Below, piece after piece: positions 1 through 64,000 of a stretch of DNA of 64,000 bases (position 1 is its first letter; every line of letters begins with the position of its first letter). Source of the DNA: Mycoemilia scoparia (taxonomy: Eukaryota > Kickxellomycota > Kickxellomycetes > Kickxellales > Kickxellaceae); the NCBI GenBank assembly GCA_027575805.1, contig JANBPU010000040.1, forward strand, positions 1 to 64,000, written 5' to 3'. The notes under the pieces were generated by a model, which did not search any database, was not told the origin of the DNA, and saw only the letters and a list, made by a program, of their open reading frames with translations. The position numbers and the translations under genes are program-made.

Positions 1-698
1 ATACTGGGCAATACTTCATTTCTGACTCTGGATATGCCATTGGGTACCAGGAGCATTCTCTCTGCATAATTGGGAGGTAATAGGGGCAATCACAGCCAAA
101 TGTACCCTTCAAAAATTATTACCCATATTTTAAAATAAAAAAAGTTAATTTTGTTATTATTTAAAGAATCAAAGTAACTTTGTCTTCCCTTATTTTATGG
201 GAAAGCATTGTTATATCATGAATGACATGAATACATATCAATAGAACACACCATGAATAAAATTATAGAGTTTAATTGAAAATAGTTGTTGGTATGACCC
301 TCTGGTCCTTTTTTACTAAAAGTGAAATTATTACCGTTATTTGGAAGATTTTCAAAATAATATATCTACGGTATAAATTAAAGGCTCTTTAAGCTCTAAT
401 AGTCATAATTTTATTGTGGATAATGGCTCATATTTTTTTACTACAATTAATTTAGGAAACATTTAGATAAGCACCTATAATTATAGCTTTAAAAAATCAT
501 GTGCTTTTATAGTATTTATTGTAGATATAAAGGGAACAACAAAATTTAGGCCTTCGATTAAAGGTCACGCAATAGCGATGTGTTAAATTTGACTCGTAAC
601 TCTAACACTATAAATATCACAAGGTATCTCCTTAAATTCAAGGACTTTAGTATCATCCCACTTATTTTTACTTTTTTCCACAGTATTTCTACTAAATA
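1..698. other. Intergenic DNA with MITE remnant
   Basis: AT-rich non-coding stretch. Bases 1-125 hold the right part of an R1 miniature element: the internal block GGGGCAATCACAGCC followed by CCCTTCAAAAATTATTACCCATA. Its left end is not convincing. A TATA-like CTATAAATA near 609-617 could serve the small ORF at 699. Nothing else was recognised. Confidence 0.5.
80..127 (-). mobile_element. R1 MITE, partial right end
   Basis: The right terminal inverted repeat and adjoining internal sequence match the complete R1 copies near 22.3, 43.1 and 46.0 kb. The end is CCCA followed by TA, as in the full copies. The left inverted repeat is degraded or lost. Confidence 0.6.
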
Positions 699-950
699 AT
701 GTCAAGTAACATGTCCAACATCTCTATGTTTGTACCAAATGAATACGAGCAGCTGATTATAAAGCGTGGTTGGAAAAGGCGGGGATTCGAATACAACTTG
801 GTGGACTTTATATACCCCCACCGTTACTTTTATAATGTAGAAGAATTATTTACGAAACGACAAAAGCAGTTTTCCAACTATGTTAGATTCAAGTCAGGAT
901 TGGAAATACTATTCCCCGAAGTGGAAGATGACAAGGAGATCGAAGAATAA
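699..950 (+). CDS. Small hypothetical protein (83 aa)
   Basis: Not recognised. A single open frame of 83 codons with ATG at 699 and TAA at 948-950. The product is basic and aromatic in the first two thirds (RGWKRRGFEYNL, then a Tyr/Phe-rich stretch around residues 35-60) and ends in a short acidic tail (EVEDDKEIEE). There is no signal peptide and no membrane segment. A TATA-like CTATAAATA lies about 85 nt upstream, which supports a real transcription unit. The composition looks more protein-like than the surrounding shadow frames. It could be a real small protein of an RNA or mitochondrial complex, or a chance frame. Confidence 0.4.
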   Translation: MSSNMSNISMFVPNEYEQLIIKRGWKRRGFEYNLVDFIYPHRYFYNVEELFTKRQKQFSNYVRFKSGLEILFPEVEDDKEIEE

Positions 951-1146
951 GGGGAAAATGGACTCCAATAGTAATATTATTTCTCAACGCAATTCCTCCC
1001 ATTTTTCAGCTTAAAAAGCTTACATTTATCTTGGTTGGTGGTATATTAAAAATATCAAATTACGGATCTAAAACTAACAAAAAACTGTATTCAAGAAATG
1101 TTGTAGAGGTACATCAAATAGTAAAAATATAAAGCTAGTTACTAAA

Positions 1147-2526
1147 TTAGCTCTTTGTGTGCGCTAAAGAGGGGGGTAGCTCCTTGTGATAAGATGTAAC
1201 CTTTATCCTAAAAGTTATGGCTTTTTTGACATACTTTAGGTTCAAGAACCACCTCCAAAATTCACCAATACTCGGGTTGAACATGAAGGCAATGAAATTG
1301 AGTATTCCTTGTGAGGCAGGCAATAGTGTACTCAACAGGTAAACCGGGAGCGGTGAGAGCTGGGTGATCTGAGTAACAACAGCGATAGTCCTGGTGATTA
1401 TTGGAACCAAGGGGTACAACATAATTCTCAGGATGGTGTTACGAACATGTCTACGGTGACGATCCGTTACATGGGTCGTTGGTAAATTTTGGGTGTGATT
1501 CATCCCGCCGCCAGAAGCGCCTGGATATTTCTGATCATTTGGCCCCTTTGTTCCATTACCGTTTACAGTGTTTCCAGAATTATCGGTCTCTTTCTCTTCG
1601 TCACCTGTATCACGACCAGACTCATTGTTTCCCGGGTCCTTTTTATTCCGTCCAAATCTTTTCCGAAGCATACCCAATGTCCTTGATGATGATCGGCTTT
1701 GTTCAATCTGCTCCTTTGAAGGCTCTGGATGATTGAAGACCTTTTTAGTTTTCATTCCGATAAGCATTGGCATAAGCTTTAGTACCAAGAAGAAGCAAAT
1801 TATCAGCATATAGCCAATTCCACCGACCATCCATGCCATGAATGTGCCCCACATTATTCTGATTCCCTCGCTGTTCGATGTGCTTGTGTATATGATCTGA
1901 TACTCAGGAAGCCAAACGACATCTTTGAATACATAAAGGGTAGGCTGCGTGACAATAAAGGCTGCCAGGATGCTAACCGCCTCGTAGTATGGATTCAGCA
2001 TGGCAGCAATATGGCCTTTATTATGCAGAACAGCAAGCTGGAGCTGTAGGACGATACAGTCGGTGAGAAAAACAAAGGCCACGGACGTAAACATTAGCGC
2101 AAAATTGATGAATTTTACATGGCCAACAGGGATTTTGCTCATATACTCGTTGAATAACTTTACGATTTTGGCCGAAGACATGATAATGTCCATGGCTGCA
2201 ATCCACGCTGATAGTCGGAATGATGGACGAAGCGCGACTTCTCTTTTTATGAAGAAGAGGGAAACCACAATGGCTATAACGACGACCGAGAGTACGATAG
2301 AAGTAATGTCTAGGGCGAACTCGACATATACCCACTTGCCCATGATGGCATTAAACATTCCATGGACATCAGTGGTTGTTGCTCCTGGAGAAAGAGAATC
2401 ATCACTAGAATCCAAATCGTCGGAACCATCATTGGATTGTGGCGCCCTCTTGAAAAGAAGGGCTTGTAACATCGGATTGACTGGATCCAGGAGCCAGTAA
2501 AAGACGTTGTTGAACGCTAGGTCCAT
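1147..2526 (-). CDS. 7TM receptor-like protein 1
   Basis: A 459-residue integral membrane protein of the window's 7TM family, probably a plasma-membrane G-protein-coupled receptor. The extracellular N terminus (about 1-68) is acidic and Ser/Asp-rich. Hydrophobic segments lie near 70-93, 103-122, 138-162, 182-203, 227-256, 363-390 and 396-420. Family motifs are RPSFRLS at 100-106, a degenerate QLQLAVLHNK at 161-170, a YYE at TM4 (180-182), RIMLYPLVPIIT at 367-378 and FMFNPSIGEFW at 414-424. The third cytoplasmic loop (about 257-362) is long, basic then Gly/Asn-rich and low-complexity, as in the paralogs. It is encoded without introns. It is more distant from the other copies than 5 and 6 are from each other. 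The ligand is unknown, and relation to Git3/Gpr1-type fungal receptors is an inference from topology and the YP in TM6. Confidence 0.8.
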   Translation of the reverse strand: MDLAFNNVFYWLLDPVNPMLQALLFKRAPQSNDGSDDLDSSDDSLSPGATTTDVHGMFNAIMGKWVYVEFALDITSIVLSVVVIAIVVSLFFIKREVALRPSFRLSAWIAAMDIIMSSAKIVKLFNEYMSKIPVGHVKFINFALMFTSVAFVFLTDCIVLQLQLAVLHNKGHIAAMLNPYYEAVSILAAFIVTQPTLYVFKDVVWLPEYQIIYTSTSNSEGIRIMWGTFMAWMVGGIGYMLIICFFLVLKLMPMLIGMKTKKVFNHPEPSKEQIEQSRSSSRTLGMLRKRFGRNKKDPGNNESGRDTGDEEKETDNSGNTVNGNGTKGPNDQKYPGASGGGMNHTQNLPTTHVTDRHRRHVRNTILRIMLYPLVPIITRTIAVVTQITQLSPLPVYLLSTLLPASQGILNFIAFMFNPSIGEFWRWFLNLKYVKKAITFRIKVTSYHKELPPSLAHTKS

Positions 2527-4460
2527 GTCAGTGGTTGTGCTAGAAGATTTTTAGTAAAGAAAGGCCAAGAAAGTTTAGAGTGTTGTGAGGGTTGTTGGTG
2601 TCTTGAGAAATCAGACCATCCACGGTTTATAACAGTATCAAGCTCAAGGAATTTCTGAGTCAGGTGGAGAGTTTTGCTGCGAATTGCACAGGATAAAGAC
2701 ACTGGCCAGCAAGCAATTTTCTTCCCACAGCATAAACAAAGACAAGTACAAGAGGAGAGGATAAGGCATGGCCTGGCATCTTGATGATCACTTGATAAAA
2801 ATTGTAATGCAGCCAAAAAGCCAATTTTGTATGTCAAGATATGACTGCAAATGTCCCTATAAAAGCTGATTGTCCTTTTCCTATTATTGAAGTTGGGATA
2901 CCTTGGACCAAAATGCTGACAAGAATTGTGCAATAATGTTAGGAAGACAATTAGGACCACATGGCTTTCTGGTGAGCCAACATACATACCCCAAGTACAT
3001 CAATCTATGTCTTTGAATGCAACCGTACCTTATTATAAAATAACCAATAAACATTAACTTGATGAGAAACAAGTATTCGCAATCCCACTATAAGTTTTTT
3101 ATTTGCTGGCTTTAAAACACAATATATACCTGTGCATCAATACGAAATTATGGCTGATAATAAAAACATAAGAAACCTTGGTGCATAGGTGTGTAGCTAT
3201 CTGTGTTACTTGTTGGATAATGGTCGTTGATTTCAATCTGTGAATGTTTTATCTGCCCTTATTGTGACGGGTTTGGTAAACAATGTAGCTCTGCTCCACA
3301 ATTCAATTTGTAAAATAGCAGCATAGTTTTGTTTTTATTTTTTAAGGCATCCGAAAATATAAAATATTCTTTTCATGAGGGTTTAAACTGGTTTCATGGG
3401 TTGTTTTAGCGTAAACTTTCACATTATTTATTATATCCTTGAGCTTATGCTATTTGAGTTATAAAATATAAAAATATATATCCGCAAAATGCATTAATGT
3501 CTAGGTATATATTCTAAACTATGTCGCTATATTTTGGTCTCCTTTAATACAATCATTAGATTGACATTGCTCTATAGGAATGCTACTATGGATAAAAATT
3601 CTACATTCTTGAAAATCGTTCTGCTCTATTACACGTTTCCTTTAAAGTCATGTATTACGTACAAAATCGACAATCCAATGTACTGATATGTAATAACAAT
3701 GATGATGATGATGGTTGCTGATCAGGTTGAAGATAAATGTATTGTTTTAAAGCAAATGTCATCTGAGTACGTGCATCTGTATATTGTTCGATTCTGATGT
3801 GCCATTTTACTTCTGCAATATGTAATAAGGATAGCTAATTATACAGCCGTTGCACTATCGGATACTATGTTTGAAATTACAATACTAATTGGTATAATAA
3901 ATCGAGAAAGAGTCTACAAAATGCAATGTCATGATTCTGTACATGGTACAAATTTTGAATGGGATGCTACATTGGAACTGCCAATCCACGAGACCAAATT
4001 TATAGAGATTATATTCTGCCATTGCTTTTACATTATACGCACAATTAAAGAGATCTACTTTAGCACTTTAGCAAAAAAAATTGGCACGAATTATATTATA
4101 ATGGTCTGGTGTCTTCTCCAAAATAGACTAAAGCAAAGTCATGAGGAATTGAGCACAATTGAATGTTTTAGACAGCAGCTGTGCTTAAACATGTGGCTGA
4201 CTTATGATAGATTCTTTGTCATGATGTTATAACATCAGCTCTGTAACAATGAAAAGAGTGTTTAGTATGTCGGGTAGAGTGGTGCTATCTTTTTTTAAAA
4301 ATTATAAAAGCACAAATGTTGAGCATATAACGTATTTTTGCCTCAGTATTTTTAATAACCCAATAAATAATTCTCATTTAAACAATTTTTTGAAAAGGTT
4401 TCGAGTTGGTTCATAATATTCTAATATCTTTGTGTTAAATGTTTACTATAAATTAGAATT
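2527..4460. other. Intergenic DNA
   Basis: Long AT-rich non-coding region upstream of receptor 1 and downstream of QNG1. It contains a short GAT microsatellite near 3700-3714. The open frames here (for example minus strand 2517-2987 and plus strand 3867-4232) have no recognisable domain or protein-like composition. Confidence 0.5.
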
Positions 4461-5690
4461 TCAGAAATACACAGTTTGCTTGAACGAGATGCGAGGGATC
4501 TTACGAAGCTCTGGCTCCTTTCCTTCCTGCCACCAATATTGGTCAAGGTTGGCCTGGTTGAGACCACTGCGAGCACCGCCAACCAGAGTGGGATCGGCTT
4601 TGCAGAAGTCGACTATACGTAAGGCAACAACAACCGAAGCAGCACGCAATACGCTAACCTCTTCACAATCGAGCTCTTGCTGGTTGTCCAGCTTATTCTG
4701 CAGCCTTTCGCTAGTAATTTTGATCAATTTATAGTGAATAAGCATTGTTGGGATCACATTATCAGCAAATATGGTCAACTGATCGCAGTCGCCAAATCCA
4801 AAGTGGGCTCTATCCTGCTTCATGAATCGAAGCCAAAGGTCATAAACTGCAAGCTGTGCCTTTTTGAACAAGTACAATGGCTTATTTCTAAAAGTATATA
4901 CGTCCTGGAATGCGTAAAACTCGCGACAAAGAGAATCAGCAAGTTTTACTGCCGAAGGCCTGGTACCAAAGTTTTCTTGCTCCTCGATTGATGCGATTAT
5001 AAAATCGGCCAATGTATCGTAGCCCAATTTCTTCAATGTGCGACCAGTGTCTTGAAGAATGGCCACAATTTGTTCAGCAAGCTTTCTCAAAACGCTGGGT
5101 TTGCTAATCGTAAATATTCCGGACGCAACTGGCTTTGAGTCGCTGCCGCTACCAATTTGGGTTACTGGCTCTTCTTTCCCGAGCAAAGGGATCTGAAACT
5201 GCTCAGAAACACTCTCAATGGAGGAACGTATAAGACTATCAGCATCGAAGGAAATGCCAGAAATGTACGACCCAAGGCAACCATACAAAATAGTGTCAGC
5301 TGCTCCACGCTTTCCACCGTTCGACTCCTTGAGCTCGACACGATAACCACTCCCAATCTGCAAGATGTCACGTAGCACTATAAAGTTGATTTCGGATTTT
5401 TGATCAGGGAACTTTAGAGGCAGAGATTCTACCCATGAATCGGCTTTACTTTCGATTGATTTGAACCTTTCCCAGTCCATATTTTTTAGATACTGCTTGA
5501 TCATTTCGTCATCGATCTCAGCAAAGTCTTTGTAGTTTTCCAAACATTCCAAACTGCTTTGGTTAACAGCATTGGAAAAGTTATTTCCGGTCTTCAAAAA
5601 CGCACGAATGTCATCTGTTAGCTCTGCAAACCCCAGAGATTGGTAGCTGGATGGGTTGATTTGCTGGATAGCGGGACCTGGGTTACTCAT
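4461..5690 (-). CDS. QNG1: Queuosine 5'-phosphate N-glycosylase (queuosine salvage)
   Basis: A 409-residue single-exon member of the Q_salvage (formerly DUF2419, C9orf64) family. The enzyme releases queuine base from queuosine 5'-phosphate, so that the eukaryotic tRNA-guanine transglycosylase can insert salvaged queuine into tRNA wobble positions. Family landmarks are visible: FYAFQDV at 258-264, FRNKPLYLFKKAQLAVYDLW at 267-286, the DQLTIFADNVIP block at 303-314 (equivalent to the usual LTxFADYRVPQ), and EVSVLRAASVVV around 344-355. The length is close to other fungal and animal members. The start ATG at 5690 gives the expected N terminus and no better upstream start is seen. It sits head-away from PTAR1 about 1 kb off, with no sign of co-regulation. 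The family assignment is firm. Tyr in the usual FADYRVP is Asn here (FADNVIP), which is a mild divergence. Confidence 0.93.
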   Translation of the reverse strand: MSNPGPAIQQINPSSYQSLGFAELTDDIRAFLKTGNNFSNAVNQSSLECLENYKDFAEIDDEMIKQYLKNMDWERFKSIESKADSWVESLPLKFPDQKSEINFIVLRDILQIGSGYRVELKESNGGKRGAADTILYGCLGSYISGISFDADSLIRSSIESVSEQFQIPLLGKEEPVTQIGSGSDSKPVASGIFTISKPSVLRKLAEQIVAILQDTGRTLKKLGYDTLADFIIASIEEQENFGTRPSAVKLADSLCREFYAFQDVYTFRNKPLYLFKKAQLAVYDLWLRFMKQDRAHFGFGDCDQLTIFADNVIPTMLIHYKLIKITSERLQNKLDNQQELDCEEVSVLRAASVVVALRIVDFCKADPTLVGGARSGLNQANLDQYWWQEGKEPELRKIPRISFKQTVYF

Positions 5691-6680
5691 TGTATGTAAG
5701 AAAGAGACTAAAAAGTGAGAACAGCTGATTTATGTTTGAAAAATTATGAAGCAAGGGCCCGTGTTTTTATATTCTGACTAAATTTAGGTGTGAAAGGCGT
5801 AGTTTCAAAATCTCACTTGTAGGCGGCTCTCAATACGCAAGCACTTTGGCGACCCAAGTACCGCAATTATATTAGCAGGTAAATTATGGAGCACACCCAC
5901 CAGCTCTGTGCTTATAGAATGGTGAGACAATTTTGTTATTAGGTACATATAACTGCCAAAGGAATTTTATTGGATTTAAAACCCGTGGATCTACAACACA
6001 ATAGAACAAACAAATGCATGGTCGGTTCTATACGTCAAATGCTTTGTATCTTTTTGAAGCTCAATCTATTGAAATCTTTGAAATGAGTGTGCCTAAATGC
6101 CGATCACCGGAACCAACCGGAATATTGCTTTACTTGAATCATCTAAAGCAAGAACATTGATACATAGTATTTGATATTTTTTGCTTCAATTGCGGTAAGC
6201 AAGACGAGTTATTCCGTAGGTTAATTGCATGCTCTTGAGATATTCGACCACCAACACATTCCGTTTGTCCCCTGTTTAGATTTGCTTTTCGTCTCACAGA
6301 TTCGACTATGTCCTAGACTCTTAGGGATAGTAGTATCATATAGCATTCTCATTCTATATTGACGATCCATTAAATGCCAGAATCTCCCTTGAAGGTGTAC
6401 CAGAATGATACCCTGGATAATAGCCAATAGTCCATCAGACTCCAGCCAAAGTGTATGGCTTATGAGTTGATTTGCAGGGAATGTATGAGGGTACCAACTT
6501 GTTTCCTTTTGATGGAGAACTTGCCAAATGCAATAGATCAAGGTCAAGATTCATCAGCCCATAAGGGTATATATAGAACAATCGAAACCATCAATTAGAT
6601 GAAACGTATATGATTGCAAGTGAATCTCTTGGACACCAATATCACCATAAATACGGTACTCGAAAAACAATCGCGGAAAC
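5691..6680. other. Intergenic DNA with R2 repeat
   Basis: Shared upstream region of divergently transcribed QNG1 (minus) and PTAR1 (plus). It holds one R2 repeat copy at about 6377-6530. No other gene was recognised. Confidence 0.5.
6377..6530 (+). repeat. R2 dispersed repeat, copy a
   Basis: About 150 bp similar to copies at 40.9, 45.3 and 48.2 kb. Shared blocks are CTCC(C)TT(A)AAGGTGTACCA, GGATAATAGCCAAT, a CCAAAG.GTATGG block, GGGTACCAACTTGTTTCC and GATGGAGAACTTGCCA. Confidence 0.65.
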
Positions 6681-8042
6681 ATGAACTCCCTGTTTGATCT
6701 GAGTGTCGAAGAATTGGTTAATCGATTGTTGAAAGCATTGCAGACTCCAAATTTGTATGTATAGTTATTGCTAGATCCGTATCGAGTTCAGACATCTCTG
6801 GTTAATAACTACTCTGTTTGGTCTATGGCTATAGAAAATACTTGGACTTCATTATTCCCGGAGGGTATATAAGTGAGTTAAAGGAACAGCCAGAATCTTG
6901 GCCATTTTTGATAGTGGAGGGTTGTTTAGGAATCCCAGTAAATACTATAGCACCGATAACCAAATATGCGTGGGCGGAGTTTAAAGGTTTGAGAAACAAT
7001 GAGAACCACAACATAGAGGAAGCAAATTACAATGAGGCGAATGATTTAACCAAAGTGCTGGTTTTATTTAACGGATCAAACCACACAGCATGGAATTGGA
7101 GGAAAGAACATGGCCAACATTTAGGCCACGAGTTTTTTAAGCAAGAACTGGAGTTTGTCCGATTGCTTTTGACCTATAAGCGGCATTCAAAAACTGATCT
7201 AGTTTGGCATCACAGGTAACAGGAAGATTATTAATTGCATTATGGAAATTTCAATTCCAAAAAGAGTTACTCTGGCTTATATTAGCCTGCTAACCTCTGG
7301 GATATATGATGGTAAGAATAGAGTGTGGCTACTAGAGAAATACCATCCGTTTGGAAACGACTCCAGTGATTGTTATTTATTGAAAGAATGGTGGAATGAC
7401 GAAAAGGCCTTGATAGAAACGGCATGCACTGTTCATCCAAGAAACTACCATGCATGGAAATATCGGTGGTGGTGTCTAAAACAAATTATTTTTTCGTATA
7501 TCACCCAAGAAACGCAGCTTGAAGTAGCAGCTGTGTTATCGTCAGCAGGGGGTTTTGGGGACAGGGATAATAAAGCAAACCCCGAATTTCCCAAAAATGG
7601 CAGCTCTCTTATCAGGGAAGAGTGGATTTTCGTCAGCACATGGATTTCAAAGCACCCCTCGGACTACACGGCATACCACCATTCACACATGTTGGTGTCG
7701 CATATAATACATCAATGCACTTCATCAGACAATCCTATGGCTACGAGGTCGCTTTTAGTTGGTATGATTAGGACTGCCATCCATGAACTCAATTCGGTTT
7801 ATTCCTCATACGAATCAAAGTGGTACCACCTCCGCTGGTGTGCTGGTCAGCTATGCGGGCTTGATGACACACAATCCATTATAGATGAAGAGCTGGTCCC
7901 ATTCATTGCCTCCTGGAAACTAAAAGCAAAGTCATTGCAACAGCAAAGCACTGATGAATCATCAGATAGCTCAATAACCGCACGCTTGGCACTGCAAACA
8001 ATCAGGTGGCTCGGAAGCAACCTAGACATACATCCTTTCTAA
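6681..8042 (+). CDS. PTAR1: Protein prenyltransferase alpha-repeat protein (PTAR1-like)
   Basis: Three inferred exons. Exon 1 is 6681-6754 and exon 2 starts at 6835 after ATAG; this join gives NLKYLDFIIPGG. Exon 2 ends near 7215 at CACAG|GTAACA. Exon 3 starts at about 7265 or 7286 and runs to TAA at 8042. The product has tandem PPTA-type alpha-helical repeats: NHTAWNWRKE, DLVWHHR, VHPRNYHAWKYRWW, HPSDYTAYHHSHM and SSYESKWYHLRWC. Farnesyl- and geranylgeranyl-transferase alpha subunits have this fold, but the spacing and divergence fit PTAR1, a subunit of GGTase-III that modifies the SNARE Ykt6 in animals. The exon 2/3 junction is unsettled: in-frame solutions include introns of 49 or 70 nt with unequal acceptors. 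A frameshift is the alternative. Confidence 0.8.
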
Positions 8043-8360
8043 TGACCGACTATGGATTGGTCCCTATGCACTTTGATGACCCATAAACACTTCTTAATCC
8101 CAGCCATAAGGATCGCTGTGTCACTCTTCAGCCGAGCCTACAAGTCCAATTGATAAAACCGCTTATGTAGTCTATATAATCTTGATATCCTCTTTTAGAA
8201 ACTTGTACCTATCTAAATATCGCACACCTTTCCTCTGGACCATTTCACGCCTCTCTGTTCGTCAATTCTTTTTTATATTTAATATTTGACTTAGAGGCTA
8301 TTGATATTTATCAGCTTGGGCTTATATTTACTTACTTATTTATAAATCATACTTTTTCAT

Positions 8361-9510
8361 ATGCTGCGGATGTCAAATATCAGACATTTTGACCAGAGCG
8401 CTCTTAACTTGATGAGGCAGCAGCTTGCTCTTCCTGCTGGCTCTCTACCAAAACTTGTCTTGCCTAATTTCAAGTATAAAGTCCCCGAAGAATCTATATG
8501 CGAAGCTGCTGTGCTGGTCCCGTTCTGCTATACGAGGAATGGTGCGCCCTCATTGCTATTTGAAGAACGTAGCCGGAAACTCAATAGTCACTGTGGTGAA
8601 GTTTGGTAAGTTTGTATTAGGCGCTTTTAATTATGCTCTTGAATTTGCCAAAGTTCATTTCTGCGTATGTGTGGATTTTGAATCCTCCTTGCCATTACTA
8701 GGGTGTTTGAAACTTTGGCAACCCACAGCTGCGCCTGTTTCTGGTTATTGAAAACTCCCGCATTTAACACACTGGTGCCTTTGTTACAACTCAACAACCA
8801 GCTGCCATTGCTGTTTTCATCATTGGCAACCTATTTTTAACGTATCTAACTGACATTTATTTTATGTTTCCTATATAAATGTATATATATATATATACAG
8901 TTTCCCTGGAGGTAAAGTTGATCCAACAGACAAATCGCCGATGGAAACAGCTCTTCGCGAGACAGAAGAGGAAATCGGGATTCCTCCATCTTGTATTTCT
9001 ATACTAGGTGCTTTGCCCCCAATCCCAAGCGGCTCATTCACGATGCGTATCCATCCGTTTGTGGCCTACATCCACGATACTGACTTTCAGAACCACAGAG
9101 CTTCTGGAAATGGACAAGAAACAAATGCTACCACGAATCCATCAATCAAGGATTTAACTGTTGAGGATCTTGAATGCAATCACGATGAAGTACACAGGGC
9201 CTTTTCACTACCAATAAGTCACTTTTATGATCAATCAAAACAAAGACTGATGCAATTCCGTGATACATCGTTCAAAATTCCCGTATATTCTACTGACAAG
9301 AAGGATTTGGAGATTTGGGGCCTTACTGCATTCATCATCAAACAGCTGCTTTTACGTCTCGATTGTACACCCGAAGAACTCACTCAAGCTCAGTTCAACA
9401 TCAACGAAGTGAGGAGGAGCGGGGACCACAGCTATGATGGAAAGTCTACAGAAAAGGTTGAAATGTTTGAAGCAAGAAAGCAACAAATGGAGCAACGACA
9501 GAGGCTATAA
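8361..9510 (+). CDS. Nudix hydrolase, CoA-diphosphatase-like (NUDT7/NUDT8/PCD1 group)
   Basis: Two exons, 8361-8605 and 8901-9510 (284 aa), joined through a 295-nt intron with a GTAAGT donor and a TATATACAG acceptor. The join rebuilds GEVCFPGGKVDP exactly across the catalytic site. Family hallmarks are the UPF0035-type CoA-binding signature at residues 65-86 (LLFEERSRKLNSHCGEV then FPGG) and the Nudix core TALRETEEEIGI at about 98-109, with the metal-binding glutamates of REtEEEiG. Such enzymes hydrolyse CoA and acyl-CoA to phosphopantetheine and 3',5'-ADP in peroxisomes or mitochondria. The C terminus is QRL, not a classical SKL peroxisomal signal, and the N terminus (MLRMSNIRHF) is only weakly mitochondrial-like. 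The location therefore remains open. The 295-nt intron is unusually long for this window. Confidence 0.9.
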
Positions 9511-9888
9511 CTATGCTCACATATTGTTTATTTAAATTCTGTATCCAGAATTTTATAAAATCTAATGTACTTCTTAGTGATAACAAATATAGATATCAAA
9601 TACAGGTTTATTCAAAATGTTTGTCATGAATTGATCGTTCTATTTATGTGTGTACAGGAGGGACTACATAGAAAATACAAACTATAAATACTAAAACTTG
9701 TTATTTTCTTTGCAAATTCCAAACTCTAATAATTACTTTTAACAATAGAATTTATCACATTTTTATACAAACCCCATAACCAACGTGGATATTTTCAATA
9801 GTACAAAGTCTAATTTTGAAAATGTACTAGACTATTATGCCAGCTTTGCATCATAAACTTTCTTCAGATCGGTATAGGAATTTACATT
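9511..9888. other. Intergenic DNA
   Basis: Short AT-rich gap between the Nudix gene and FRG1, presumably containing a 3' end and a promoter. No repeat or RNA was recognised. Confidence 0.5.
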
Positions 9889-11089
9889 ATGTCTGAATAT
9901 TCAGTATCAAGAGGAAGCAAACTTAAGTTCAAGGGCGAAAAAAAGAAGTGAGTAGTGAAAATGGAATTGTTAGCTATATGACCTTATGTTGTTCACAAGA
10001 ATTTTATTATGCAGAATTGACTAATATATGTACATGATTTCTAGAAAGAAAAAAGGTTCTAAATCCAAGCACTCTGATAGATCCAAATCAAACAATGACA
10101 ATGATAACGCAGAAGGTAGCCAAACATCCCTTCAAAACAGTCATGAAAATCCATAAAATTTCTTTATTTTTAAATAAACAAACCATAACAAGTCTAATTT
10201 TCTTATAGGTTGGGTCCCGGTCGAGTGTCTAGATGACTTTGAAGGACCAGTGGTATTTTATTTCCGAGACAGCAACCCCAGGATCCTCTCATTACCACCA
10301 GATTTTGCAGACGGAGGTTCCAATGCTGGTGGTGGCGGCATTGGATCTATAAACAACCGCCAGTCTTTGCTTGCATATCCACTTTCCCATGAATCTGCTG
10401 AAACCCAAGTAGAAGATGCCGAACCAACAGCAGTTGAGCATGTATTTATTGGCCAAAGGACCATAGTAGCTAGAGAAAAAGAGGATCCTAATATACCATT
10501 ACCGACAACATTTACCTTTAAAACCTCTCGTGGGCAATACCTTTCAGCTGACAGGCTCGGATTTGTTACATCTGATGCACCTGCAATTGGGCCTTTGGAA
10601 GTATGGACACCAGTAATCCGTAAAGACGAAGCAGGTGTTGGCGCTGTATCACTTATGACAGAGGCTTCCGGAAAAGAGCGATTCCTGTCCATTGGCATCT
10701 CAAAGGATCAGGATCCCGAACAAACTGGAAAAAAAGATTCTCACATACCTGTCGGTGTTCGTGCAGATTCCGACTCCATTGGTTTCAGAGAGACATTTTA
10801 TGTCAAATGCCAAGCTCAAAACAGAAAGGCCAGAATTAAATCATCTAAAGACAAGTCTGGGAATGAGCAGGATGTGTTTGTCTATGGTGATGGCTCAGCA
10901 ATTAGCCAAGGACCAGATGATGACGAATTGAATAAAATAAAATATTTCCAAAGCTACCAGTCAGGAAAAATATCCAGTCATAAGCTTAAAAAGGACAAGA
11001 AGGATCTAAAACGGGCCAGATCTGAGGGCAAATACAATGAGGCGCTACTTGATCGTAGAACCAAGTTAAAATCAGATAAATTTTGCTAA
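9889..11089 (+). CDS. FRG1: FRG1-like protein (beta-trefoil, nuclear)
   Basis: Three exons, 9889-9947, 10045-10115 and 10209-11089, giving 336 aa. The N terminus MSEYSVSRGSKLKFKGEKKK and the Lys/Ser-rich exon 2 match the basic nuclear/nucleolar targeting head of FRG1. The FRG1 domain follows: GWVPVECLDDFEGPVVF, FTFKTSRGQYLSADRLGFVT, and then IGPLEVW, corresponding to the IGPREQWEP block of animal FRG1. The C terminus EALLDRRTKLKSDKFC is the diagnostic FRG1 ending (LLDRRxKLKxDRYC). FRG1 proteins associate with nucleoli, Cajal bodies, spliceosomal complexes and F-actin. The fungal copy has a Gly-rich insertion near residues 65-78. The splice sites GTGAGT/CTAG and GTAGCC/ATAG are inferred, but each restores the conserved reading frame. 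Confidence 0.92.
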
Positions 11090-11249
11090 GCTATATTCTC
11101 TTGTAAATTCATTATGTTTATTTCCCATAAATAAATGTGCTTATTATTCCAAAACATCTTTTCAGTGAATAATATTTATTGGTACCAAAGCCACAAATTT
11201 CGACGTTGTTTAAAACGAAAACTTACTGATCTATACACAAGCAATAGGA

Positions 11250-12613
11250 ATGTCTACCTTCACGGATACCGAACACTTGGATAATGTTAAGGATCTAATT
11301 CATAGATTCGAAATACGTGAGGTTCTCAATGAAGGTAAGGCACGTTCTGGTAACAAATGTTTTTACTAAGACCATATGAAATTATTCCAAACACAAGTGC
11401 TTTCCCCATATATAGATCCCAGAAGTAAGATGATATACTTTTTGGGTGTCATTCATGATGATTATGATAAAAACGACGAAGTCGAAACGAATAGTATCCA
11501 AGTTATTCCTGGAAAAAACGCAGCCATCATCACCCTAGAAAGACTCGCATTTTCAAGAAAATTGTTCCTGTCTAATGAAACAAACAATACCGAAAATGCA
11601 TCAGATAAATATCCACTCAAAGATACAAGACTGGTTAGCTGCGAAAAGAATGACATCTATGCATGGGCACAGGGCTTTTTGGCTAACGAGGATCCCAACG
11701 CTGCCAACCTTTTCCCAAATACCCGCTTCTCGATAATATATCCAGCAAAAGAAAAGGTGTGTTATACCATTACTATTTTGATTATAAATAGCAGACAACC
11801 ATTCAAACTGAATACTAAACTGAAAAACATGTATATTTATTGCTGTTTTTGAAGCACATACAAAAGTACAAATACCAAAAATATCATATTGTAAACGAAA
11901 CACCACAAATGTATGAATCAATAACTGGCCCGTTCATTGCTGCAGAACCAGTGAAAAGGATCCAGTGGGTTTACAATATTCTGGATCATAAAGATGAAGA
12001 AGAACGTATTATTTTTGAGGATCCGGACAAAGAAAATGGTTTTATATTGCTACCAGATTTGTAAGTGGCCTAAAAAAGATTAAACATATTATGTAGAATC
12101 CAATGCTGATCATGTACTTTTCTGTTCACAATCATAGCAAATGGGACGGAAAGACAATTGACAGCTTATATATGGTTGTATTGGTTCACCGCCGCGACCT
12201 CAAATCTTTGCGGGATCTTACTGCACAGCACTTGCCACTTTTAAACAACATCCAAGATAAAGTCATTGGAGCTGTCAAAGACAAATTCCCAGGATTCCAT
12301 AGTGACCAGCTCAGATTTTACATTCACTATCAACCCTCGTATTGTAAGTTCCATATAGAAATTGATGTAAACACTGTTCTTACGGGCATTCTTTGGGACT
12401 AATGGCTAACCCGATATTCTTATAGACCACTTGCACATCCATGTGACTAATGTTCAGTTGGAAACTCCCAGTATGTTTGCTGGCCGTGCCCACATGCTTG
12501 ATACTGTCATTGACAACATCACAACATTTGGTAGTGACTATTATCAAAAAGCAACAATCCCATTTGTTTTAGGAGAAAATGATGTCCTCTTTTCCAAGCT
12601 GGCATCTAAATAG
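11250..12613 (+). CDS. DCPS: Scavenger mRNA-decapping enzyme DcpS
   Basis: Five exons (11250-11334, 11416-11756, 11855-12060, 12138-12343, 12426-12613) make a 341-aa HIT-superfamily pyrophosphatase. It hydrolyses the m7GpppN cap left after 3'-5' mRNA decay. The N-terminal domain-swapped part carries DPRSKMIYFLG. The hinge matches IYPAKEKHIQKYKYQKYHIVNET (split here over a splice site). The C-terminal HIT domain has DLTAQHLPLLNNI and the catalytic triad YHLHIHV, with the central histidine at about 283 as nucleophile. All four introns are short with ATAG- or GAAG-type acceptors, and all joins restore conserved blocks. It begins about 160 nt after FRG1 on the same strand. Length and motifs agree with eukaryotic DcpS. 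Confidence 0.95.
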
Positions 12614-12861
12614 ACTATTACAAACTTCTGCTAGAGTTAGCTGTTTTTACACAATAACAAAAAACAAGTCTCGGAAAATGTGATGACAAAATACATAGGG
12701 AAATAAATTCCTTAAGTTTTGGTCTTTGATAAAACCTCATTAAAACACAGTCGCGAGAATAAAAAAGCTAAATGTCATTTATTTAAATATAAATTATAAA
12801 CACATTATTCAGTTTGTTCAAATAATACTGCAAAATAGTAAAATAAAGGTAAAGAAATAAA

Positions 12862-13670
12862 TTAGAATAACCCGGTTTTGTTCATGATTCTTATAAAATC
12901 TTCGATTCTAACGACACCGTCGCCCTTGGTGTCAGCTACTTCAAGCATTTCGCGCAAATCATCATCACTGACTTGTTCACCAAGCTCATTTGCTACTCTG
13001 CGGAGGTCGTTGATAGTAATGGCATCATTTGGCATAGAGCTCTTGTCCTTTTTGAATAGCTTGAATGCACGGATGATTTCTTGATCAGGGTCTTGAGATG
13101 ACTATACAATTAAACATTTGCAAAGGTTATAATTCGCTTGTTATTATTAATAGCTGCGTAAACTTATTAGACTATGTATGTATGTGTATGTGTGTGTTGA
13201 CTTACAATTTTTTCGGCAACAAATTCGTTGAATATTTCAAAGCTTATTTTGCCCTTATGATCTGGGTCAATTTGTGTGGTCCATTGGTGTAATGTTTTTT
13301 GGTCAATTTCGTCCCAACCTAAGGCCTTAAAGGCCAACTTGAGTGCCCTAGTTGGAATGAACCCTGTCCCGCTTTGATCAAAGATTTCGAATGCCTCTTG
13401 AATTTCTTCCTTCTTCTCTGCTGACAATGTTGTGGCTAACCCTTTTGGTTGGTATTGTTGTTGTCTGTTGGTACTCCGGTTGGCCCTGCTGTTGCCGTAG
13501 TATCCTGATGCCGTTATCATTGAATTGCCATTATTTATGTGGGTATTATCGGGATTAATGGTTCTATCATTCATAATAGCGTTATTATCTCCTTGGTAAT
13601 GTGTTGGCCTAGGCCTATTGCTGCGATAATCCGATTTTCCAAGCTCATCGCCATACCTTTCTGGTAACAT
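12862..13670 (-). CDS. Centrin-like EF-hand protein with degenerate calcium loops
   Basis: Two exons, 13206-13670 and 12862-13101 (minus strand), 234 aa, joined by a 104-nt intron with a GTAAGT donor and a GTATAG acceptor. The C-terminal 150 residues align along the centrin/Cdc31 fold: KKEEIQEAFEIFDQSGTGFI, LAFKALGWDE, IDPDHKGKISFEIF, then IIRAFKLFKKDK, LRRVANELGEQVSDDDL, ADTKGDGVVRIEDF and the ending IMNKTGLF (KTSLY in centrins). Centrins act at spindle pole bodies and in the TREX-2 mRNA export complex. Calcium-loop position 12 is Ala, Ile and Asp in loops 1, 2 and 4, and loop 3 has an insertion, so calcium binding is probably weak. An Asn/Arg-rich, likely disordered extension of about 85 residues precedes the EF-hands and makes it longer than usual centrins. 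Confidence 0.85.
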
Positions 13671-13896
13671 TTCCGACTGTGTGACAAGTTTTAAGCTTAT
13701 TTAAATTGGGGTTATATAATCTATTAATACGCCAAGAAATGGTTGGGATTTGCTTGTTTAAACCCTTTGTAAATGTAAACAAAACCATAGGTTGTAATTT
13801 TGACTTTTTCCTGTACTATTATGGGGATTTTTTTCTGAATTTATTTGTCATCAGGTATGGCTGTAAAAGCACTTGTTAGTAACATTTATACACATA

Positions 13897-13935
<39 letters not shown>

Positions 13936-14000
13936 GAAAGATAAATAACTTTGAAAAATAATTCAATAGGTTTAATAATTATTACTCAATTTATAAAAAT
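13671..14000. other. Short intergenic gap with TA microsatellite
   Basis: Gap between the centrin-like gene and receptor 2. It contains a perfect (TA)n run at about 13899-13931. Confidence 0.6.
13899..13931. repeat. (TA)n microsatellite
   Basis: About 16 uninterrupted TA units, non-coding. Confidence 0.9.
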
Positions 14001-15338
14001 TTAAATAAGAACTCTTTCCTTTGTAGAGTCATTATCAGCAATCGGTACTTCAGCAAAAGATACTTTGTCTGGAGTACCTGAAGATGAGTTAAAGGCTGAG
14101 CGATTGCCTGACCCTCGGTTGCTAGAATTTCCGTGAGTGTCGCTACCTGAGCTGCTGCTGTTTGTTGTGTTGAAAGATTTTGCTTTCCAAATCCTAGAGT
14201 CAAAAGGTGCGCTAGGTGGAGATGCAAACAAACTCAAGTTGTGGTTTCCGGTCTTGTATTTTGTGATGAGCTGTTTGGCCTTTCGTTTGATGGTTCTCCA
14301 CGCAGGATCAAGATGTGGGTTGATCATGAAAATGATGAAGTTAAGAAGACCGCCAAGATTGGGCAGAATAATAGTTACATTCGCCAATATAATGCTTGGA
14401 TTAACTATAGAAAGATATGCTGGCATTATTGGAGAAGTGATAAATGGAATGATGGAGTATAGCGCGATTCTGACTACAGCAAACCTGACTTCTCGACGAC
14501 GACGCTCACTGATGCTGTGACCATTTTTTGAGTTACCTAGCAACTGGGATGATGTTATGTAGTTTGGATGCTCTGTAGAACTTTTCCTCTTGTCCGCTAG
14601 GGAAACATCTGTATCACTAGCAATATTCTCTCTCCCTCCCTCTGGCAACATCAAGACATTGCAGTTTACTTGCTTCCAGACAGGCATCAGTCGGACAATT
14701 ACGAGAATACACACAAACAAACAATACAAGAGAGCCATCGCGCACCAGCCATACATCAGCCACACAATAATTCTAATCCGAACAAGAGAGTAATCGGCCA
14801 TGATAATGATGTTAAGCCCTTTAATCTTTAAGCAGCGATTGTAGACATAGAACATCGGATGAGCAATAATAATGGAGATTGACCACGAAATCAATTCATA
14901 CCATGGACTAAACTTCCTGGCCAGCTTTTGCTTGTTAAGAAGGGCCGTGAGGTGCAGATGGAATGCAATGCAGGCAGTAGTGAAAACCAACACATTGTAG
15001 CTTGAAAGATGGAAAAAGAACAATGTGCGGAGTTGCATTTCAGACAGCTTGTCAGTAAACTTTTCGTCATTAACGATGAGCTGGATTATAGAATACAAGG
15101 TATCAGCGATGGCAATAGATGCTGAGAGTCGAAAGGAGACACGGTCTATCATGTCATGCTTTCGAGCGTAGAAAATGACGGTACCAACGACTATTGAGCA
15201 GAGAAGGATATTGAGAATGCTGAGTGCCTGGATGGTCTGTATTAGCCCTGTAATGCGAGCGTGCACTGCAGTATAGTACATTCCGTGGCCACCCGACTGG
15301 GGACCCTCGTGAGGCGGAAAGAAGTTCAAAGATGTCAT
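14001..15338 (-). CDS. 7TM receptor-like protein 2
   Basis: A 445-aa single-exon 7TM receptor-like protein. Hydrophobic segments lie near 33-56, 70-90, 105-130, 146-167, 190-218, then about 285-310 and 320-345 after a short third loop. Family motifs are RVSFRLSASIAIAD from 66 (the usual Pro is Val), HLHLTALLNKQKLARK at 127-142, WYELISW at 146-152, FYVY at 163-166, RRREVRFAVVRIALYS (YS replaces YP) and FMINPHLDPAW in TM7. The tail is Ser/Asn/Gly-rich and ends ERVLI. It resembles receptor 7 most closely, especially in the TM2-TM4 block (VNDEKF...KL / INNEQF...KL, AHPMFY / AHPAFY). It is likely plasma-membrane and G-protein coupled, ligand unknown. Confidence 0.82.
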   Translation of the reverse strand: MTSLNFFPPHEGPQSGGHGMYYTAVHARITGLIQTIQALSILNILLCSIVVGTVIFYARKHDMIDRVSFRLSASIAIADTLYSIIQLIVNDEKFTDKLSEMQLRTLFFFHLSSYNVLVFTTACIAFHLHLTALLNKQKLARKFSPWYELISWSISIIIAHPMFYVYNRCLKIKGLNIIIMADYSLVRIRIIVWLMYGWCAMALLYCLFVCILVIVRLMPVWKQVNCNVLMLPEGGRENIASDTDVSLADKRKSSTEHPNYITSSQLLGNSKNGHSISERRRREVRFAVVRIALYSIIPFITSPIMPAYLSIVNPSIILANVTIILPNLGGLLNFIIFMINPHLDPAWRTIKRKAKQLITKYKTGNHNLSLFASPPSAPFDSRIWKAKSFNTTNSSSSGSDTHGNSSNRGSGNRSAFNSSSGTPDKVSFAEVPIADNDSTKERVLI

Positions 15339-16934
15339 GGAATATGGTTATTGGAAAAGGTGTATGTTTATTATAGTAAAGAGCTTGACCAAGTCTGAGT
15401 TTGCTGCTCTATTTAAGTATATTTATGAAGATGCATTTCCATGGATATTTTCATGGGCTCATTTATTCTTTTCAAGATGTTGGTTATTCGTGCTCAAGTC
15501 GTTTTGCTATGAATCCGATGGTCCAAAAGTATAGAATTCTGCTTCTAGTATTGAATTCTTGCTTTGTCTATTGTTCGTCGCCTCCCTCTCCCAGAATATG
15601 CTTTTTGCAGCAATAAAAAATTCTGGATCTCATCCTTTCATGTGCGTGGTTCTAACACTGGTCTAGCCAGTCCTTCAAACTGGTCCATATAGTTCAATAC
15701 AGTGTGGGTAATAACCAACCCATAAAGAAGTGGTGCTACTGCTTGAACTTTGCCACTTTACTTTTATAGTCATAATCAAGAAATAATTTAAAGATGAGAA
15801 AAGTCTGTGGTCTATATACTTTTATATACCTTTGTGGAAGGCATAGCCAAAAATTATGATTCGAGATTTCCGATTGTTGTGGCTAATGGCGTGCGAATTC
15901 CTTCTTGTCACCTGCTATTCGTTGATTTCCATTATAAACGGCCACACAAATCCATGAACAATTAACACACGTACATGTGCGCTTATACAGAAAAAGAACT
16001 CTAAGATTCGGTTTTTCGTGGTACATGAATAACCTTGATTGATTCCTTATAAAAAACACCGAATTTAAGAAAAATGGTCCACATTGTCATATTGATTCAA
16101 GTTGGAATAAGGCCTTGTTTTGTCATACAATTCATGAACTCTGCGTATTTCCTAGGCCAGGTTTGACTTCTATATTATCAAAATAAAGAAGCAGAGTTCT
16201 TTTCTCAAGCTTGATAAGTGCTATGAAGGAATGTCGTAATATTGGGCCTTACACTTTACGTATACAAGAATATGGCATCAAAGAACATCTAAAATCATTT
16301 AATGAGCTTTAAATTTGGATTATAGCAGGTATAGTCCTTTACATTCCTAAAGCAAAAGACCAAAATTTCGAACCAATTTAATACCCCATAGATCGAAAAT
16401 GTAAAAAAATTAAATTTCCCAAGATATATGTAGATAAGTTGTACAAATACTGATTTGTCAAAGAAAAGCAACTCTATTAATTTGGCCATGAGAATTTTGA
16501 ACGAAAAAGTACAATGTAGCCAACCGTTTATCTTTTTACTCATAGAACAATTGGTATATTTTCTCATCTTGAAAGCAATGCACTTGGAGATTAATGTCAG
16601 CAATAATTTGGCATTCAACATAGTTATATCCCAAACAACCATGACCATACCAGATAACTGACATTATATTGATAAATTAGGAAATAGCATCTGCACCAAA
16701 GCCTGCAGATTAAATTCACCATGTTGCAACATTTGAATGCATCAAGCATTTCAATCATGTGTTCCATACAGCATCTCAATGGATATTGGCACTCATGCCT
16801 AACAATTCATACACTAATTATATATGGCTGATTTTAAACTATAATTCGCACATAGCAATGTAAAACTATTGATATTTACACAGAGAAATCATTTAATGAT
16901 AAATGCCAATCTATCCAAATTTGCCATGATACTT
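15339..16934. other. Intergenic DNA
   Basis: AT-rich non-coding region upstream of receptor 2 and downstream of the CX9C gene. Overlapping open frames around 16295-16661 exist on both strands but have no recognisable domain. No repeat-family copy was recognised. Confidence 0.45.
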
Positions 16935-17353
16935 TTAGTTTTTGTCCTTTTTGGCTTCTGCCTCAGCACCAGCCATTTGTGTGCAGTTATACAAGCTTCT
17001 TAACTCCTCCATGCATTCCTCAGGCTTCTGAGGATTGGAGGTTAAACAGTTGCGGTACTTATCGATTATTGGCTGGCATTTCTGACGAATCTGCTTAAGC
17101 ACTGCTACGCTATGAAATGAAAAATATATAAACAAAAAATATTTATATTAGGCACTGGCAGCTTCCGTGGTAGTATAATGTAAATTGTTGATGATACAAC
17201 TTCCACTTACTTATCTTCAGAGCACTTGCTGAGTGCTTCTCTCAGACTCTGACATTTGGTTTGCCAATTTTTGGGGTTTGAATCGACACAGGCAGCATAC
17301 GCGTTGATTTCTTTGCTGCAGTGTTTTTGTACCTCTTCTAACGTGTTGTCCAT
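16935..17353 (-). CDS. CHCHD5: Four-CX9C mitochondrial intermembrane-space protein (CHCHD5/Mix14-like)
   Basis: Two exons, 17211-17353 and 16935-17109 (minus strand), 105 aa. The join through a 101-nt intron (GTAAGT donor, CATAG acceptor) gives CSEDNVAVLKQ. Four CX9C motifs are visible: CSKEINAYAAC, CQSLREALSKC, CQPIIDKYRNC and CMEELRSLYNC. This makes two tandem CHCH hairpins, the layout of CHCHD5 and yeast Mix14 (Mic14). Such proteins are oxidised by the Mia40 relay in the mitochondrial intermembrane space and have no cleaved presequence, as here. The C terminus is a charged tail (AEAEAKKDKN). Length is typical of the family. The exact role of CHCHD5/Mix14 is poorly known, with links to respiratory function in yeast. 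Confidence 0.92.
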
Positions 17354-19034
17354 GGATCTCTGTTGCTATTCAAGCTACGCCAGGTCTCTAGCGGGAGTTT
17401 ATAAATAATGAAATCGACTATATAATGTATAAATATACTTTTTAGCATTTTTACTGACAATCTTTATTATAAATCAAACACAACAAGGGAGATATTGAAC
17501 AATGTTATGGGTTCACAAAACTGTGCCTTATTTGGAACTGTTTCTAGTCCTAAATTAATTCCGAAAATAGCCTAGATAGTCCAAAGTAAGAAGACCAACT
17601 TCACAATGTCAGATTTTGTGAAAAAATAATGCATTTTTTTTGCTAAAACAAGGATATAACCGACTAACATAAGAATTCTGATCATATATTCAGATAACAA
17701 AAAATTCCTTGTGAAGATGACCTGATTAAGATTTAGGAATCCAATGACGGAGGTGTTGGCTTTCCAAGTACTTGTCTTGTATTCGATCATAATCTTTATG
17801 ATCCAAATTGGTAGAACACAAGTTGCAATCATTTTGTTAATAAGTTTTCAAAAGAAGATTACCTAGCTGGCCCCTACTGTATGCAGCTAGATCCATTAAA
17901 CCGTAATGAATAGCAGAATAAACAAAATATCCAATCTATGGGGGCACTTTTAAACTAATATATATGTTGATGCATATCTTTGCCATCTTACATATCTTCT
18001 TTGTTTAGAAGAAGGCTGAATATTGACGCAATTCCCAGAAAAGCCAAATGCGAAGGACAAAGTCTCCACATGATGACACGAGATTAGTGTTCCATCATAT
18101 GCCATCGCTCTTTTCTTTATGAACTACGTCTTTGATGAAAGGCTAGTTAGCGATCTTCAATTCACTTTTGCAATTTACAAATTACATTTGACAAACCTTG
18201 CATTATAAAAGAACCCAAGGATTAAAGGTGCTCCCCAGTGCTTTTACGAAGCCTTCATTAAAGCACCGCCACTGTCTACCGTACTGTCCAGTCACTTTGA
18301 GAAGACTTGGAATGTACCCAGCAACCAAAAGATCAACGGCAGCTTTGGCTAAGGCCCTTTTGTTATTATAAACTAAAAATATAACTTTATAAAATTCTTT
18401 ATTGTAGTGTCAGTAATTCCCATCTTCTCCTCCATATGTACACACTTATTTATAGAAACAAAGCAACTGCTGTAAACTGCTGATCCGGCATTTTATTCTG
18501 GACAAGACCATGCAGTGCAGACCATTTATTTAAAGCTTTTACCTCAGTTTAGAATAATTTAGCGATTTTTTTTTTTGAAAACCTGTTTCATTTCTAAATT
18601 TATTGCTTTACAGAACACACTGAGGGAAAATATTGCTGATAATATACTCATTTGGTTTAACTTTGTGGAGTATATCTACCTATTATCATTGACATTTGGC
18701 CAACAATACCTCTTATAAAAGCAACAAAGCCTGCTGGCCGTCTAGGATGAGTGGCAGTACCACTTGATTTATAGACTAACTTTTATGATATAACGACTTC
18801 TTTATCGCACACAGACCCAGCTCACAATATTAACGAAACTTCATTCTATCAATCCTCCTATTTCTCACTTTATAGTCTTCTAGATTGACAGACTCTGTGG
18901 CCTCCCTACTCTTCTTATCATACTATACCCTGCTCTAACTTTCTTCATATCCACATCTCTACATACCCTCATATCATTAAATCATCCACTGCAATTTCTC
19001 CATCTATTATATTTTTACTTTTGCATGACTTCAA
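17354..19034. other. Intergenic DNA with possible gene relic
   Basis: AT-rich region upstream of receptor 3. An 86-codon membrane-like frame at 17572-17832 (minus) is unrecognised and may be chance. A possible relic of a ribosomal protein gene lies at 18203-18360. The last 200 bases are CT-rich, like fungal promoter leaders. Confidence 0.4.
18203..18360 (-). pseudogene. Possible relic of ribosomal protein eS25 gene
   Basis: The minus-strand frame ending at TAA 18203-18205 reads ALAKAAVDLLVAGYIPSLLK followed by VTGQYG. This resembles the winged-helix end of eS25 (SLARAAxxxLxxKGLIKxVSKHxGQ...). No start, no N-terminal lysine-rich part and no normal ending are present. The likeness is short, and chance similarity cannot be excluded. 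Confidence 0.2.
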
Positions 19035-21344
19035 ATGTCTCTGTTAGTACTACCAGCATATCAACTATATACACCGCTTGAATCCGATATTTATCGATTT
19101 GATATTGACCAATACAAAACTCCGATACAGGTCCTCACTATAATATCATTTATAACATCCTTCTCATGTATTCTAATTTCATTCCTACATAGCCAACACC
19201 TGAAAAAATTCAGTGCTGCACCACAAACTCAGCAAATGAAGCTTGCAACATTAGTAGCTGCCACAGACATCATCCTATCTGTATCACAGCTCCTGATGGT
19301 AGATAACTCCATTATGTGGGGCTATTCATTGACAGGTCTCTCTGTTCATCTATGGCTGACTCAGGCTGCAACTGTCGCATTTGTTTTTTACCTGTTGGCC
19401 ATGAACCTACAAATTCTTTTAACAAGCATATGTGCCAAACCATCCCTTTCAAGGCTTCTGCAACCATGGTATGAGTTTGGCGCAGCTTGCCTAGCACTAT
19501 TGCTCACACATCCAGTCTTCTACTTATACTCTCCTCTCCAATGGTCAGAGCCTGACCGTTCATTTGTCTCCGATGATATATACTCGGTCCAAAAGCTCCG
19601 CGGGTATTCATGGGTAACGCTCTGGCTATGGATTGTTGCTGGGCTTGTATGTTGTCTATGCTCAACCGTCTTTATAACGATCAGATTATACCAACATCCC
19701 ACACGCTTTGGAACATCACAAGGATGCAGATCCAAGCCAATATTTTCTGAAATTGATTCCACAACCAGGTACAACCGGATGCTGTCTACGTATTTTGAGT
19801 CTGTTGTCGATTGGCATCGACACTTCAACCTACAAAAGCCACGCTTTGGTTCGCCATACAATATTGGCTATGGAAAAATGAATGAAAAGTGGACCCCAAC
19901 TCCAACTCTAAGTAGCTCTAGCAATGCCAATATCTTTTCAGGCACCAATAGGAGTCATGTCTACCCCTTTTACTCATTGTCAAGTGTCTCATCCGAGATC
20001 ACTTTAACACCCCTTGAAAATAATGATCGGCCTACATCCAGTACTGCAAAATCAATACCTCTATCTCGCCCTGTCAGCAGCAACAGTAGCCAGATAATAT
20101 TATCGTCAAGGCTCGAAAAATCAACTCTACTCAAACCATTATATGATCCGGTTGCTGCATTCATAGTCAGAAACTATTGCATGCCAACCAATGTATCTCC
20201 TCCCTCGTCAACATTTGCCAGGTTACGTAGGTCACATCAAAACCACCAAGCCAATAAACTTTCTTATGACAAATACACAATCCACCGTCTATGGATCCAA
20301 CTGTTATATCCTTTGGCCCTTCAGGTCTTGGCTCTACAAGTTGCAATGTCTGAGCGACCAATATATGTAATAAGACTTTTGGTCATATTTCTTTCGTCGC
20401 TGCAAGGGATCTTCAACTCCATAATGTTCATTGCAAACCCACTACTAAAACCATATTGGGTACATCTTGGGTATCGCTGGAGAATTCATTTCTTGCAAAG
20501 ATTATCGTTACCCTCTCCTATTGTCACTTTCAGTAGGCCACAAAGTAACTACACTCAAATGGAATCCTCTTTTTGGACAACTACTACTAAAAGCTGTGAC
20601 AGTCTTGGCATTGATTCTGGAGTTCCTATTACTAAAAAGGATCCCAGCTCGCTCACATCGATATTTTCTTCATTGTCCAAAGCTAATACAGACATACCTG
20701 ATCATCAAAAATTGGCAACAAGCTACCCTATGAAACAACAGACTATTGCCTACCATACTCAGGAAGAACCGGATACAGATGTCAATGCAATAAAAGTTCC
20801 CACATTACAACGTCTAGTAAATGGAAAGCAATATACTAGAGTTATACCATCTACGGCAGATACTGTTGCTGAAGCAATAAAAGAGAACGATGCAGCAAAT
20901 AAAGTGTACGCGAATCCACTACGCTGCACACTACCTACCCTGCCTGAACTCTGCCATATTAACCAACCTATGTACCTCCCAAAAGGATCCACTGAAATAG
21001 CAACTTGGGTTAAAATGCCAGTGTCAAAGCAACTAAGATCAGTCAAAAGTATACAAACCCCATCTAGCCAAAAACAGACAAACCAATACAAAAACGATGA
21101 TCTTTTGCCTAGAGATCTGATAAACTTGAGGGGATCGTCTCACAATATTAAAAGCCCAAGTCAACTGCGAATATATCTACAACACGAGCAGTCGGAAGAT
21201 GCCAGGACGCCTTTATCATCAGTGGTGTTGGTACCTTATGAACAATCTGAAAGATCGACTCAACTGGCGTCAACAATAAGAAAGCTTGAAGGTATTAAGG
21301 ATAGGAACATCAGTGCCCCTGAATCCCATGCATTTCCATATTAA
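19035..21344 (+). CDS. 7TM receptor-like protein 3 (divergent, long tail)
   Basis: A 769-aa single-exon protein and the most divergent family member. TM segments lie near 31-52, 68-90, 104-130, 143-165 and 190-215. TM6-TM7 lie near 420-480 (LWIQLLYPLALQVLALQV, SSLQGIFNSIMFIANPLL). Shared landmarks are WYEFGAACLA at TM4, HPVFYLY, LLYP in TM6 and SLQGIFN with NP in TM7. The RPSFRLS motif that starts TM2 elsewhere is absent (AAPQTQQMKLATLVAATD instead), and LHLTAVLNK is replaced by LQILLTSIC. The third cytoplasmic loop is about 200 residues and the Ser/Thr-rich tail about 280 residues, much longer than in paralogs. CT-rich DNA precedes the ATG. It could signal differently from its neighbours. 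Confidence 0.75.
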   Translation: MSLLVLPAYQLYTPLESDIYRFDIDQYKTPIQVLTIISFITSFSCILISFLHSQHLKKFSAAPQTQQMKLATLVAATDIILSVSQLLMVDNSIMWGYSLTGLSVHLWLTQAATVAFVFYLLAMNLQILLTSICAKPSLSRLLQPWYEFGAACLALLLTHPVFYLYSPLQWSEPDRSFVSDDIYSVQKLRGYSWVTLWLWIVAGLVCCLCSTVFITIRLYQHPTRFGTSQGCRSKPIFSEIDSTTRYNRMLSTYFESVVDWHRHFNLQKPRFGSPYNIGYGKMNEKWTPTPTLSSSSNANIFSGTNRSHVYPFYSLSSVSSEITLTPLENNDRPTSSTAKSIPLSRPVSSNSSQIILSSRLEKSTLLKPLYDPVAAFIVRNYCMPTNVSPPSSTFARLRRSHQNHQANKLSYDKYTIHRLWIQLLYPLALQVLALQVAMSERPIYVIRLLVIFLSSLQGIFNSIMFIANPLLKPYWVHLGYRWRIHFLQRLSLPSPIVTFSRPQSNYTQMESSFWTTTTKSCDSLGIDSGVPITKKDPSSLTSIFSSLSKANTDIPDHQKLATSYPMKQQTIAYHTQEEPDTDVNAIKVPTLQRLVNGKQYTRVIPSTADTVAEAIKENDAANKVYANPLRCTLPTLPELCHINQPMYLPKGSTEIATWVKMPVSKQLRSVKSIQTPSSQKQTNQYKNDDLLPRDLINLRGSSHNIKSPSQLRIYLQHEQSEDARTPLSSVVLVPYEQSERSTQLASTIRKLEGIKDRNISAPESHAFPY

Positions 21345-21984
21345 ATTTCATACTTTATCAAATGTAAACATTCTTTTTAAACAATAAAGCAGATGACTAT
21401 ATCAATAAAAATAACCTATAGAAACAAAACTTTGTACTTCTGGCACTGAGTTATGATAGCAAATACATACGCATAGCAGAGTCTCCTCTAAAAGGCTACT
21501 AGGATACTACCTTGTATATCAGTCAATCATCAAATGATACCCTTCAAAAATTATGTTCATTATGATCCATTTTGAAAACAACCTTGCCTGTTTTGTTTTG
21601 TTTGTTCTATAAAAGTAGGCATTTGCTCTGTTCAACATCATGTGTATGACTGTGATATCAGAACAACAAATTCCAATTGTTTGGTCAGTACGTTTTTATG
21701 GAATATCGCATCCAAAAAGCAAATGTCTGTTGCCACTGCACAGTGTTTTTGCCATAGAAATGATCGGAATTCATGAGGCTTGGGGGTGGTAAGTATGCCG
21801 CAGGAACAGGAGTTGACTATCTAATGAGTATACGCATACACCTCCTGCGTTCTAAGCCATGCTGCGAGACATAAAAACCTATTTAAACCAGACATTTTGG
21901 CTTGCAGACATAAACAAATTCTAGTAACGTCCTAATCACACATCTTTTAACTACAGTACCTACATTCGATTTTCCTCAACCATC
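21345..21984. other. Intergenic DNA with chimeric repeat
   Basis: Holds an R2 5' half at about 21477-21530 fused to an R1 right end at about 21536-21575, and a short R3-like piece near 21765-21790. A TATA-like CATAAAAA at 21870 precedes the small secreted gene. Confidence 0.5.
21477..21575. repeat. Fused R2/R1 repeat fragment
   Basis: GAGTCTCCTCTAAAAGG and GGATACTACC match the first half of R2. After that the sequence switches to TACCCTTCAAAAATTATG, an R1 inverted-repeat end. This suggests insertion or recombination between repeat families. Confidence 0.55.
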
Positions 21985-22317
21985 ATGAAACTCTCTGCTT
22001 TCCTCACATCTTCTGCTCTCTTATTGGTCACTCTATCCCTTGCTACACCTTCTGACGCTTTGCCAACTCCTTCTCATGATCACAACAAAGCGAAAAGAAC
22101 CCCAGATGGTCGTCTTGGCAGAGCAAAGAGCAGTTTTCTTGGTACAGGCATAGGAGCAAGGAGGTGACTTCTTGGTAGCGGCTTACTTTGAAAGGGCAAT
22201 CTGTTTGGTGATGGCTTACTTGAAGAAGGAAAGGACGGTATGCTTGACTTGGGTAGTCGAAATGGACTAAACCCCGACACAGTGTTGAGTCCTAGGACCA
22301 TGGCCCAATATGGGTAA
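21985..22317 (+). pseudogene. Broken small secreted protein gene, 3' end replaced by MITE
   Basis: Starts MKLSAFLTSSALLLVTLSLA, a clear signal peptide, and continues TPSDALPTPSHDHNKAKRTP. The frame hits TGA at 22165-22167 and again at 22189-22191. Between and after these stops the same frame stays coding-like: FLGTGIG, LLGSGLL, LFGDGLL repeats, then EEGKDGMLDLGSRNGLNPD, up to TAA at 22315-22317. Both TGA codons could derive from CGA by one C-to-T change. The last codons (TAT GGG TAA) are the left end of an R1 element, so the original 3' end is lost. A TATA-like box lies about 115 nt upstream. Alternative: a genuine 60-aa secreted peptide ending at the first TGA (RARR-type basic end). The regular Leu/Gly repeat across the stops favours decay. 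Confidence 0.55.
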
Positions 22318-22426
22318 TAATTTTTGAAGGGTGAATTTTGGGGACCGGTGATTATAGGGGAATCACAGCCAAATGGATGTCCAGTTTTACTATTGAACTT
22401 TCACCCTTCAAAAATTATTGCCCATA
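22309..22426. mobile_element. R1 MITE, complete copy
   Basis: TA-flanked element TGGGTAATAATTTTTGAAGG ... CCTTCAAAAATTATTGCCCA, with inner element at 22311-22424, about 114 bp. Inverted ends of about 27 bp and flanking TA on both sides suggest a non-autonomous Tc1/mariner-type element. It interrupts the secreted-protein pseudogene. Confidence 0.85.
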
Positions 22427-22542
22427 TATTGACGTTGTTATGATTGGATATTCATTCTTTTATATATGTTTGAATTATTTTAGATTAAATCTTTGTAACT
22501 GAATTATTGAATCGAATACACAAACTTCTAATGCAAGGAATA

Positions 22543-22661
22543 TATGAGTGATTATTTATGAAGTGTGAATGTTTACTACTAAAACTAGACCTCCATTTGG
22601 CTGGGATTGCCCCTATAATCACTGGTCACCAAAAGGTACCCTTCAAAAATTATTGCCCATA
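22543..22661. mobile_element. R1 MITE, diverged copy
   Basis: Left end TGAGTGATTATTTATGAAGTGTGAA, internal CCATTTGGCTGGGATTGCCCC, right end CCCTTCAAAAATTATTGCCCA, flanked by TA. R2 sequence begins directly at the right flank, so it may have inserted into an R2 copy. Confidence 0.75.
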
Positions 22662-22832
22662 TGAGTTATGGGCTAGTTTGCGGGGAAAGTGTGAGTATAC
22701 CTGTTGCTCCCCATTAGTCTATGTGGCATACAGCTACCTCCCTAGGAGTAATAAAATGCTTAATCAATCAGGATACCTGTTGTTCCACTTTGGTGGTGGA
22801 CTTGCCACATACACACAGAGAGAATAGAAATA
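22662..22832 (+). repeat. R2 dispersed repeat, 3' half with insertion
   Basis: TTATGGGCTAGTTTGCGGGG and TTTGGTGGTGGACTTGCCAC match R2 near 48.2 kb. Between them lies a block (TATGTGGCATACAGCTACCT, GGAGTAATAAAATGCTTAA) that also occurs near 47.14-47.20 kb. Confidence 0.6.
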
Positions 22833-23947
22833 TCCAGCGCTTTTCTAGACAGAGTCTTGACAATGCAAAAATACTAAGACCATGACTGCTACCAATTATT
22901 TTTGAACATGTGCATGTGAACACAATCAAGCAAAGCAAGGAAAAAGGAAACGAATGAGAGAACAAAGTCAAGAGGGGGGACAGTAATTGACAGCTCACGG
23001 ATTTCCTGCTTATCAACCTGGCTGTTGGGTGGGAGTTTACCAATTTATGCAAACAACCTTTGGATTTGCGTAGATCACCCTCATTTGAGTGGGAGGTAGA
23101 TGTCGGGTACTATGTACCTTTTGCAGCTTGCTTAACCAAGATTCAGCTAACAACCAGAAACGCTGTGGGCTCGCAATACCTGATAGTGGTTGTTGTTGAA
23201 AAAATTGCCTACTTCCATTTGTAATACAGTGAAGCAGCTTATGAAATGCCGAAACGATGCCAACAAGCTAAAACAAGCCCTACATAACCCAGCTTCCCAT
23301 GCAAAAATGCACCAATTTGGACAAGAAGGGGTTCACTTGTAGATATTCAGTGGGTGTGGGAGACGAGAGGTACAGTAAGAGTCACGGATGAAACGTGGGG
23401 TCATCATGTATAGTTTCAAAATTCGGCATACTGGGGCTTTTCAAGGAGCCATACATCTCTCTGCCTACAGACTGTTAGTTATTACACAATCACTCAGTGC
23501 CAAATTTCAAAAAGCATGCGGATTGAGGTTTGAGAGAGAAGTTGGAGGGGCCAGTATGGTATCATAAACCCAGTGATGTTTTACTCGGGCCTTCAAAGCC
23601 TTAGCAACAGCTGGCTACTTAATATAGCAATAATTCACTCAACCTTTTGCAACAAATATGTATTTATCACTGGATGCTTTCCTGCGGTGCTTTGGCTTCC
23701 AGCTTTCTCTCTCTCCATTCTTATCCCTTCTTTCATTCTGACTCTCAAAAATAATCTTGCGACTATCTTTGCCTCTACAGTAGCTTTACATAATCACTAC
23801 ACGCTTATTAGCAAATAAGCTCCCCATCAATATACACATACCTTCTTTTTCACTTTCCAACTTGCTTACTAAACACCCGACTTACATTCTTTCCTTTACC
23901 CAATTGACTAGTATTTCATTTGTTTTATATAAACATACGTGGTTAAT

Positions 23948-25549
23948 ATGCCGAGAGCACCCAGGAAAAATGACAAAGAGGAGGCAAGCCCCGTATTAGT
24001 TACATGTATAGCCATTTGGAAACCTATATCAAGGCTTCTTGGTTGTTTATAGCTCGATATATCCAAAACCCCATATCCTTTGAATTAATTCTAAATTCTA
24101 CTTTGTGAATTAGGATGGACAGTATGGACACCCAACAAATGGCCAAGCACAGAGCGAGGTGACCAGTAATAGTAAAAGAGGCGCCTCTAGAGGTCGAGGT
24201 CGTGGTCGTGGTCGAGGAGGAATTAATGGAAAGGGGGCGACTTATTCTACCAAAAAGGCTACAAAACCATATTCAACGTCACCCACATTTAGAGTTAATA
24301 TTAGTAGAAGCGTTAACTCAAGCCCCCGATCCACACCACCGCCATCACAGCCTCAAGCAAATTCGCCACGGCCATACAACCACGCACCAGGCTTCATCCC
24401 AATATCGCCAAATCCATACACAGACACTTCAAGTAACAATAAACAGACCCATGGCAGGACAAGGTCAGGCGCATTGCCTCCATCTCCGCTACTTATGCCA
24501 AACACATCAGCATCCCATATGTATCAGTCCCAACATCAAAATAGGCCTATTTCTCCATCTCATCACTCAACACGGTCGATCACATCGATTATGATGAACA
24601 CAATGTCAATAAATAGTCCTATAGCCCATGTTGCCAGCCTGTCTAGATCTGTTACTCCGGACTCTCTTAATTCAGATGGCGAGAATAGCGATAACAATAG
24701 CAGCATGACAAACAGTCCAACACTATCACACTCTTCTGGGTTTTCCCTGAATTCACCACTACGCAGCCCCTTGGGTCAATCTTCCAGTCATAAAGAAAAT
24801 GGCAATGGATCATTAGGCAGCCCTCTAGGTAAAAATAAAAGATCTAGAAAATCACAAAACCATGTATTAGAAAGGCGACGAGAAAGGAATAGAGAGGCCG
24901 CAAAGAGGTCACGGCATCGTCAGCAGAAACGTGCTGAAGAACTAGAAAGGCGATGCAATATTTTGAAAAACACAGAAATCGAAATGAACCGAAAATTGAA
25001 TTTGTTGAAGAGGTTTAATGACTATCCTCCAGATAAAGTCGTGTGTCTAGAGGGGAGAAAGCGGAATCTAGTCGAAATAGACGAATGCGTGGACTATTTG
25101 ATGTACCAACTGACATACCTGGACTTGCAAATCCAATACCTAATCACCAATGTCGTGACATTTAACCAGGAGCGCATAGAGTAGGTACTATTGAGCTCAA
25201 TATTCGTTTATTTACATACAAACATCTCCAATCAGCCAGTACCTTGATATCGTTTTCTAAAACAATACTCCTTTTTTATTTTAATATATGTTTATATAGA
25301 TGCACTACCATGTATGATAGAGGCGAGGATGTCACTTTTCCCACAGTGGTGGGATACCTTAGCCCTGATCCCTCTTGCGGGTTGAAACCTCATGAACTTT
25401 TTGCACTACAGCAAAAGCAAAAAGAGGCAGCCAATGGTTCAAATGATCTCTCTTCTCAAAACATTCCACCTCATAATTCTGATGGCACTGATAAAAATAG
25501 CGCCTTGTCTACCAAATCAGCCTCTCCAACTGCCACTACCAAGTCTTGA
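23948..25549 (+). CDS. bZIP transcription factor
   Basis: Three exons, 23948-23992, 24114-25180 and 25300-25549, giving 453 aa. The first join is in phase 0 (EEASP then DGQYG). The second uses GA|GTAGGT and TATAG|A, giving NQERIECTTMYD. The N-terminal region carries an RG-rich run (SRGRGRGRGRGG, about 40-51) and long Ser/Pro/Asn-rich disorder. The bZIP domain lies at about 260-315: basic region RRRERNREAAKRSRHRQQKR contains the N-x-A-A-x-x-S-R DNA-contact signature (274-282). It is followed by a short zipper with L292, L299, M306 and L313. A helical C-terminal part (LVEIDECVDYLMYQLTYLDL) follows. It is a nuclear DNA-binding regulator, target unknown. The RG-rich head is unusual for fungal bZIPs. 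Confidence 0.88.
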
Positions 25550-26289
25550 TTGTTTTTCTTGTTTTTCTAGCTCGTGAATAGGCATTCGCCACCACCACCA
25601 CCAATACTCACATATTCCTATATTGGATGCATTTTACTTTCAAATAATATTTCGCTTCTTTTGCAATCCTTTATAATAGCAGCAATGTTATCATGCTATA
25701 AAGCTTCAGTTAAACAACAAAGGTTTCCAGTGGTCCAGAAATAAGTAAAGCCTTTTCATTAAAGGAATAGTTTACGGGAGAATTGAGGTACTTCTGATGA
25801 TCATGTACCTTAGATCATAAAATTAAATCAAAAAGATGACGTTTACATCATCCATCTATACCTGGAATACGCATAATAAGGGCACAAAATTGTAAATATA
25901 GAGTATACATCAAAGCAGGCATATACACTACTCCTCTTCCCAAATTCCCTTTTATTGCATTTATTCCTAGTGTATTCTAACTGTAACCAAGTAACCCAAT
26001 ACATAGTAGCAAACAATTGCGAGTGTTGTGCACAAATGTAAGTAGTCTTATTTGCATAATGATGTTTTGGCCATTAGTTTATATATTCCATTATTTCTTG
26101 GGTTTGGCATTTCACGATTTGCCAATGCAGCACACAATAATAAATTCTGTCAACGTATATATGCTCACAGAATTTAACTAAAGTTGCTTGGTCAACACTA
26201 TAAACTAATAAATAATTTTGATATAAAATGAATACATAGTCTATATATCAATCGATAAACACTACTACTATTAAAGGAGAGAAAATACA
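25550..26289. other. Intergenic DNA
   Basis: AT-rich gap between the bZIP gene and the proteasome gene. It includes a short CCACCACCACCACC run near 25589. No gene was recognised. Confidence 0.5.
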
Positions 26290-27357
26290 ATGTCACGTCG
26301 TTTTGATTCAAGAACCAACATATTCGATCCACAAGGCAAGTGCTATCAACATCTATGGCAATAATATATTTATACTAAAGCAAATGCTCTTGAAAAGTGA
26401 AATGGCAGGTACACATATTAACATTGGATTGGTGGGAACATAATACTGCAAATACTGAAAATAGGACGCGTTCGTCAGGTAGAAAATGCCATTGAGGCAG
26501 TTAACCACGGATCATTGGTCCTTGGTTTAAAATGCAGCGATGGAGCCCTGTTGTTTGCCGAAAGAGAAGATCAGTCTAAACTGCTGGAACAACAACAAGA
26601 AAAAATTTACAAGATTGACAAGTACGTTAACTATAAGATGTATTACTATTTTTATATATGTACTAACATAATTGATAATATTTCTAATGTTGTTAATAAT
26701 CTGTAGACACATTATGACCGGAGTAGTTGGTGTCAATTCGGACAGCAACACTTTAGTAACCAGATCACGTCATCAAGCCCAAGGTCACCTCAAGACATTC
26801 AACAGCCCCATTGAGACCGAGAAGCTGGTAAACTACGTCGCTCACTTCAAGCACCTTTATACCCAATATGGTGGTATGCGTCCTTATGGTGTATCGATGT
26901 TAATTGTTGGCTATGATGAAGCAACCAGCGAATTCCAATTATTCCGTACTGATCCGGCTGGCAACTACGATGCCTGGAGGGCCACTTGCATCGGAAAATC
27001 TGAACAAGTCAAGATCGGGAGAGATATTCTCAAGACATCTCTTGCTGATGGCGCTACTCTGGATTTGGATCAAGGTATCCGTGCTGCACTTAAAGTATTG
27101 TCCAAGATCAAGGAATCCAACATCGACTGTGCTGACAAGAGTAAGTTAAAGATACTGTTATCCATGTTTTTTTACAAGTTTTACAAAAGTGACTAAGATG
27201 CCGATTGTTTCTTATAGTTGAACTTGCTACGCTCAAAGTTGTCAACGGTGAACCTACTATAAAGATATACACAATCCCAGAAATTAAAGAAAAGCTGGTG
27301 GAAAACAAAGACCTGTTCAAAAAAGATGACGATTCCTCAGACGAAGACGATGAATGA
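26290..27357 (+). CDS. 20S proteasome subunit alpha-4-like (divergent)
   Basis: Four exons, 26290-26335, 26465-26621, 26707-27140 and 27218-27357, giving 258 aa. The first intron is of GC-AG type (AAG|GCAAGT). No GT donor gives the conserved join FDPQGRVRQVE. The alpha-subunit N-terminal signature is recognisable but altered: RVRQVENAIEAV where alpha-4 has RLYQVEYAMEAI. The core has YGGMRPYGVSMLIVGYD, FRTDPAGNYDAWRATCIG and IELATLKVVNG, closest to PSMA4/Pre9. The core usually forms part of the alpha ring of the 20S proteasome. The usual Lys-rich C-terminal tail is replaced by an acidic end (DDDSSDEDDE). The Tyr-to-Asn change and the weakened middle part suggest a diverged paralog rather than the main copy, although a fast-evolving sole copy is possible. 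Confidence 0.85.
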
Positions 27358-27818
27358 TTCCTGTAATAGTACATTACAATCTGTGGATTTAAACTTGTGA
27401 TTGAATGTTAGTCCATGGAATTTATTGTTATTATTATTATTACCATTACATAGCTGAAGGCATCGTTTTAAACTACATGGCAGTTTTTACTTTGTGACCA
27501 TTATCATTTCTATTACTTTTACATTTCAACACAAAATCATTATTTGTCAAATTTAGCTCATTGTCTGGAAAGTTATGAATGGTGTGTGATATTTTGGTTA
27601 GTATTAAAGAAATGTTGTTGATAAGCATAAAACAAATATATAAAAATGAAGGATTAATAGATCGACTATGAAAGAAAGGTTAATGGATGAAACAATGGAC
27701 TAGAAACAAAAGAGTTGAAACAAAAGGAGATGATTATATTAAATATCAAAGCAATAGTAAATATCTTGTTGGTATCATCAAGGCTTTATTGTTTGTAGGT
27801 TTGTGTTGATACTAAATG
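27358..27818. other. Short intergenic gap
   Basis: Convergent 3' region between the proteasome gene (plus) and the PAP2 gene (minus). It has a short ATT repeat near 27427-27443. Confidence 0.5.
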
Positions 27819-28832
27819 CTAAACACCTTGATAGTTAATGGCTGTGTGAGGATGACCTTGGAATTGGTGATTTGGTCCATTAAGGATGCTAAGGTGAATA
27901 GGTGGTTGGAAGTCTTGTGCTCCGCTCGTAGAATCATTATTAGCACTACCATTTCCATCAATTTTCTTATTGTTCTCTCTGTTTTGACAACGGCGGTTGT
28001 ATGGTTCTCCAGCATCATCACTACCCAGGGGAGGATAGTAGACGCGGTAAGCAAAGTAAGCCATGCCAAGGCCGAGCAAAGAGCCAATAAATACATCCTG
28101 CCAGTGGTGGCGGTAGTCGCTGACACGAGTCAGGGCAACATATGTAGCAAACAGCAGTGGGAAGTTTGCGAGATATGCAACATGGCTAAAGCCACGGCCA
28201 TCATACAGTTTAAAGTAGCCAGCAATGAAAAATGACATGTAGCCAAGCCCAGCAAACGAAAATGAAGAATGACCAGAGGGGAAACTCCTCTGGCCATCCT
28301 GCATCAAATACTCATCGGTCTCAGTGCAAACATCATTAGTCGATAGTCCCCAAGTAGGGTCGCTTGAACCAGCCTTGGGTTTGCATCTGGCAATGAAATC
28401 TGGGCGCTTACGGCCAGCCAAGTTCTTTACGACATTGGTAAACATCAAATTCATCGTCATGGCAACGACAAAGCTCAGTATGCCAATGTGCAAGTCATGG
28501 TAAAACTTGTATGGGTGTTCCCTGTTGCGTAGAGCATACAAACAGTCTTTCCAGTGTCTTAATATGCACAAAAATATGATAGTGGCCAGAGGAATTACGG
28601 AGCAAATAGCGGCGGCGGCGCTGAATGTTATGGTGTCGGGCTTATGGGGATACATGATGGTCTTGTCGGTCAGGGAAAATTCGCGATGGAAAGGCTCCAG
28701 TTTGCCTAGCAGACCCCATAGGATGCCCATGATGATCACAAATACCCAGTCGGTGAGATATGAGAAGGTCTTGGTCCTGAAAAACGGGCGTCGTTTTGAC
28801 CCCTGCTCCTCTTGGGTAAGTTGTCCAGACAT
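27819..28832 (-). CDS. PAP2-family lipid phosphate phosphatase (Dpp1/LPP-like)
   Basis: A 337-aa single-exon integral membrane phosphatase. The three catalytic motifs are complete: KNLAGRKRP at 136-144 (K-x6-R-P), PSGH at 185-188, and TRVSDYRHHWQD at 235-246 with the catalytic His242 (Arg-x5-His-x3-Asp). Hydrophobic segments flank these: about 26-43, 68-91, 115-134, 190-208, 222-236 and 246-263, matching the six-TM lipid phosphatase fold. Family members dephosphorylate diacylglycerol pyrophosphate, phosphatidate and lysophosphatidate at vacuolar or other membranes. The C-terminal 70 residues are polar, Asn/Gly-rich and probably cytoplasmic. The start ATG at 28832 gives a normal cytoplasmic N terminus (KRRPFFRTK before TM1). 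The specific lipid substrate cannot be told from sequence. Confidence 0.95.
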   Translation of the reverse strand: MSGQLTQEEQGSKRRPFFRTKTFSYLTDWVFVIIMGILWGLLGKLEPFHREFSLTDKTIMYPHKPDTITFSAAAAICSVIPLATIIFLCILRHWKDCLYALRNREHPYKFYHDLHIGILSFVVAMTMNLMFTNVVKNLAGRKRPDFIARCKPKAGSSDPTWGLSTNDVCTETDEYLMQDGQRSFPSGHSSFSFAGLGYMSFFIAGYFKLYDGRGFSHVAYLANFPLLFATYVALTRVSDYRHHWQDVFIGSLLGLGMAYFAYRVYYPPLGSDDAGEPYNRRCQNRENNKKIDGNGSANNDSTSGAQDFQPPIHLSILNGPNHQFQGHPHTAINYQGV

Positions 28833-30162
28833 GCTCGTTTATATTTGTGTGTCTTTATGGCTTATAGGTATATAGATATATGTATGTATAAATAATGTAG
28901 TGGTTTAAGTAAAGTGCAAGAAAATGTGAAATGCGTATTGGAGCAGTATAACTTTGGTGGAGTCAAATCAATTTGTAATATAGTCCGAAGTCAGCCACAA
29001 TAGGGTCTACTTTTTCTGAGAAAATGGGATATTTGTATCTATATCGCACAATCCTTTTGCCTCTGTGTCGTGTGGGGAGGAAACTGCGTGTATCAGTGGT
29101 TATTTTTAGAATCAAGTAATAACAATAGAAGATATTCGTTAAAGTATGAAAAGATAAAAAAGCTTGGAAGGAGGAAGAGGCGGAAAAATTGAAAAATGAA
29201 GCAAGTGGGAGAGCACAAGCTAATAAACCTTTGCTTATTTTGCTGATACTGCTATTATTTCTTTAAAAGCGGAAGCTAGGAAATATTGGATAGAGGGAAA
29301 ATGGTATACTAGCATACCCGGAAACAAAAACAAAGAATAGGAACACCAAAAATCAAGACGGGCAAATGGCAAAATCCAGCTCATCCTTCTTTAAATCAAT
29401 GCTGGTTCTAAGAAAGATCCATATTTTTAGTCCTCAAAAACCGCTACTGAACCCAATAATGCCTGCCGAAACTCTTCAGGGCTTGTAAATTAATTCGACC
29501 AAGAATTCTTTATACCCCCATCCTTTTTCTCCTCTTGTGCCATATGAAACCGCCTGTCACAGTTGGACTCGCACTCAATCAGAGGATAGTCCCTTGTTCA
29601 GTAATGCCAAGAAACCAATCCATCACACCAGTCGGCCTATCTGCATGTTGCAATAATACACTCTTATGATTGCTCTAGACCAATTATTTTGCTCTTACCT
29701 GTTCCTCTGAAACTCACATCTCTATCTGCTTTCCAACAATACACTGCTTCGCATTTTCACAGCTCGCTCGCTCTCTATATTACCATCAAGATTGTCAGAG
29801 CACCTTAAATAGAAACATCTGAGCAGGGTGCTAATTCACCAACCACTAACAAAACTTATCCTTCAATAGAAGAACCTGTAGCCTCCTTTTTGGTACCCTT
29901 AACCACATACCAGCAACGTCTTGATATCAGCAATAATTGTTACAGCATATGTTGTTATAGTGGTGTATATTCGTGCTTCAACCAAACAGAATAAATAGAT
30001 ATTAGCCATTGCATTATTGGGAAATAATTTAGATTTTATTACATCTTGATCTTTGTCGTCTTGGCTTAAATCATCCTTCTTTGCTACTTCCCTTCATTTG
30101 GCAGCGAGCATTTCAGCTGATAGCTCAATATATGGCTTTGTCTATCACTGTGTTGTTACAGA

Positions 30163-30215
30163 TATGTGTGATCATTTATAGTATTAATTTAGTCCTTCAA
30201 AAATAACTACCCATA
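30163..30215. mobile_element. R1-related MITE, short remnant
   Basis: Right side AATTTAGTCCTTCAAAAATAACTACCCATA is the reverse complement of the left end of the copy at 59256. Only about 50 bp remain between TA dinucleotides. Confidence 0.55.
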
Positions 30216-30732
30216 TCTAAAGACATTAGAAATCTGTGCTCAAAAATCATTATATTCCGGTCCCTTGTTTATCTAAAGAATCAATGTCATCTTCGCATTA
30301 TACTAAAATTACTAATCTACCATGTTCTCTTATGAATATGTCACACACACAATTTGATACCACACTAGAGCCTGAACCTCGGAATTCAAGGAACAGCAAT
30401 AAATAGTTATTTCCTAGTCAACCCTCTGCTAACCAGTTGGCTGCATATTTATTACTAGTGTGCAGTATGGGGGCACTTCTATTGAGCTTTTGACACCCCT
30501 TTAATTATTTTGGTGACAACAAGGAATAAAAATATCACAAAGGTTGGGTGTTAATCCAAACCCCAGCATACCATTTCTAATTGTAAAAGTGGTAACACCA
30601 ATAGATGAGCCTTTCTTTGTGGCTCTGTGTTTCCAAGAAGTTTGTTCTAAATAGAAAAGCTGCTGGCGTTCTTTTTAAATCACAATGATCACGTAGTGGT
30701 TACCAAGGCCCTGACCATGTTGATTTACCAAT

Positions 30733-31389
30733 ATGCATTTATCTAGAAGGATGCTCTGTGGGAGTTGTTGCCAATGCGTTGCTAATATAGTCCTTGCATT
30801 AGTATTTGGCGCTGAAAGGGTACAGCCAAGTAGCCGCAATGTTGTTCATTTATGTGAAGGACAAATATTCTTATATCAGAGTGAGATTGGTATAATGCGG
30901 TCCAACTTTGCCTATAGTCTAATCCAAGATAATAGTGGACACTTTACTGTGTTTAAACATCAGGTCGTCTAATGTATGAAAGAATCGGGTGTCCTTGATA
31001 TAGTGGATGAAGTTGAAAAGAAGTCCATGATTATAAACATTCCAAAGCTCCTCCAAAGACTAAGATACCTCATAATCACGCCCAAAGTAATTATACTTTC
31101 TTTTCTGGTGAATTTGACTATAAAACTTTCCACCTTTGAGAGTAGCCTAAAGTATTTGGATATTATATGGGCCTTATTTAATTTGCTTCCGCTGATTACA
31201 ACTTCAATATGGACCAATGCTGTTTTCGATCATAGTCATAAAAAAGCAATGGCTTTAAGCAGACTTAAAAGAATAATACCAAGAACCCGCAAGAAATTTG
31301 TTTCTCATTATTACAAGCGACAGTTTAGAAGATTAATGGTTTTCACCCTATACCCTATGTATAAACAATGCAGCATCAATATAGTTTGA
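30733..31389 (+). pseudogene. Interrupted membrane-protein-like frame
   Basis: Two open stretches in the same frame (30733-30969 and 30976-31389) are separated only by TAA at 30970-30972. The downstream part reads like protein: acidic DIVDEVEKK, hydrophobic YLIITPKVIILSFLVNL and IIWALFNLLPLITTSIW segments, then a basic stretch (ALSRLKRIIPRTRKKF). No family was recognised. It could be a decayed gene with a premature stop, part of a spliced gene whose introns are not obvious, or chance. A second start at ATG 30976 would allow a 137-aa product. Confidence 0.3.
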
Positions 31390-31979
31390 GCCAAATTGCT
31401 AGTCAAGAATGCATATATTAATAAAAAGTTTATATAAATGTATGTACATGCCTCGGTCTTGAATATCCGAGGCACGTTCTTTTTAGAATTGTGGCCAAAG
31501 AAACCCTTCTACCCTTACTTCATGCCACTTTAGTCAAATGCACTGATATTTCTTTCATGCCCCTTTGAGCTACACATACAACTATTGTATCAAATAAAAG
31601 CATGGCTTAACATTTCCTTGAAAAAATTATGTATTGTTTGCAAGAAAGCATACCTAAATGATGTTTCCTAATCAATTGAATTTGGTAATATATACTATGT
31701 ACCAAATAGCAAGCAGCGCTTGATTGACACATCTATACTATCTTCCTAAGCCCACAAAGTGAGGCATTGGAGTAATGTTTAACACACCAAGAGTGAGGCT
31801 CTGAAATTTCTCAACAAAATATTCTGTAGACTATCATATCACCAAATCAGTTCCGATGGTTTTAAATTTAGCTATATTATTTCCATGAATATGACGAAAT
31901 TTCAATAATGATCAAATACGAAATAGATGGAAATGAGTCCTAGGATTTTGTCCCAATTAAGAGCCAATTCATATCGCCA

Positions 31980-32185
31980 GCACTCCATCAAAAGGCAACA
32001 ATCCTGTACGATAATAAAACATCTTATTGCTCCTAGCGGGGGGTGGCCATATGCCACATACACTAGAAATTGTGTTTACAAGCAACAACCCTGTACCCCC
32101 ATGCCTCTAGCAAATTTGGCCCATAAGCCATACATTTTAGGCTGGAATTGGAGATATTATTCTGGTGTACTTCCCAGGTGAGATT
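31980..32185 (-). repeat. R2 dispersed repeat, copy on minus strand
   Basis: Blocks CCATCAAAAGGCAACAATCC, TTTGGCCCATAAGCCATACA and TATTATTCTGGTGTACTTCC correspond to the complement of R2. The middle is partly duplicated. Confidence 0.55.
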
Positions 32186-33297
32186 TTGCTATATGCAACT
32201 CTTAGGGTCCTGTTTTTGTCTAGAGCCGTGTAAACTTTGCACATAGTTGAAGGCCATATTGGGTCTTAATTAGAGCAACCACATGCTTTAACTACCATAT
32301 TCCCGCATGGGAAGCTCTTTCAGTAAACAAACTTAAACCCCCAAAATATCAAATTGAGGCATTTGGGTAAAGAGAGATGAATAAAAGGATTTTGCTATTT
32401 ACCCTATCATATTAGGCAGTAGCAGACATCAATGTTTCACGCAGCCAACAATAGTTGTGGTTTCTAAACCTAGATGTAAACAAGCCTTGTAACAGCCACG
32501 CCTTTGAAGACAATGATACAAAGAAACATGTTAAACTTTAAATGGCACTTTGGCCATTGTTTGCTGATGCACATACATTCATTCAGCTTATCACCTATCC
32601 ATTAAGAATGTAGCAAATTGGTCTACCTTTATCTGTAAATGCTGATTTGGTTCTATATGTGCATCAGGCGGTTTTTAAAGACGAGAACCCCACGGAAAAT
32701 CGATTTAGCATATTGGATACCCGTGCTTTGACAATGCAACTCATTGCTTTGTGGGGGGTATAACGTTAAGCGAATACTAAACAATCACACCTGCTTTTAC
32801 TTTTGTAGATCATCCTTCTGCGCTACATAGATTTGCTCTGCCATAACGTCATAAACTCAATGATAAAGTTTAAACATACCAGGTCAAGAAGGTCAGCATC
32901 TCTTTGCTCAAAATGACTTTTGCATGGATTCAGTTGGATAAACCACTTGTACTGGATCAAAACCGTATTGGATTCCCAAAGGTCTTTATGGTAGTACGAT
33001 AAGTCCACGGCAGGTCTTACAAAGAGTGGACTGGCAAAAAGGTGAAGGATTAGTTAGCCACATCAGTGCAATTTCGGATGATAATAGGGGCCTAGCCACA
33101 TTTGGTTTAATACTTTTCCTTTATCAAAAGCAAGGGGCGCTCCTCATTCAAACATACCTGCATATGTGTGCTGGGTGGGTTTGAAAGAACAGCGTAGTCA
33201 AAACATCAGTAATAAATAATGTAGTGAGGCATTTCTCTCTCACTATGTGACGCGCAAGAAATGAGAGGTTTTTAAATGCCTCAGGCCATTGTTCAAA

Positions 33298-33305
33298 TAT
33301 AAATA
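33298..33305 (+). promoter_or_regulatory. TATA box of secreted SOD-like gene
   Basis: TATAAATA, 125 nt before the ATG at 33430. A comparable distance is seen for the TATA-like box of the secreted pseudogene at 21985. Confidence 0.6.
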
Positions 33306-33429
33306 GTCAACCAACATTCCACCCTTTTCTTGTCATTACAAAACTCACATTTCATCTTCGCATCATAGTCATCATCTACTTTACACAGGGACAATTTGTA
33401 TATTTTTATCCAGTTCAGCATCATCAGCA

Positions 33430-34017
33430 ATGTTTAGCTTTACCAAGTCCATCTCCGCCACCGCTCTTGTCGTTGCCGCTCTTTCCTCCCTTGCCGCAAA
33501 TGTTGTTGCCTGGCACGACGTGGCTGTAGCAGAACTTCAATGCAAAGACTTCTGCGGCACCTTCACATTCTCTGAGGGCAGCCTCAGCAAGGGCAAGTAC
33601 CAGACCCTCATCAACGTCAAAGTTGACAGATCCAATCCCGCCGAGCACTACATGTGGCACATCCATGACAATCCCGTTGCTGCTGGCGACCAGACCTGCG
33701 AATGTAACTCTGTTGGCGGTCACTTTAACCCTACTAAGATTCCAGAAGGAACCAAGTGTGACCCCTCTTGTGCCGTCGATACTTGCCATATGGGTGATCT
33801 TGCCGGTGTCTATGGCAACATCACTGGTGGAAGCTACACTGGCAAATTTGAAGGAAAGAAGCTCAACCTCTACACTCCAACCAAGTTGGCCCAGGCCGGT
33901 ACTTCCATTGTTGTTCACGACTGTAATGGAAAGAAGGTTTGCTGTGGTACCATTAACCTTGTTAAGGATGTAAAGGGTAACCCCGTCCTTCGTGGCAGTA
34001 GTACCAAGAAAAACTAA
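33430..34017 (+). CDS. Secreted Cu/Zn-superoxide-dismutase-like protein A
   Basis: A 195-aa product with a signal peptide (residues 1 to about 27, cleavage near VVA|WHD). The SOD_Cu fold is visible: copper-ligand-like histidines 77 and 79 (MWHIHDNPV), 98 (VGGHFNPT) and 163 (SIVVHDC), plus His120 and Asp123 in CHMGDLAG, equivalent to zinc ligands of Cu/Zn SOD. The second zinc histidine (His71 of human SOD1) has no counterpart in the loop after GGHFNP. The active-site arginine position (RLACG) reads KVCCG, so Lys replaces Arg. N-glycosylation site NIT lies at 130-132. It resembles extracellular fungal SOD-like proteins. The C terminus has no GPI signal. Catalysis of superoxide dismutation is plausible but unproven. 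It is paralogous to the gene at 62996. Confidence 0.88.
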   Translation: MFSFTKSISATALVVAALSSLAANVVAWHDVAVAELQCKDFCGTFTFSEGSLSKGKYQTLINVKVDRSNPAEHYMWHIHDNPVAAGDQTCECNSVGGHFNPTKIPEGTKCDPSCAVDTCHMGDLAGVYGNITGGSYTGKFEGKKLNLYTPTKLAQAGTSIVVHDCNGKKVCCGTINLVKDVKGNPVLRGSSTKKN

Positions 34018-34370
34018 ACCCAGCTCTATATTCTGACAGATAAACCACGTTCCATAAGTAATATGTAGCCATTTCAAGTCCTGTTCAAATACCCCTACTA
34101 TCTTTTTGTCCCAATAAATCTCATTTCCCGTGTTGTATCAAAAATATTCATATGTATTGTTGTCTATCTGTAAACATGTAGCCCCATATCATACTCTAAA
34201 CTACATGAAATGTGTTCAAGAACATATTTGCAAATGTTTATTTTCCATTATTAAACAAAGTGTTGGTAAATATAAATATTAAATAAGCACTACATCTCAA
34301 TTACGTCAGCCAACTGTTAAAGGTCAAACAAAAAATATAATGCTAAACAAATATAAGGATAAATATAGAA
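34018..34370. other. Short convergent intergenic gap
   Basis: AT-rich 3' ends of the SOD-like gene (plus) and the unknown gene at 34371 (minus). An AATAAA at about 34113 could be the polyadenylation signal of the SOD gene. Confidence 0.5.
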
Positions 34371-35232
34371 TTATCGGGGAATCGTGTAGCCTGAATAGTT
34401 GTCGGTGACAATAAAGACATGAGCAGTTGAATCGTATTCTAAATTCTGCCCAGATCCATATACCTTGACTTCAAAGTCAATGTAACCTCCAGCATACCAA
34501 GTTGCATTATACATGATTTTGGGATAACGGACGTTTCCAGGAAATGATTGTTCTGAAATGAACTCAAGAGTTTCGTAGGTTTTCAAGAAATCGGTATATG
34601 CCTTGTCACCAAAATTGGTACGCACAATATTATCATCAATGAGAGAATCTTCCTGGATAAACTCATCGACCTCATCCATGACATTGATTATTTCGAGACA
34701 AAGCCTTTTTAAAAGCTCGGGGCTACTCGAAAAGGTGGATGCGACAACATCGCCATTGGAGTTAAGCCACCCTTTGGTATTGTAGCAATAATAGCTGATG
34801 CTTTCAAGATCTCTCACTCGAAAGAACTCGGAAACTCCAATAGCCTGGCCAGCTATTTCCAATGTGGTTTGCTCATTACCGTTACCATTGTCGCTTGAAA
34901 TAGGCATAGCACTTCTTTCAAGGGTGCATTCCCGCATCATATTTTTAACATTGTCACTGTCATCAAAAGTTTCGGGGTCTTCCAAATCACTTTCTAATAT
35001 TTTGGTGAAATTGACTAGATCAGCTAACGACCCCGCAATACCTTTTCTCTCTGTCTCATTCTGATGCTCGGTTGTATCATTTTTTAGATATATGACTATA
35101 ATAGTTATAAACATGAGAGTATAGCAAATACCTTAGCCAGCTTTTCAAAATTTGGTTTTATATTTTGAATTATAAATAGAGTGTGTGTACATATATAGTT
35201 ATATATTTACCTATCATTCCTGGTGGATTCAT
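34371..35232 (-). CDS. Unknown protein with 22-nt first exon
   Basis: Not recognised. The main open frame (34371-35095) has no good own start. A splice from a 22-nt first exon (35211-35232, ATG then G|GTAAAT) to acceptor TATAG at 35096-35097 yields a 248-aa protein starting MNPPGMIVIYLKNDT. An alternative start is the in-frame ATG at 35114, giving MFITIIVIYL, a very short hydrophobic head. The body is acidic (ILESDLEDPETFDDSDN, VMDEVDEFIQEDS). The C-terminal part, with NATWYAGGYIDFEVKVYGSG and HVFIVTDNYSGY, looks like beta-strands. It lies between the SOD-like gene and another unknown gene of similar layout at 35928, both minus strand. Confidence 0.55.
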
Positions 35233-35927
35233 ATTTTTACGCTTAATTTTACCTTTTGTCTTGTTTAGGATAAATAAAGAAAATGTTGTTCAAATATATT
35301 TGCAGAATAAATTGAAAAATGGTATATAAGGATGCAGTATACTAGCTTTTATAATTGAATAGGGTATCTGATTCTGTAACTGCTTTCGAACCCACTTGGT
35401 CAATCTCTAGAGAGAAATATGGAGTTATCATACACAATGGGAGACGAACAAGCTATTTATTATTCAGAAAGAAAGAAAAATGCCTAAGGGACCTGAATAG
35501 CTATCACAACAAAATATGATTACCAAATCTTCTCAACAATATGCCAGGGCTATTTCTTGGCCGCAACTACTTACTCATACAACCCTCCTCATTTGTTGAG
35601 TATATACTCAAATATGTTTATAAGCGTTTGGTCAATTCAGGGCAAGCATATCATACTGATTCCAGACACAACATTGAAATGACACTATTATATGAAAATA
35701 CAATAAACGTATAATTTATAGCAAACATCTAGTAAAGGGCATATATACTTTTTATTCAATTGTTTTTACCATTCTTTAAAATTGCTTTTCTCAGTTATTC
35801 ATTCTTAAGCATAGCTTGATTTTTTCTACATATTCCTTTTTCATTTAACCATTAAGATAAAAGTAAAAAAACTTGAAGATACAAAAACAAAACAAAATAC
35901 ACACAAGAATAAATAAAAGCAAGAGCT
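35233..35927. other. Intergenic DNA
   Basis: AT-rich gap between two unknown minus-strand genes. No repeat family copy or RNA was recognised. Confidence 0.5.
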
Positions 35928-37055
35928 CTAGAGGTAAAAACCATAGTCGTAGCTTTTACCAGGTCCAAGGTCATTTTCGGTAAAATGCATTTTCAGATGC
36001 ACTTCTCTGTATTCATTGTTGATAAAGAATAGATCAGCAACAAAGTCTCCAGTAATGGTTTTTGTAAACAGCAGGCCTGAATAGATATTCGCTTTCAGAA
36101 AATTAATTCTGATAACCTTCTTGGGACTGACTGTATTGGGGCTAAAGTAAAACACAGGCTCTTTGCTAATATACTCATGAAGTTGAGAATCGTTAGAAAA
36201 TGAAGCCTCCAAATCTACCATAACCTTTGAAACATGTGAAAAGTCACCATTAACTTCGCTTTCGCCATTATAACAATGAAGTCCAGGCAATTTGTTATAG
36301 TAAGCTTGAAGAACATGCTTGAAAATGCTTTTGGTTTGATGCTTGAACTCATTCAAGCCTTTAGTACTAACATTACCAGAACAAGTGTCTCTACCATGGT
36401 GTATTTTTCCTGATTTAACTCTGAATATATATGAATTTTCTTCAGAAGTATAACCGACCATATCCAGGCGTATCAATTTTTGCCATAATGGATCTTTGAT
36501 TTCATAACGATTATTTAGACCGTAAATCTCGTGTCTGATAACTTCGGAGTTATATTCACCTGTATTCCAATTGTGCGATTCAAAATCGGGAGTAACATTT
36601 CTGCCAGTTCTGCTGCGTATTCTGTCAGCATGCGCTATAAGGTGCTTTTCATTAATTTCTAGCTGACGTTGCTTTAGCTGCTCAATAGTGGTAATAGCAG
36701 GATCAAATCTAACCAGAAATTCATGGTCCAAGTACTCAATGTCTTTTATTCTCTGAAAGCGATTAACCGACTTGAATAATGGCAGTATGTTGTTTGCTAC
36801 TGCTGCTGAAGAAGGGGAAATGGGAGCAAGCGATACTATATTAATAAATACAAGGGTATACATATCATACACACATATATATATATACATTTTGGTTAGC
36901 TACATTTCAGTTTTTACTATTGTCGCATTACATCTATTTAAATCCTTACCTCCTTTAGTTTTACCAGGACCCAGCCCAGAAGTTCTGATGAATGAATGCA
37001 TAGGTGTTGGTCTATTATTCTTGGTGACTCTGTTTTTGTTCTTGTGATTGTCCAT
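35928..37055 (-). CDS. Unknown two-exon protein
   Basis: Not recognised. Proposed exons are 36950-37055 and 35928-36835 (337 aa), joined via GTAAGG and TATAG. The first exon codes a basic head (MDNHKNKNRVTKNNRPTP). An alternative start inside the intron (MYTLVFINIVSLAPISPSS) would give a signal-peptide-like N terminus, so secretion is possible. Conserved-looking parts are IKDIEYLDHEFLVRFDP, HNWNTGEYNSEVIRHEIYG and the ending FINNEYREVHLKMHFTENDL. Single cysteines are few. Composition is protein-like along its length. The position next to another unknown gene and the SOD-like gene suggests a small accessory block, perhaps of secreted products. Confidence 0.6.
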
Positions 37056-37951
37056 AAAAAAATAAATGGTCGTACGGATATGTAGATTGTTTTGTATATT
37101 ATGTTTGTTCCAATACATTCCATATTTATACTCTACGTTTTTGTTCTGGTTCCAGTTTGATTCTATATAATCTTACTCAAGATTTCGTTTATTTTTGGGT
37201 GCTTTGGACTGAGTTGATCATCGCCTTGGTTGAAAAAATGCGATGTAACATAAATACCCATTAAAGCTCGACATTGAGCAAAGGACCCCTTCTCTCTCTT
37301 TTTCTGGACAGAAAAAGATTAGTAATTTTTGAACCATATCAGTCAACTATATCAATTTCTTTGCCAGCCATCTGACCTACTCATTAATTTAAAACTTTTT
37401 GAGAATGTTCTAGGTATAAAGGCAGATATGAGCATATTTATTTGGTTTCTATTTTTAGATGAGGTCAATGTAACAAGAACAACGACTTGTCATGGAGAGC
37501 ACGAACATGTTTGTAATCAAAAGAATACGATCATTGAGACGAATCTCTAACATTTCCCAATCACTGATCGGGTATATCAGCTTTCAGGGATTGACCTGAG
37601 CCAAGACTTTTAGTAAACATAAACCAAATCGGTCTCTGTCTGTCCTCTATCGCACTTGTCAATCATCCTTTCTAGTCGCAACGTACCACATTACCAAAAC
37701 CACGGAATACTAACTCAATAACTAAATGGCGAAGTTTCACTAGTGATCAAATGTATGGCTGACATATTTGGGTCCTCAGATGTTTCTTAAACCACCAGCC
37801 ATTCCGCTCTGCAACTCCTGAGGATCCATTTTTGCCCAAGGCTGTATGAAATCTGACCATGTATTATTTTAAGTTATTTTAAATTACCAAATAAAAATAA
37901 TTATAAAAACAAGTAACCACGTTTAGATAAATTAAGCACAATGAAAGTATA
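37056..37951. other. Intergenic DNA with R3 repeat
   Basis: Between an unknown gene and receptor 4. It holds an R3 copy (minus) at about 37729-37863. The rest is AT-rich. Confidence 0.5.
37729..37863 (-). mobile_element. R3 miniature element, minus orientation
   Basis: Reads in reverse as ATGGTCAGATTTCATACAGC ... CTAGTGAAACTTC. Matches the copies at 41.5, 42.9 and 46.7 kb through AGCCTTGGGCAAAAATGG and CTCAGGAGTTGCA. Confidence 0.6.
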
Positions 37952-39781
37952 TTACACAATCCGGATATTGTTGGGACCACTATGTTGATTTTGAGTTTCA
38001 GATGATGCGTTGTTATTCCAAGGAGGATACGTAAATCCATCGCTCAGATGCTTTTGGTTTTTGGAATTAGTAGAATTAAACCCGTTATTAGCAATCTGGT
38101 GAACATCACCATGGCCGTCATCATCATTGGGAATGGCAAATACTGTATTACTTCCATCGTGTATTTGATGTAACGAAGTCGGTGTAGGGTATGGAGCAAC
38201 TCGGCTATTAACTACTCCAAAACTACTGCCATTGGTACCAACCCCGCCAAACTGACCAATCGAGTCCTTTTGAAATGAAGAGTGATAATGGTCACCCCAT
38301 TGACTAGTCGATGTTGGGGGATACCTGAACGTCAGTCCACTAGGGTTGGCGGCAACATTTGCTCTATCACTGTGACTCGTGCTTGGCTTATCTCCATAGT
38401 AATGGTTTTCCTCCTCGTCATTAAAGCCATCTGTATTAACTTTGTTATTAGCAAGCATCTTTGTAATGTTGCGGATATTGCTGGTGCTCTGATCAGAATG
38501 GTTCGAGCGGCGACGGCGAAGGCGTAAAGTTTTACGAATTCGCTTGAGCACTGCCTCACGGATATCATCAAGAGCGGGATTGGCCAAAAACACCACGAAA
38601 CACAAAAATCCCTGTAACGATGGCATAACAATGCCCATTGTCGATGTCCAGTCTACATTATCAGTGCTCACGTATATCGTGATCCATGGGCTGCAAAGTA
38701 TAGGGATGATAGGGTAAAGCACAAGACGGATGATGGTGTAACGGATGACCCTGCGGCGCTGCTTCTTCACTGGGTCGTTGTAGCTTTCTCCCGTAAGGGG
38801 TGGCCCACCCTTGGATGTACTATGCTTGAAGCTGTCAAAGCGGACATTGGATACATGGCGTGGGTTATTGAACATTTCGCCTATCTCGCCACCATGGAAG
38901 CTAGAAAGCTGAGTTGGAGGTGTGTTGTAGAGCTCTGAATTTTTGTTCCATGGGCTTAGCTCATCCTTGGCTTGCTGAGGGGTGGATCCAACAAAGTGGC
39001 CAGATGGTGGGTTGTGGTGAGGCGTAGCACTGGAAGATTTTCCATTTGAGGCCTCTGGAATCCGTAGGCGGTCACTGTTCAGCCTTGTCCAAATGGGCAG
39101 TAGGCGAAGCGCGACCCAGGAACATATGACAAAACAGTAAACAAGGCCGATGATATTCCAAACATAGAGCATCCAGAATTGGATCAGCAGCTTCCTTCCC
39201 GAGCTCGAAGTAACAGCGATGATAGAGTATTGTTTGATCCTTACAACATCTTCAAAGAAATAGAAGAAGAGCTGGGAAACGAGAATGGTGAGAGACCAGG
39301 CAATGAGTTCATAAAACTTGCTAATCTTCTTTGCAAACCGGTGCTTATTATAAATAACAGTCAAGTGAAGGTGGAAGGCAATACAACATGTGGTGAATAC
39401 AAAAGCATTGTGACTGCATGAATACATGAACATCAGGGCTCTTAGGTGTCTTCCCTTCATGCGGTCCATAATCGAGTCAGTATGCCATATTATCATGCAT
39501 AGAGCGAATAATGAATCGGCGACAGCAAGAGAGGCAGATAAGCGAAAAGATGGTCTCATGCCGATATTTGGCTTTACAAAGCAGTATCCAGCAACTGTGA
39601 TGATAATAATCGAGGCCATTACTAGATTAGCGATGGCCATGTTATAGCCAACAGTAGACATACCAGTCATCTTGGCATAGAGGAGCTTTGCGACCCAGCC
39701 TGGAGGTGCATTTGGGTGAACGAGTGGTAGAGCCCACTCGCTCTCCAGTTCGTAGTACCGACGGACTAGCCCACTAATCAT
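37952..39781 (-). CDS. 7TM receptor-like protein 4
   Basis: The preferred start is ATG at 39781 (609 aa: MISGLVRRYYELESEWALP). The open frame extends 71 codons further upstream, but that part looks unlike the family. The seven TM pattern is intact. Family motifs are RPSFRLSASLAVAD, LRALMFMY, HLHLTVIYNKHRFAKK, FYELIAWSL, RRRVIRYTIIRLVLYPIIPI and FLANPALDDI (the usual aromatic FW after Asp is absent). The third cytoplasmic loop (about 150 residues) is rich in Pro, Asn and His. The C-terminal tail (about 150 residues) is Ser/Asn/Gly-rich and ends NNIRIV. It is a probable plasma-membrane receptor. CAG and CGG-like triplets upstream and a GC-richer 5' region suggest a long leader. No intron was detected. 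Confidence 0.82.
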   Translation of the reverse strand: MISGLVRRYYELESEWALPLVHPNAPPGWVAKLLYAKMTGMSTVGYNMAIANLVMASIIIITVAGYCFVKPNIGMRPSFRLSASLAVADSLFALCMIIWHTDSIMDRMKGRHLRALMFMYSCSHNAFVFTTCCIAFHLHLTVIYNKHRFAKKISKFYELIAWSLTILVSQLFFYFFEDVVRIKQYSIIAVTSSSGRKLLIQFWMLYVWNIIGLVYCFVICSWVALRLLPIWTRLNSDRLRIPEASNGKSSSATPHHNPPSGHFVGSTPQQAKDELSPWNKNSELYNTPPTQLSSFHGGEIGEMFNNPRHVSNVRFDSFKHSTSKGGPPLTGESYNDPVKKQRRRVIRYTIIRLVLYPIIPILCSPWITIYVSTDNVDWTSTMGIVMPSLQGFLCFVVFLANPALDDIREAVLKRIRKTLRLRRRRSNHSDQSTSNIRNITKMLANNKVNTDGFNDEEENHYYGDKPSTSHSDRANVAANPSGLTFRYPPTSTSQWGDHYHSSFQKDSIGQFGGVGTNGSSFGVVNSRVAPYPTPTSLHQIHDGSNTVFAIPNDDDGHGDVHQIANNGFNSTNSKNQKHLSDGFTYPPWNNNASSETQNQHSGPNNIRIV

Positions 39782-40769
39782 GGCTGTTTGATGGCTGGCA
39801 AGGTCTGTGTTGTTAGAATGCAAGGTTCCAGATATAATGAAGCAACAGCGACGGTTAGGCTGCAGAGTTGGTGGTTGTAAAGTGGCGGTAAAGAGGACAA
39901 AAAAGGAAAGTTCTTGTAGCCACAACCACGAGCGCACAAACAATAAGCCAGTAGCAGTGATGGGCCAGATTAAGCGAGCACCACAAAGCACCAAGAGAAG
40001 AAGGGAAGGACTGAGGGTATGAATAGACCCACAAAAGGCGTGTTGAAAGTAAAGAAAGGGAGGAAATGAAGACGAAAGGCAATATTGTGACTGAACAACA
40101 GATATCGTGGTCGCCAGGGACAGGAGGACTATTTAACAGAACGGGATGGGTCGGCATTGTCTGACAAGTTAATGAAAATCCCGAAGACATGTACAGAGGG
40201 AAAACAGCGAGCTTGTGCTATCTTGGTGCTGGCACTGATAATGATGGCTATGATGATGGCGATGACTGCACAGGAACACCGCTGCCGCTGCAGCTGATAC
40301 AAGATTACATTATCCTCATCCATACCAAATGGAGAGCCTCATTAGCTGAATATCCACGCAAATTTGCATAAAACCCCACTGGAAACATTAAATACTATCA
40401 GCAGCAGCAGCAGCTTTAGATGGCATCTCAGCGATATGGGACGTGGTCTTTGTTTGTATCAGAAGTCATTCCAGGCACTGCGTTGAAATTCTGTTGGTGT
40501 GTCTCAATGCGCCGTTGTCAATCACAGACTGCTTTGGGAAACCGTGGCCAATGATCTTGGCAATCTGGACCAACCATACACTAAGGCGATTTACCCCCAT
40601 CACATAACCTTATAAAGCCATCCCTGCGTACTGATCAGCTAATGAATAAACTTGTTATGTTTTATTTGATATCTACATGTAAGTGTGGAACCAGTGTGTG
40701 GCACCAAAGCAAACCCAAAGCCAATCTGGATAATGATAGTGCTTGACACTACTGGAGCCCTTCATTTTG

Positions 40770-41077
40770 TACATATGGCAGGTTCTTCATCAAAAGGGAA
40801 CGACCCTGTGCCCTCATACATTCCTGAAAGTTTGGCCCATAAATTGTACATTTTGGGGGATCATTGGCGAGATTATTCCAGTACACCTCTAGTGGAGACT
40901 GCCATAATATGGCTGAATCTCCTTTAAAGGTGTACCACAATAATACCCAGGATAATAGCCAATAATCCGTCAGGTTCCAACCAAAGCGTATGGGTTATGG
41001 GCCGACTTGCGGGGTGTGTATGAGGGTACCAATCTGTTTCCAATTGATGGAGAACTACTTGCCATATGGCCAGAAGA
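40770..41077. repeat. Inverted pair of R2 repeats
   Basis: A minus copy (40770 to about 40910, AGGTTCTTCATCAAAAGGGA ... CCAGTACACCTCTAGTGGAG) is followed at once by a plus copy (about 40912-41077, CTCCTTTAAAGGTGTACCAC ... GATGGAGAACTACTTGCCAT). Together they make a head-to-head palindromic unit of about 300 bp able to form a large hairpin. Confidence 0.65.
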
Positions 41078-41517
41078 ACAAATATTTTTCTTTGCAAGCT
41101 GTATTGTTTAGGCTAAGTTGAATCGCATCCCCAAGGTTGGTCAACACATGCCAGATCAAGGACTTGGGGTGCATTCTTCCTTCCATTAATGCACCAGCGA
41201 CAGATCTTGGGGCGAAATAATAGAACAGATATCAGGTCTACTACAAGACTAGTCCTGGTATGATGGCGTGGTGGATTTTGTCTATGAAGTCTGAAACAAT
41301 TTGAGCCAGTATAATCACCGCAAAGTCTACTAGAGCGCTCTGAAAGTGATTCGGTTAAACAAAGTCTATACAGTATAGACACTGCAACTATGGCGATGAC
41401 ATTCCCGGATAATGGAAGAAGCAGAAGATATGGGGGGTACTTTCCAAAGATCTACGTTGTATTAGCGGTAGCAAATTACCGAGAGATCAAGTCCTGCTAA
41501 AAATGGAAACTTTTAGC

Positions 41518-41655
41518 TATATGACCAAAGTTTACAAGGCTTTGGGCAAAATGGCCCTCAGGAACTGCATACAAATTGGCTCAGGATTGGACCAAAGCCC
41601 AAGGGCCCATCTCTGTCTAACATATATTTGATTGCTAGTGAAACCTTGTCATATA
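41518..41655 (+). mobile_element. R3 miniature element, copy a
   Basis: 138 bp starting TATATGACCAAAGTTTACAA and ending GAAACCTTGTCATATA. The ends form an imperfect inverted repeat of about 16 bp. The body shares GGCAAAATGG, CTCAGGA and GGATTGGACCAAA with the other copies. Confidence 0.65.
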
Positions 41656-42943
41656 GACATTTCTTTTGAAAATGGCATAGTAATGCCACTATCCCATCAA
41701 AAGAAGTGATGAATTATCCCTTCACTATTTAGTTTGCCTTTTTCGGGCCATTTAATTGACTATACCGGCAACTATGCCACATTGAAAAGAAAAATGCCAG
41801 TGCCAATGGGGGTCTGTGATTGCCTGATGCCACAATGATAGGACCGTTAATATCCCTTATCACTGACTCTTCGGCTATCAGGGGCCGAGTGTGCCTAAAT
41901 TGGCCTTTATGGAGCACCCCATGAATGCGATTATAGCCCCATTGTCTTCGATTCATTAACATAGACGTATATATTATATACAAACGCCATTTTTTGGCAC
42001 TGATCAGCATGTGCTTTCCTTATAATGGTCCAACATTCACTACAACTAATGCATTAGATTTTTGAAGAAATAGATATTTCAAATCATTTACTGAACAAAT
42101 ATTTCCCCAAGCTCCACAAGTTGCACCCCAAAACCCTCTCCAATACGCTAATACCACTATCCCGGGGACCAGCTATGCCATTCCTTAGACAGTCACTATT
42201 TGTACAATTTCAAGGTCATCCGATTATCCCCCCAATTCAATTATATCCGATCCATTCATCTTCGGCCGAGACCTTTTTGATTGCCATCATTGCTAAGTCG
42301 TGCTCAAAATTTAACTAAAGGAACCATTTATACTGTTATATACATCAGGCTAAGTGATATATATCCGTGTTCATTATGTGTTGTTTCTTACCCAGAGACA
42401 AGGTAGACAAATCATATATGTTTTTACCATGGTCAGAAAATATTTCAAATATAATTCTTTATCTTTTGCTGGATTAAACCAAGAAAAAACCAGCTATAAT
42501 CATGATAAAAGTATTCGAATAGTTGTTTTGGCTACCAATTGGACCAGACCGACTGCAATGGTGCGCGTGCGTACGTGCGCCTTGCTGCAAGTTACCCACA
42601 GACAAAGCAAAGGTACAGCATGGGGGCCTTTATGTGCCGATCCGGTTTTTCTTGCTAACAAACCAGTTGATATGCTGTGACCACTAAAAAACCTGATAAT
42701 GGCCACTATAACATAGTAATATATTGCACTTTATCGACACGCAGGTTTATTAGCTTTCACACAAAGGTTTTGTTCAGCCAAACTTTCTTATTGTGAAAAA
42801 CTACATCCGAAAAAAGCTTTCATGAGCAATTAGTCACTGCGTGTTTCACATGACAAGTATTACATTATCAAAGTATCTATCCACCCAAATAGTAACTAAT
42901 GTTGTTGTGTTTTGTTGAGACCATCAAATAAGTGCAGGTAGGC

Positions 42944-43077
42944 ATGATCAGAATTCATAAGGCATTGGACAAAATGAGTTCCTAGGAGTTGCATACAAAA
43001 TAGCTGATGGTTGGACCAAAATCTAAGAACCCGCTTTTGTTTATTTCTCATATGATCTCAAGTGAAATTTCGCTATA
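42944..43077 (+). mobile_element. R3 miniature element, copy b, abutting R1
   Basis: Matches copy a through GCATTGGACAAAATGAG, AGGAGTTGCATACAAA, GGTTGGACCAAAATCTAAG and CAAGTGAAATTTCGC. Its right end is directly followed by an R1 element, inserted at a TA. Confidence 0.6.
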
Positions 43078-43194
43078 TGGGCAATAATTTTTGAAGGGTG
43101 AAAGTTTACTAGTACAACTGGACATCCATTTGGCTGTGACTGCCCCTATAATCACTGGTCACCAAAATTCACCCTTCAAAAATTATGATCCATA
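43076..43194. mobile_element. R1 MITE, complete copy
   Basis: TGGGCAATAATTTTTGAAGG ... CACCCTTCAAAAATTATGATCCA between TA dinucleotides, inner element at 43078-43192 (115 bp). Near-perfect inverted ends. The centre has GGACATCCATTTGGCTGTGA and CCCCTATAATCACTGGTCAC. Confidence 0.85.
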
Positions 43195-43235
43195 TAAAAA
43201 TCCATTCAATAGCTGAGATTTGGTGATGAAATATA

Positions 43236-43241
43236 AAAAAG
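43236..43241 (-). terminator. Pol III T-run terminator of 5S gene
   Basis: A run of six T on the minus strand a few bases downstream of the 5S 3' end. Confidence 0.7.
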
Positions 43242-43243
43242 CA

Positions 43244-43361
43244 AATTGCAACACCAGGTGTTCCCACTTGGTCCCCCACAGTAGTACTCTCCTGGCCATA
43301 ACGAGCTTGGTTACGGTGATCGGACGGGAACCGACATTTTCTCGTTTGTATGGTCTCAATT
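43244..43361 (-). rRNA. 5S ribosomal RNA
   Basis: On the minus strand the sequence reads AATTGAGACCATACAAACGA ... CCGTCCGATCACCG ... AAGCTCGTTATGG ... GAGTACTACTGTGGGGGACC ... GGGAACACCTGGTGTTGC. These are the conserved 5S elements: GACCATAC, the CCCGTCCGATC loop, the box A region AAGC, the box C region GTACTACTGTGGGGGACC and GGGAACACC. The first and last ten bases pair to form helix I. A T6 run lies just after the 3' end, the usual RNA polymerase III terminator. It stands alone, unlinked to other rDNA, as in many fungi with dispersed 5S genes. The length of about 118 nt is normal, with ends uncertain by a few bases. Confidence 0.9.
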
Positions 43362-43534
43362 CAAAAATTTTTAAAAAATAAAAATAGTATACAAATTAGA
43401 AAATCTAACAATATCACTTATATTCTAATTTACCAAATACTAACTTGAATTAACTAAAATGATTGTGGGTGATCGATACGTTTGAACAACAGTTAAAACT
43501 TTAGAAACAAAAAATATGCTAGTTTGGGTGCTTG

Positions 43535-43942
43535 TCAGTTATTAAAATTTGGGAAGTTGGGTAGATACCTAAAATAGTAGCCATTTCCAACAAAGGCTGA
43601 ACGCGCTGGGTTGCGATTGATTGCATATTCCTCTCTATCCTCTTTCTGTTTGCTGTTTTCTTCAAGGATATCGTCTTCATCACAGCTCTCATCCTTTTCG
43701 ACTATATCTACTATGCCTTTGTGGTTTATATCATTGACATAGTCACTGCTGTTTTCGCCTACATCATCTGGTGCTTGGAGGAGATGCCCCGCATATAATA
43801 CTGAACCTGATCCATCATAAATTTGGGTGGGCGCTTGAGGAATTGCTCCGTAAATACCAGGTGCAGCTGTTGTATGGAATGCAAGAACAAGAAAAATAAT
43901 AAAAACAACAGGAATATTTCCAGTCATGGCTGTAGTTAACAT
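43535..43942 (-). CDS. Small secreted acidic protein
   Basis: Not recognised. 135 aa from ATG 43942, or 130 aa from the ATG five codons in. The N terminus MTGNIPVVFIIFLVLAFHTTA is a convincing signal peptide with cleavage near TAA|PGIYG. The mature part is small, with the Pro/Gln-rich stretch IPQAPTQIYDGSGS, then a strongly acidic middle (VEKDESCDEDDILEENSKQKEDREE), then a C terminus of aromatic/Asn composition (YYFRYLPNFPNFNN). It has a single cysteine, so it is not a disulfide-rich effector. One NSS glycosylation site is near residue 65. It lies in a repeat island next to 5S and MITE copies. A lineage-specific secreted or cell-wall protein is likely. Confidence 0.55.
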   Translation of the reverse strand: MLTTAMTGNIPVVFIIFLVLAFHTTAAPGIYGAIPQAPTQIYDGSGSVLYAGHLLQAPDDVGENSSDYVNDINHKGIVDIVEKDESCDEDDILEENSKQKEDREEYAINRNPARSAFVGNGYYFRYLPNFPNFNN

Positions 43943-45344
43943 TTATCTGGGTATCTAGAGACAGGCGATAAAAAGACGACAAGATGTCAGGGACTTTTTG
44001 AGCAAACCTACTCGATCACTTTATACCATTTCTTTTCCATTTCCATATACAATTTGAGAAAGTATGAGGCATTTTGTCAACTGTGGGTTGAATCTCCAAC
44101 CCTCCAACTCTAATCGCCAAACTGAAACCAGGAAATAGATACAAAATCTCCAAAAGAAAACAGTAAGGTCTGTATTGTCCTATAATTTTAGGGGGTCTAA
44201 GTTGATTGATAAGAATTATATTTTTACATGGAGAATACAATACAAAGAGTTCATTTAGCTAGAATGGTCTTGATTGTAGCATACATAGGCTATTTTACTC
44301 TGTTTGGATGCTGCACATTTCAAATAATGTAGCCATCGTTTGAATCTAAAAATAGGACCAATGGAAACCTTTACAGCCACAGCAATTAGTGAAAGTGACT
44401 CTGGAGCAGTGCTCAAAGATGAACCTTACATATGGAATATAATGGTCTGCAAGCCCTTCTATCTTGCTTCCGTTTCGCAGATACAGGGGTCCATTTTGCA
44501 ATTGCCTATTATAAAAATGGCATTCGTGCTCACCATTTGAAACTAAGAGTTATAAAGTATCTCTCTCTCTCTCTCTTGCAAATCACAATCCCCTCATCCA
44601 AGTGCAGATCTGGAGATGCTGTGAGTTCGACCGAACTATCTCCATGCACCTACTATCCATATTTGGGATTTCTGCTGATTCATTAATGGTCTACCACACA
44701 TAAAGACATTATTAGTCTGACTATACTATTTTCCTGTTATTGTAAAATGTGACCGAAGTCAGAGAATTAGACCAAGCATTTTGAGGTTCTAGAAGCTCCA
44801 TTAATACCATCAAAGATGTTGTGACAATAGAACCATAGTATGCGGCTGGACATACAGCAGTGTAGCTTTGCTTCTGATAAAAAAGAAGGCTGAAAGTTCA
44901 CATTTACGAATTGGTATTTATTGAAATGTGAACTTACACGATTGAAGGAAGATCACAATGCAATGAGACTTTGATTTCATCTAAGTGTAAGATGTCAGAC
45001 TGTAGTCACATCATATAGAATTTAATTATACATCTCGTCCTAGCGGATTCCAAGGGTTCCGTCTTTATCTAATGCGTGAAATCAGGTATGACCACAGGCC
45101 TCATAATCATTATAAACTACTGTGTCAATAAGTGGTGACCACTTTCTGAAAAGATAGTGGTTTGGATTTAATGACAATAGTAGCATTTCACTGAGTTCAT
45201 GGTGTAATAGGGAAAGTTAACATGGGACTTTTAGATAAATCGAGAAAAAGTCCCAAAAAGACAGAGACTTAGGCACATAATACGTTCTTGCTCAAAAATG
45301 CCAGGCGCTTTTTGGTTTATATCAGTTAGTTTTATATGGAATAG

Positions 45345-45466
45345 TCTTCTCTAAAAGGATAGTACTATGGTGTTCCTTTGGATACTAGCCAATCATCGCT
45401 GAGACCCCATCTAAAATGTATGGGCTATGATTTGATTTTGCAAGAGATGTATGAGGGTATCCTGTC
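45345..45466 (+). repeat. R2 dispersed repeat copy
   Basis: AGTCTTCTCTAAAAGG, ATACTAGCCAATCATCGCTGAGAC and GGGTATCCT match the R2 copy at 48.15 kb. The 3' end is shorter. Confidence 0.6.
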
Positions 45467-45949
45467 ATATATAAAGTATTTCTGATAGTCGGTCTACAAA
45501 TCATTGTATTTTTGACAAAAGTTCGCCTAAACCAATAACAAACCAATTGAGTAATCAATCCACTGCCTTTTCTTCTTTATACTGACATCAGCACAGAAAG
45601 CCGGACTTGCTTTAGGAACAGGCGCCACTAATTTTCTAACTGAGATGGCGTAATATGTAATGATGTTAATATTTGGAATTATGTAAACACTCTTTGCATC
45701 CCTATACTTTTGATTAAATAATTGCTAGCGTATGAGTTCCTGATAAAAAGAGTATCCAAATGCAATTCATCATATCTCTTTTACTCAGCCAAGCTTTGTT
45801 TGGTACAGTGTTAAACGCCATAAAATACAAAACAATGGCAATAGTATAGTGTAAACATTGCAAAAGCATTTCCATTGGATTAATACTATGGAATTTTGAA
45901 CCTGTCACACATAGAATTCGATATTATTATCATTGTATGGTAGACAGAA

Positions 45950-46040
45950 TTGGTTCCTCAGATTTGTCCCAATCCTAAGGTATTTCATAAGCGATTCCTG
46001 AGGACCCATTTTGTCTAAAAAGTTGCAAACTCTAGTCATA
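45950..46040 (-). mobile_element. R3 element fragment, abutting R1
   Basis: The reverse complement reads TGACTAGAGTTTGCAACTTT ... GACAAAATGGGTCCTCAGGA, like the start of R3 copy a. An R1 element follows directly at TA 46039-46040. Confidence 0.5.
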
Positions 46041-46157
46041 TGGGCGATTATTTTTGAAGGGTGAAAGTTTACTAGTAAAACTGGACATCCATTTGGCTGT
46101 GATTTCCCCTATAATCTTTGGTCATCAAAATTTACCCTTCAAAGATTATTACCCATA
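46039..46157. mobile_element. R1 MITE, complete copy
   Basis: TGGGCGATTATTTTTGAAGG ... CCTTCAAAGATTATTACCCA between TA dinucleotides (inner element 46041-46155, 115 bp). Its interior is nearly identical to the 43.08 kb copy (GGACATCCATTTGGCTGTGA). Confidence 0.85.
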
Positions 46158-46737
46158 TTGTCACTATGTCCAAATATTATACTAATATTCAGTGTGCTTT
46201 CAATTGGTTATTATTTAATCAGGTACTTTTAATGATATTTTGGAATTAATCAGGCTATTTTATATGAACATTGCCACACTAGTAACAAAGATACTATGGG
46301 TTCATTTTGAATAATTTTTATTTAAAGCTTTAGCGGTGTCATTCAAACTATGAAAATGTATCACTTATAACTGCATTGCAATATTGAAATCCGAATTGCA
46401 TCCAACGTTTCAACACTATGCAGATACAACACTACGCATTGCATCTGGTATCTCGTATCTGGTAACCATAATGGTATAGATTCAAAAAAGACTAGACAAA
46501 TTATGGTACTTCTGAAGCATGAAGTACAGCCATTCGTTGTATATCTGGGGTATAACAAAGGCCCGCGCTAATCGTGCAATGCAAATGCATAGGTATACAG
46601 AGGCGACATGCAGTGCATCGTGTTGCTTCAGGTTTTGAGTCAAGGAATGTTCGTGGACTTAATAATACGTACGATACAACCAAATTTAAACTAAGGGGCC
46701 ATTGTGCATTAAACTCCAATTAGCCAATATGCCAAGA

Positions 46738-46879
46738 TATATGGTCAAAGTTGACAAGGCCTTAGGCAAAATGGTTCCCTAAGAGTTGCATATGGAATGG
46801 CTTATGATTAGGCCAAAATCTGATGGGGGCCTATTTCAGCCCACCATGGATTCGATCACTAGTGAAATATTCCCATATA
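46738..46879 (+). mobile_element. R3 miniature element, copy c
   Basis: TATATGGTCAAAGTTGACAA ... CTAGTGAAATATTCCCATATA, about 142 bp. Ends are imperfectly inverted. It shares GGCCTTAGGCAAAATGG and the AGAGTTGCAT block with copies a and b. Confidence 0.65.
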
Positions 46880-47789
46880 TAGTTTGAAATCTAGTCTTAG
46901 GAAGATATAAAATATCGAAAGCATATGGCGCAATTGTGTCTGGATGTATTAGGAATAAGCAGCATTGATGGTGAATGGGATGCCACACATTGGACCAGCA
47001 GCACTTTAACTGGCAGATGGCATTACTTGATATCAAATACAAGTGTTGGGTGGCCTCTGTCCTGCATTTTAAGAAGTCGGTTATGGACTACAGCCTTATT
47101 AACAGCTTTCGGCTAGTGTTATCTGTGCTACCCTTTAGTGTATGTGGCATATAGTTACTTCCTTAGGAGTAACGAAATGCTTAACCACGGCTAATGTTAG
47201 TTGTGCTTACACATTGTTCCTGCAAGGTTCAATCTAATGCGATGAAAAGTAGCATTCAGGGCTGTGGTGATTGTTATGCGCACGACTGAACTTTATCTTG
47301 GCGCGTTGGAGCCTATGGTTTGCCATACCAAGACGTTGTGACGCAAAACAAGCATCTTTATGCACATCTGAATTGTCCAGCAAGTCTCAATGGACACAAC
47401 CGCACGCTTAATTGTATTTCCTTGCGAACCAAAAAAATGAGCACAAGACATGGCCCTTTGTGCTTAAAGCTCCGATATCTGACATTGTTGCATCTTAAAG
47501 CAAAGAAAGGGCTGCTAAATTAATTGCGGATTCAACAACGGAGCCCCAGAGAAGCTGCAACAAGATCGTTGGGGAGGAATCCCTTTGGTCAGTGACAAGC
47601 CGCTAAATTAGATAAATCAAATGCACATATCGAAAATCCGGCTTGCCTTTTGAAACGAACAATCCAAAATGCCTGGCAATTTGCGACATGTAATAATTAA
47701 CCAAATTAACCTGTAGTTTGTTTTCAGTTTGACCTTGTAAACGCTGGGGAATGTGCATTATAACATTTGCTTTGTTATCTAGAGAGGCA

Positions 47790-47950
47790 TTTTTACAACT
47801 GGCAAGTTCTCCACCAAATGGAAACAGACTGGTACCCTCATACACTCCCCCACAAGTCGGCACATATCTCATACGCTTTGGCTGGAGCCTGAAGCATCAT
47901 TGGCTGCTATCCAGGGTATTCTTCTAGTACACCTTTAAAGGAGATTCTGC
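47790..47950 (-). repeat. R2 dispersed repeat, minus copy
   Basis: GGCAAGTTCTCCACCAAATG, TGGTACCCTCATACAC and TAGTACACCTTTAAAGGAGA are complements of R2 blocks. Confidence 0.65.
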
Positions 47951-48151
47951 AAACTATGTGTATAGATTTCTCTGATGGCCAGATAGATATGTAGGCCGAA
48001 AGAACCACACCATGCAGTAATGGCGGTATATTTATAATATATAGAAAAAGAAGATGCAAGAGTGCTGCCAAGAGGCTTGTTAATTTGAAATAATGGCAGA
48101 CAGCGACGATGGCTTGCAGGATTGACCCAACAAGCCTCAAAACTTGTATAT

Positions 48152-48365
48152 GAAAGAGTCTCCTTTAAAAGGGTACTAGGATGCCCCCTTGGATGCTGGC
48201 CAATCATCACTGAGACTCCAGCTAAAACCTATGGGCTGTGGGCTGATTCGCAGGGAAAGCATGGGGGTGTCTGCCTGTTCCCTCTTGGTGGTGGACTTCC
48301 CAGATGTGCATGAGTGGGAGGTAGAAAAGCAGCGAGAAAGGCTGTGGACTAGACATTCGCTGGAT
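48152..48365 (+). repeat. R2 dispersed repeat, longest copy
   Basis: GAGTCTCCTTTAAAAGGGTA ... GGCCAATCATCACTGAGACT ... CTCTTGGTGGTGGACTTCCC, continuing into GCTGTGGACTAGACATTCGC that is also recognisable near 22.83 kb. This copy gives the best view of the R2 consensus and shows that R2 extends past the usual end. Confidence 0.65.
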
Positions 48366-49670
48366 ATTGAGAGGTAAAATACCAGTTTTTTCTTCAGGTG
48401 ATCCAATTGCCAGTTTGAGCACACAAGGCGTTACACAGCACCATGAGCACAGCAGTCACTGGGAGCGCACGTTTCTTTGCTCAAATGCATGGTAATATTG
48501 ACATCAGAGTGTAAACCATACCATGTGTGGTAACTTGATGGAAGAAAATTTGAGACACCGATTCATAATGTGCAGTGGTGGTAGTATTCGCGCTACTACA
48601 GGGAGATGGGCATGTAGACACCAGGCAGTGGAATGCCCAAGCAAGAGAGGTGCAGCACGAAGCGCTTTGGCTAGGGGGATGTTTTAAAGTCCTGTTGGTA
48701 TTGTTGCTAGTGCAGCAACTCAGCATTTGCCAGCATGTGCATTTCAGCATTAGAGAGTATAAAAGCAATCACTAGTTCCATTTGCAACCAAGTCCTTGTA
48801 CTTCTCTCCCACTTTAGAGCTGTCTGTTACTGCCATACGCCTTTCATATCGACCATCTATTACAAATCATAGTTTCCGAGTTTCGCCAAAACTAGCTGGT
48901 AGTGTGTGGGTGCTGGATTCGCAACAACCAAAAACAAATACATGCTCTCATTGCCACTGTCAATTCCTAATTCAAGCACATCTCTCGCCGCCTGGCTCTC
49001 TCCTACTGCCTTTCCCGTTTTCATTTGGCTTCCATATTAATATCGTATTTACATTGGCGGACAATTATCTCACTTAAGTCTTGCTCCGCCACACATTCGC
49101 CCATTTCACACTTATACTTATTTTCTCCAACGACTTTCCTGTGTCCTATTCGCACGAGGATTTGATTATCCCAAACCCATTCGAAAAAGGACATTCTTGT
49201 TGCCACAGGACAATTGGTTCGGTTTTAGCCTCTCATCTCAGCAATATAATAGTTTCGCACACATACACACTGCAGCCAGCATTGGCACAGAGGCAAATAC
49301 GATACGACGACGACGACGACCACTATAGCCATTCTCTGTACTGACTCAGATATTACGGACAGCAGCAGCCTCAGCTATTGTCTCGTGTCCTGTTATATTT
49401 ACGTGAACAAACCCTGCCGCTTGGTTTCAGCACAATAACCACGCCTTTCTTGACGCTATTCTCGTTGCCATCATAATCATCATCATCAATAGTCAATTTC
49501 AATAGCAGCCGGGCAAACAAATAGGTATGTTGATATGGCTTTTATTATATCTTCCTCTCACGCTTGGCTATTCTCGCCCTTGTTCCCATCCTTCATAATA
49601 TCTCTCTATTTCATATACTTGTCCTTTTTCTTTCCTGTCTTGTCTTTACTATATTAATTTATATTTCTGT

Positions 49671-49695
49671 GTTTGTGTGTGTGTGTGTGTGTGTC
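49671..49695. repeat. (TG)n microsatellite
   Basis: About 12 GT units in the presumed 5' leader region of receptor 5. Confidence 0.85.
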
Positions 49696-50008
49696 TTTTA
49701 ACCGCCCCTCTACAACGGACATCTATTTATATATATTCTCCTGTACCGCCATCGAACTTTGACTGGTGTTTGTGTATTTATATCGGGTTTTCGCCTAGTA
49801 GCAGCAGTAATAGCAAACGACACAAGCAGTACCAGAAGATCTTGATTCGCAGAGATTTCCAACTGGTGATAATTGAGAGTGGGCCACAGTTCCCGCTATC
49901 CAAGAGGTTTGCAGACTCTCGCAAACCACCGAAAGACTTTTACGTGCCTTTGTACATACGGTGCATAGGTGCGAGGAGAAGCCAACACACAGTAGATAGA
50001 CAGACACT

Positions 50009-51793
50009 ATGCTGCTGCCTGACGTAAAGGATGGTATTCTTCAGCCTAGCGGAAATCTTGGTAAATATGTGTATCTAGCCATTTACACAAAGCAGTTCCA
50101 GTGGGTTGAAACCCTCCATGCATTCAACATCGCCAGCATCATCCTTTCATCCATAACCATACTGATCGTCGTTTGCTGTATCCGGCACCGTGACTTTGTC
50201 GATCGGCCATCCTTCCGGCTGTCGGCGTCAATTGCCTTTGGTGACATATGCTACTCGCTGGGCCATATCCTGCTATACAACACCAGTGTCGACGAGCCCA
50301 ACATGGAAGAAAGCAAGCTGCGAGCCATGTTCTGGCTCTGGTTTTTTGGTCTTGGCCTGATGGTCTTTTCGACCACCTGCATTACCCTACATCTCCACTT
50401 GACTGCTGTTTTGAATAAGCCCCTGCTGGCAATCAGGCTCAGCTCGTGGTATGAGGTGTTTGCCTGGACTGTTTCTTTTGCTGTATCACAGCCATTGTTT
50501 TATATTTATGTTAAGCTCTTGCAGGTTCCCACATTCAGGACGGTTGTGCTGATTGAAACTTCAAAGAAAAGCATCCGAGCAAAGGCATGGTTCATCTACA
50601 TCTGGATGGCCATTGCGCTGGTCTACTGCTTGATTGTTTGCATCCTGGTAGTCGAGAGGTTGTTTCCAATATGGAGACGAAGCACAGCAGAGCTAAGAAG
50701 ACCCGAGGGACACGATAACAGCAGCCATGGGAGCAATACCGGCAGGGAGATGATGGGCCGATCAGTAGCATCCCAAACAGGCCATACTGTATATGAGCGT
50801 CGCCAACAAGCAGCGGCCGCAGCGGCTGCATTGGCTTCTGGAAGAGAAAAATTTCAAAATTACAATTCTTCTTCACGACAGAACAATGGGGTTAAACCAC
50901 CCTTATTATCATCAATGGCGATTTCAAGAGGCGCCGGGAATATTTCACACATGCTTAATAATGCCAGCAATCATAATATCAGGGAAAATAGCTTGTCAAA
51001 CAATGATCGCCGCTATCTTCCAAATTCATTGTCTGAATCGTTTTCCTTTGGAGGACGAGATATGCCGCCACCCCGCGATCCAAATAGCAGTCTGGGTGCA
51101 GGGGGCGGCGGACCACCGCTTACATCTGCATTGCTTTTGACTACGAATCCTAGAATTAAGTCTCAAGCCTATCTACATAAAAGGAAGAGAGAGATTGAGC
51201 TGATGGTTCTCCGCATCTTTATATATCCGTTAATCCCATTGATAACAACAATCTGGCAACCAGTTTATCACACACTAGTCGATTCATCAATCACTCTCGG
51301 CTATGTCTGCTTGCTCATGCCATCCATGCAGGCTATTTTTAACTTCCTTGTATTCTTGATTAATCCCACAATGGATGAGTTTTGGCGAAAGGCATGGCTT
51401 GGTCTGCGAAGGAGATACAATGATTATCGCAATACTCCCGGCACATTTACCCGACTTGGAAGCATCTTTGGCTGTCCCGATCCTGCCGGAAGAGAGAATA
51501 TTCGCAGCTGGCCTCTTTCTCCTTTGGCAATCGAGTCTAATACTGATACAACCAAGCTTCCCACGCCATATAAAGTATATTCTACCAGCAGTGAGAATTC
51601 GCTCACTAACAATGATGCCAAAGTCGGTGCTTCCAATGTTGCTGCTCCTACTACACGTGGTCGCCGTACAATAGGCGAATCGTATAATAATCTACATACA
51701 CAAAACGGGAGCGGCGGTCTTTATAACCTGGATATCAGTTACTCAGACGAATACCTTGCCTCCAAAGGATTGCCACGGCGAACGATGATTTGA
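50009..51793 (+). CDS. 7TM receptor-like protein 5
   Basis: A 594-aa single-exon receptor-like protein. TM1 is about 38-58, RPSFRLSASIAFGD at 66-79, TM3 about 107-131, HLHLTAVLNK at 128-137, SWYEVFAW at 146-153, FYIY at 164-167 and TM5 about 195-221 ending PIWRR. The third loop (about 222-390) carries an Ala-rich run (QQAAAAAAALASG) and Ser/Asn-rich sequence. TM6 follows RKREIELMVLRIFIYPLIPL, and TM7 has FNFLVFLINPTMDEFW. The tail ends LPRRTMI, a class-I PDZ-ligand-like Thr-x-Ile. It is very similar to receptor 6 over TM1-TM2 (LSSITILIV.CCIRHRDF block), and the two genes converge 2.7 kb apart. A long CT-rich leader precedes the start. Plasma-membrane location and G-protein coupling are inferred. 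Confidence 0.85.
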   Translation: MLLPDVKDGILQPSGNLGKYVYLAIYTKQFQWVETLHAFNIASIILSSITILIVVCCIRHRDFVDRPSFRLSASIAFGDICYSLGHILLYNTSVDEPNMEESKLRAMFWLWFFGLGLMVFSTTCITLHLHLTAVLNKPLLAIRLSSWYEVFAWTVSFAVSQPLFYIYVKLLQVPTFRTVVLIETSKKSIRAKAWFIYIWMAIALVYCLIVCILVVERLFPIWRRSTAELRRPEGHDNSSHGSNTGREMMGRSVASQTGHTVYERRQQAAAAAAALASGREKFQNYNSSSRQNNGVKPPLLSSMAISRGAGNISHMLNNASNHNIRENSLSNNDRRYLPNSLSESFSFGGRDMPPPRDPNSSLGAGGGGPPLTSALLLTTNPRIKSQAYLHKRKREIELMVLRIFIYPLIPLITTIWQPVYHTLVDSSITLGYVCLLMPSMQAIFNFLVFLINPTMDEFWRKAWLGLRRRYNDYRNTPGTFTRLGSIFGCPDPAGRENIRSWPLSPLAIESNTDTTKLPTPYKVYSTSSENSLTNNDAKVGASNVAAPTTRGRRTIGESYNNLHTQNGSGGLYNLDISYSDEYLASKGLPRRTMI

Positions 51794-54466
51794 TATAAAT
51801 ATGTGATATGTCATGAGCAGTTTTAACTATAATTCTTATCGCCTTTAATAAAAATGTTTTTTACTTATGCCCTGACATTGTTATCTATTTGTGATTGTGG
51901 CTCTGATCCCTTTACGATTTATGAACTTTCTTTAACTTTATTTGCTATGGTTTTTCCCACTTATAAAATGATAATCAGACTGTATCACTTTTCTAACAGC
52001 ATTATTCAAGACTGTTTAAACTTGGATCAGCTATACAAATTAACCATGATGTCATCATGCCAGTGTATATAATCTATATTAATTCGAATTATTGTTGTTA
52101 GTAGCCATAAAACTCGTAATGCAGTGAGCTTTGATTTTACTAATGACCACACATTATACTGAATAATGGACTATTTTAAAGGCAGCGTGGAATAGCAGTT
52201 GAAAGGAAAAATTGTGCTGTTGTGGCCTTTACCATTTCAGTTTCTTGTTTTTAGCACTGTTTTATATACTTTGTTGCTTTTTTACGGTTTACTGTTTTGC
52301 GACCATCAATCCATGTGCCTCTAATTCTGATATTATTATTAAATATGCTTAGGCAAAAGAATATTGGGAAGCTATTTCTATTGGTGGGAAATTCAACAGC
52401 TTTTTTGGCTTCCCAAGCTCCCAGTGAGAGCAGTTTATGACATAAAGGTAGAATTGAGCCCCAAAGTGTGGTTCATCATTATATAAAATATAAATGTTCT
52501 TTTGATCATTGGTGATGCTAGAGAAAAGGACTACCCATACCATACCTCAAGCTACTGTTTCGACTAGCTCAATCAGTAGAGCATGAGATTCTTAATCTCA
52601 AGGCTGCTGTTTGCCCCCTCCCCCCCCCCCCACGTTGAGCACTTCTTGCTTCTTTCCCCAGCACCTGTACGTCAATTAATATTAGTAAGCATAATTTTAC
52701 GTAGTTTGCGCCAGCATTGGTTTAAATTTATTTCAACAAACATTCAATTCGCCAATTAAGCTAAATGACTATTCTGGAGTCAAGATCTGGGAATTAAAAG
52801 TCCAATTAAAGGCATTTCCTTTCGTTTTCTTATACTTTAACATGCTTGAAGAAAGAGTATACATCTAAAATTGTCTGCACAATATTTATTACCTTTAGAC
52901 ATCAGAATATTCTTTTTCTACATTAAACCTGTTTTTCTCTGTAATTAAAGCTTCTAGACCCGATATTTGAACAATAATCAAGCTTTGCAAAAATAATCTA
53001 AATAACAAGGGAGCCTAAATTATCTCTCGACTTTGTAAAACATAATTGGTTTCCGAATATATGTACACACACATATATATATGTGTGTGTGTGAACTTTA
53101 ACTTAAAAGATTGTTATTGTTTATAATAAAAAGGGACCTTGAATGTCAGGCATTACGCATCTATAGGGTCACGGGCAGATCCTTTGTTTTCTAAGTTCCG
53201 GCTTGAGATTGAATATACAAAGAGAAGGTAATATTGTTGTTCAAAGACCATAGATATTTTTATTTTGCTTTGTTCTTTAGACTAGAAAGTAGATCGTCTT
53301 GGCAAACTCTTTACGGATATTGGAATGTCATCAACAAGAGCAGCAGCAGCACATTCATGGGTCATGCCTCTTTGATTTTGGTTGAGGAAAATACATGTGA
53401 AATCTTTGAATTGCCCTTGTCTGTATTATAATTAGTATAGATTCTTGGAGTTGACATTGGCTTAATACATATACTTGGGTGCAAAATCAAAGTGTATACC
53501 AGTGTTGTATATCGTATTGCATTATATCTAAGACACACCTGCTTACATTCAGATCTACAAAGAGTTAAGTATATATTTAGCCCAAGCAAGCATACATATA
53601 TCCGCCGCCGTCAAGAATTCAATGAACCAGCTCCAGTTCCCGTCCATGTATGCAAAGGTATGTTATGCATTGCATGCATTAGTGATTTGAATAGGCAATT
53701 TGTTGATGTTAATGTGAATCCCGCTACGTATCAAATGCTGTTGCAAAACTTGTTGTTGCAATTGGATAAACGGTACCAGTAAATATGGCGGCGAAGAAGA
53801 ATAGTCATTTTGGCATATCTGTACGCCGAGCTGCATGTAAATATTGGGCGGTCGATGGGGAGTATGGGAAACCAATTGCACATACACACGCAGCAAAGGA
53901 GAATCCAATAATTATTTTTGTATGATAAAGGAAAGAAAAATGTGCTGAGAAAAGGAAGGCTGAAACTATACCGGTTCTTGGCTGGTATAAAGTTGTTTAT
54001 TTTGTTGTATTGAAATCCCGATTCAAAATGGTGTGCAAATAAAGTTGTAGTGGTGACAATAATTCATGGGGCTTTTTGCCAAAGAGCTTTGAGGTTCAAA
54101 TGTATAAACGCTCGCAAAGGGCAAGAGGAATTTTGCATATTCCGTTTATGTCTGCTGACAAGTATTGCATTAGTAATGTGGATTGTAGGGCTGTATTCAC
54201 CATGCCATGGTGGAATCTCCGTTTTGGATATCCTTAATGAGTGTATGCAAAGAGTGGTTAATGGGTTTCAATGTCAAGGCAAATATGTGGACTTTGCAAT
54301 ATATTACATTAAGTTAAACAAGCGCACAAATTAAGAAACAATTAGGTGAAGATGAAAAGCAGATGTAACTAGAGAAGGATAGGAGAGATGGAAAAGGTGA
54401 TGAGATAAAGAGAATGCTGGGATGTGTGTTTTGGGATGGTGTCATTATGTATGTGTATTAATGAGA
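51794..54466. other. Intergenic DNA between convergent receptors 5 and 6
   Basis: AT-rich convergent region. It contains a degenerate tRNA-Lys with a C-run, a CA/TG microsatellite near 53064-53094 and short unassigned frames. Confidence 0.5.
52558..52640 (+). tRNA. tRNA-Lys(CTT)-like, probably pseudogene
   Basis: The D arm (TAGCTCAATCAGTAGAGC) and the anticodon arm TGAGA-TTCTTAA-TCTCA are perfect, with anticodon CTT (Lys). The 3' acceptor half CACGTTGAGC is present. The T arm is destroyed: expected GTGGGTTCGAGCCCCAC is replaced by a G/T stretch and a run of C (CCCCCTCCCCCCCCCCCCA). Acceptor base 1 (T) does not pair with the last base (C). It probably cannot be expressed or aminoacylated. It might be the head of a tRNA-derived SINE, but no tail was recognised. 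Confidence 0.6.
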
Positions 54467-56359
54467 TTATAAAATAATGGTGCCTGAATAAAGACGCTTG
54501 TAGACTTCTTCATCATACTTGTAAGCCGGCCCTTCATCCGAATGGTTGCTATGGATAGAGAAGCCACTGCTGCCATTGACGTTTATGTCATTTGTACGAT
54601 TGCCAGATGCTGCTCTATGGCTTTGGCCGAAATGCTGCTGCTGCTGCTGATGTTGAATGTTTGGTGAATGTGGTGGAGAGGTCATTGTGCCCCTGTTGGC
54701 TGGAATACCAAGGGTATTGGAAATGCTGTTGCCATAGTAATAACTGTTATTGTGTGCGGGAATAATGGTCGAGCTGTTGCTAAGGTGGTGATGATGATGG
54801 CGGTTGTTATTGGCAATTGGAGTGGCACTGGTTTGAGAAAAGTCATTGGGAATGCTTTCGGAACTTCTGTTGGAATGGCTACTAGACAGGTATGATATCG
54901 AATCTATGGCCAAATGACCATTAAGGTGGTTTATGTTTTTGATGACAGTCGCACCATGGTTAGTTCCAGCCAAAGTACCATTAAAGCTAGTACTAAGAAC
55001 CCCATCAATAGTATTAACAGCATGGCTTGGAGGAAAGCCATGTGGTTGTTGTCCATTATTGACTGTCGTGGCATTGTTTTTCTCACAAACAACATTATTG
55101 CTACCTCTACCGCCTCTGGATGCCCACCATTCCTTGAGATTGGATCGGAGCTGTCTCCAAAAGTTATCCATGGTAGGGTTAATTAGAAAGATGACAAAGT
55201 TGAATATACCTTGCAGAGATGGCATCAAAAGACACAGGTGCCCAAGCTCAATCGGGGCATCGACCGCAGTGTGGTAAGCAATAATCCATGGCGTGGTAAT
55301 GATGGGTATAAGTGGATATAAAAAGAGCCGCATAACCATGAACCGAATCTCTCTTCTGCGACGGGCAATGTAGGCAGGCTTTTTGCTAAATGTGCAAGTT
55401 GGGTTGAAGAGATACGATGCCTGGATAACACCATTTCCAAAGTTTGCTGGAAGGCAGGCATCGCTTCTTTTTCCAATACTCATGGCTACATTTTCGGGAC
55501 TCATTCCTAGCTGTGTCTTTGGAGTGCCGTCGGAATTAAAGCCAGCTGCACCACTTTGAGCTGCGCTAAGAACGGTGTTGCTTTGCTGGATGGGATAGTA
55601 AGATGTTCCGGCATAGTTTTCGGTAGGATGGCTGTCGCTGCCTTCAGGGCGATTAAAGGATATCTCAGCAGCAGTTCGTCGCCATATAGGAAGAAGCTTG
55701 AACACAACCATAGTGCAAACGGCCAAACACCAGAGGATGCCCAAAGCCATCCACACGTAGATAAGCCAGGCCTTGGTCCGGATGTCCTTCTTGCTTCCAT
55801 CGACAATAACTAGAGATTGGATTTCGCTGATTTCAAAGATATCTTTGTATATGTAAAACATAGGCTGAGTAATGATAATAGCTAAAGCCCAGGCAACAAG
55901 TTCGTACCACCGACTAAGCTTGCGGGCTAGCTTGGACCTGTTAAGTATAGCGGTAAAGTAGAGATGAGTCGCAATACAGCAGGTCGCAAAAACCATGACG
56001 GCCATACCTAAAAACCATAGCCAAAACATCGCCCGAAGCTTAAGCTTGGGTGTTTTGCTCGTGTACTTTTGATTATAGAGAAAAACGTGGCCTAGTGCGT
56101 ACAATATGTCTCCAAGGGCTATGGATGCTGATAGTCGGAATGACGGCCTTTCAGTGAAGTCTCTGTGGCGAATACAGCACAAAACAATGAGTATTGTGAT
56201 GGATGAGAGAACTATGCAGACGATATTGAGGTTATAGATAGGGGCCATCCATGGGTATTTTTTACTATATGTGACTAGGAAGACCATTCCGCGGTATATC
56301 CCGGATGTCGTTCTTGGGTTTAGAACCATATCTGGGGGTAGCTGTGGCATCAGGTCCAT
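54467..56359 (-). CDS. 7TM receptor-like protein 6
   Basis: The preferred start is ATG at 56359 (630 aa, MDLMPQLPPDMVLNP), because the extra 53 upstream codons look like leader DNA. The seven TM pattern is complete. Motifs: IRHRDFTERPSFRLSASIAL, LRAMFWLWFLG, HLYFTAILNRSKLARK (Tyr-Phe in place of His-Leu), WYELVAWAL, FYIYKDIF, RRREIRFMVMRLFLYPLIPI and FNFVIFLINPTMDNFW. The third loop (about 190 residues to 330) is Ser/Asn-rich. The tail (about 180 residues) has His and Gln runs (HHHHH, QQQQQQ) and ends YSGTIIL. It is the closest relative of receptor 5 and is transcribed towards it. It is a probable plasma-membrane receptor with unknown ligand. Confidence 0.85.
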   Translation of the reverse strand: MDLMPQLPPDMVLNPRTTSGIYRGMVFLVTYSKKYPWMAPIYNLNIVCIVLSSITILIVLCCIRHRDFTERPSFRLSASIALGDILYALGHVFLYNQKYTSKTPKLKLRAMFWLWFLGMAVMVFATCCIATHLYFTAILNRSKLARKLSRWYELVAWALAIIITQPMFYIYKDIFEISEIQSLVIVDGSKKDIRTKAWLIYVWMALGILWCLAVCTMVVFKLLPIWRRTAAEISFNRPEGSDSHPTENYAGTSYYPIQQSNTVLSAAQSGAAGFNSDGTPKTQLGMSPENVAMSIGKRSDACLPANFGNGVIQASYLFNPTCTFSKKPAYIARRRREIRFMVMRLFLYPLIPIITTPWIIAYHTAVDAPIELGHLCLLMPSLQGIFNFVIFLINPTMDNFWRQLRSNLKEWWASRGGRGSNNVVCEKNNATTVNNGQQPHGFPPSHAVNTIDGVLSTSFNGTLAGTNHGATVIKNINHLNGHLAIDSISYLSSSHSNRSSESIPNDFSQTSATPIANNNRHHHHHLSNSSTIIPAHNNSYYYGNSISNTLGIPANRGTMTSPPHSPNIQHQQQQQHFGQSHRAASGNRTNDINVNGSSGFSIHSNHSDEGPAYKYDEEVYKRLYSGTIIL

Positions 56360-59300
56360 GGCTATATTGTGTTGTCTTGTGAAATCAAATGAATAACAAG
56401 TGGCGTATATAAAGACGGATTTATAGGTGATAGATGTGGTAGCTGATGTAGTAGGAATATTGGTGGAAGAGGCAAGATAAAAAGAGAGTAAAATGTATAT
56501 GAAACGTAATACAAACAAACACCACCACTACTACTACCGCCACAGATATTATATAGAAAGAAACAGTGGGTCTACAAAGGGCCGTTGGTGGGGATTTGAA
56601 TTTAAATAACTGGAAAAGACTCGGGCTGAATGTGTACAGATTTTGGGGAAAGGGTCTGGCACTTAAAAAGGACCTGATGTAAGTAAAGGGTGCTAAGGAG
56701 ACACAGGTATTATAGGCTGAAAATGCTAGTGTGATATTAAGGAAGATGTTATTTTCTTTTTTTAGAGAAAGTCTTTAGGTCTTTGGATGCTTTATATAAA
56801 CTCTCAAATCCGATAGAAGCAAACAACGGCATGAATCTCGCTAGTCAAACCAAGTGCCTATGACAAAGGCTCAAACATGAAACATGGCTGGCTGGCAGGT
56901 CTTATTCTTTCTTCTTGACGCTAAGCGAAGCATTAAAGGTGGAAATCCCTACAAGCTTCGTTTGGTGCTACCTAAATTGGTGGACATTTAAATGCAAGGA
57001 TCTTCCACTACGCTGCAGTACCCGTTTTCTCAACCCCACAGACATATCCACACACCTGTTTGAAAAACAAGGGCACAAAGGAGTGCAGGGAAATATTATT
57101 ATTAATGTTGAGCTGCAACATTTTGCTCACTGGCTAGCCGAGCCTTTCTCAGTAAAAGCGCTATTATTGACCACTTATCAAGTACAAATAACGAAACCAC
57201 AGTCTTTGAGCCATTATGGATTACATACTACTAACACTGATACAAATACTCGCATGCACGAATATCGCTACTCAATCATTTAGTACAGTTGGCATCGACC
57301 AAAGTACATTCTATTTTTACATTTTTGTGGTTGATTGAGCAAGAAATTCAATACTTCAAAACAACAACCAAGCTCAAGTTTTCGATCATTATCACAGCAG
57401 ACGCATGTGCGTGTTCTAGAGGAAGGGAAAGAGGTCATAGTTAAACACCAAATTGCCATACAGCCAATTTCCTATACAGGCGCTAATATATCATAGATAG
57501 TCCAAAACCATATTATTATTTTTGTGTGCATGTTTACTTAATTTGGAGCACAGGCACGTCATTGCTATTATCCCTCCCTTCTCTGCATGACCATCGCCTC
57601 TTTTGCTTTTCAACCCTTTTTGTACAATAAGAGTGGTCAATTATAGAAGATTGGTAAACTAGCCATGTTTATCCATCCTCAACGCATTTCCTATTCACTT
57701 TTATTTTATGGATTTATTATTAGAAACATATGTTTAAAAGTTGTGCGATTAAGTTCTTTGCACACATACATCATGATTTAGAGGTGGTTTTATGGCAAAG
57801 TATGACATAGGAATATCACTAAACCTTATTGTGTTCATAAATGAGTTATACAAGTAAATCTTATTTTGGCAATTAGTCATGATTGGCAGTGAGAGATCTC
57901 CTTCCTATATATCAGACTTGTACTTTGTCTAATTCACTAGTTCCAGGATCGTTGCTACTAAAGCTGTAGCTATCAGCGAGTATATAATAAACACAGTACC
58001 ATATAAATCCTATACCTCATCAACTAGCTAATATGATGTACAGTATCTAAAGACTAAGTGTTATTCATCAAATGCATGCTACTGGAAGGAGTGGCTTTAA
58101 TGGTCCATATATATATTACAAAAACAGCATATCATTTTTCTTTGGTGCCTACTTGCTTTATAAAAGATCGATATCTGATAGCAAATAATGAATATAGATT
58201 AATATATTTATGGGAAAACAAAACGAGTTCACATCTGCCTAGCAGAGCCGAAAGTTTGCCTATTTTTAGCCTTTAGATTCTTTGTATATGGTCGAGTTGT
58301 TTGCATCCAATGACAAACATGACTACACTAATGTGCAAGTATGGTCACAAGGATTGAAAGTGGGGGACTATGTACCTAGAGCACGTTTTATAAGGTAAGT
58401 ATACGTGGTCATAGGAATCCACCACGATATGGGGCATTGGATTTCCAGCCCATTTGCTTGTGATAAACCAGAATAATCCCGGTTCATACTGGTATTAGAA
58501 AGCGAGACCACCACAATTTACTATTTTTAAACAATTGTGTTGATTGCAGATCAATTGTAATTGACAACATGTTACACATAATAGTATCCCTTACCCATCA
58601 CCGAATATAACAATGAAAATATTATAAGGAATTCGAAACCTTATTCTATAAACTAAATGAGAGCTATCATTAATAGCTTAAAGATTTATAAATGTAAACA
58701 TAAGGTGATAGAGTCAAATTTGATATACTATTCCTGTGATCACAATGGTGTGGATTTGGTATAGAGCGATAATTTATTTATAGGATCAAGCTTTGCTAGT
58801 AATCAGCCGTAAAATGACCATGTGTGGCCCTGGCCGAAATTACATTTTGTTATTAAACACTATCCCAACAGATTATAACTCAGAGTTAGAGTTATTTTAG
58901 TCAGAGTAGGTGTGCTGTAAATACTTTTCAGCTTTATTTTTGGGTCCATTTTTGTATAACTTTTTGTGGTTTTCAGCCATATAGCGTACACGTAAAGTGC
59001 TGACTCACTCTTCATCTTAGTCTTTCTTCACAATGTCGCTTCAACATCCAATTATTGTACTATTGAGTATACCAACAAACTGATTATACTGTTCAGTAAT
59101 AATGTTACACAATCTTATCTACTACATTGTTTCTGTATAGTCATTTTGTGTCATTCACAGATTACATGTTAGAAACAGTCTTCTTCAGCAGCTTCTTGTT
59201 AATGCAAATTTACAGTAGAAAGTTGACAATAGCAAGATAATGGTGGATTTAGGTATATGGGTAGTTATTTTTGAAGGACTAAATTAATATTATCAATGAT

Positions 59301-59667
59301 AATATAAGCTTGGCCAGTATGCGAGATGAAATTGGCATATTAGTAAAAATAAATAACCATTCAAAAATAAACACATATTATGTGATGTTGAGCAAATTTA
59401 TCAGATAACTAAATGCAATTTAAAAGACTACTTTGCCGAAAGACTTTACCTGAAGTGTGCAAAGAGGATTTCGTGATGTGCATTACTGTATTTAAAGGTG
59501 AAAGCGATGGTGGTATAAAATTATATAAAGTTGATGGATATATAAAAAGAGCCAATTTGAAGAGAGAGCAAGAATAGCTGAAAATAGAATAAAACAAATG
59601 TGTTGATGTGTAAGGAGGTATGAAAAAAGTGAATAAAATATTGGTACAGCCTATTGTTTGTATACCA
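56360..59667. other. Intergenic DNA
   Basis: About 3.3 kb upstream of receptor 6 and downstream of receptor 7, AT-rich. An R1-related element lies at 59256. Frames at 56915-57283 and 58058-58276 have no recognisable domain. Confidence 0.45.
59256..59377. mobile_element. R1-related MITE, subfamily copy
   Basis: Left end TGGGTAGTTATTTTTGAAGG, right end TTCAAAAATAAACACATA. About 118 bp. The left inner part (ACTAAATTAATATTATCAAT) matches the remnant at 30163-30215 but not the main R1 copies, so it marks a subfamily. Confidence 0.6.
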
Positions 59668-61152
59668 CTAATTTGTATCTAGTGGTGGTGGATTTTCAGG
59701 AGGAATGTTGCTCGTTTTAGATAGCCTTTGTTTTTTTAGCTTTACCAGGCCAGCCCAGAATGAATCCAGCATCGGGTTGATTAAAAGTGCAACATGACAT
59801 AGAATGGATTGGCAGCACATTAGAGTCCCACCAATGTCGCTGTATGAAGTAAACCTGCTAGGTGCAACAATGGCGGCAGGAAGAACCCAGCATGTAAGAA
59901 TCGGTATTATTGGGCAAAATGCTATTCGAAGAATTGCAAACTTGATTTTCTTGTCTGCCTCCGATTCCTGTTCTCTCTCCTCACAATCCCCGTTTGCTAG
60001 ATTTGGTCTAGAGTTCGACATATCAAAACTTCTTCTCTGACTGTAATGGTTGTTGGTGGTTTCTTGGTATCCTTGAACCGTATGATTTCTGCTTCTGCTT
60101 TCTAAACCAACATTATTCCAGTCGGTGTTACTTCTATTGGGAGAGGAATGCATGCCTCTACGGTTGTTTCTTGTTGAATCATCCTCTTTTGAATAAACAT
60201 TAATAGTAGAAGACGCGCCTCCATCTGAGTTTAGATCCGCGCTTATATTCTCCCTATGTATCTGCCACCTGCTATTGTCACCACCACTATCACCACCGCT
60301 TTGGTTGTAGTAGTCTCGGCTGTTATTACCATCAGTGGCATAATTCGTGGTCCTTTGAGAAAATGACTGATCAACTCTTAAATCATCCGGAGACAACAAA
60401 GTCTCTGTCTTGTAGCTGTTCAATGTGTCTCCCTCTGGGATAACCAGCTTCCGTGATCTTACCGCAGCGTTTGAAGATGTGCCTTGTCTTCCTCGATGGC
60501 GACCAGCAGCGCTTGGTTTGAATATTGGATATAAAGTAAACCAAACAATGACTATGACTGCAAAGCAATATAATAGACCGACGGCCTGAAAGGAATATAT
60601 TGCGCCACTCTTCATCAAGAAATCTTCGTCTGATTCATCCAGGACCATAAAGTCCTCAACCTTGTTCTTTCTGATAACTACCTTGAAGGCATAGAACGCA
60701 GGATGGGCAAGGATAATCCCAATGACCCAAACACCCAGTTCGTACCATGGACATAGTCTGCGAGCCCACCTTTGTTTTCTGAACACAACTGTCAAGTGTA
60801 GGTGCAAAGCAATGGCAGTCATGGCAAATATGAATGTGCTCATTGATAATATATAGAAGAATAGCAGTGCTCTTAGGCTGGTCTCTCCCAATTTGCCGAT
60901 AAACTGTTCATTGTTTATAAGCAAGGAGATGATGGAAAACATTAGGTCAGACACGGCTGTTGATATCAATAGACGAAACGATGGCCTGGTTATAAACTCT
61001 GGATGTTTTATGCGAGATATTCCAACTATTATCGTAAGTGTAGCTACAGGCAACGTTATATAGCTTAGTATTTTAATCGCATTCGACCAGCCATCGATTT
61101 TGGTGAAAAAGGTCACATAGAATAAGTCGTTTTGCGGTGAGTTTTGCATCAT
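59668..61152 (-). CDS. 7TM receptor-like protein 7
   Basis: A 494-aa single-exon receptor-like protein, closest to receptor 2. TM1 lies at about 30-48, TRPSFRLLISTAVSD at 55-69, TM3 about 94-118, LHLHLTVVFRKQRWARR at 116-132, PWYELGVW at 135-142, AHPAFY at 149-154 and TM5 about 185-211 ending TLYPIF. The third loop (about 215-400) is Ser/Asn/Gly-rich with repeated Arg-Asn-Asn. TM6 starts KIKFAILRIAFCPIIPILT (Cys replaces Tyr of LYP). TM7 has HVALLINPMLDSFWAGL. The short tail ends PPPLDTN, without the hydrophobic ending of receptors 2, 4, 5 and 6. An Asp/Glu-rich second extracellular stretch (DESDEDFL, 172-179) is distinctive and could bind cations or basic ligands. Confidence 0.83.
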   Translation of the reverse strand: MMQNSPQNDLFYVTFFTKIDGWSNAIKILSYITLPVATLTIIVGISRIKHPEFITRPSFRLLISTAVSDLMFSIISLLINNEQFIGKLGETSLRALLFFYILSMSTFIFAMTAIALHLHLTVVFRKQRWARRLCPWYELGVWVIGIILAHPAFYAFKVVIRKNKVEDFMVLDESDEDFLMKSGAIYSFQAVGLLYCFAVIVIVWFTLYPIFKPSAAGRHRGRQGTSSNAAVRSRKLVIPEGDTLNSYKTETLLSPDDLRVDQSFSQRTTNYATDGNNSRDYYNQSGGDSGGDNSRWQIHRENISADLNSDGGASSTINVYSKEDDSTRNNRRGMHSSPNRSNTDWNNVGLESRSRNHTVQGYQETTNNHYSQRRSFDMSNSRPNLANGDCEEREQESEADKKIKFAILRIAFCPIIPILTCWVLPAAIVAPSRFTSYSDIGGTLMCCQSILCHVALLINPMLDSFWAGLVKLKKQRLSKTSNIPPENPPPLDTN

Positions 61153-62995
61153 TTTATTTTATCTTGGGATAATATTATATCTGTTATAGTGCGAGTATAT
61201 ATGTATATTTATGCGGATTTTAATTGTTATGTTATTCTTAGCAGTTGATGTTATATCAAAAGTGCTTGAACCTTGTTGGCACGTTTGGTAATCAATAGAT
61301 GATGATCGACAAGGTAGGCTTTTTGTCAAATAGATTGAGCAATGCCCATATAAGAGGTATAAAAACTAGTGAAAGCCAAGGTATAGACCAAGACTTTATG
61401 CAAGAAGTTAATACCAGATAGTCAAAAGTTTACCGAGATAAGTTATATTAGGTGTAAAATAAAAATAGAAAAAGAGCAAAACAAAAGAAAAACGGGATGA
61501 AAGTTTACCATCGTATCAACATTGGGCTAAAGGCACTAAACATGGACTTTCCATCCAACAGTAAGCGGAAAGGATATGGCAGAAGTCATGTAGTAAAAAC
61601 ATTATCCAGCCACCATTGCGCTCTCTACCACCAACAACAATGCAGCACATATCACAAAAGTGGGGAGACAATATCTATAGTTGATATATCTGCTGCTCTA
61701 CATCACTTAATATGGTCAAGTGAAAGAGACAAAGTCGTAATCCCATTTGCCTTCCTATTCTAATACTACTGCCTCTATAAAGGCCTTAATGGCTGTTTTG
61801 ACTGGAGTCATCTCTCAGTCAGCTGTGTTAATAATAACATACATACACATTATGTACATTATACTTGAATGTTTTGGCAGTAATGGCATTTGAAAGGCCT
61901 TCTTTCTTAATACCCCCCCTTTTTTTCTAAGCCACTGTGTGCCAGCATTGCCATGGATTCTGGTTTCATCAGAGTTCAAGTGCTTGCTAATGGCCGCCTT
62001 TATTGGTGATGGTTATCGGAATGATTAGCAATAGTATAGATTTAAAAACCATACTTCATCAACAATGACTTTGGAGTGAATCACCAACGCCACTTTATTC
62101 TTGCATGATTCTATATGTAGATAGTAAAATTAACATTTGTTTAAAGGCTTTACGCTATAAAAATCCAATACACATGAGTGAAGCTATGTAGCAACTGTAT
62201 CTTCTAAGCATTGTCAAATAGTAGTTAAAAATCTCGTATGTGTTCAAAATAGCAAAATTCCTATATTATCAACCCCATTATTTTATGGGAAATTCACATT
62301 TAGTTGATGGATTGGGACTTTAAATACATATAAATGCTATTTAACACACACATCTAAACCTATATTCCGATCAATAGTTTTCTTACCAATGATTCGTCTT
62401 TAATATGGGTAGTTGTTTTTGAAGTGTGACTATTTGATAGCCAACCGTGATTGCTCCTATAATCGTTGGCTATCAAAAGGCACCCTTCAAAAATTATGAT
62501 CCAAATATTAGTAACCATATCAATGTCTTTGTGCCAAGATATTTCTACATTTAATATAATTGCACCTATTAGGATATTTTGTGTTATAAAACAAATGATG
62601 GCTGATGGAAAAATAAGTCACAATTGAAGAGGTCACTCCCTTTAAGTACTGTGGATACAATATTTATATTTAGATAGTTACACACATGTAAAAAGACACT
62701 CAGATAAAGTGGTTAAATCACTGTGGAAATAGAAAAAAGAAAGGAGGCTGAAATAGTATAATTCTATTGCTAGTTTTATCACCACGATCAATAATAAATG
62801 TACATCAAATCGTCGTCATCACTGTTGTTATTGTCGTTAACATGGTTGATATTTTGTTGCTAACATCGAGGAGGGAGGGGATGATATAGTTGGCCATAAT
62901 AACAGGGTGTGTGCGCGAGATAAAGAAAGCCGGGAGGAGGAGATAATCGGGAGATTCTTGATCATAATGGTTCATTTGAAACCGCTACAAGCGGC
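61153..62995. other. Intergenic DNA with R1 element
   Basis: AT-rich region between receptor 7 and the second SOD-like gene, with a diverged R1 element at 62404-62503. No confident gene was seen. Confidence 0.5.
62404..62505. mobile_element. R1 MITE, diverged shorter copy
   Basis: TGGGTAGTTGTTTTTGAAGT ... CACCCTTCAAAAATTATGATCCA, about 98 bp. The central arms CCAACCGTGATTGCTCCTAT and CGTTGGCTATC add a further inner inverted pair. Confidence 0.65.
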
Positions 62996-63574
62996 TTAGT
63001 ACTTCTTTGGTGGGATACATTTGCCCTTACCGTCCTTGATAAGGTTGATGGTGCCACAGCATATCTTCTTTCCGCTAGAGTTATGAACAACAATGGAAGT
63101 GCCGGCCTTAGCCAACTTGGTTGGATCATAAAGACCGAGACTGTTAGTCTTAAAGCTTCCAGTGAGTTTGCTACCAGTGATGTTACCATAGACACCAGCA
63201 AGGTCACCCATTTCGCAAGTCTTGGCAGGGTTATTGGGGTCACACTTTGTACCCTTTACAATTCCAGTTGGGTTGAAATGGCCACCAACAGAAGTGCAGT
63301 CGCTAGTGAGGTCATCTGCAGCAACAGGGTTTTCGTGGATGTGCCACATGTAGCTTTCTGATTTATTGACGAGGTAGTCGACCTTGTATTCAGCGATTGT
63401 CTCATATTTCTTTTTGTCTCCGTTCAAATAATCTAGCTTGAAGGTGAATGTACCTCTGAAGTCTTCGCAGACTAGGTAGGCCTTGGCAACATCATACCAA
63501 GCGTCAACGGTAATAGATGTAAGAGAAGTAACAGCAGCAAAGGCGAGGGCGATGGTGGAGGTTTTGACGAGCAT
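62996..63574 (-). CDS. Secreted copper-only-SOD-like protein B
   Basis: A 192-aa paralog of the SOD-like gene at 33430, with a signal peptide (residues 1 to about 25, cleavage near VDA|WYD). Copper-ligand-like histidines are conserved: 78 and 80 (MWHIHENPV), 99 (VGGHFNPT) and 164 (SIVVHNSS). Of the zinc ligands, the second His is absent and the third is Glu121 in CEMGDLAG, with Asp124 retained. Glu-x-x-Asp at this place is the arrangement described for copper-only fungal SODs such as Candida Sod5. The active-site Arg is Lys (GKKICCG), as in copy A. NIT (131-133) is a glycosylation site. There is no GPI signal; the end is KCIPPKKY. An AATATTATAGA motif about 115 nt upstream may be the TATA element. 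Likely extracellular redox function. Confidence 0.88.
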   Translation of the reverse strand: MLVKTSTIALAFAAVTSLTSITVDAWYDVAKAYLVCEDFRGTFTFKLDYLNGDKKKYETIAEYKVDYLVNKSESYMWHIHENPVAADDLTSDCTSVGGHFNPTGIVKGTKCDPNNPAKTCEMGDLAGVYGNITGSKLTGSFKTNSLGLYDPTKLAKAGTSIVVHNSSGKKICCGTINLIKDGKGKCIPPKKY

Positions 63575-64000
63575 TTTGACTAATTGGGAGTAGTAGGAAT
63601 AAGAGCTATGATTACTAAAATGGTGATATAGAAGGCGTGAGGATGGTTAAATGTGTACAGGTTGGAAAGTGAATGTTAAAGGGAGTCTATAATATTGCAA
63701 AGCTTGCTAAAGAATGCTGGAGTGAGGGAATATAATGGTAAATTTAAAGATTGCAATTGTTTTGAGTCATTTTAAGGAAGCTGATACCTGGTATTTATCT
63801 CAGTTTATGGACCACCCAAAGCAGACCATAGTGGTTTGTGTAAAAATAAATTTGTTGTGATTTATATTAGAAGCGTCTTTATATCCTACCCCTTGCTTCT
63901 TTATTCCCTTTATTGTTGTATGGGGTAGCGTCAAAGATCAAAACTAGAAACTGGTTAACATTGGCTTTTAGCTGATCATACGTGCATACAAGTGAATTGT
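63575..64000. other. Intergenic DNA at window end
   Basis: Upstream region of the SOD-like gene B. A TATA-like motif lies near 63687-63696 on the minus strand. Nothing else was recognised. Confidence 0.5.

What the first reader, a model, noticed from the sequence alone, without database searches (positions are those of the whole stretch)
1147..61152. Dispersed cluster of seven paralogous 7TM receptors
Seven intron-poor 7TM proteins of one family lie within 60 kb (1147, 14001, 19035, 37952, 50009, 54467, 59668). Most share RPSFRLS before TM2, LHLT..NK after TM3, WYE at TM4, YP in TM6 and NP..D in TM7. The third loop and tail vary widely. This looks like a local birth-and-death receptor expansion. 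No family I know matches exactly; the layout recalls Git3/Gpr1 and cAMP-receptor-like receptors. Such an array could give chemosensory breadth.
Basis: partly seen in the sequence, partly recalled or inferred. Interest (0 to 1): 0.85.

Follow-up and report, generated by a model that had tools for sequence, protein, structure and literature searches.

The report
Large hidden fungal receptor family
A little-studied soil fungus carries about 60 mostly one-exon genes for seven-helix receptors that standard domain searches almost entirely miss, probably sensors of its chemical surroundings; the seven in this window are a dense patch of that genome-wide family.

The parts
1147..2526 (-). 7TM receptor gene, 459 aa, single exon; YYE instead of WYE at TM4
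   Evidence: groups with L072 (93/66) and L055 (99/96) in the tree
14001..15338 (-). 7TM receptor gene, 445 aa, single exon; AlphaFold model m87ca44ac514d (helices 33-61, 67-90, 100-133, 137-159, 185-225, 270-301, 316-338 read as TM1-TM7, and 341-367 after TM7)
   Evidence: identical to P0004; sister to L003 on C379
19035..21344 (+). Divergent 7TM receptor gene, 769 aa, long third loop and tail; model m4228d25b4a8a (mean pLDDT only 56.5, pTM 0.52, but a confident helical core)
37952..39781 (-). 7TM receptor gene, 609 aa, single exon
   Evidence: pairs with 59668 at 90/84
50009..51793 (+). 7TM receptor gene, 594 aa, single exon; local sister of 54467
   Evidence: tree support 98/100
54467..56359 (-). 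7TM receptor gene, 630 aa, single exon; local sister of 50009, on the opposite strand
59668..61152 (-). 7TM receptor gene, 494 aa, single exon; the only member seen over the Pfam 7tm_1 cut-off (32.5 bits against 30.5)

Best explanation
These are seven members of a family of at least 60 loci, mostly single-exon, encoding class-A-like GPCRs in Mycoemilia scoparia. Shown by computation: a predicted 7TM fold with a helix after TM7, fold matches to GPCRs, inner helix halves more conserved than outer halves, highly variable N-terminus, third loop and tail, spread over 41 contigs. Inferred: each receptor has its N-terminus outside and binds a different small molecule or peptide in the outer half of the helix bundle; the conserved inner face (TM2 D, TM3 [HQ]LH, YE at TM4, R in TM6, NPxxD in TM7, then W) switches shape and activates one of the few G-alpha proteins, probably feeding adenylate cyclase and cAMP. 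The family grew by dispersed duplication with some local copies, giving broad chemosensing to a presumed soil saprotroph.
Against: 0 of 37 have D/ERY and only 2 of 37 have cysteines near both usual disulphide sites, so the switch must differ from class A. TM6 shows the opposite conservation trend, and a more conserved inner face is common in GPCRs generally (my knowledge), so it does not prove chemosensing. Loop charges fit an N-out topology only weakly (mean net ICL2 +1.2, helix after TM7 +2.8, ECL1 -0.6, but ICL1 +0.2, ICL3 0.0 and ECL2 +0.5). The gene-conversion pattern rests on one pair among 38 members. No ligand, expression or coupling data. The G-alpha count is a lower bound from an exon-by-exon search, which also gave three weak matches below the cut-off (C311, C410, C433).
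Confidence: 0.65

Rival explanations
1. The proteins are GPCRs, but for self-signals (peptide pheromones or spore and hyphal recognition) rather than environmental chemicals; the breadth reflects partner or stage specificity.
For: Large divergent receptor sets with variable outer halves also fit recognition of peptides; many of the structural neighbours shown are peptide receptors, though those are abundant in the PDB.
Against: 0 of 7 window proteins list a pheromone receptor model (STE2, STE3) at E<=10. No mating-type linkage was looked for. Sixty loci is many for pheromone sensing in one fungus (inference).
Confidence: 0.15
2. 7TM proteins of GPCR fold that do not work through G proteins, for example direct effector signalling through the long disordered tails, or an unrecognised transport role.
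For: 0 of 37 D/ERY; only two clear G-alpha loci; long low-confidence tails; 11 of 31 complete tails end in two hydrophobic residues against 3.9 expected.
Against: The fold matches GPCRs closely; G-alpha, RGS and cyclase domains are present; the inner face is the more conserved one.
Confidence: 0.15
3. On classification only (compatible with the best explanation): an ordinary Class 15 (Rhodopsin-like) fungal expansion like that reported in Entomophthoromycotina, merely diverged.
For: One member passes 7tm_1; Class 15 is reported as concentrated in Entomophthoromycotina, another early-diverging subphylum (PMC12842992, passages and section 17); Conidiobolus coronatus is reported with 125 putative GPCRs by Pfam (PMC12387763, passages).
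Against: 37 of 38 members read have no 7tm_1 match at E<=1, and a whole-genome 7tm_1 search rings once; D/ERY and the cysteine pair reported for fungal Rhodopsin members (PMC3251606, passages) are absent or rare. I had no Conidiobolus sequence to compare.
Confidence: 0.3

Closest known systems
Class A / Rhodopsin-like GPCRs (fungal Class 15, Pfam 7tm_1)
   Same: 7TM fold with a helix after TM7, best PDB matches shown; TM2 D in 33 of 37; TM7 NP in 33 of 37; one member over the cut-off.
   Different: 0 of 37 D/ERY; D in 32 of 37 at the place of the Y of NPxxY; disulphide cysteines mostly missing; 37 of 38 without a 7tm_1 match at E<=1.
cAMP-receptor-like GPCRs (fungal Class 5, Dicty_CAR)
   Same: 7TM; [quoted passage not shown]
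   Different: No Dicty_CAR match listed for 7 window proteins; no NxY in TM3 (0 of 37; the agaric relatives do have N at that place); no NS(A)xxY in TM7.
Git3/Gpr1 glucose receptors (fungal Class 3)
   Same: Long third loop (my knowledge of Gpr1); faint GPR_Gpa2_C resemblance in 3 of 38 (best E 0.013).
   Different: Git3 listed for 0 of 7 window proteins; the genome's one Git3 match is a different locus (C157).
Uncharacterised agaric 7TM proteins P0009-P0012 (Cylindrobasidium, Mycena, Tephrocybe)
   Same: Shared R[VP]SFRL, IA.[HN]L, YY/WYE and R.ALYP-like motifs; hhalign 98.5%, E 2e-15 over TM1-TM5.
   Different: All 4 have a cysteine before TM3 and one in ECL2, and DP instead of NP in TM7; shorter third loops.
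Conidiobolus coronatus GPCR expansion (PMC12387763, passages only)
   Same: Large 7TM repertoire in an early-diverging fungus (125 reported, 28 in C. obscurus).
   Different: Found by Pfam; 112 of the 125 put in class-A rhodopsin-like, GPCR and 7tm_1 superfamily groups; an insect pathogen, not a presumed saprotroph. Sequences not compared.

Membership tests
Class A / Rhodopsin (7tm_1) | 7TM GPCR fold with a helix after TM7 | tested here: met
   Models of 2 members; Foldseek and VIA-align GPCR matches. This shows the GPCR fold; the PDB is rich in class A, so it does not settle the class
Class A / Rhodopsin (7tm_1) | Pfam 7tm_1 over the gathering score | tested here: not met
   1 of 38 members
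Class A / Rhodopsin (7tm_1) | D/ERY at the end of TM3 | tested here: not met
   0 of 37; the aligned triplet is HLH in 19, QLH in 6, other in 12; which triplet is equivalent rests on the alignment with the agaric relatives and a count of 25 places from their TM3 cysteine
Class A / Rhodopsin (7tm_1) | D in TM2 and NP in TM7 | tested here: met
   TM2 D 33 of 37; NP 33 of 37, HP in 4
Class A / Rhodopsin (7tm_1) | Cysteine pair TM3 top / ECL2 | tested here: not met
   Cysteines near both places in 2 of 37, near the TM3 top in 3, in ECL2 in 12
cAMP-receptor-like (Dicty_CAR) | Dicty_CAR profile match | tested here: not met
   0 of 7 window proteins at E<=10. The whole-genome search found none but had no positive control, and one search showed only 25 of 31 families
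cAMP-receptor-like (Dicty_CAR) | NxY in TM3 and NS(A)xxY in TM7 | tested here: not met
   No N at the first TM3 place in 37; TM7 is [NH]Pxx followed by D in 32 of 37
Git3/Gpr1 | Git3 and GPR_Gpa2_C profile matches over cut-off | tested here: not met
   Git3 0 of 7; GPR_Gpa2_C 12.6 and 14.0 bits in two window members against 21; 3 of 38 at E<=1 in all, best E 0.013, bits of the third not shown
Secretin/Adhesion (7tm_2) | 7tm_2 profile match | tested here: inconclusive
   0 of 7 and none in the genome (no positive control); weak PDB sequence matches to class B receptors (E 0.29 and 4.4) and to class A receptors (E 0.045 and up)
G-protein-coupled receptor (function) | Ligand-driven nucleotide exchange on G-alpha | not testable with these tools
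   Only the presence of G-alpha, RGS and cyclase domains could be checked

The most novel reading that the evidence does not exclude
This is an unclassified fungal GPCR class beyond the 17 listed in PMC12842992, sister to an uncharacterised agaric family, which has become the main chemosensory repertoire of Spiromycetales. It uses an [HQ]LH/NPxxD switch in place of DRY/NPxxY and no TM3-ECL2 disulphide, and evolves in modules: inner loops that couple to shared G proteins are kept alike, in places by gene conversion, while the ligand-facing half diversifies.
Probability: 0.3. Interest if true: 0.7.

Novelty: new variant of a known kind. Interest (0 to 1): 0.47.

Why it matters
A recent survey of 1357 fungal species assigns GPCR classes largely by Pfam domain, with an added search for new families among other 7TM proteins (PMC12842992, passages and sections). 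In this genome a 7tm_1 search rings at one place where at least 60 family loci exist, so receptor repertoires of early-diverging fungi may be underestimated. Whether that survey included this species I do not know. A large, mostly single-exon family converging on few G-alpha proteins is a compact system for asking how ligand recognition diversifies while coupling is kept, and whether DRY and NPxxY are needed for a working switch.

Tried and rejected
Subtelomeric bias was tested on the 45 loci whose contig lengths I knew and rejected: mean relative distance to the contig end 0.53 against 0.5; 7 of 27 loci on contigs over 50 kb lie within 10 kb of an end, 6.3 expected; no telomere-repeat array in the three contig-end loci looked at.

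Gene conversion as a general rule was tested on all pairs of the 38 members. Of the 25 best rows shown, only L028/L029 looks like it; the next, L030/L049, is 83.4% over 361 bases against 70.5% overall and lies in TM1-TM4; all other rows are 68 bases or shorter.

PDB sequence search with family profiles gave only weak matches. The single-sequence homologue search found only the query, probably because low-complexity tails crowded its list of 8000 candidates (inference). The profile searches also hit the limit of about 8000 candidates and recovered six Mycoemilia proteins counting the window's 14001, so the absence of Coemansia, Linderina or other relatives there means nothing. In one search the profile already held P0009, so its score and those of P0010-P0012 are not independent; the independent support is (E 6.8e-5). 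No class B, cAMP-receptor or Git3 structure is named in the rows shown; the PDB is rich in class A, so this excludes nothing. NCBIfam gave one chance-like match. No tRNA (bacterial-code ARAGORN) or tandem repeat of score 80 or more was found in the window. The paper searches (several with capped lists, and one search missed PMC13276500, which does name Mycoemilia) showed no title or abstract start describing this family or GPCRs in Mycoemilia. The Kickxellomycotina genome paper (Reynolds et al. 2023) is cited in PMC13276500; I did not see it.

Full report
What is there. Seven ORFs at the stated coordinates encode proteins of 445-769 aa that align as one 7TM family. Identity to the 50009 protein is 21-43%. 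Between the receptors lie ordinary genes (queuosine salvage, prenyltransferase alpha repeat, NUDIX, FRG1-like, DcpS, EF-hand, bZIP, proteasome subunit, PAP2, two Cu/Zn superoxide dismutases), so this is a dispersed cluster on both strands.

Where it comes from. The window is bases 1-64000 of contig C334 (105,069 bases) in a 21.16 Mb, 466-contig assembly. Homologues named Mycoemilia scoparia lie on contigs of 62,883, 105,087 and 128,208 bases, the same lengths as this assembly's C463 and C322 and C235, and P0002, P0003, P0005 and P0008 are 100% identical over the aligned part to L011, L016, L009 and L071 read from it. The assignment is inferred, but strong. NCBI places the species in Kickxellomycotina; PMC13276500 (passages) places it in Spiromycetales, says M. 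scoparia came from moist-chamber soil and that members of the order are generally regarded as saprophytic.

How large the family is. Protein searches of the genome with 50009, 59668 and 19035 give 60 loci on 41 contigs (tallied); 58 have a TM1-TM5 match, while C102 and C1 have only a match further on. A search with L060 adds two weaker loci, C341 and C207, the latter with an internal stop. The Mycoemilia protein P0006 (on an 8,034-base contig) is in none of the fetched loci and fits no listed open frame that I could match, so 60 is a lower bound, as the tool itself says of its counts. I read 38: the 7 in the window, 28 of the best-scoring others and 3 chosen as divergent. Of these, 37 hold TM1 to TM7 in one open frame; L025, near a contig end, stops after TM5.

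Local or genome-wide. Loci are clustered more than random (25 of 60 with a neighbour within 20 kb; random mean 6.4, maximum 21; the random model ignores contig ends). But on a tree of 37 members plus 4 agaric proteins the seven window proteins need 5 label changes (shuffled mean 6.6; 29 of 500 shuffles as low), and 0% of 200 bootstrap trees make them one group; 14001, for example, is sister to L003 on C379. Only 50009/54467 are strongly supported local sisters (98/100); 37952/59668 pair at 90/84 with long branches. The tree flags 19035, 59668 and L071 as long branches of unsure place. There is no bias to contig ends.

Family membership. Pfam finds 7tm_1 in 1 of 38 members and weak GPR_Gpa2_C in 3. 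The conserved signature over 37 members: R-[PV]-S-F-R-L into TM2, D in TM2 (33), C-I-A-x-[HQ]-L-H at the end of TM3, Y-E at the start of TM4 (Y 36, E 37), Y-C in TM5 (32 and 33), an invariant R in TM6, P in TM6 (31), and in TM7 N (33), P (37), D (32) and W (32). The D/ERY place is HLH in 19, QLH in 6 and other in 12; cysteines near both the TM3 top and ECL2 occur in 2 of 37. PMC3251606 (passages) lists D/ERY, NP and the two cysteines for fungal Rhodopsin members, and NxY for cAMP receptors; the family fits neither.

Relatives. A Spiromyces aspiralis fragment (P0007) is 49% identical to L009, so part of the expansion may predate that split. Agaric proteins are distant homologues: P0009 reached E 6.8e-5 with a profile that did not contain it, and hhalign of that profile against four agarics gives 98.5% and E 2e-15 over TM1-TM5. 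The four agarics keep the cysteine pair, so it was perhaps lost on the Mycoemilia side (inference). DUF6534, the Agaricomycotina family proposed as new GPCRs in PMC12842992 (section 20), was not listed for P0009-P0012.

How it probably works. Inner helix halves are more conserved than outer halves (0.509 against 0.424; P 2.5e-5), in six of seven helices; TM6 goes the other way, perhaps because its ends are set badly. The genome shows two clear G-alpha loci (C427, and a divergent C224) by profile and by protein search, plus three weak profile matches below the cut-off, six RGS matches and one cyclase-domain match in a long frame. Many receptors onto few G proteins is thus the likely wiring. A neighbouring pair on C60, L028/L029, about 7 kb apart, is 96.7% identical in DNA over 20 codons at ICL2 and 97.5% over 120 codons from the end of TM5 through ICL3 into TM6, with 68.8% elsewhere; third positions agree in 18 of 20, 112 of 120 and 162 of 316 codons (Fisher P 7.5e-4 and 2.1e-18 against the rest, the stretches having been picked after a first look). 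That is a clear mark of gene conversion on the cytoplasmic side, but it is one pair among 38 members. Ligand, coupling and expression are untested.

Novelty. Large GPCR sets are already known in early-diverging fungi: Class 15 in Entomophthoromycotina (PMC12842992) and 125 putative receptors in Conidiobolus coronatus (PMC12387763, passages). What appears new is an expansion almost invisible to Pfam, without DRY and mostly without the disulphide, in a presumed saprotroph. I rate it a new variant of a known kind.

Noticed in passing
L028:1399-2784 and L029:1294-2760 (contig C60): Neighbouring paralogues nearly identical in DNA only at ICL2 and from TM5 end through ICL3 into TM6: gene conversion limited to cytoplasmic parts.
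   Followed up: yes
Third loop after the TM5 RLxP motif, e.g. 14001 and 50009 proteins: A short PEG, PE or EG motif is present in 26 of 38 otherwise unalignable third loops, in 23 of them 15-20 residues after RLxP (my count from the list; no chance control); possible docking motif.
   Followed up: partly
C-termini of 14001, 37952, 50009, 54467 proteins and others: 11 of 31 complete tails end in two hydrophobic residues (3.9 expected), such as RVLI or IRIV; could be a sorting or PDZ-like signal.
   Followed up: partly
43243-43361 (-): 5S rRNA gene by Rfam, 93.6 bits, inside the receptor cluster.
   Followed up: no
33307-34017 (+) and 62996-63646 (-): Two Cu/Zn superoxide dismutase genes about 29 kb apart in the same cluster.
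   Followed up: no
G000:C224:98385-99686 (L063-L066): A divergent second G-alpha gene, apparently split by introns; three stretches are 47-63% identical to C427.
   Followed up: no
1988-2500 (+): A 170-aa open frame antisense to the 1147 receptor, without Pfam match; probably a shadow frame.
   Followed up: no
L025:54-806 (C409 start): A family member whose frame stops after TM5 close to a contig end: a truncated copy or one with an intron.
   Followed up: no
P0006 (Mycoemilia H4219_006100): A named Mycoemilia family member, 41% identical to L023, that is in none of the fetched loci, so the genome count is incomplete.
   Followed up: partly
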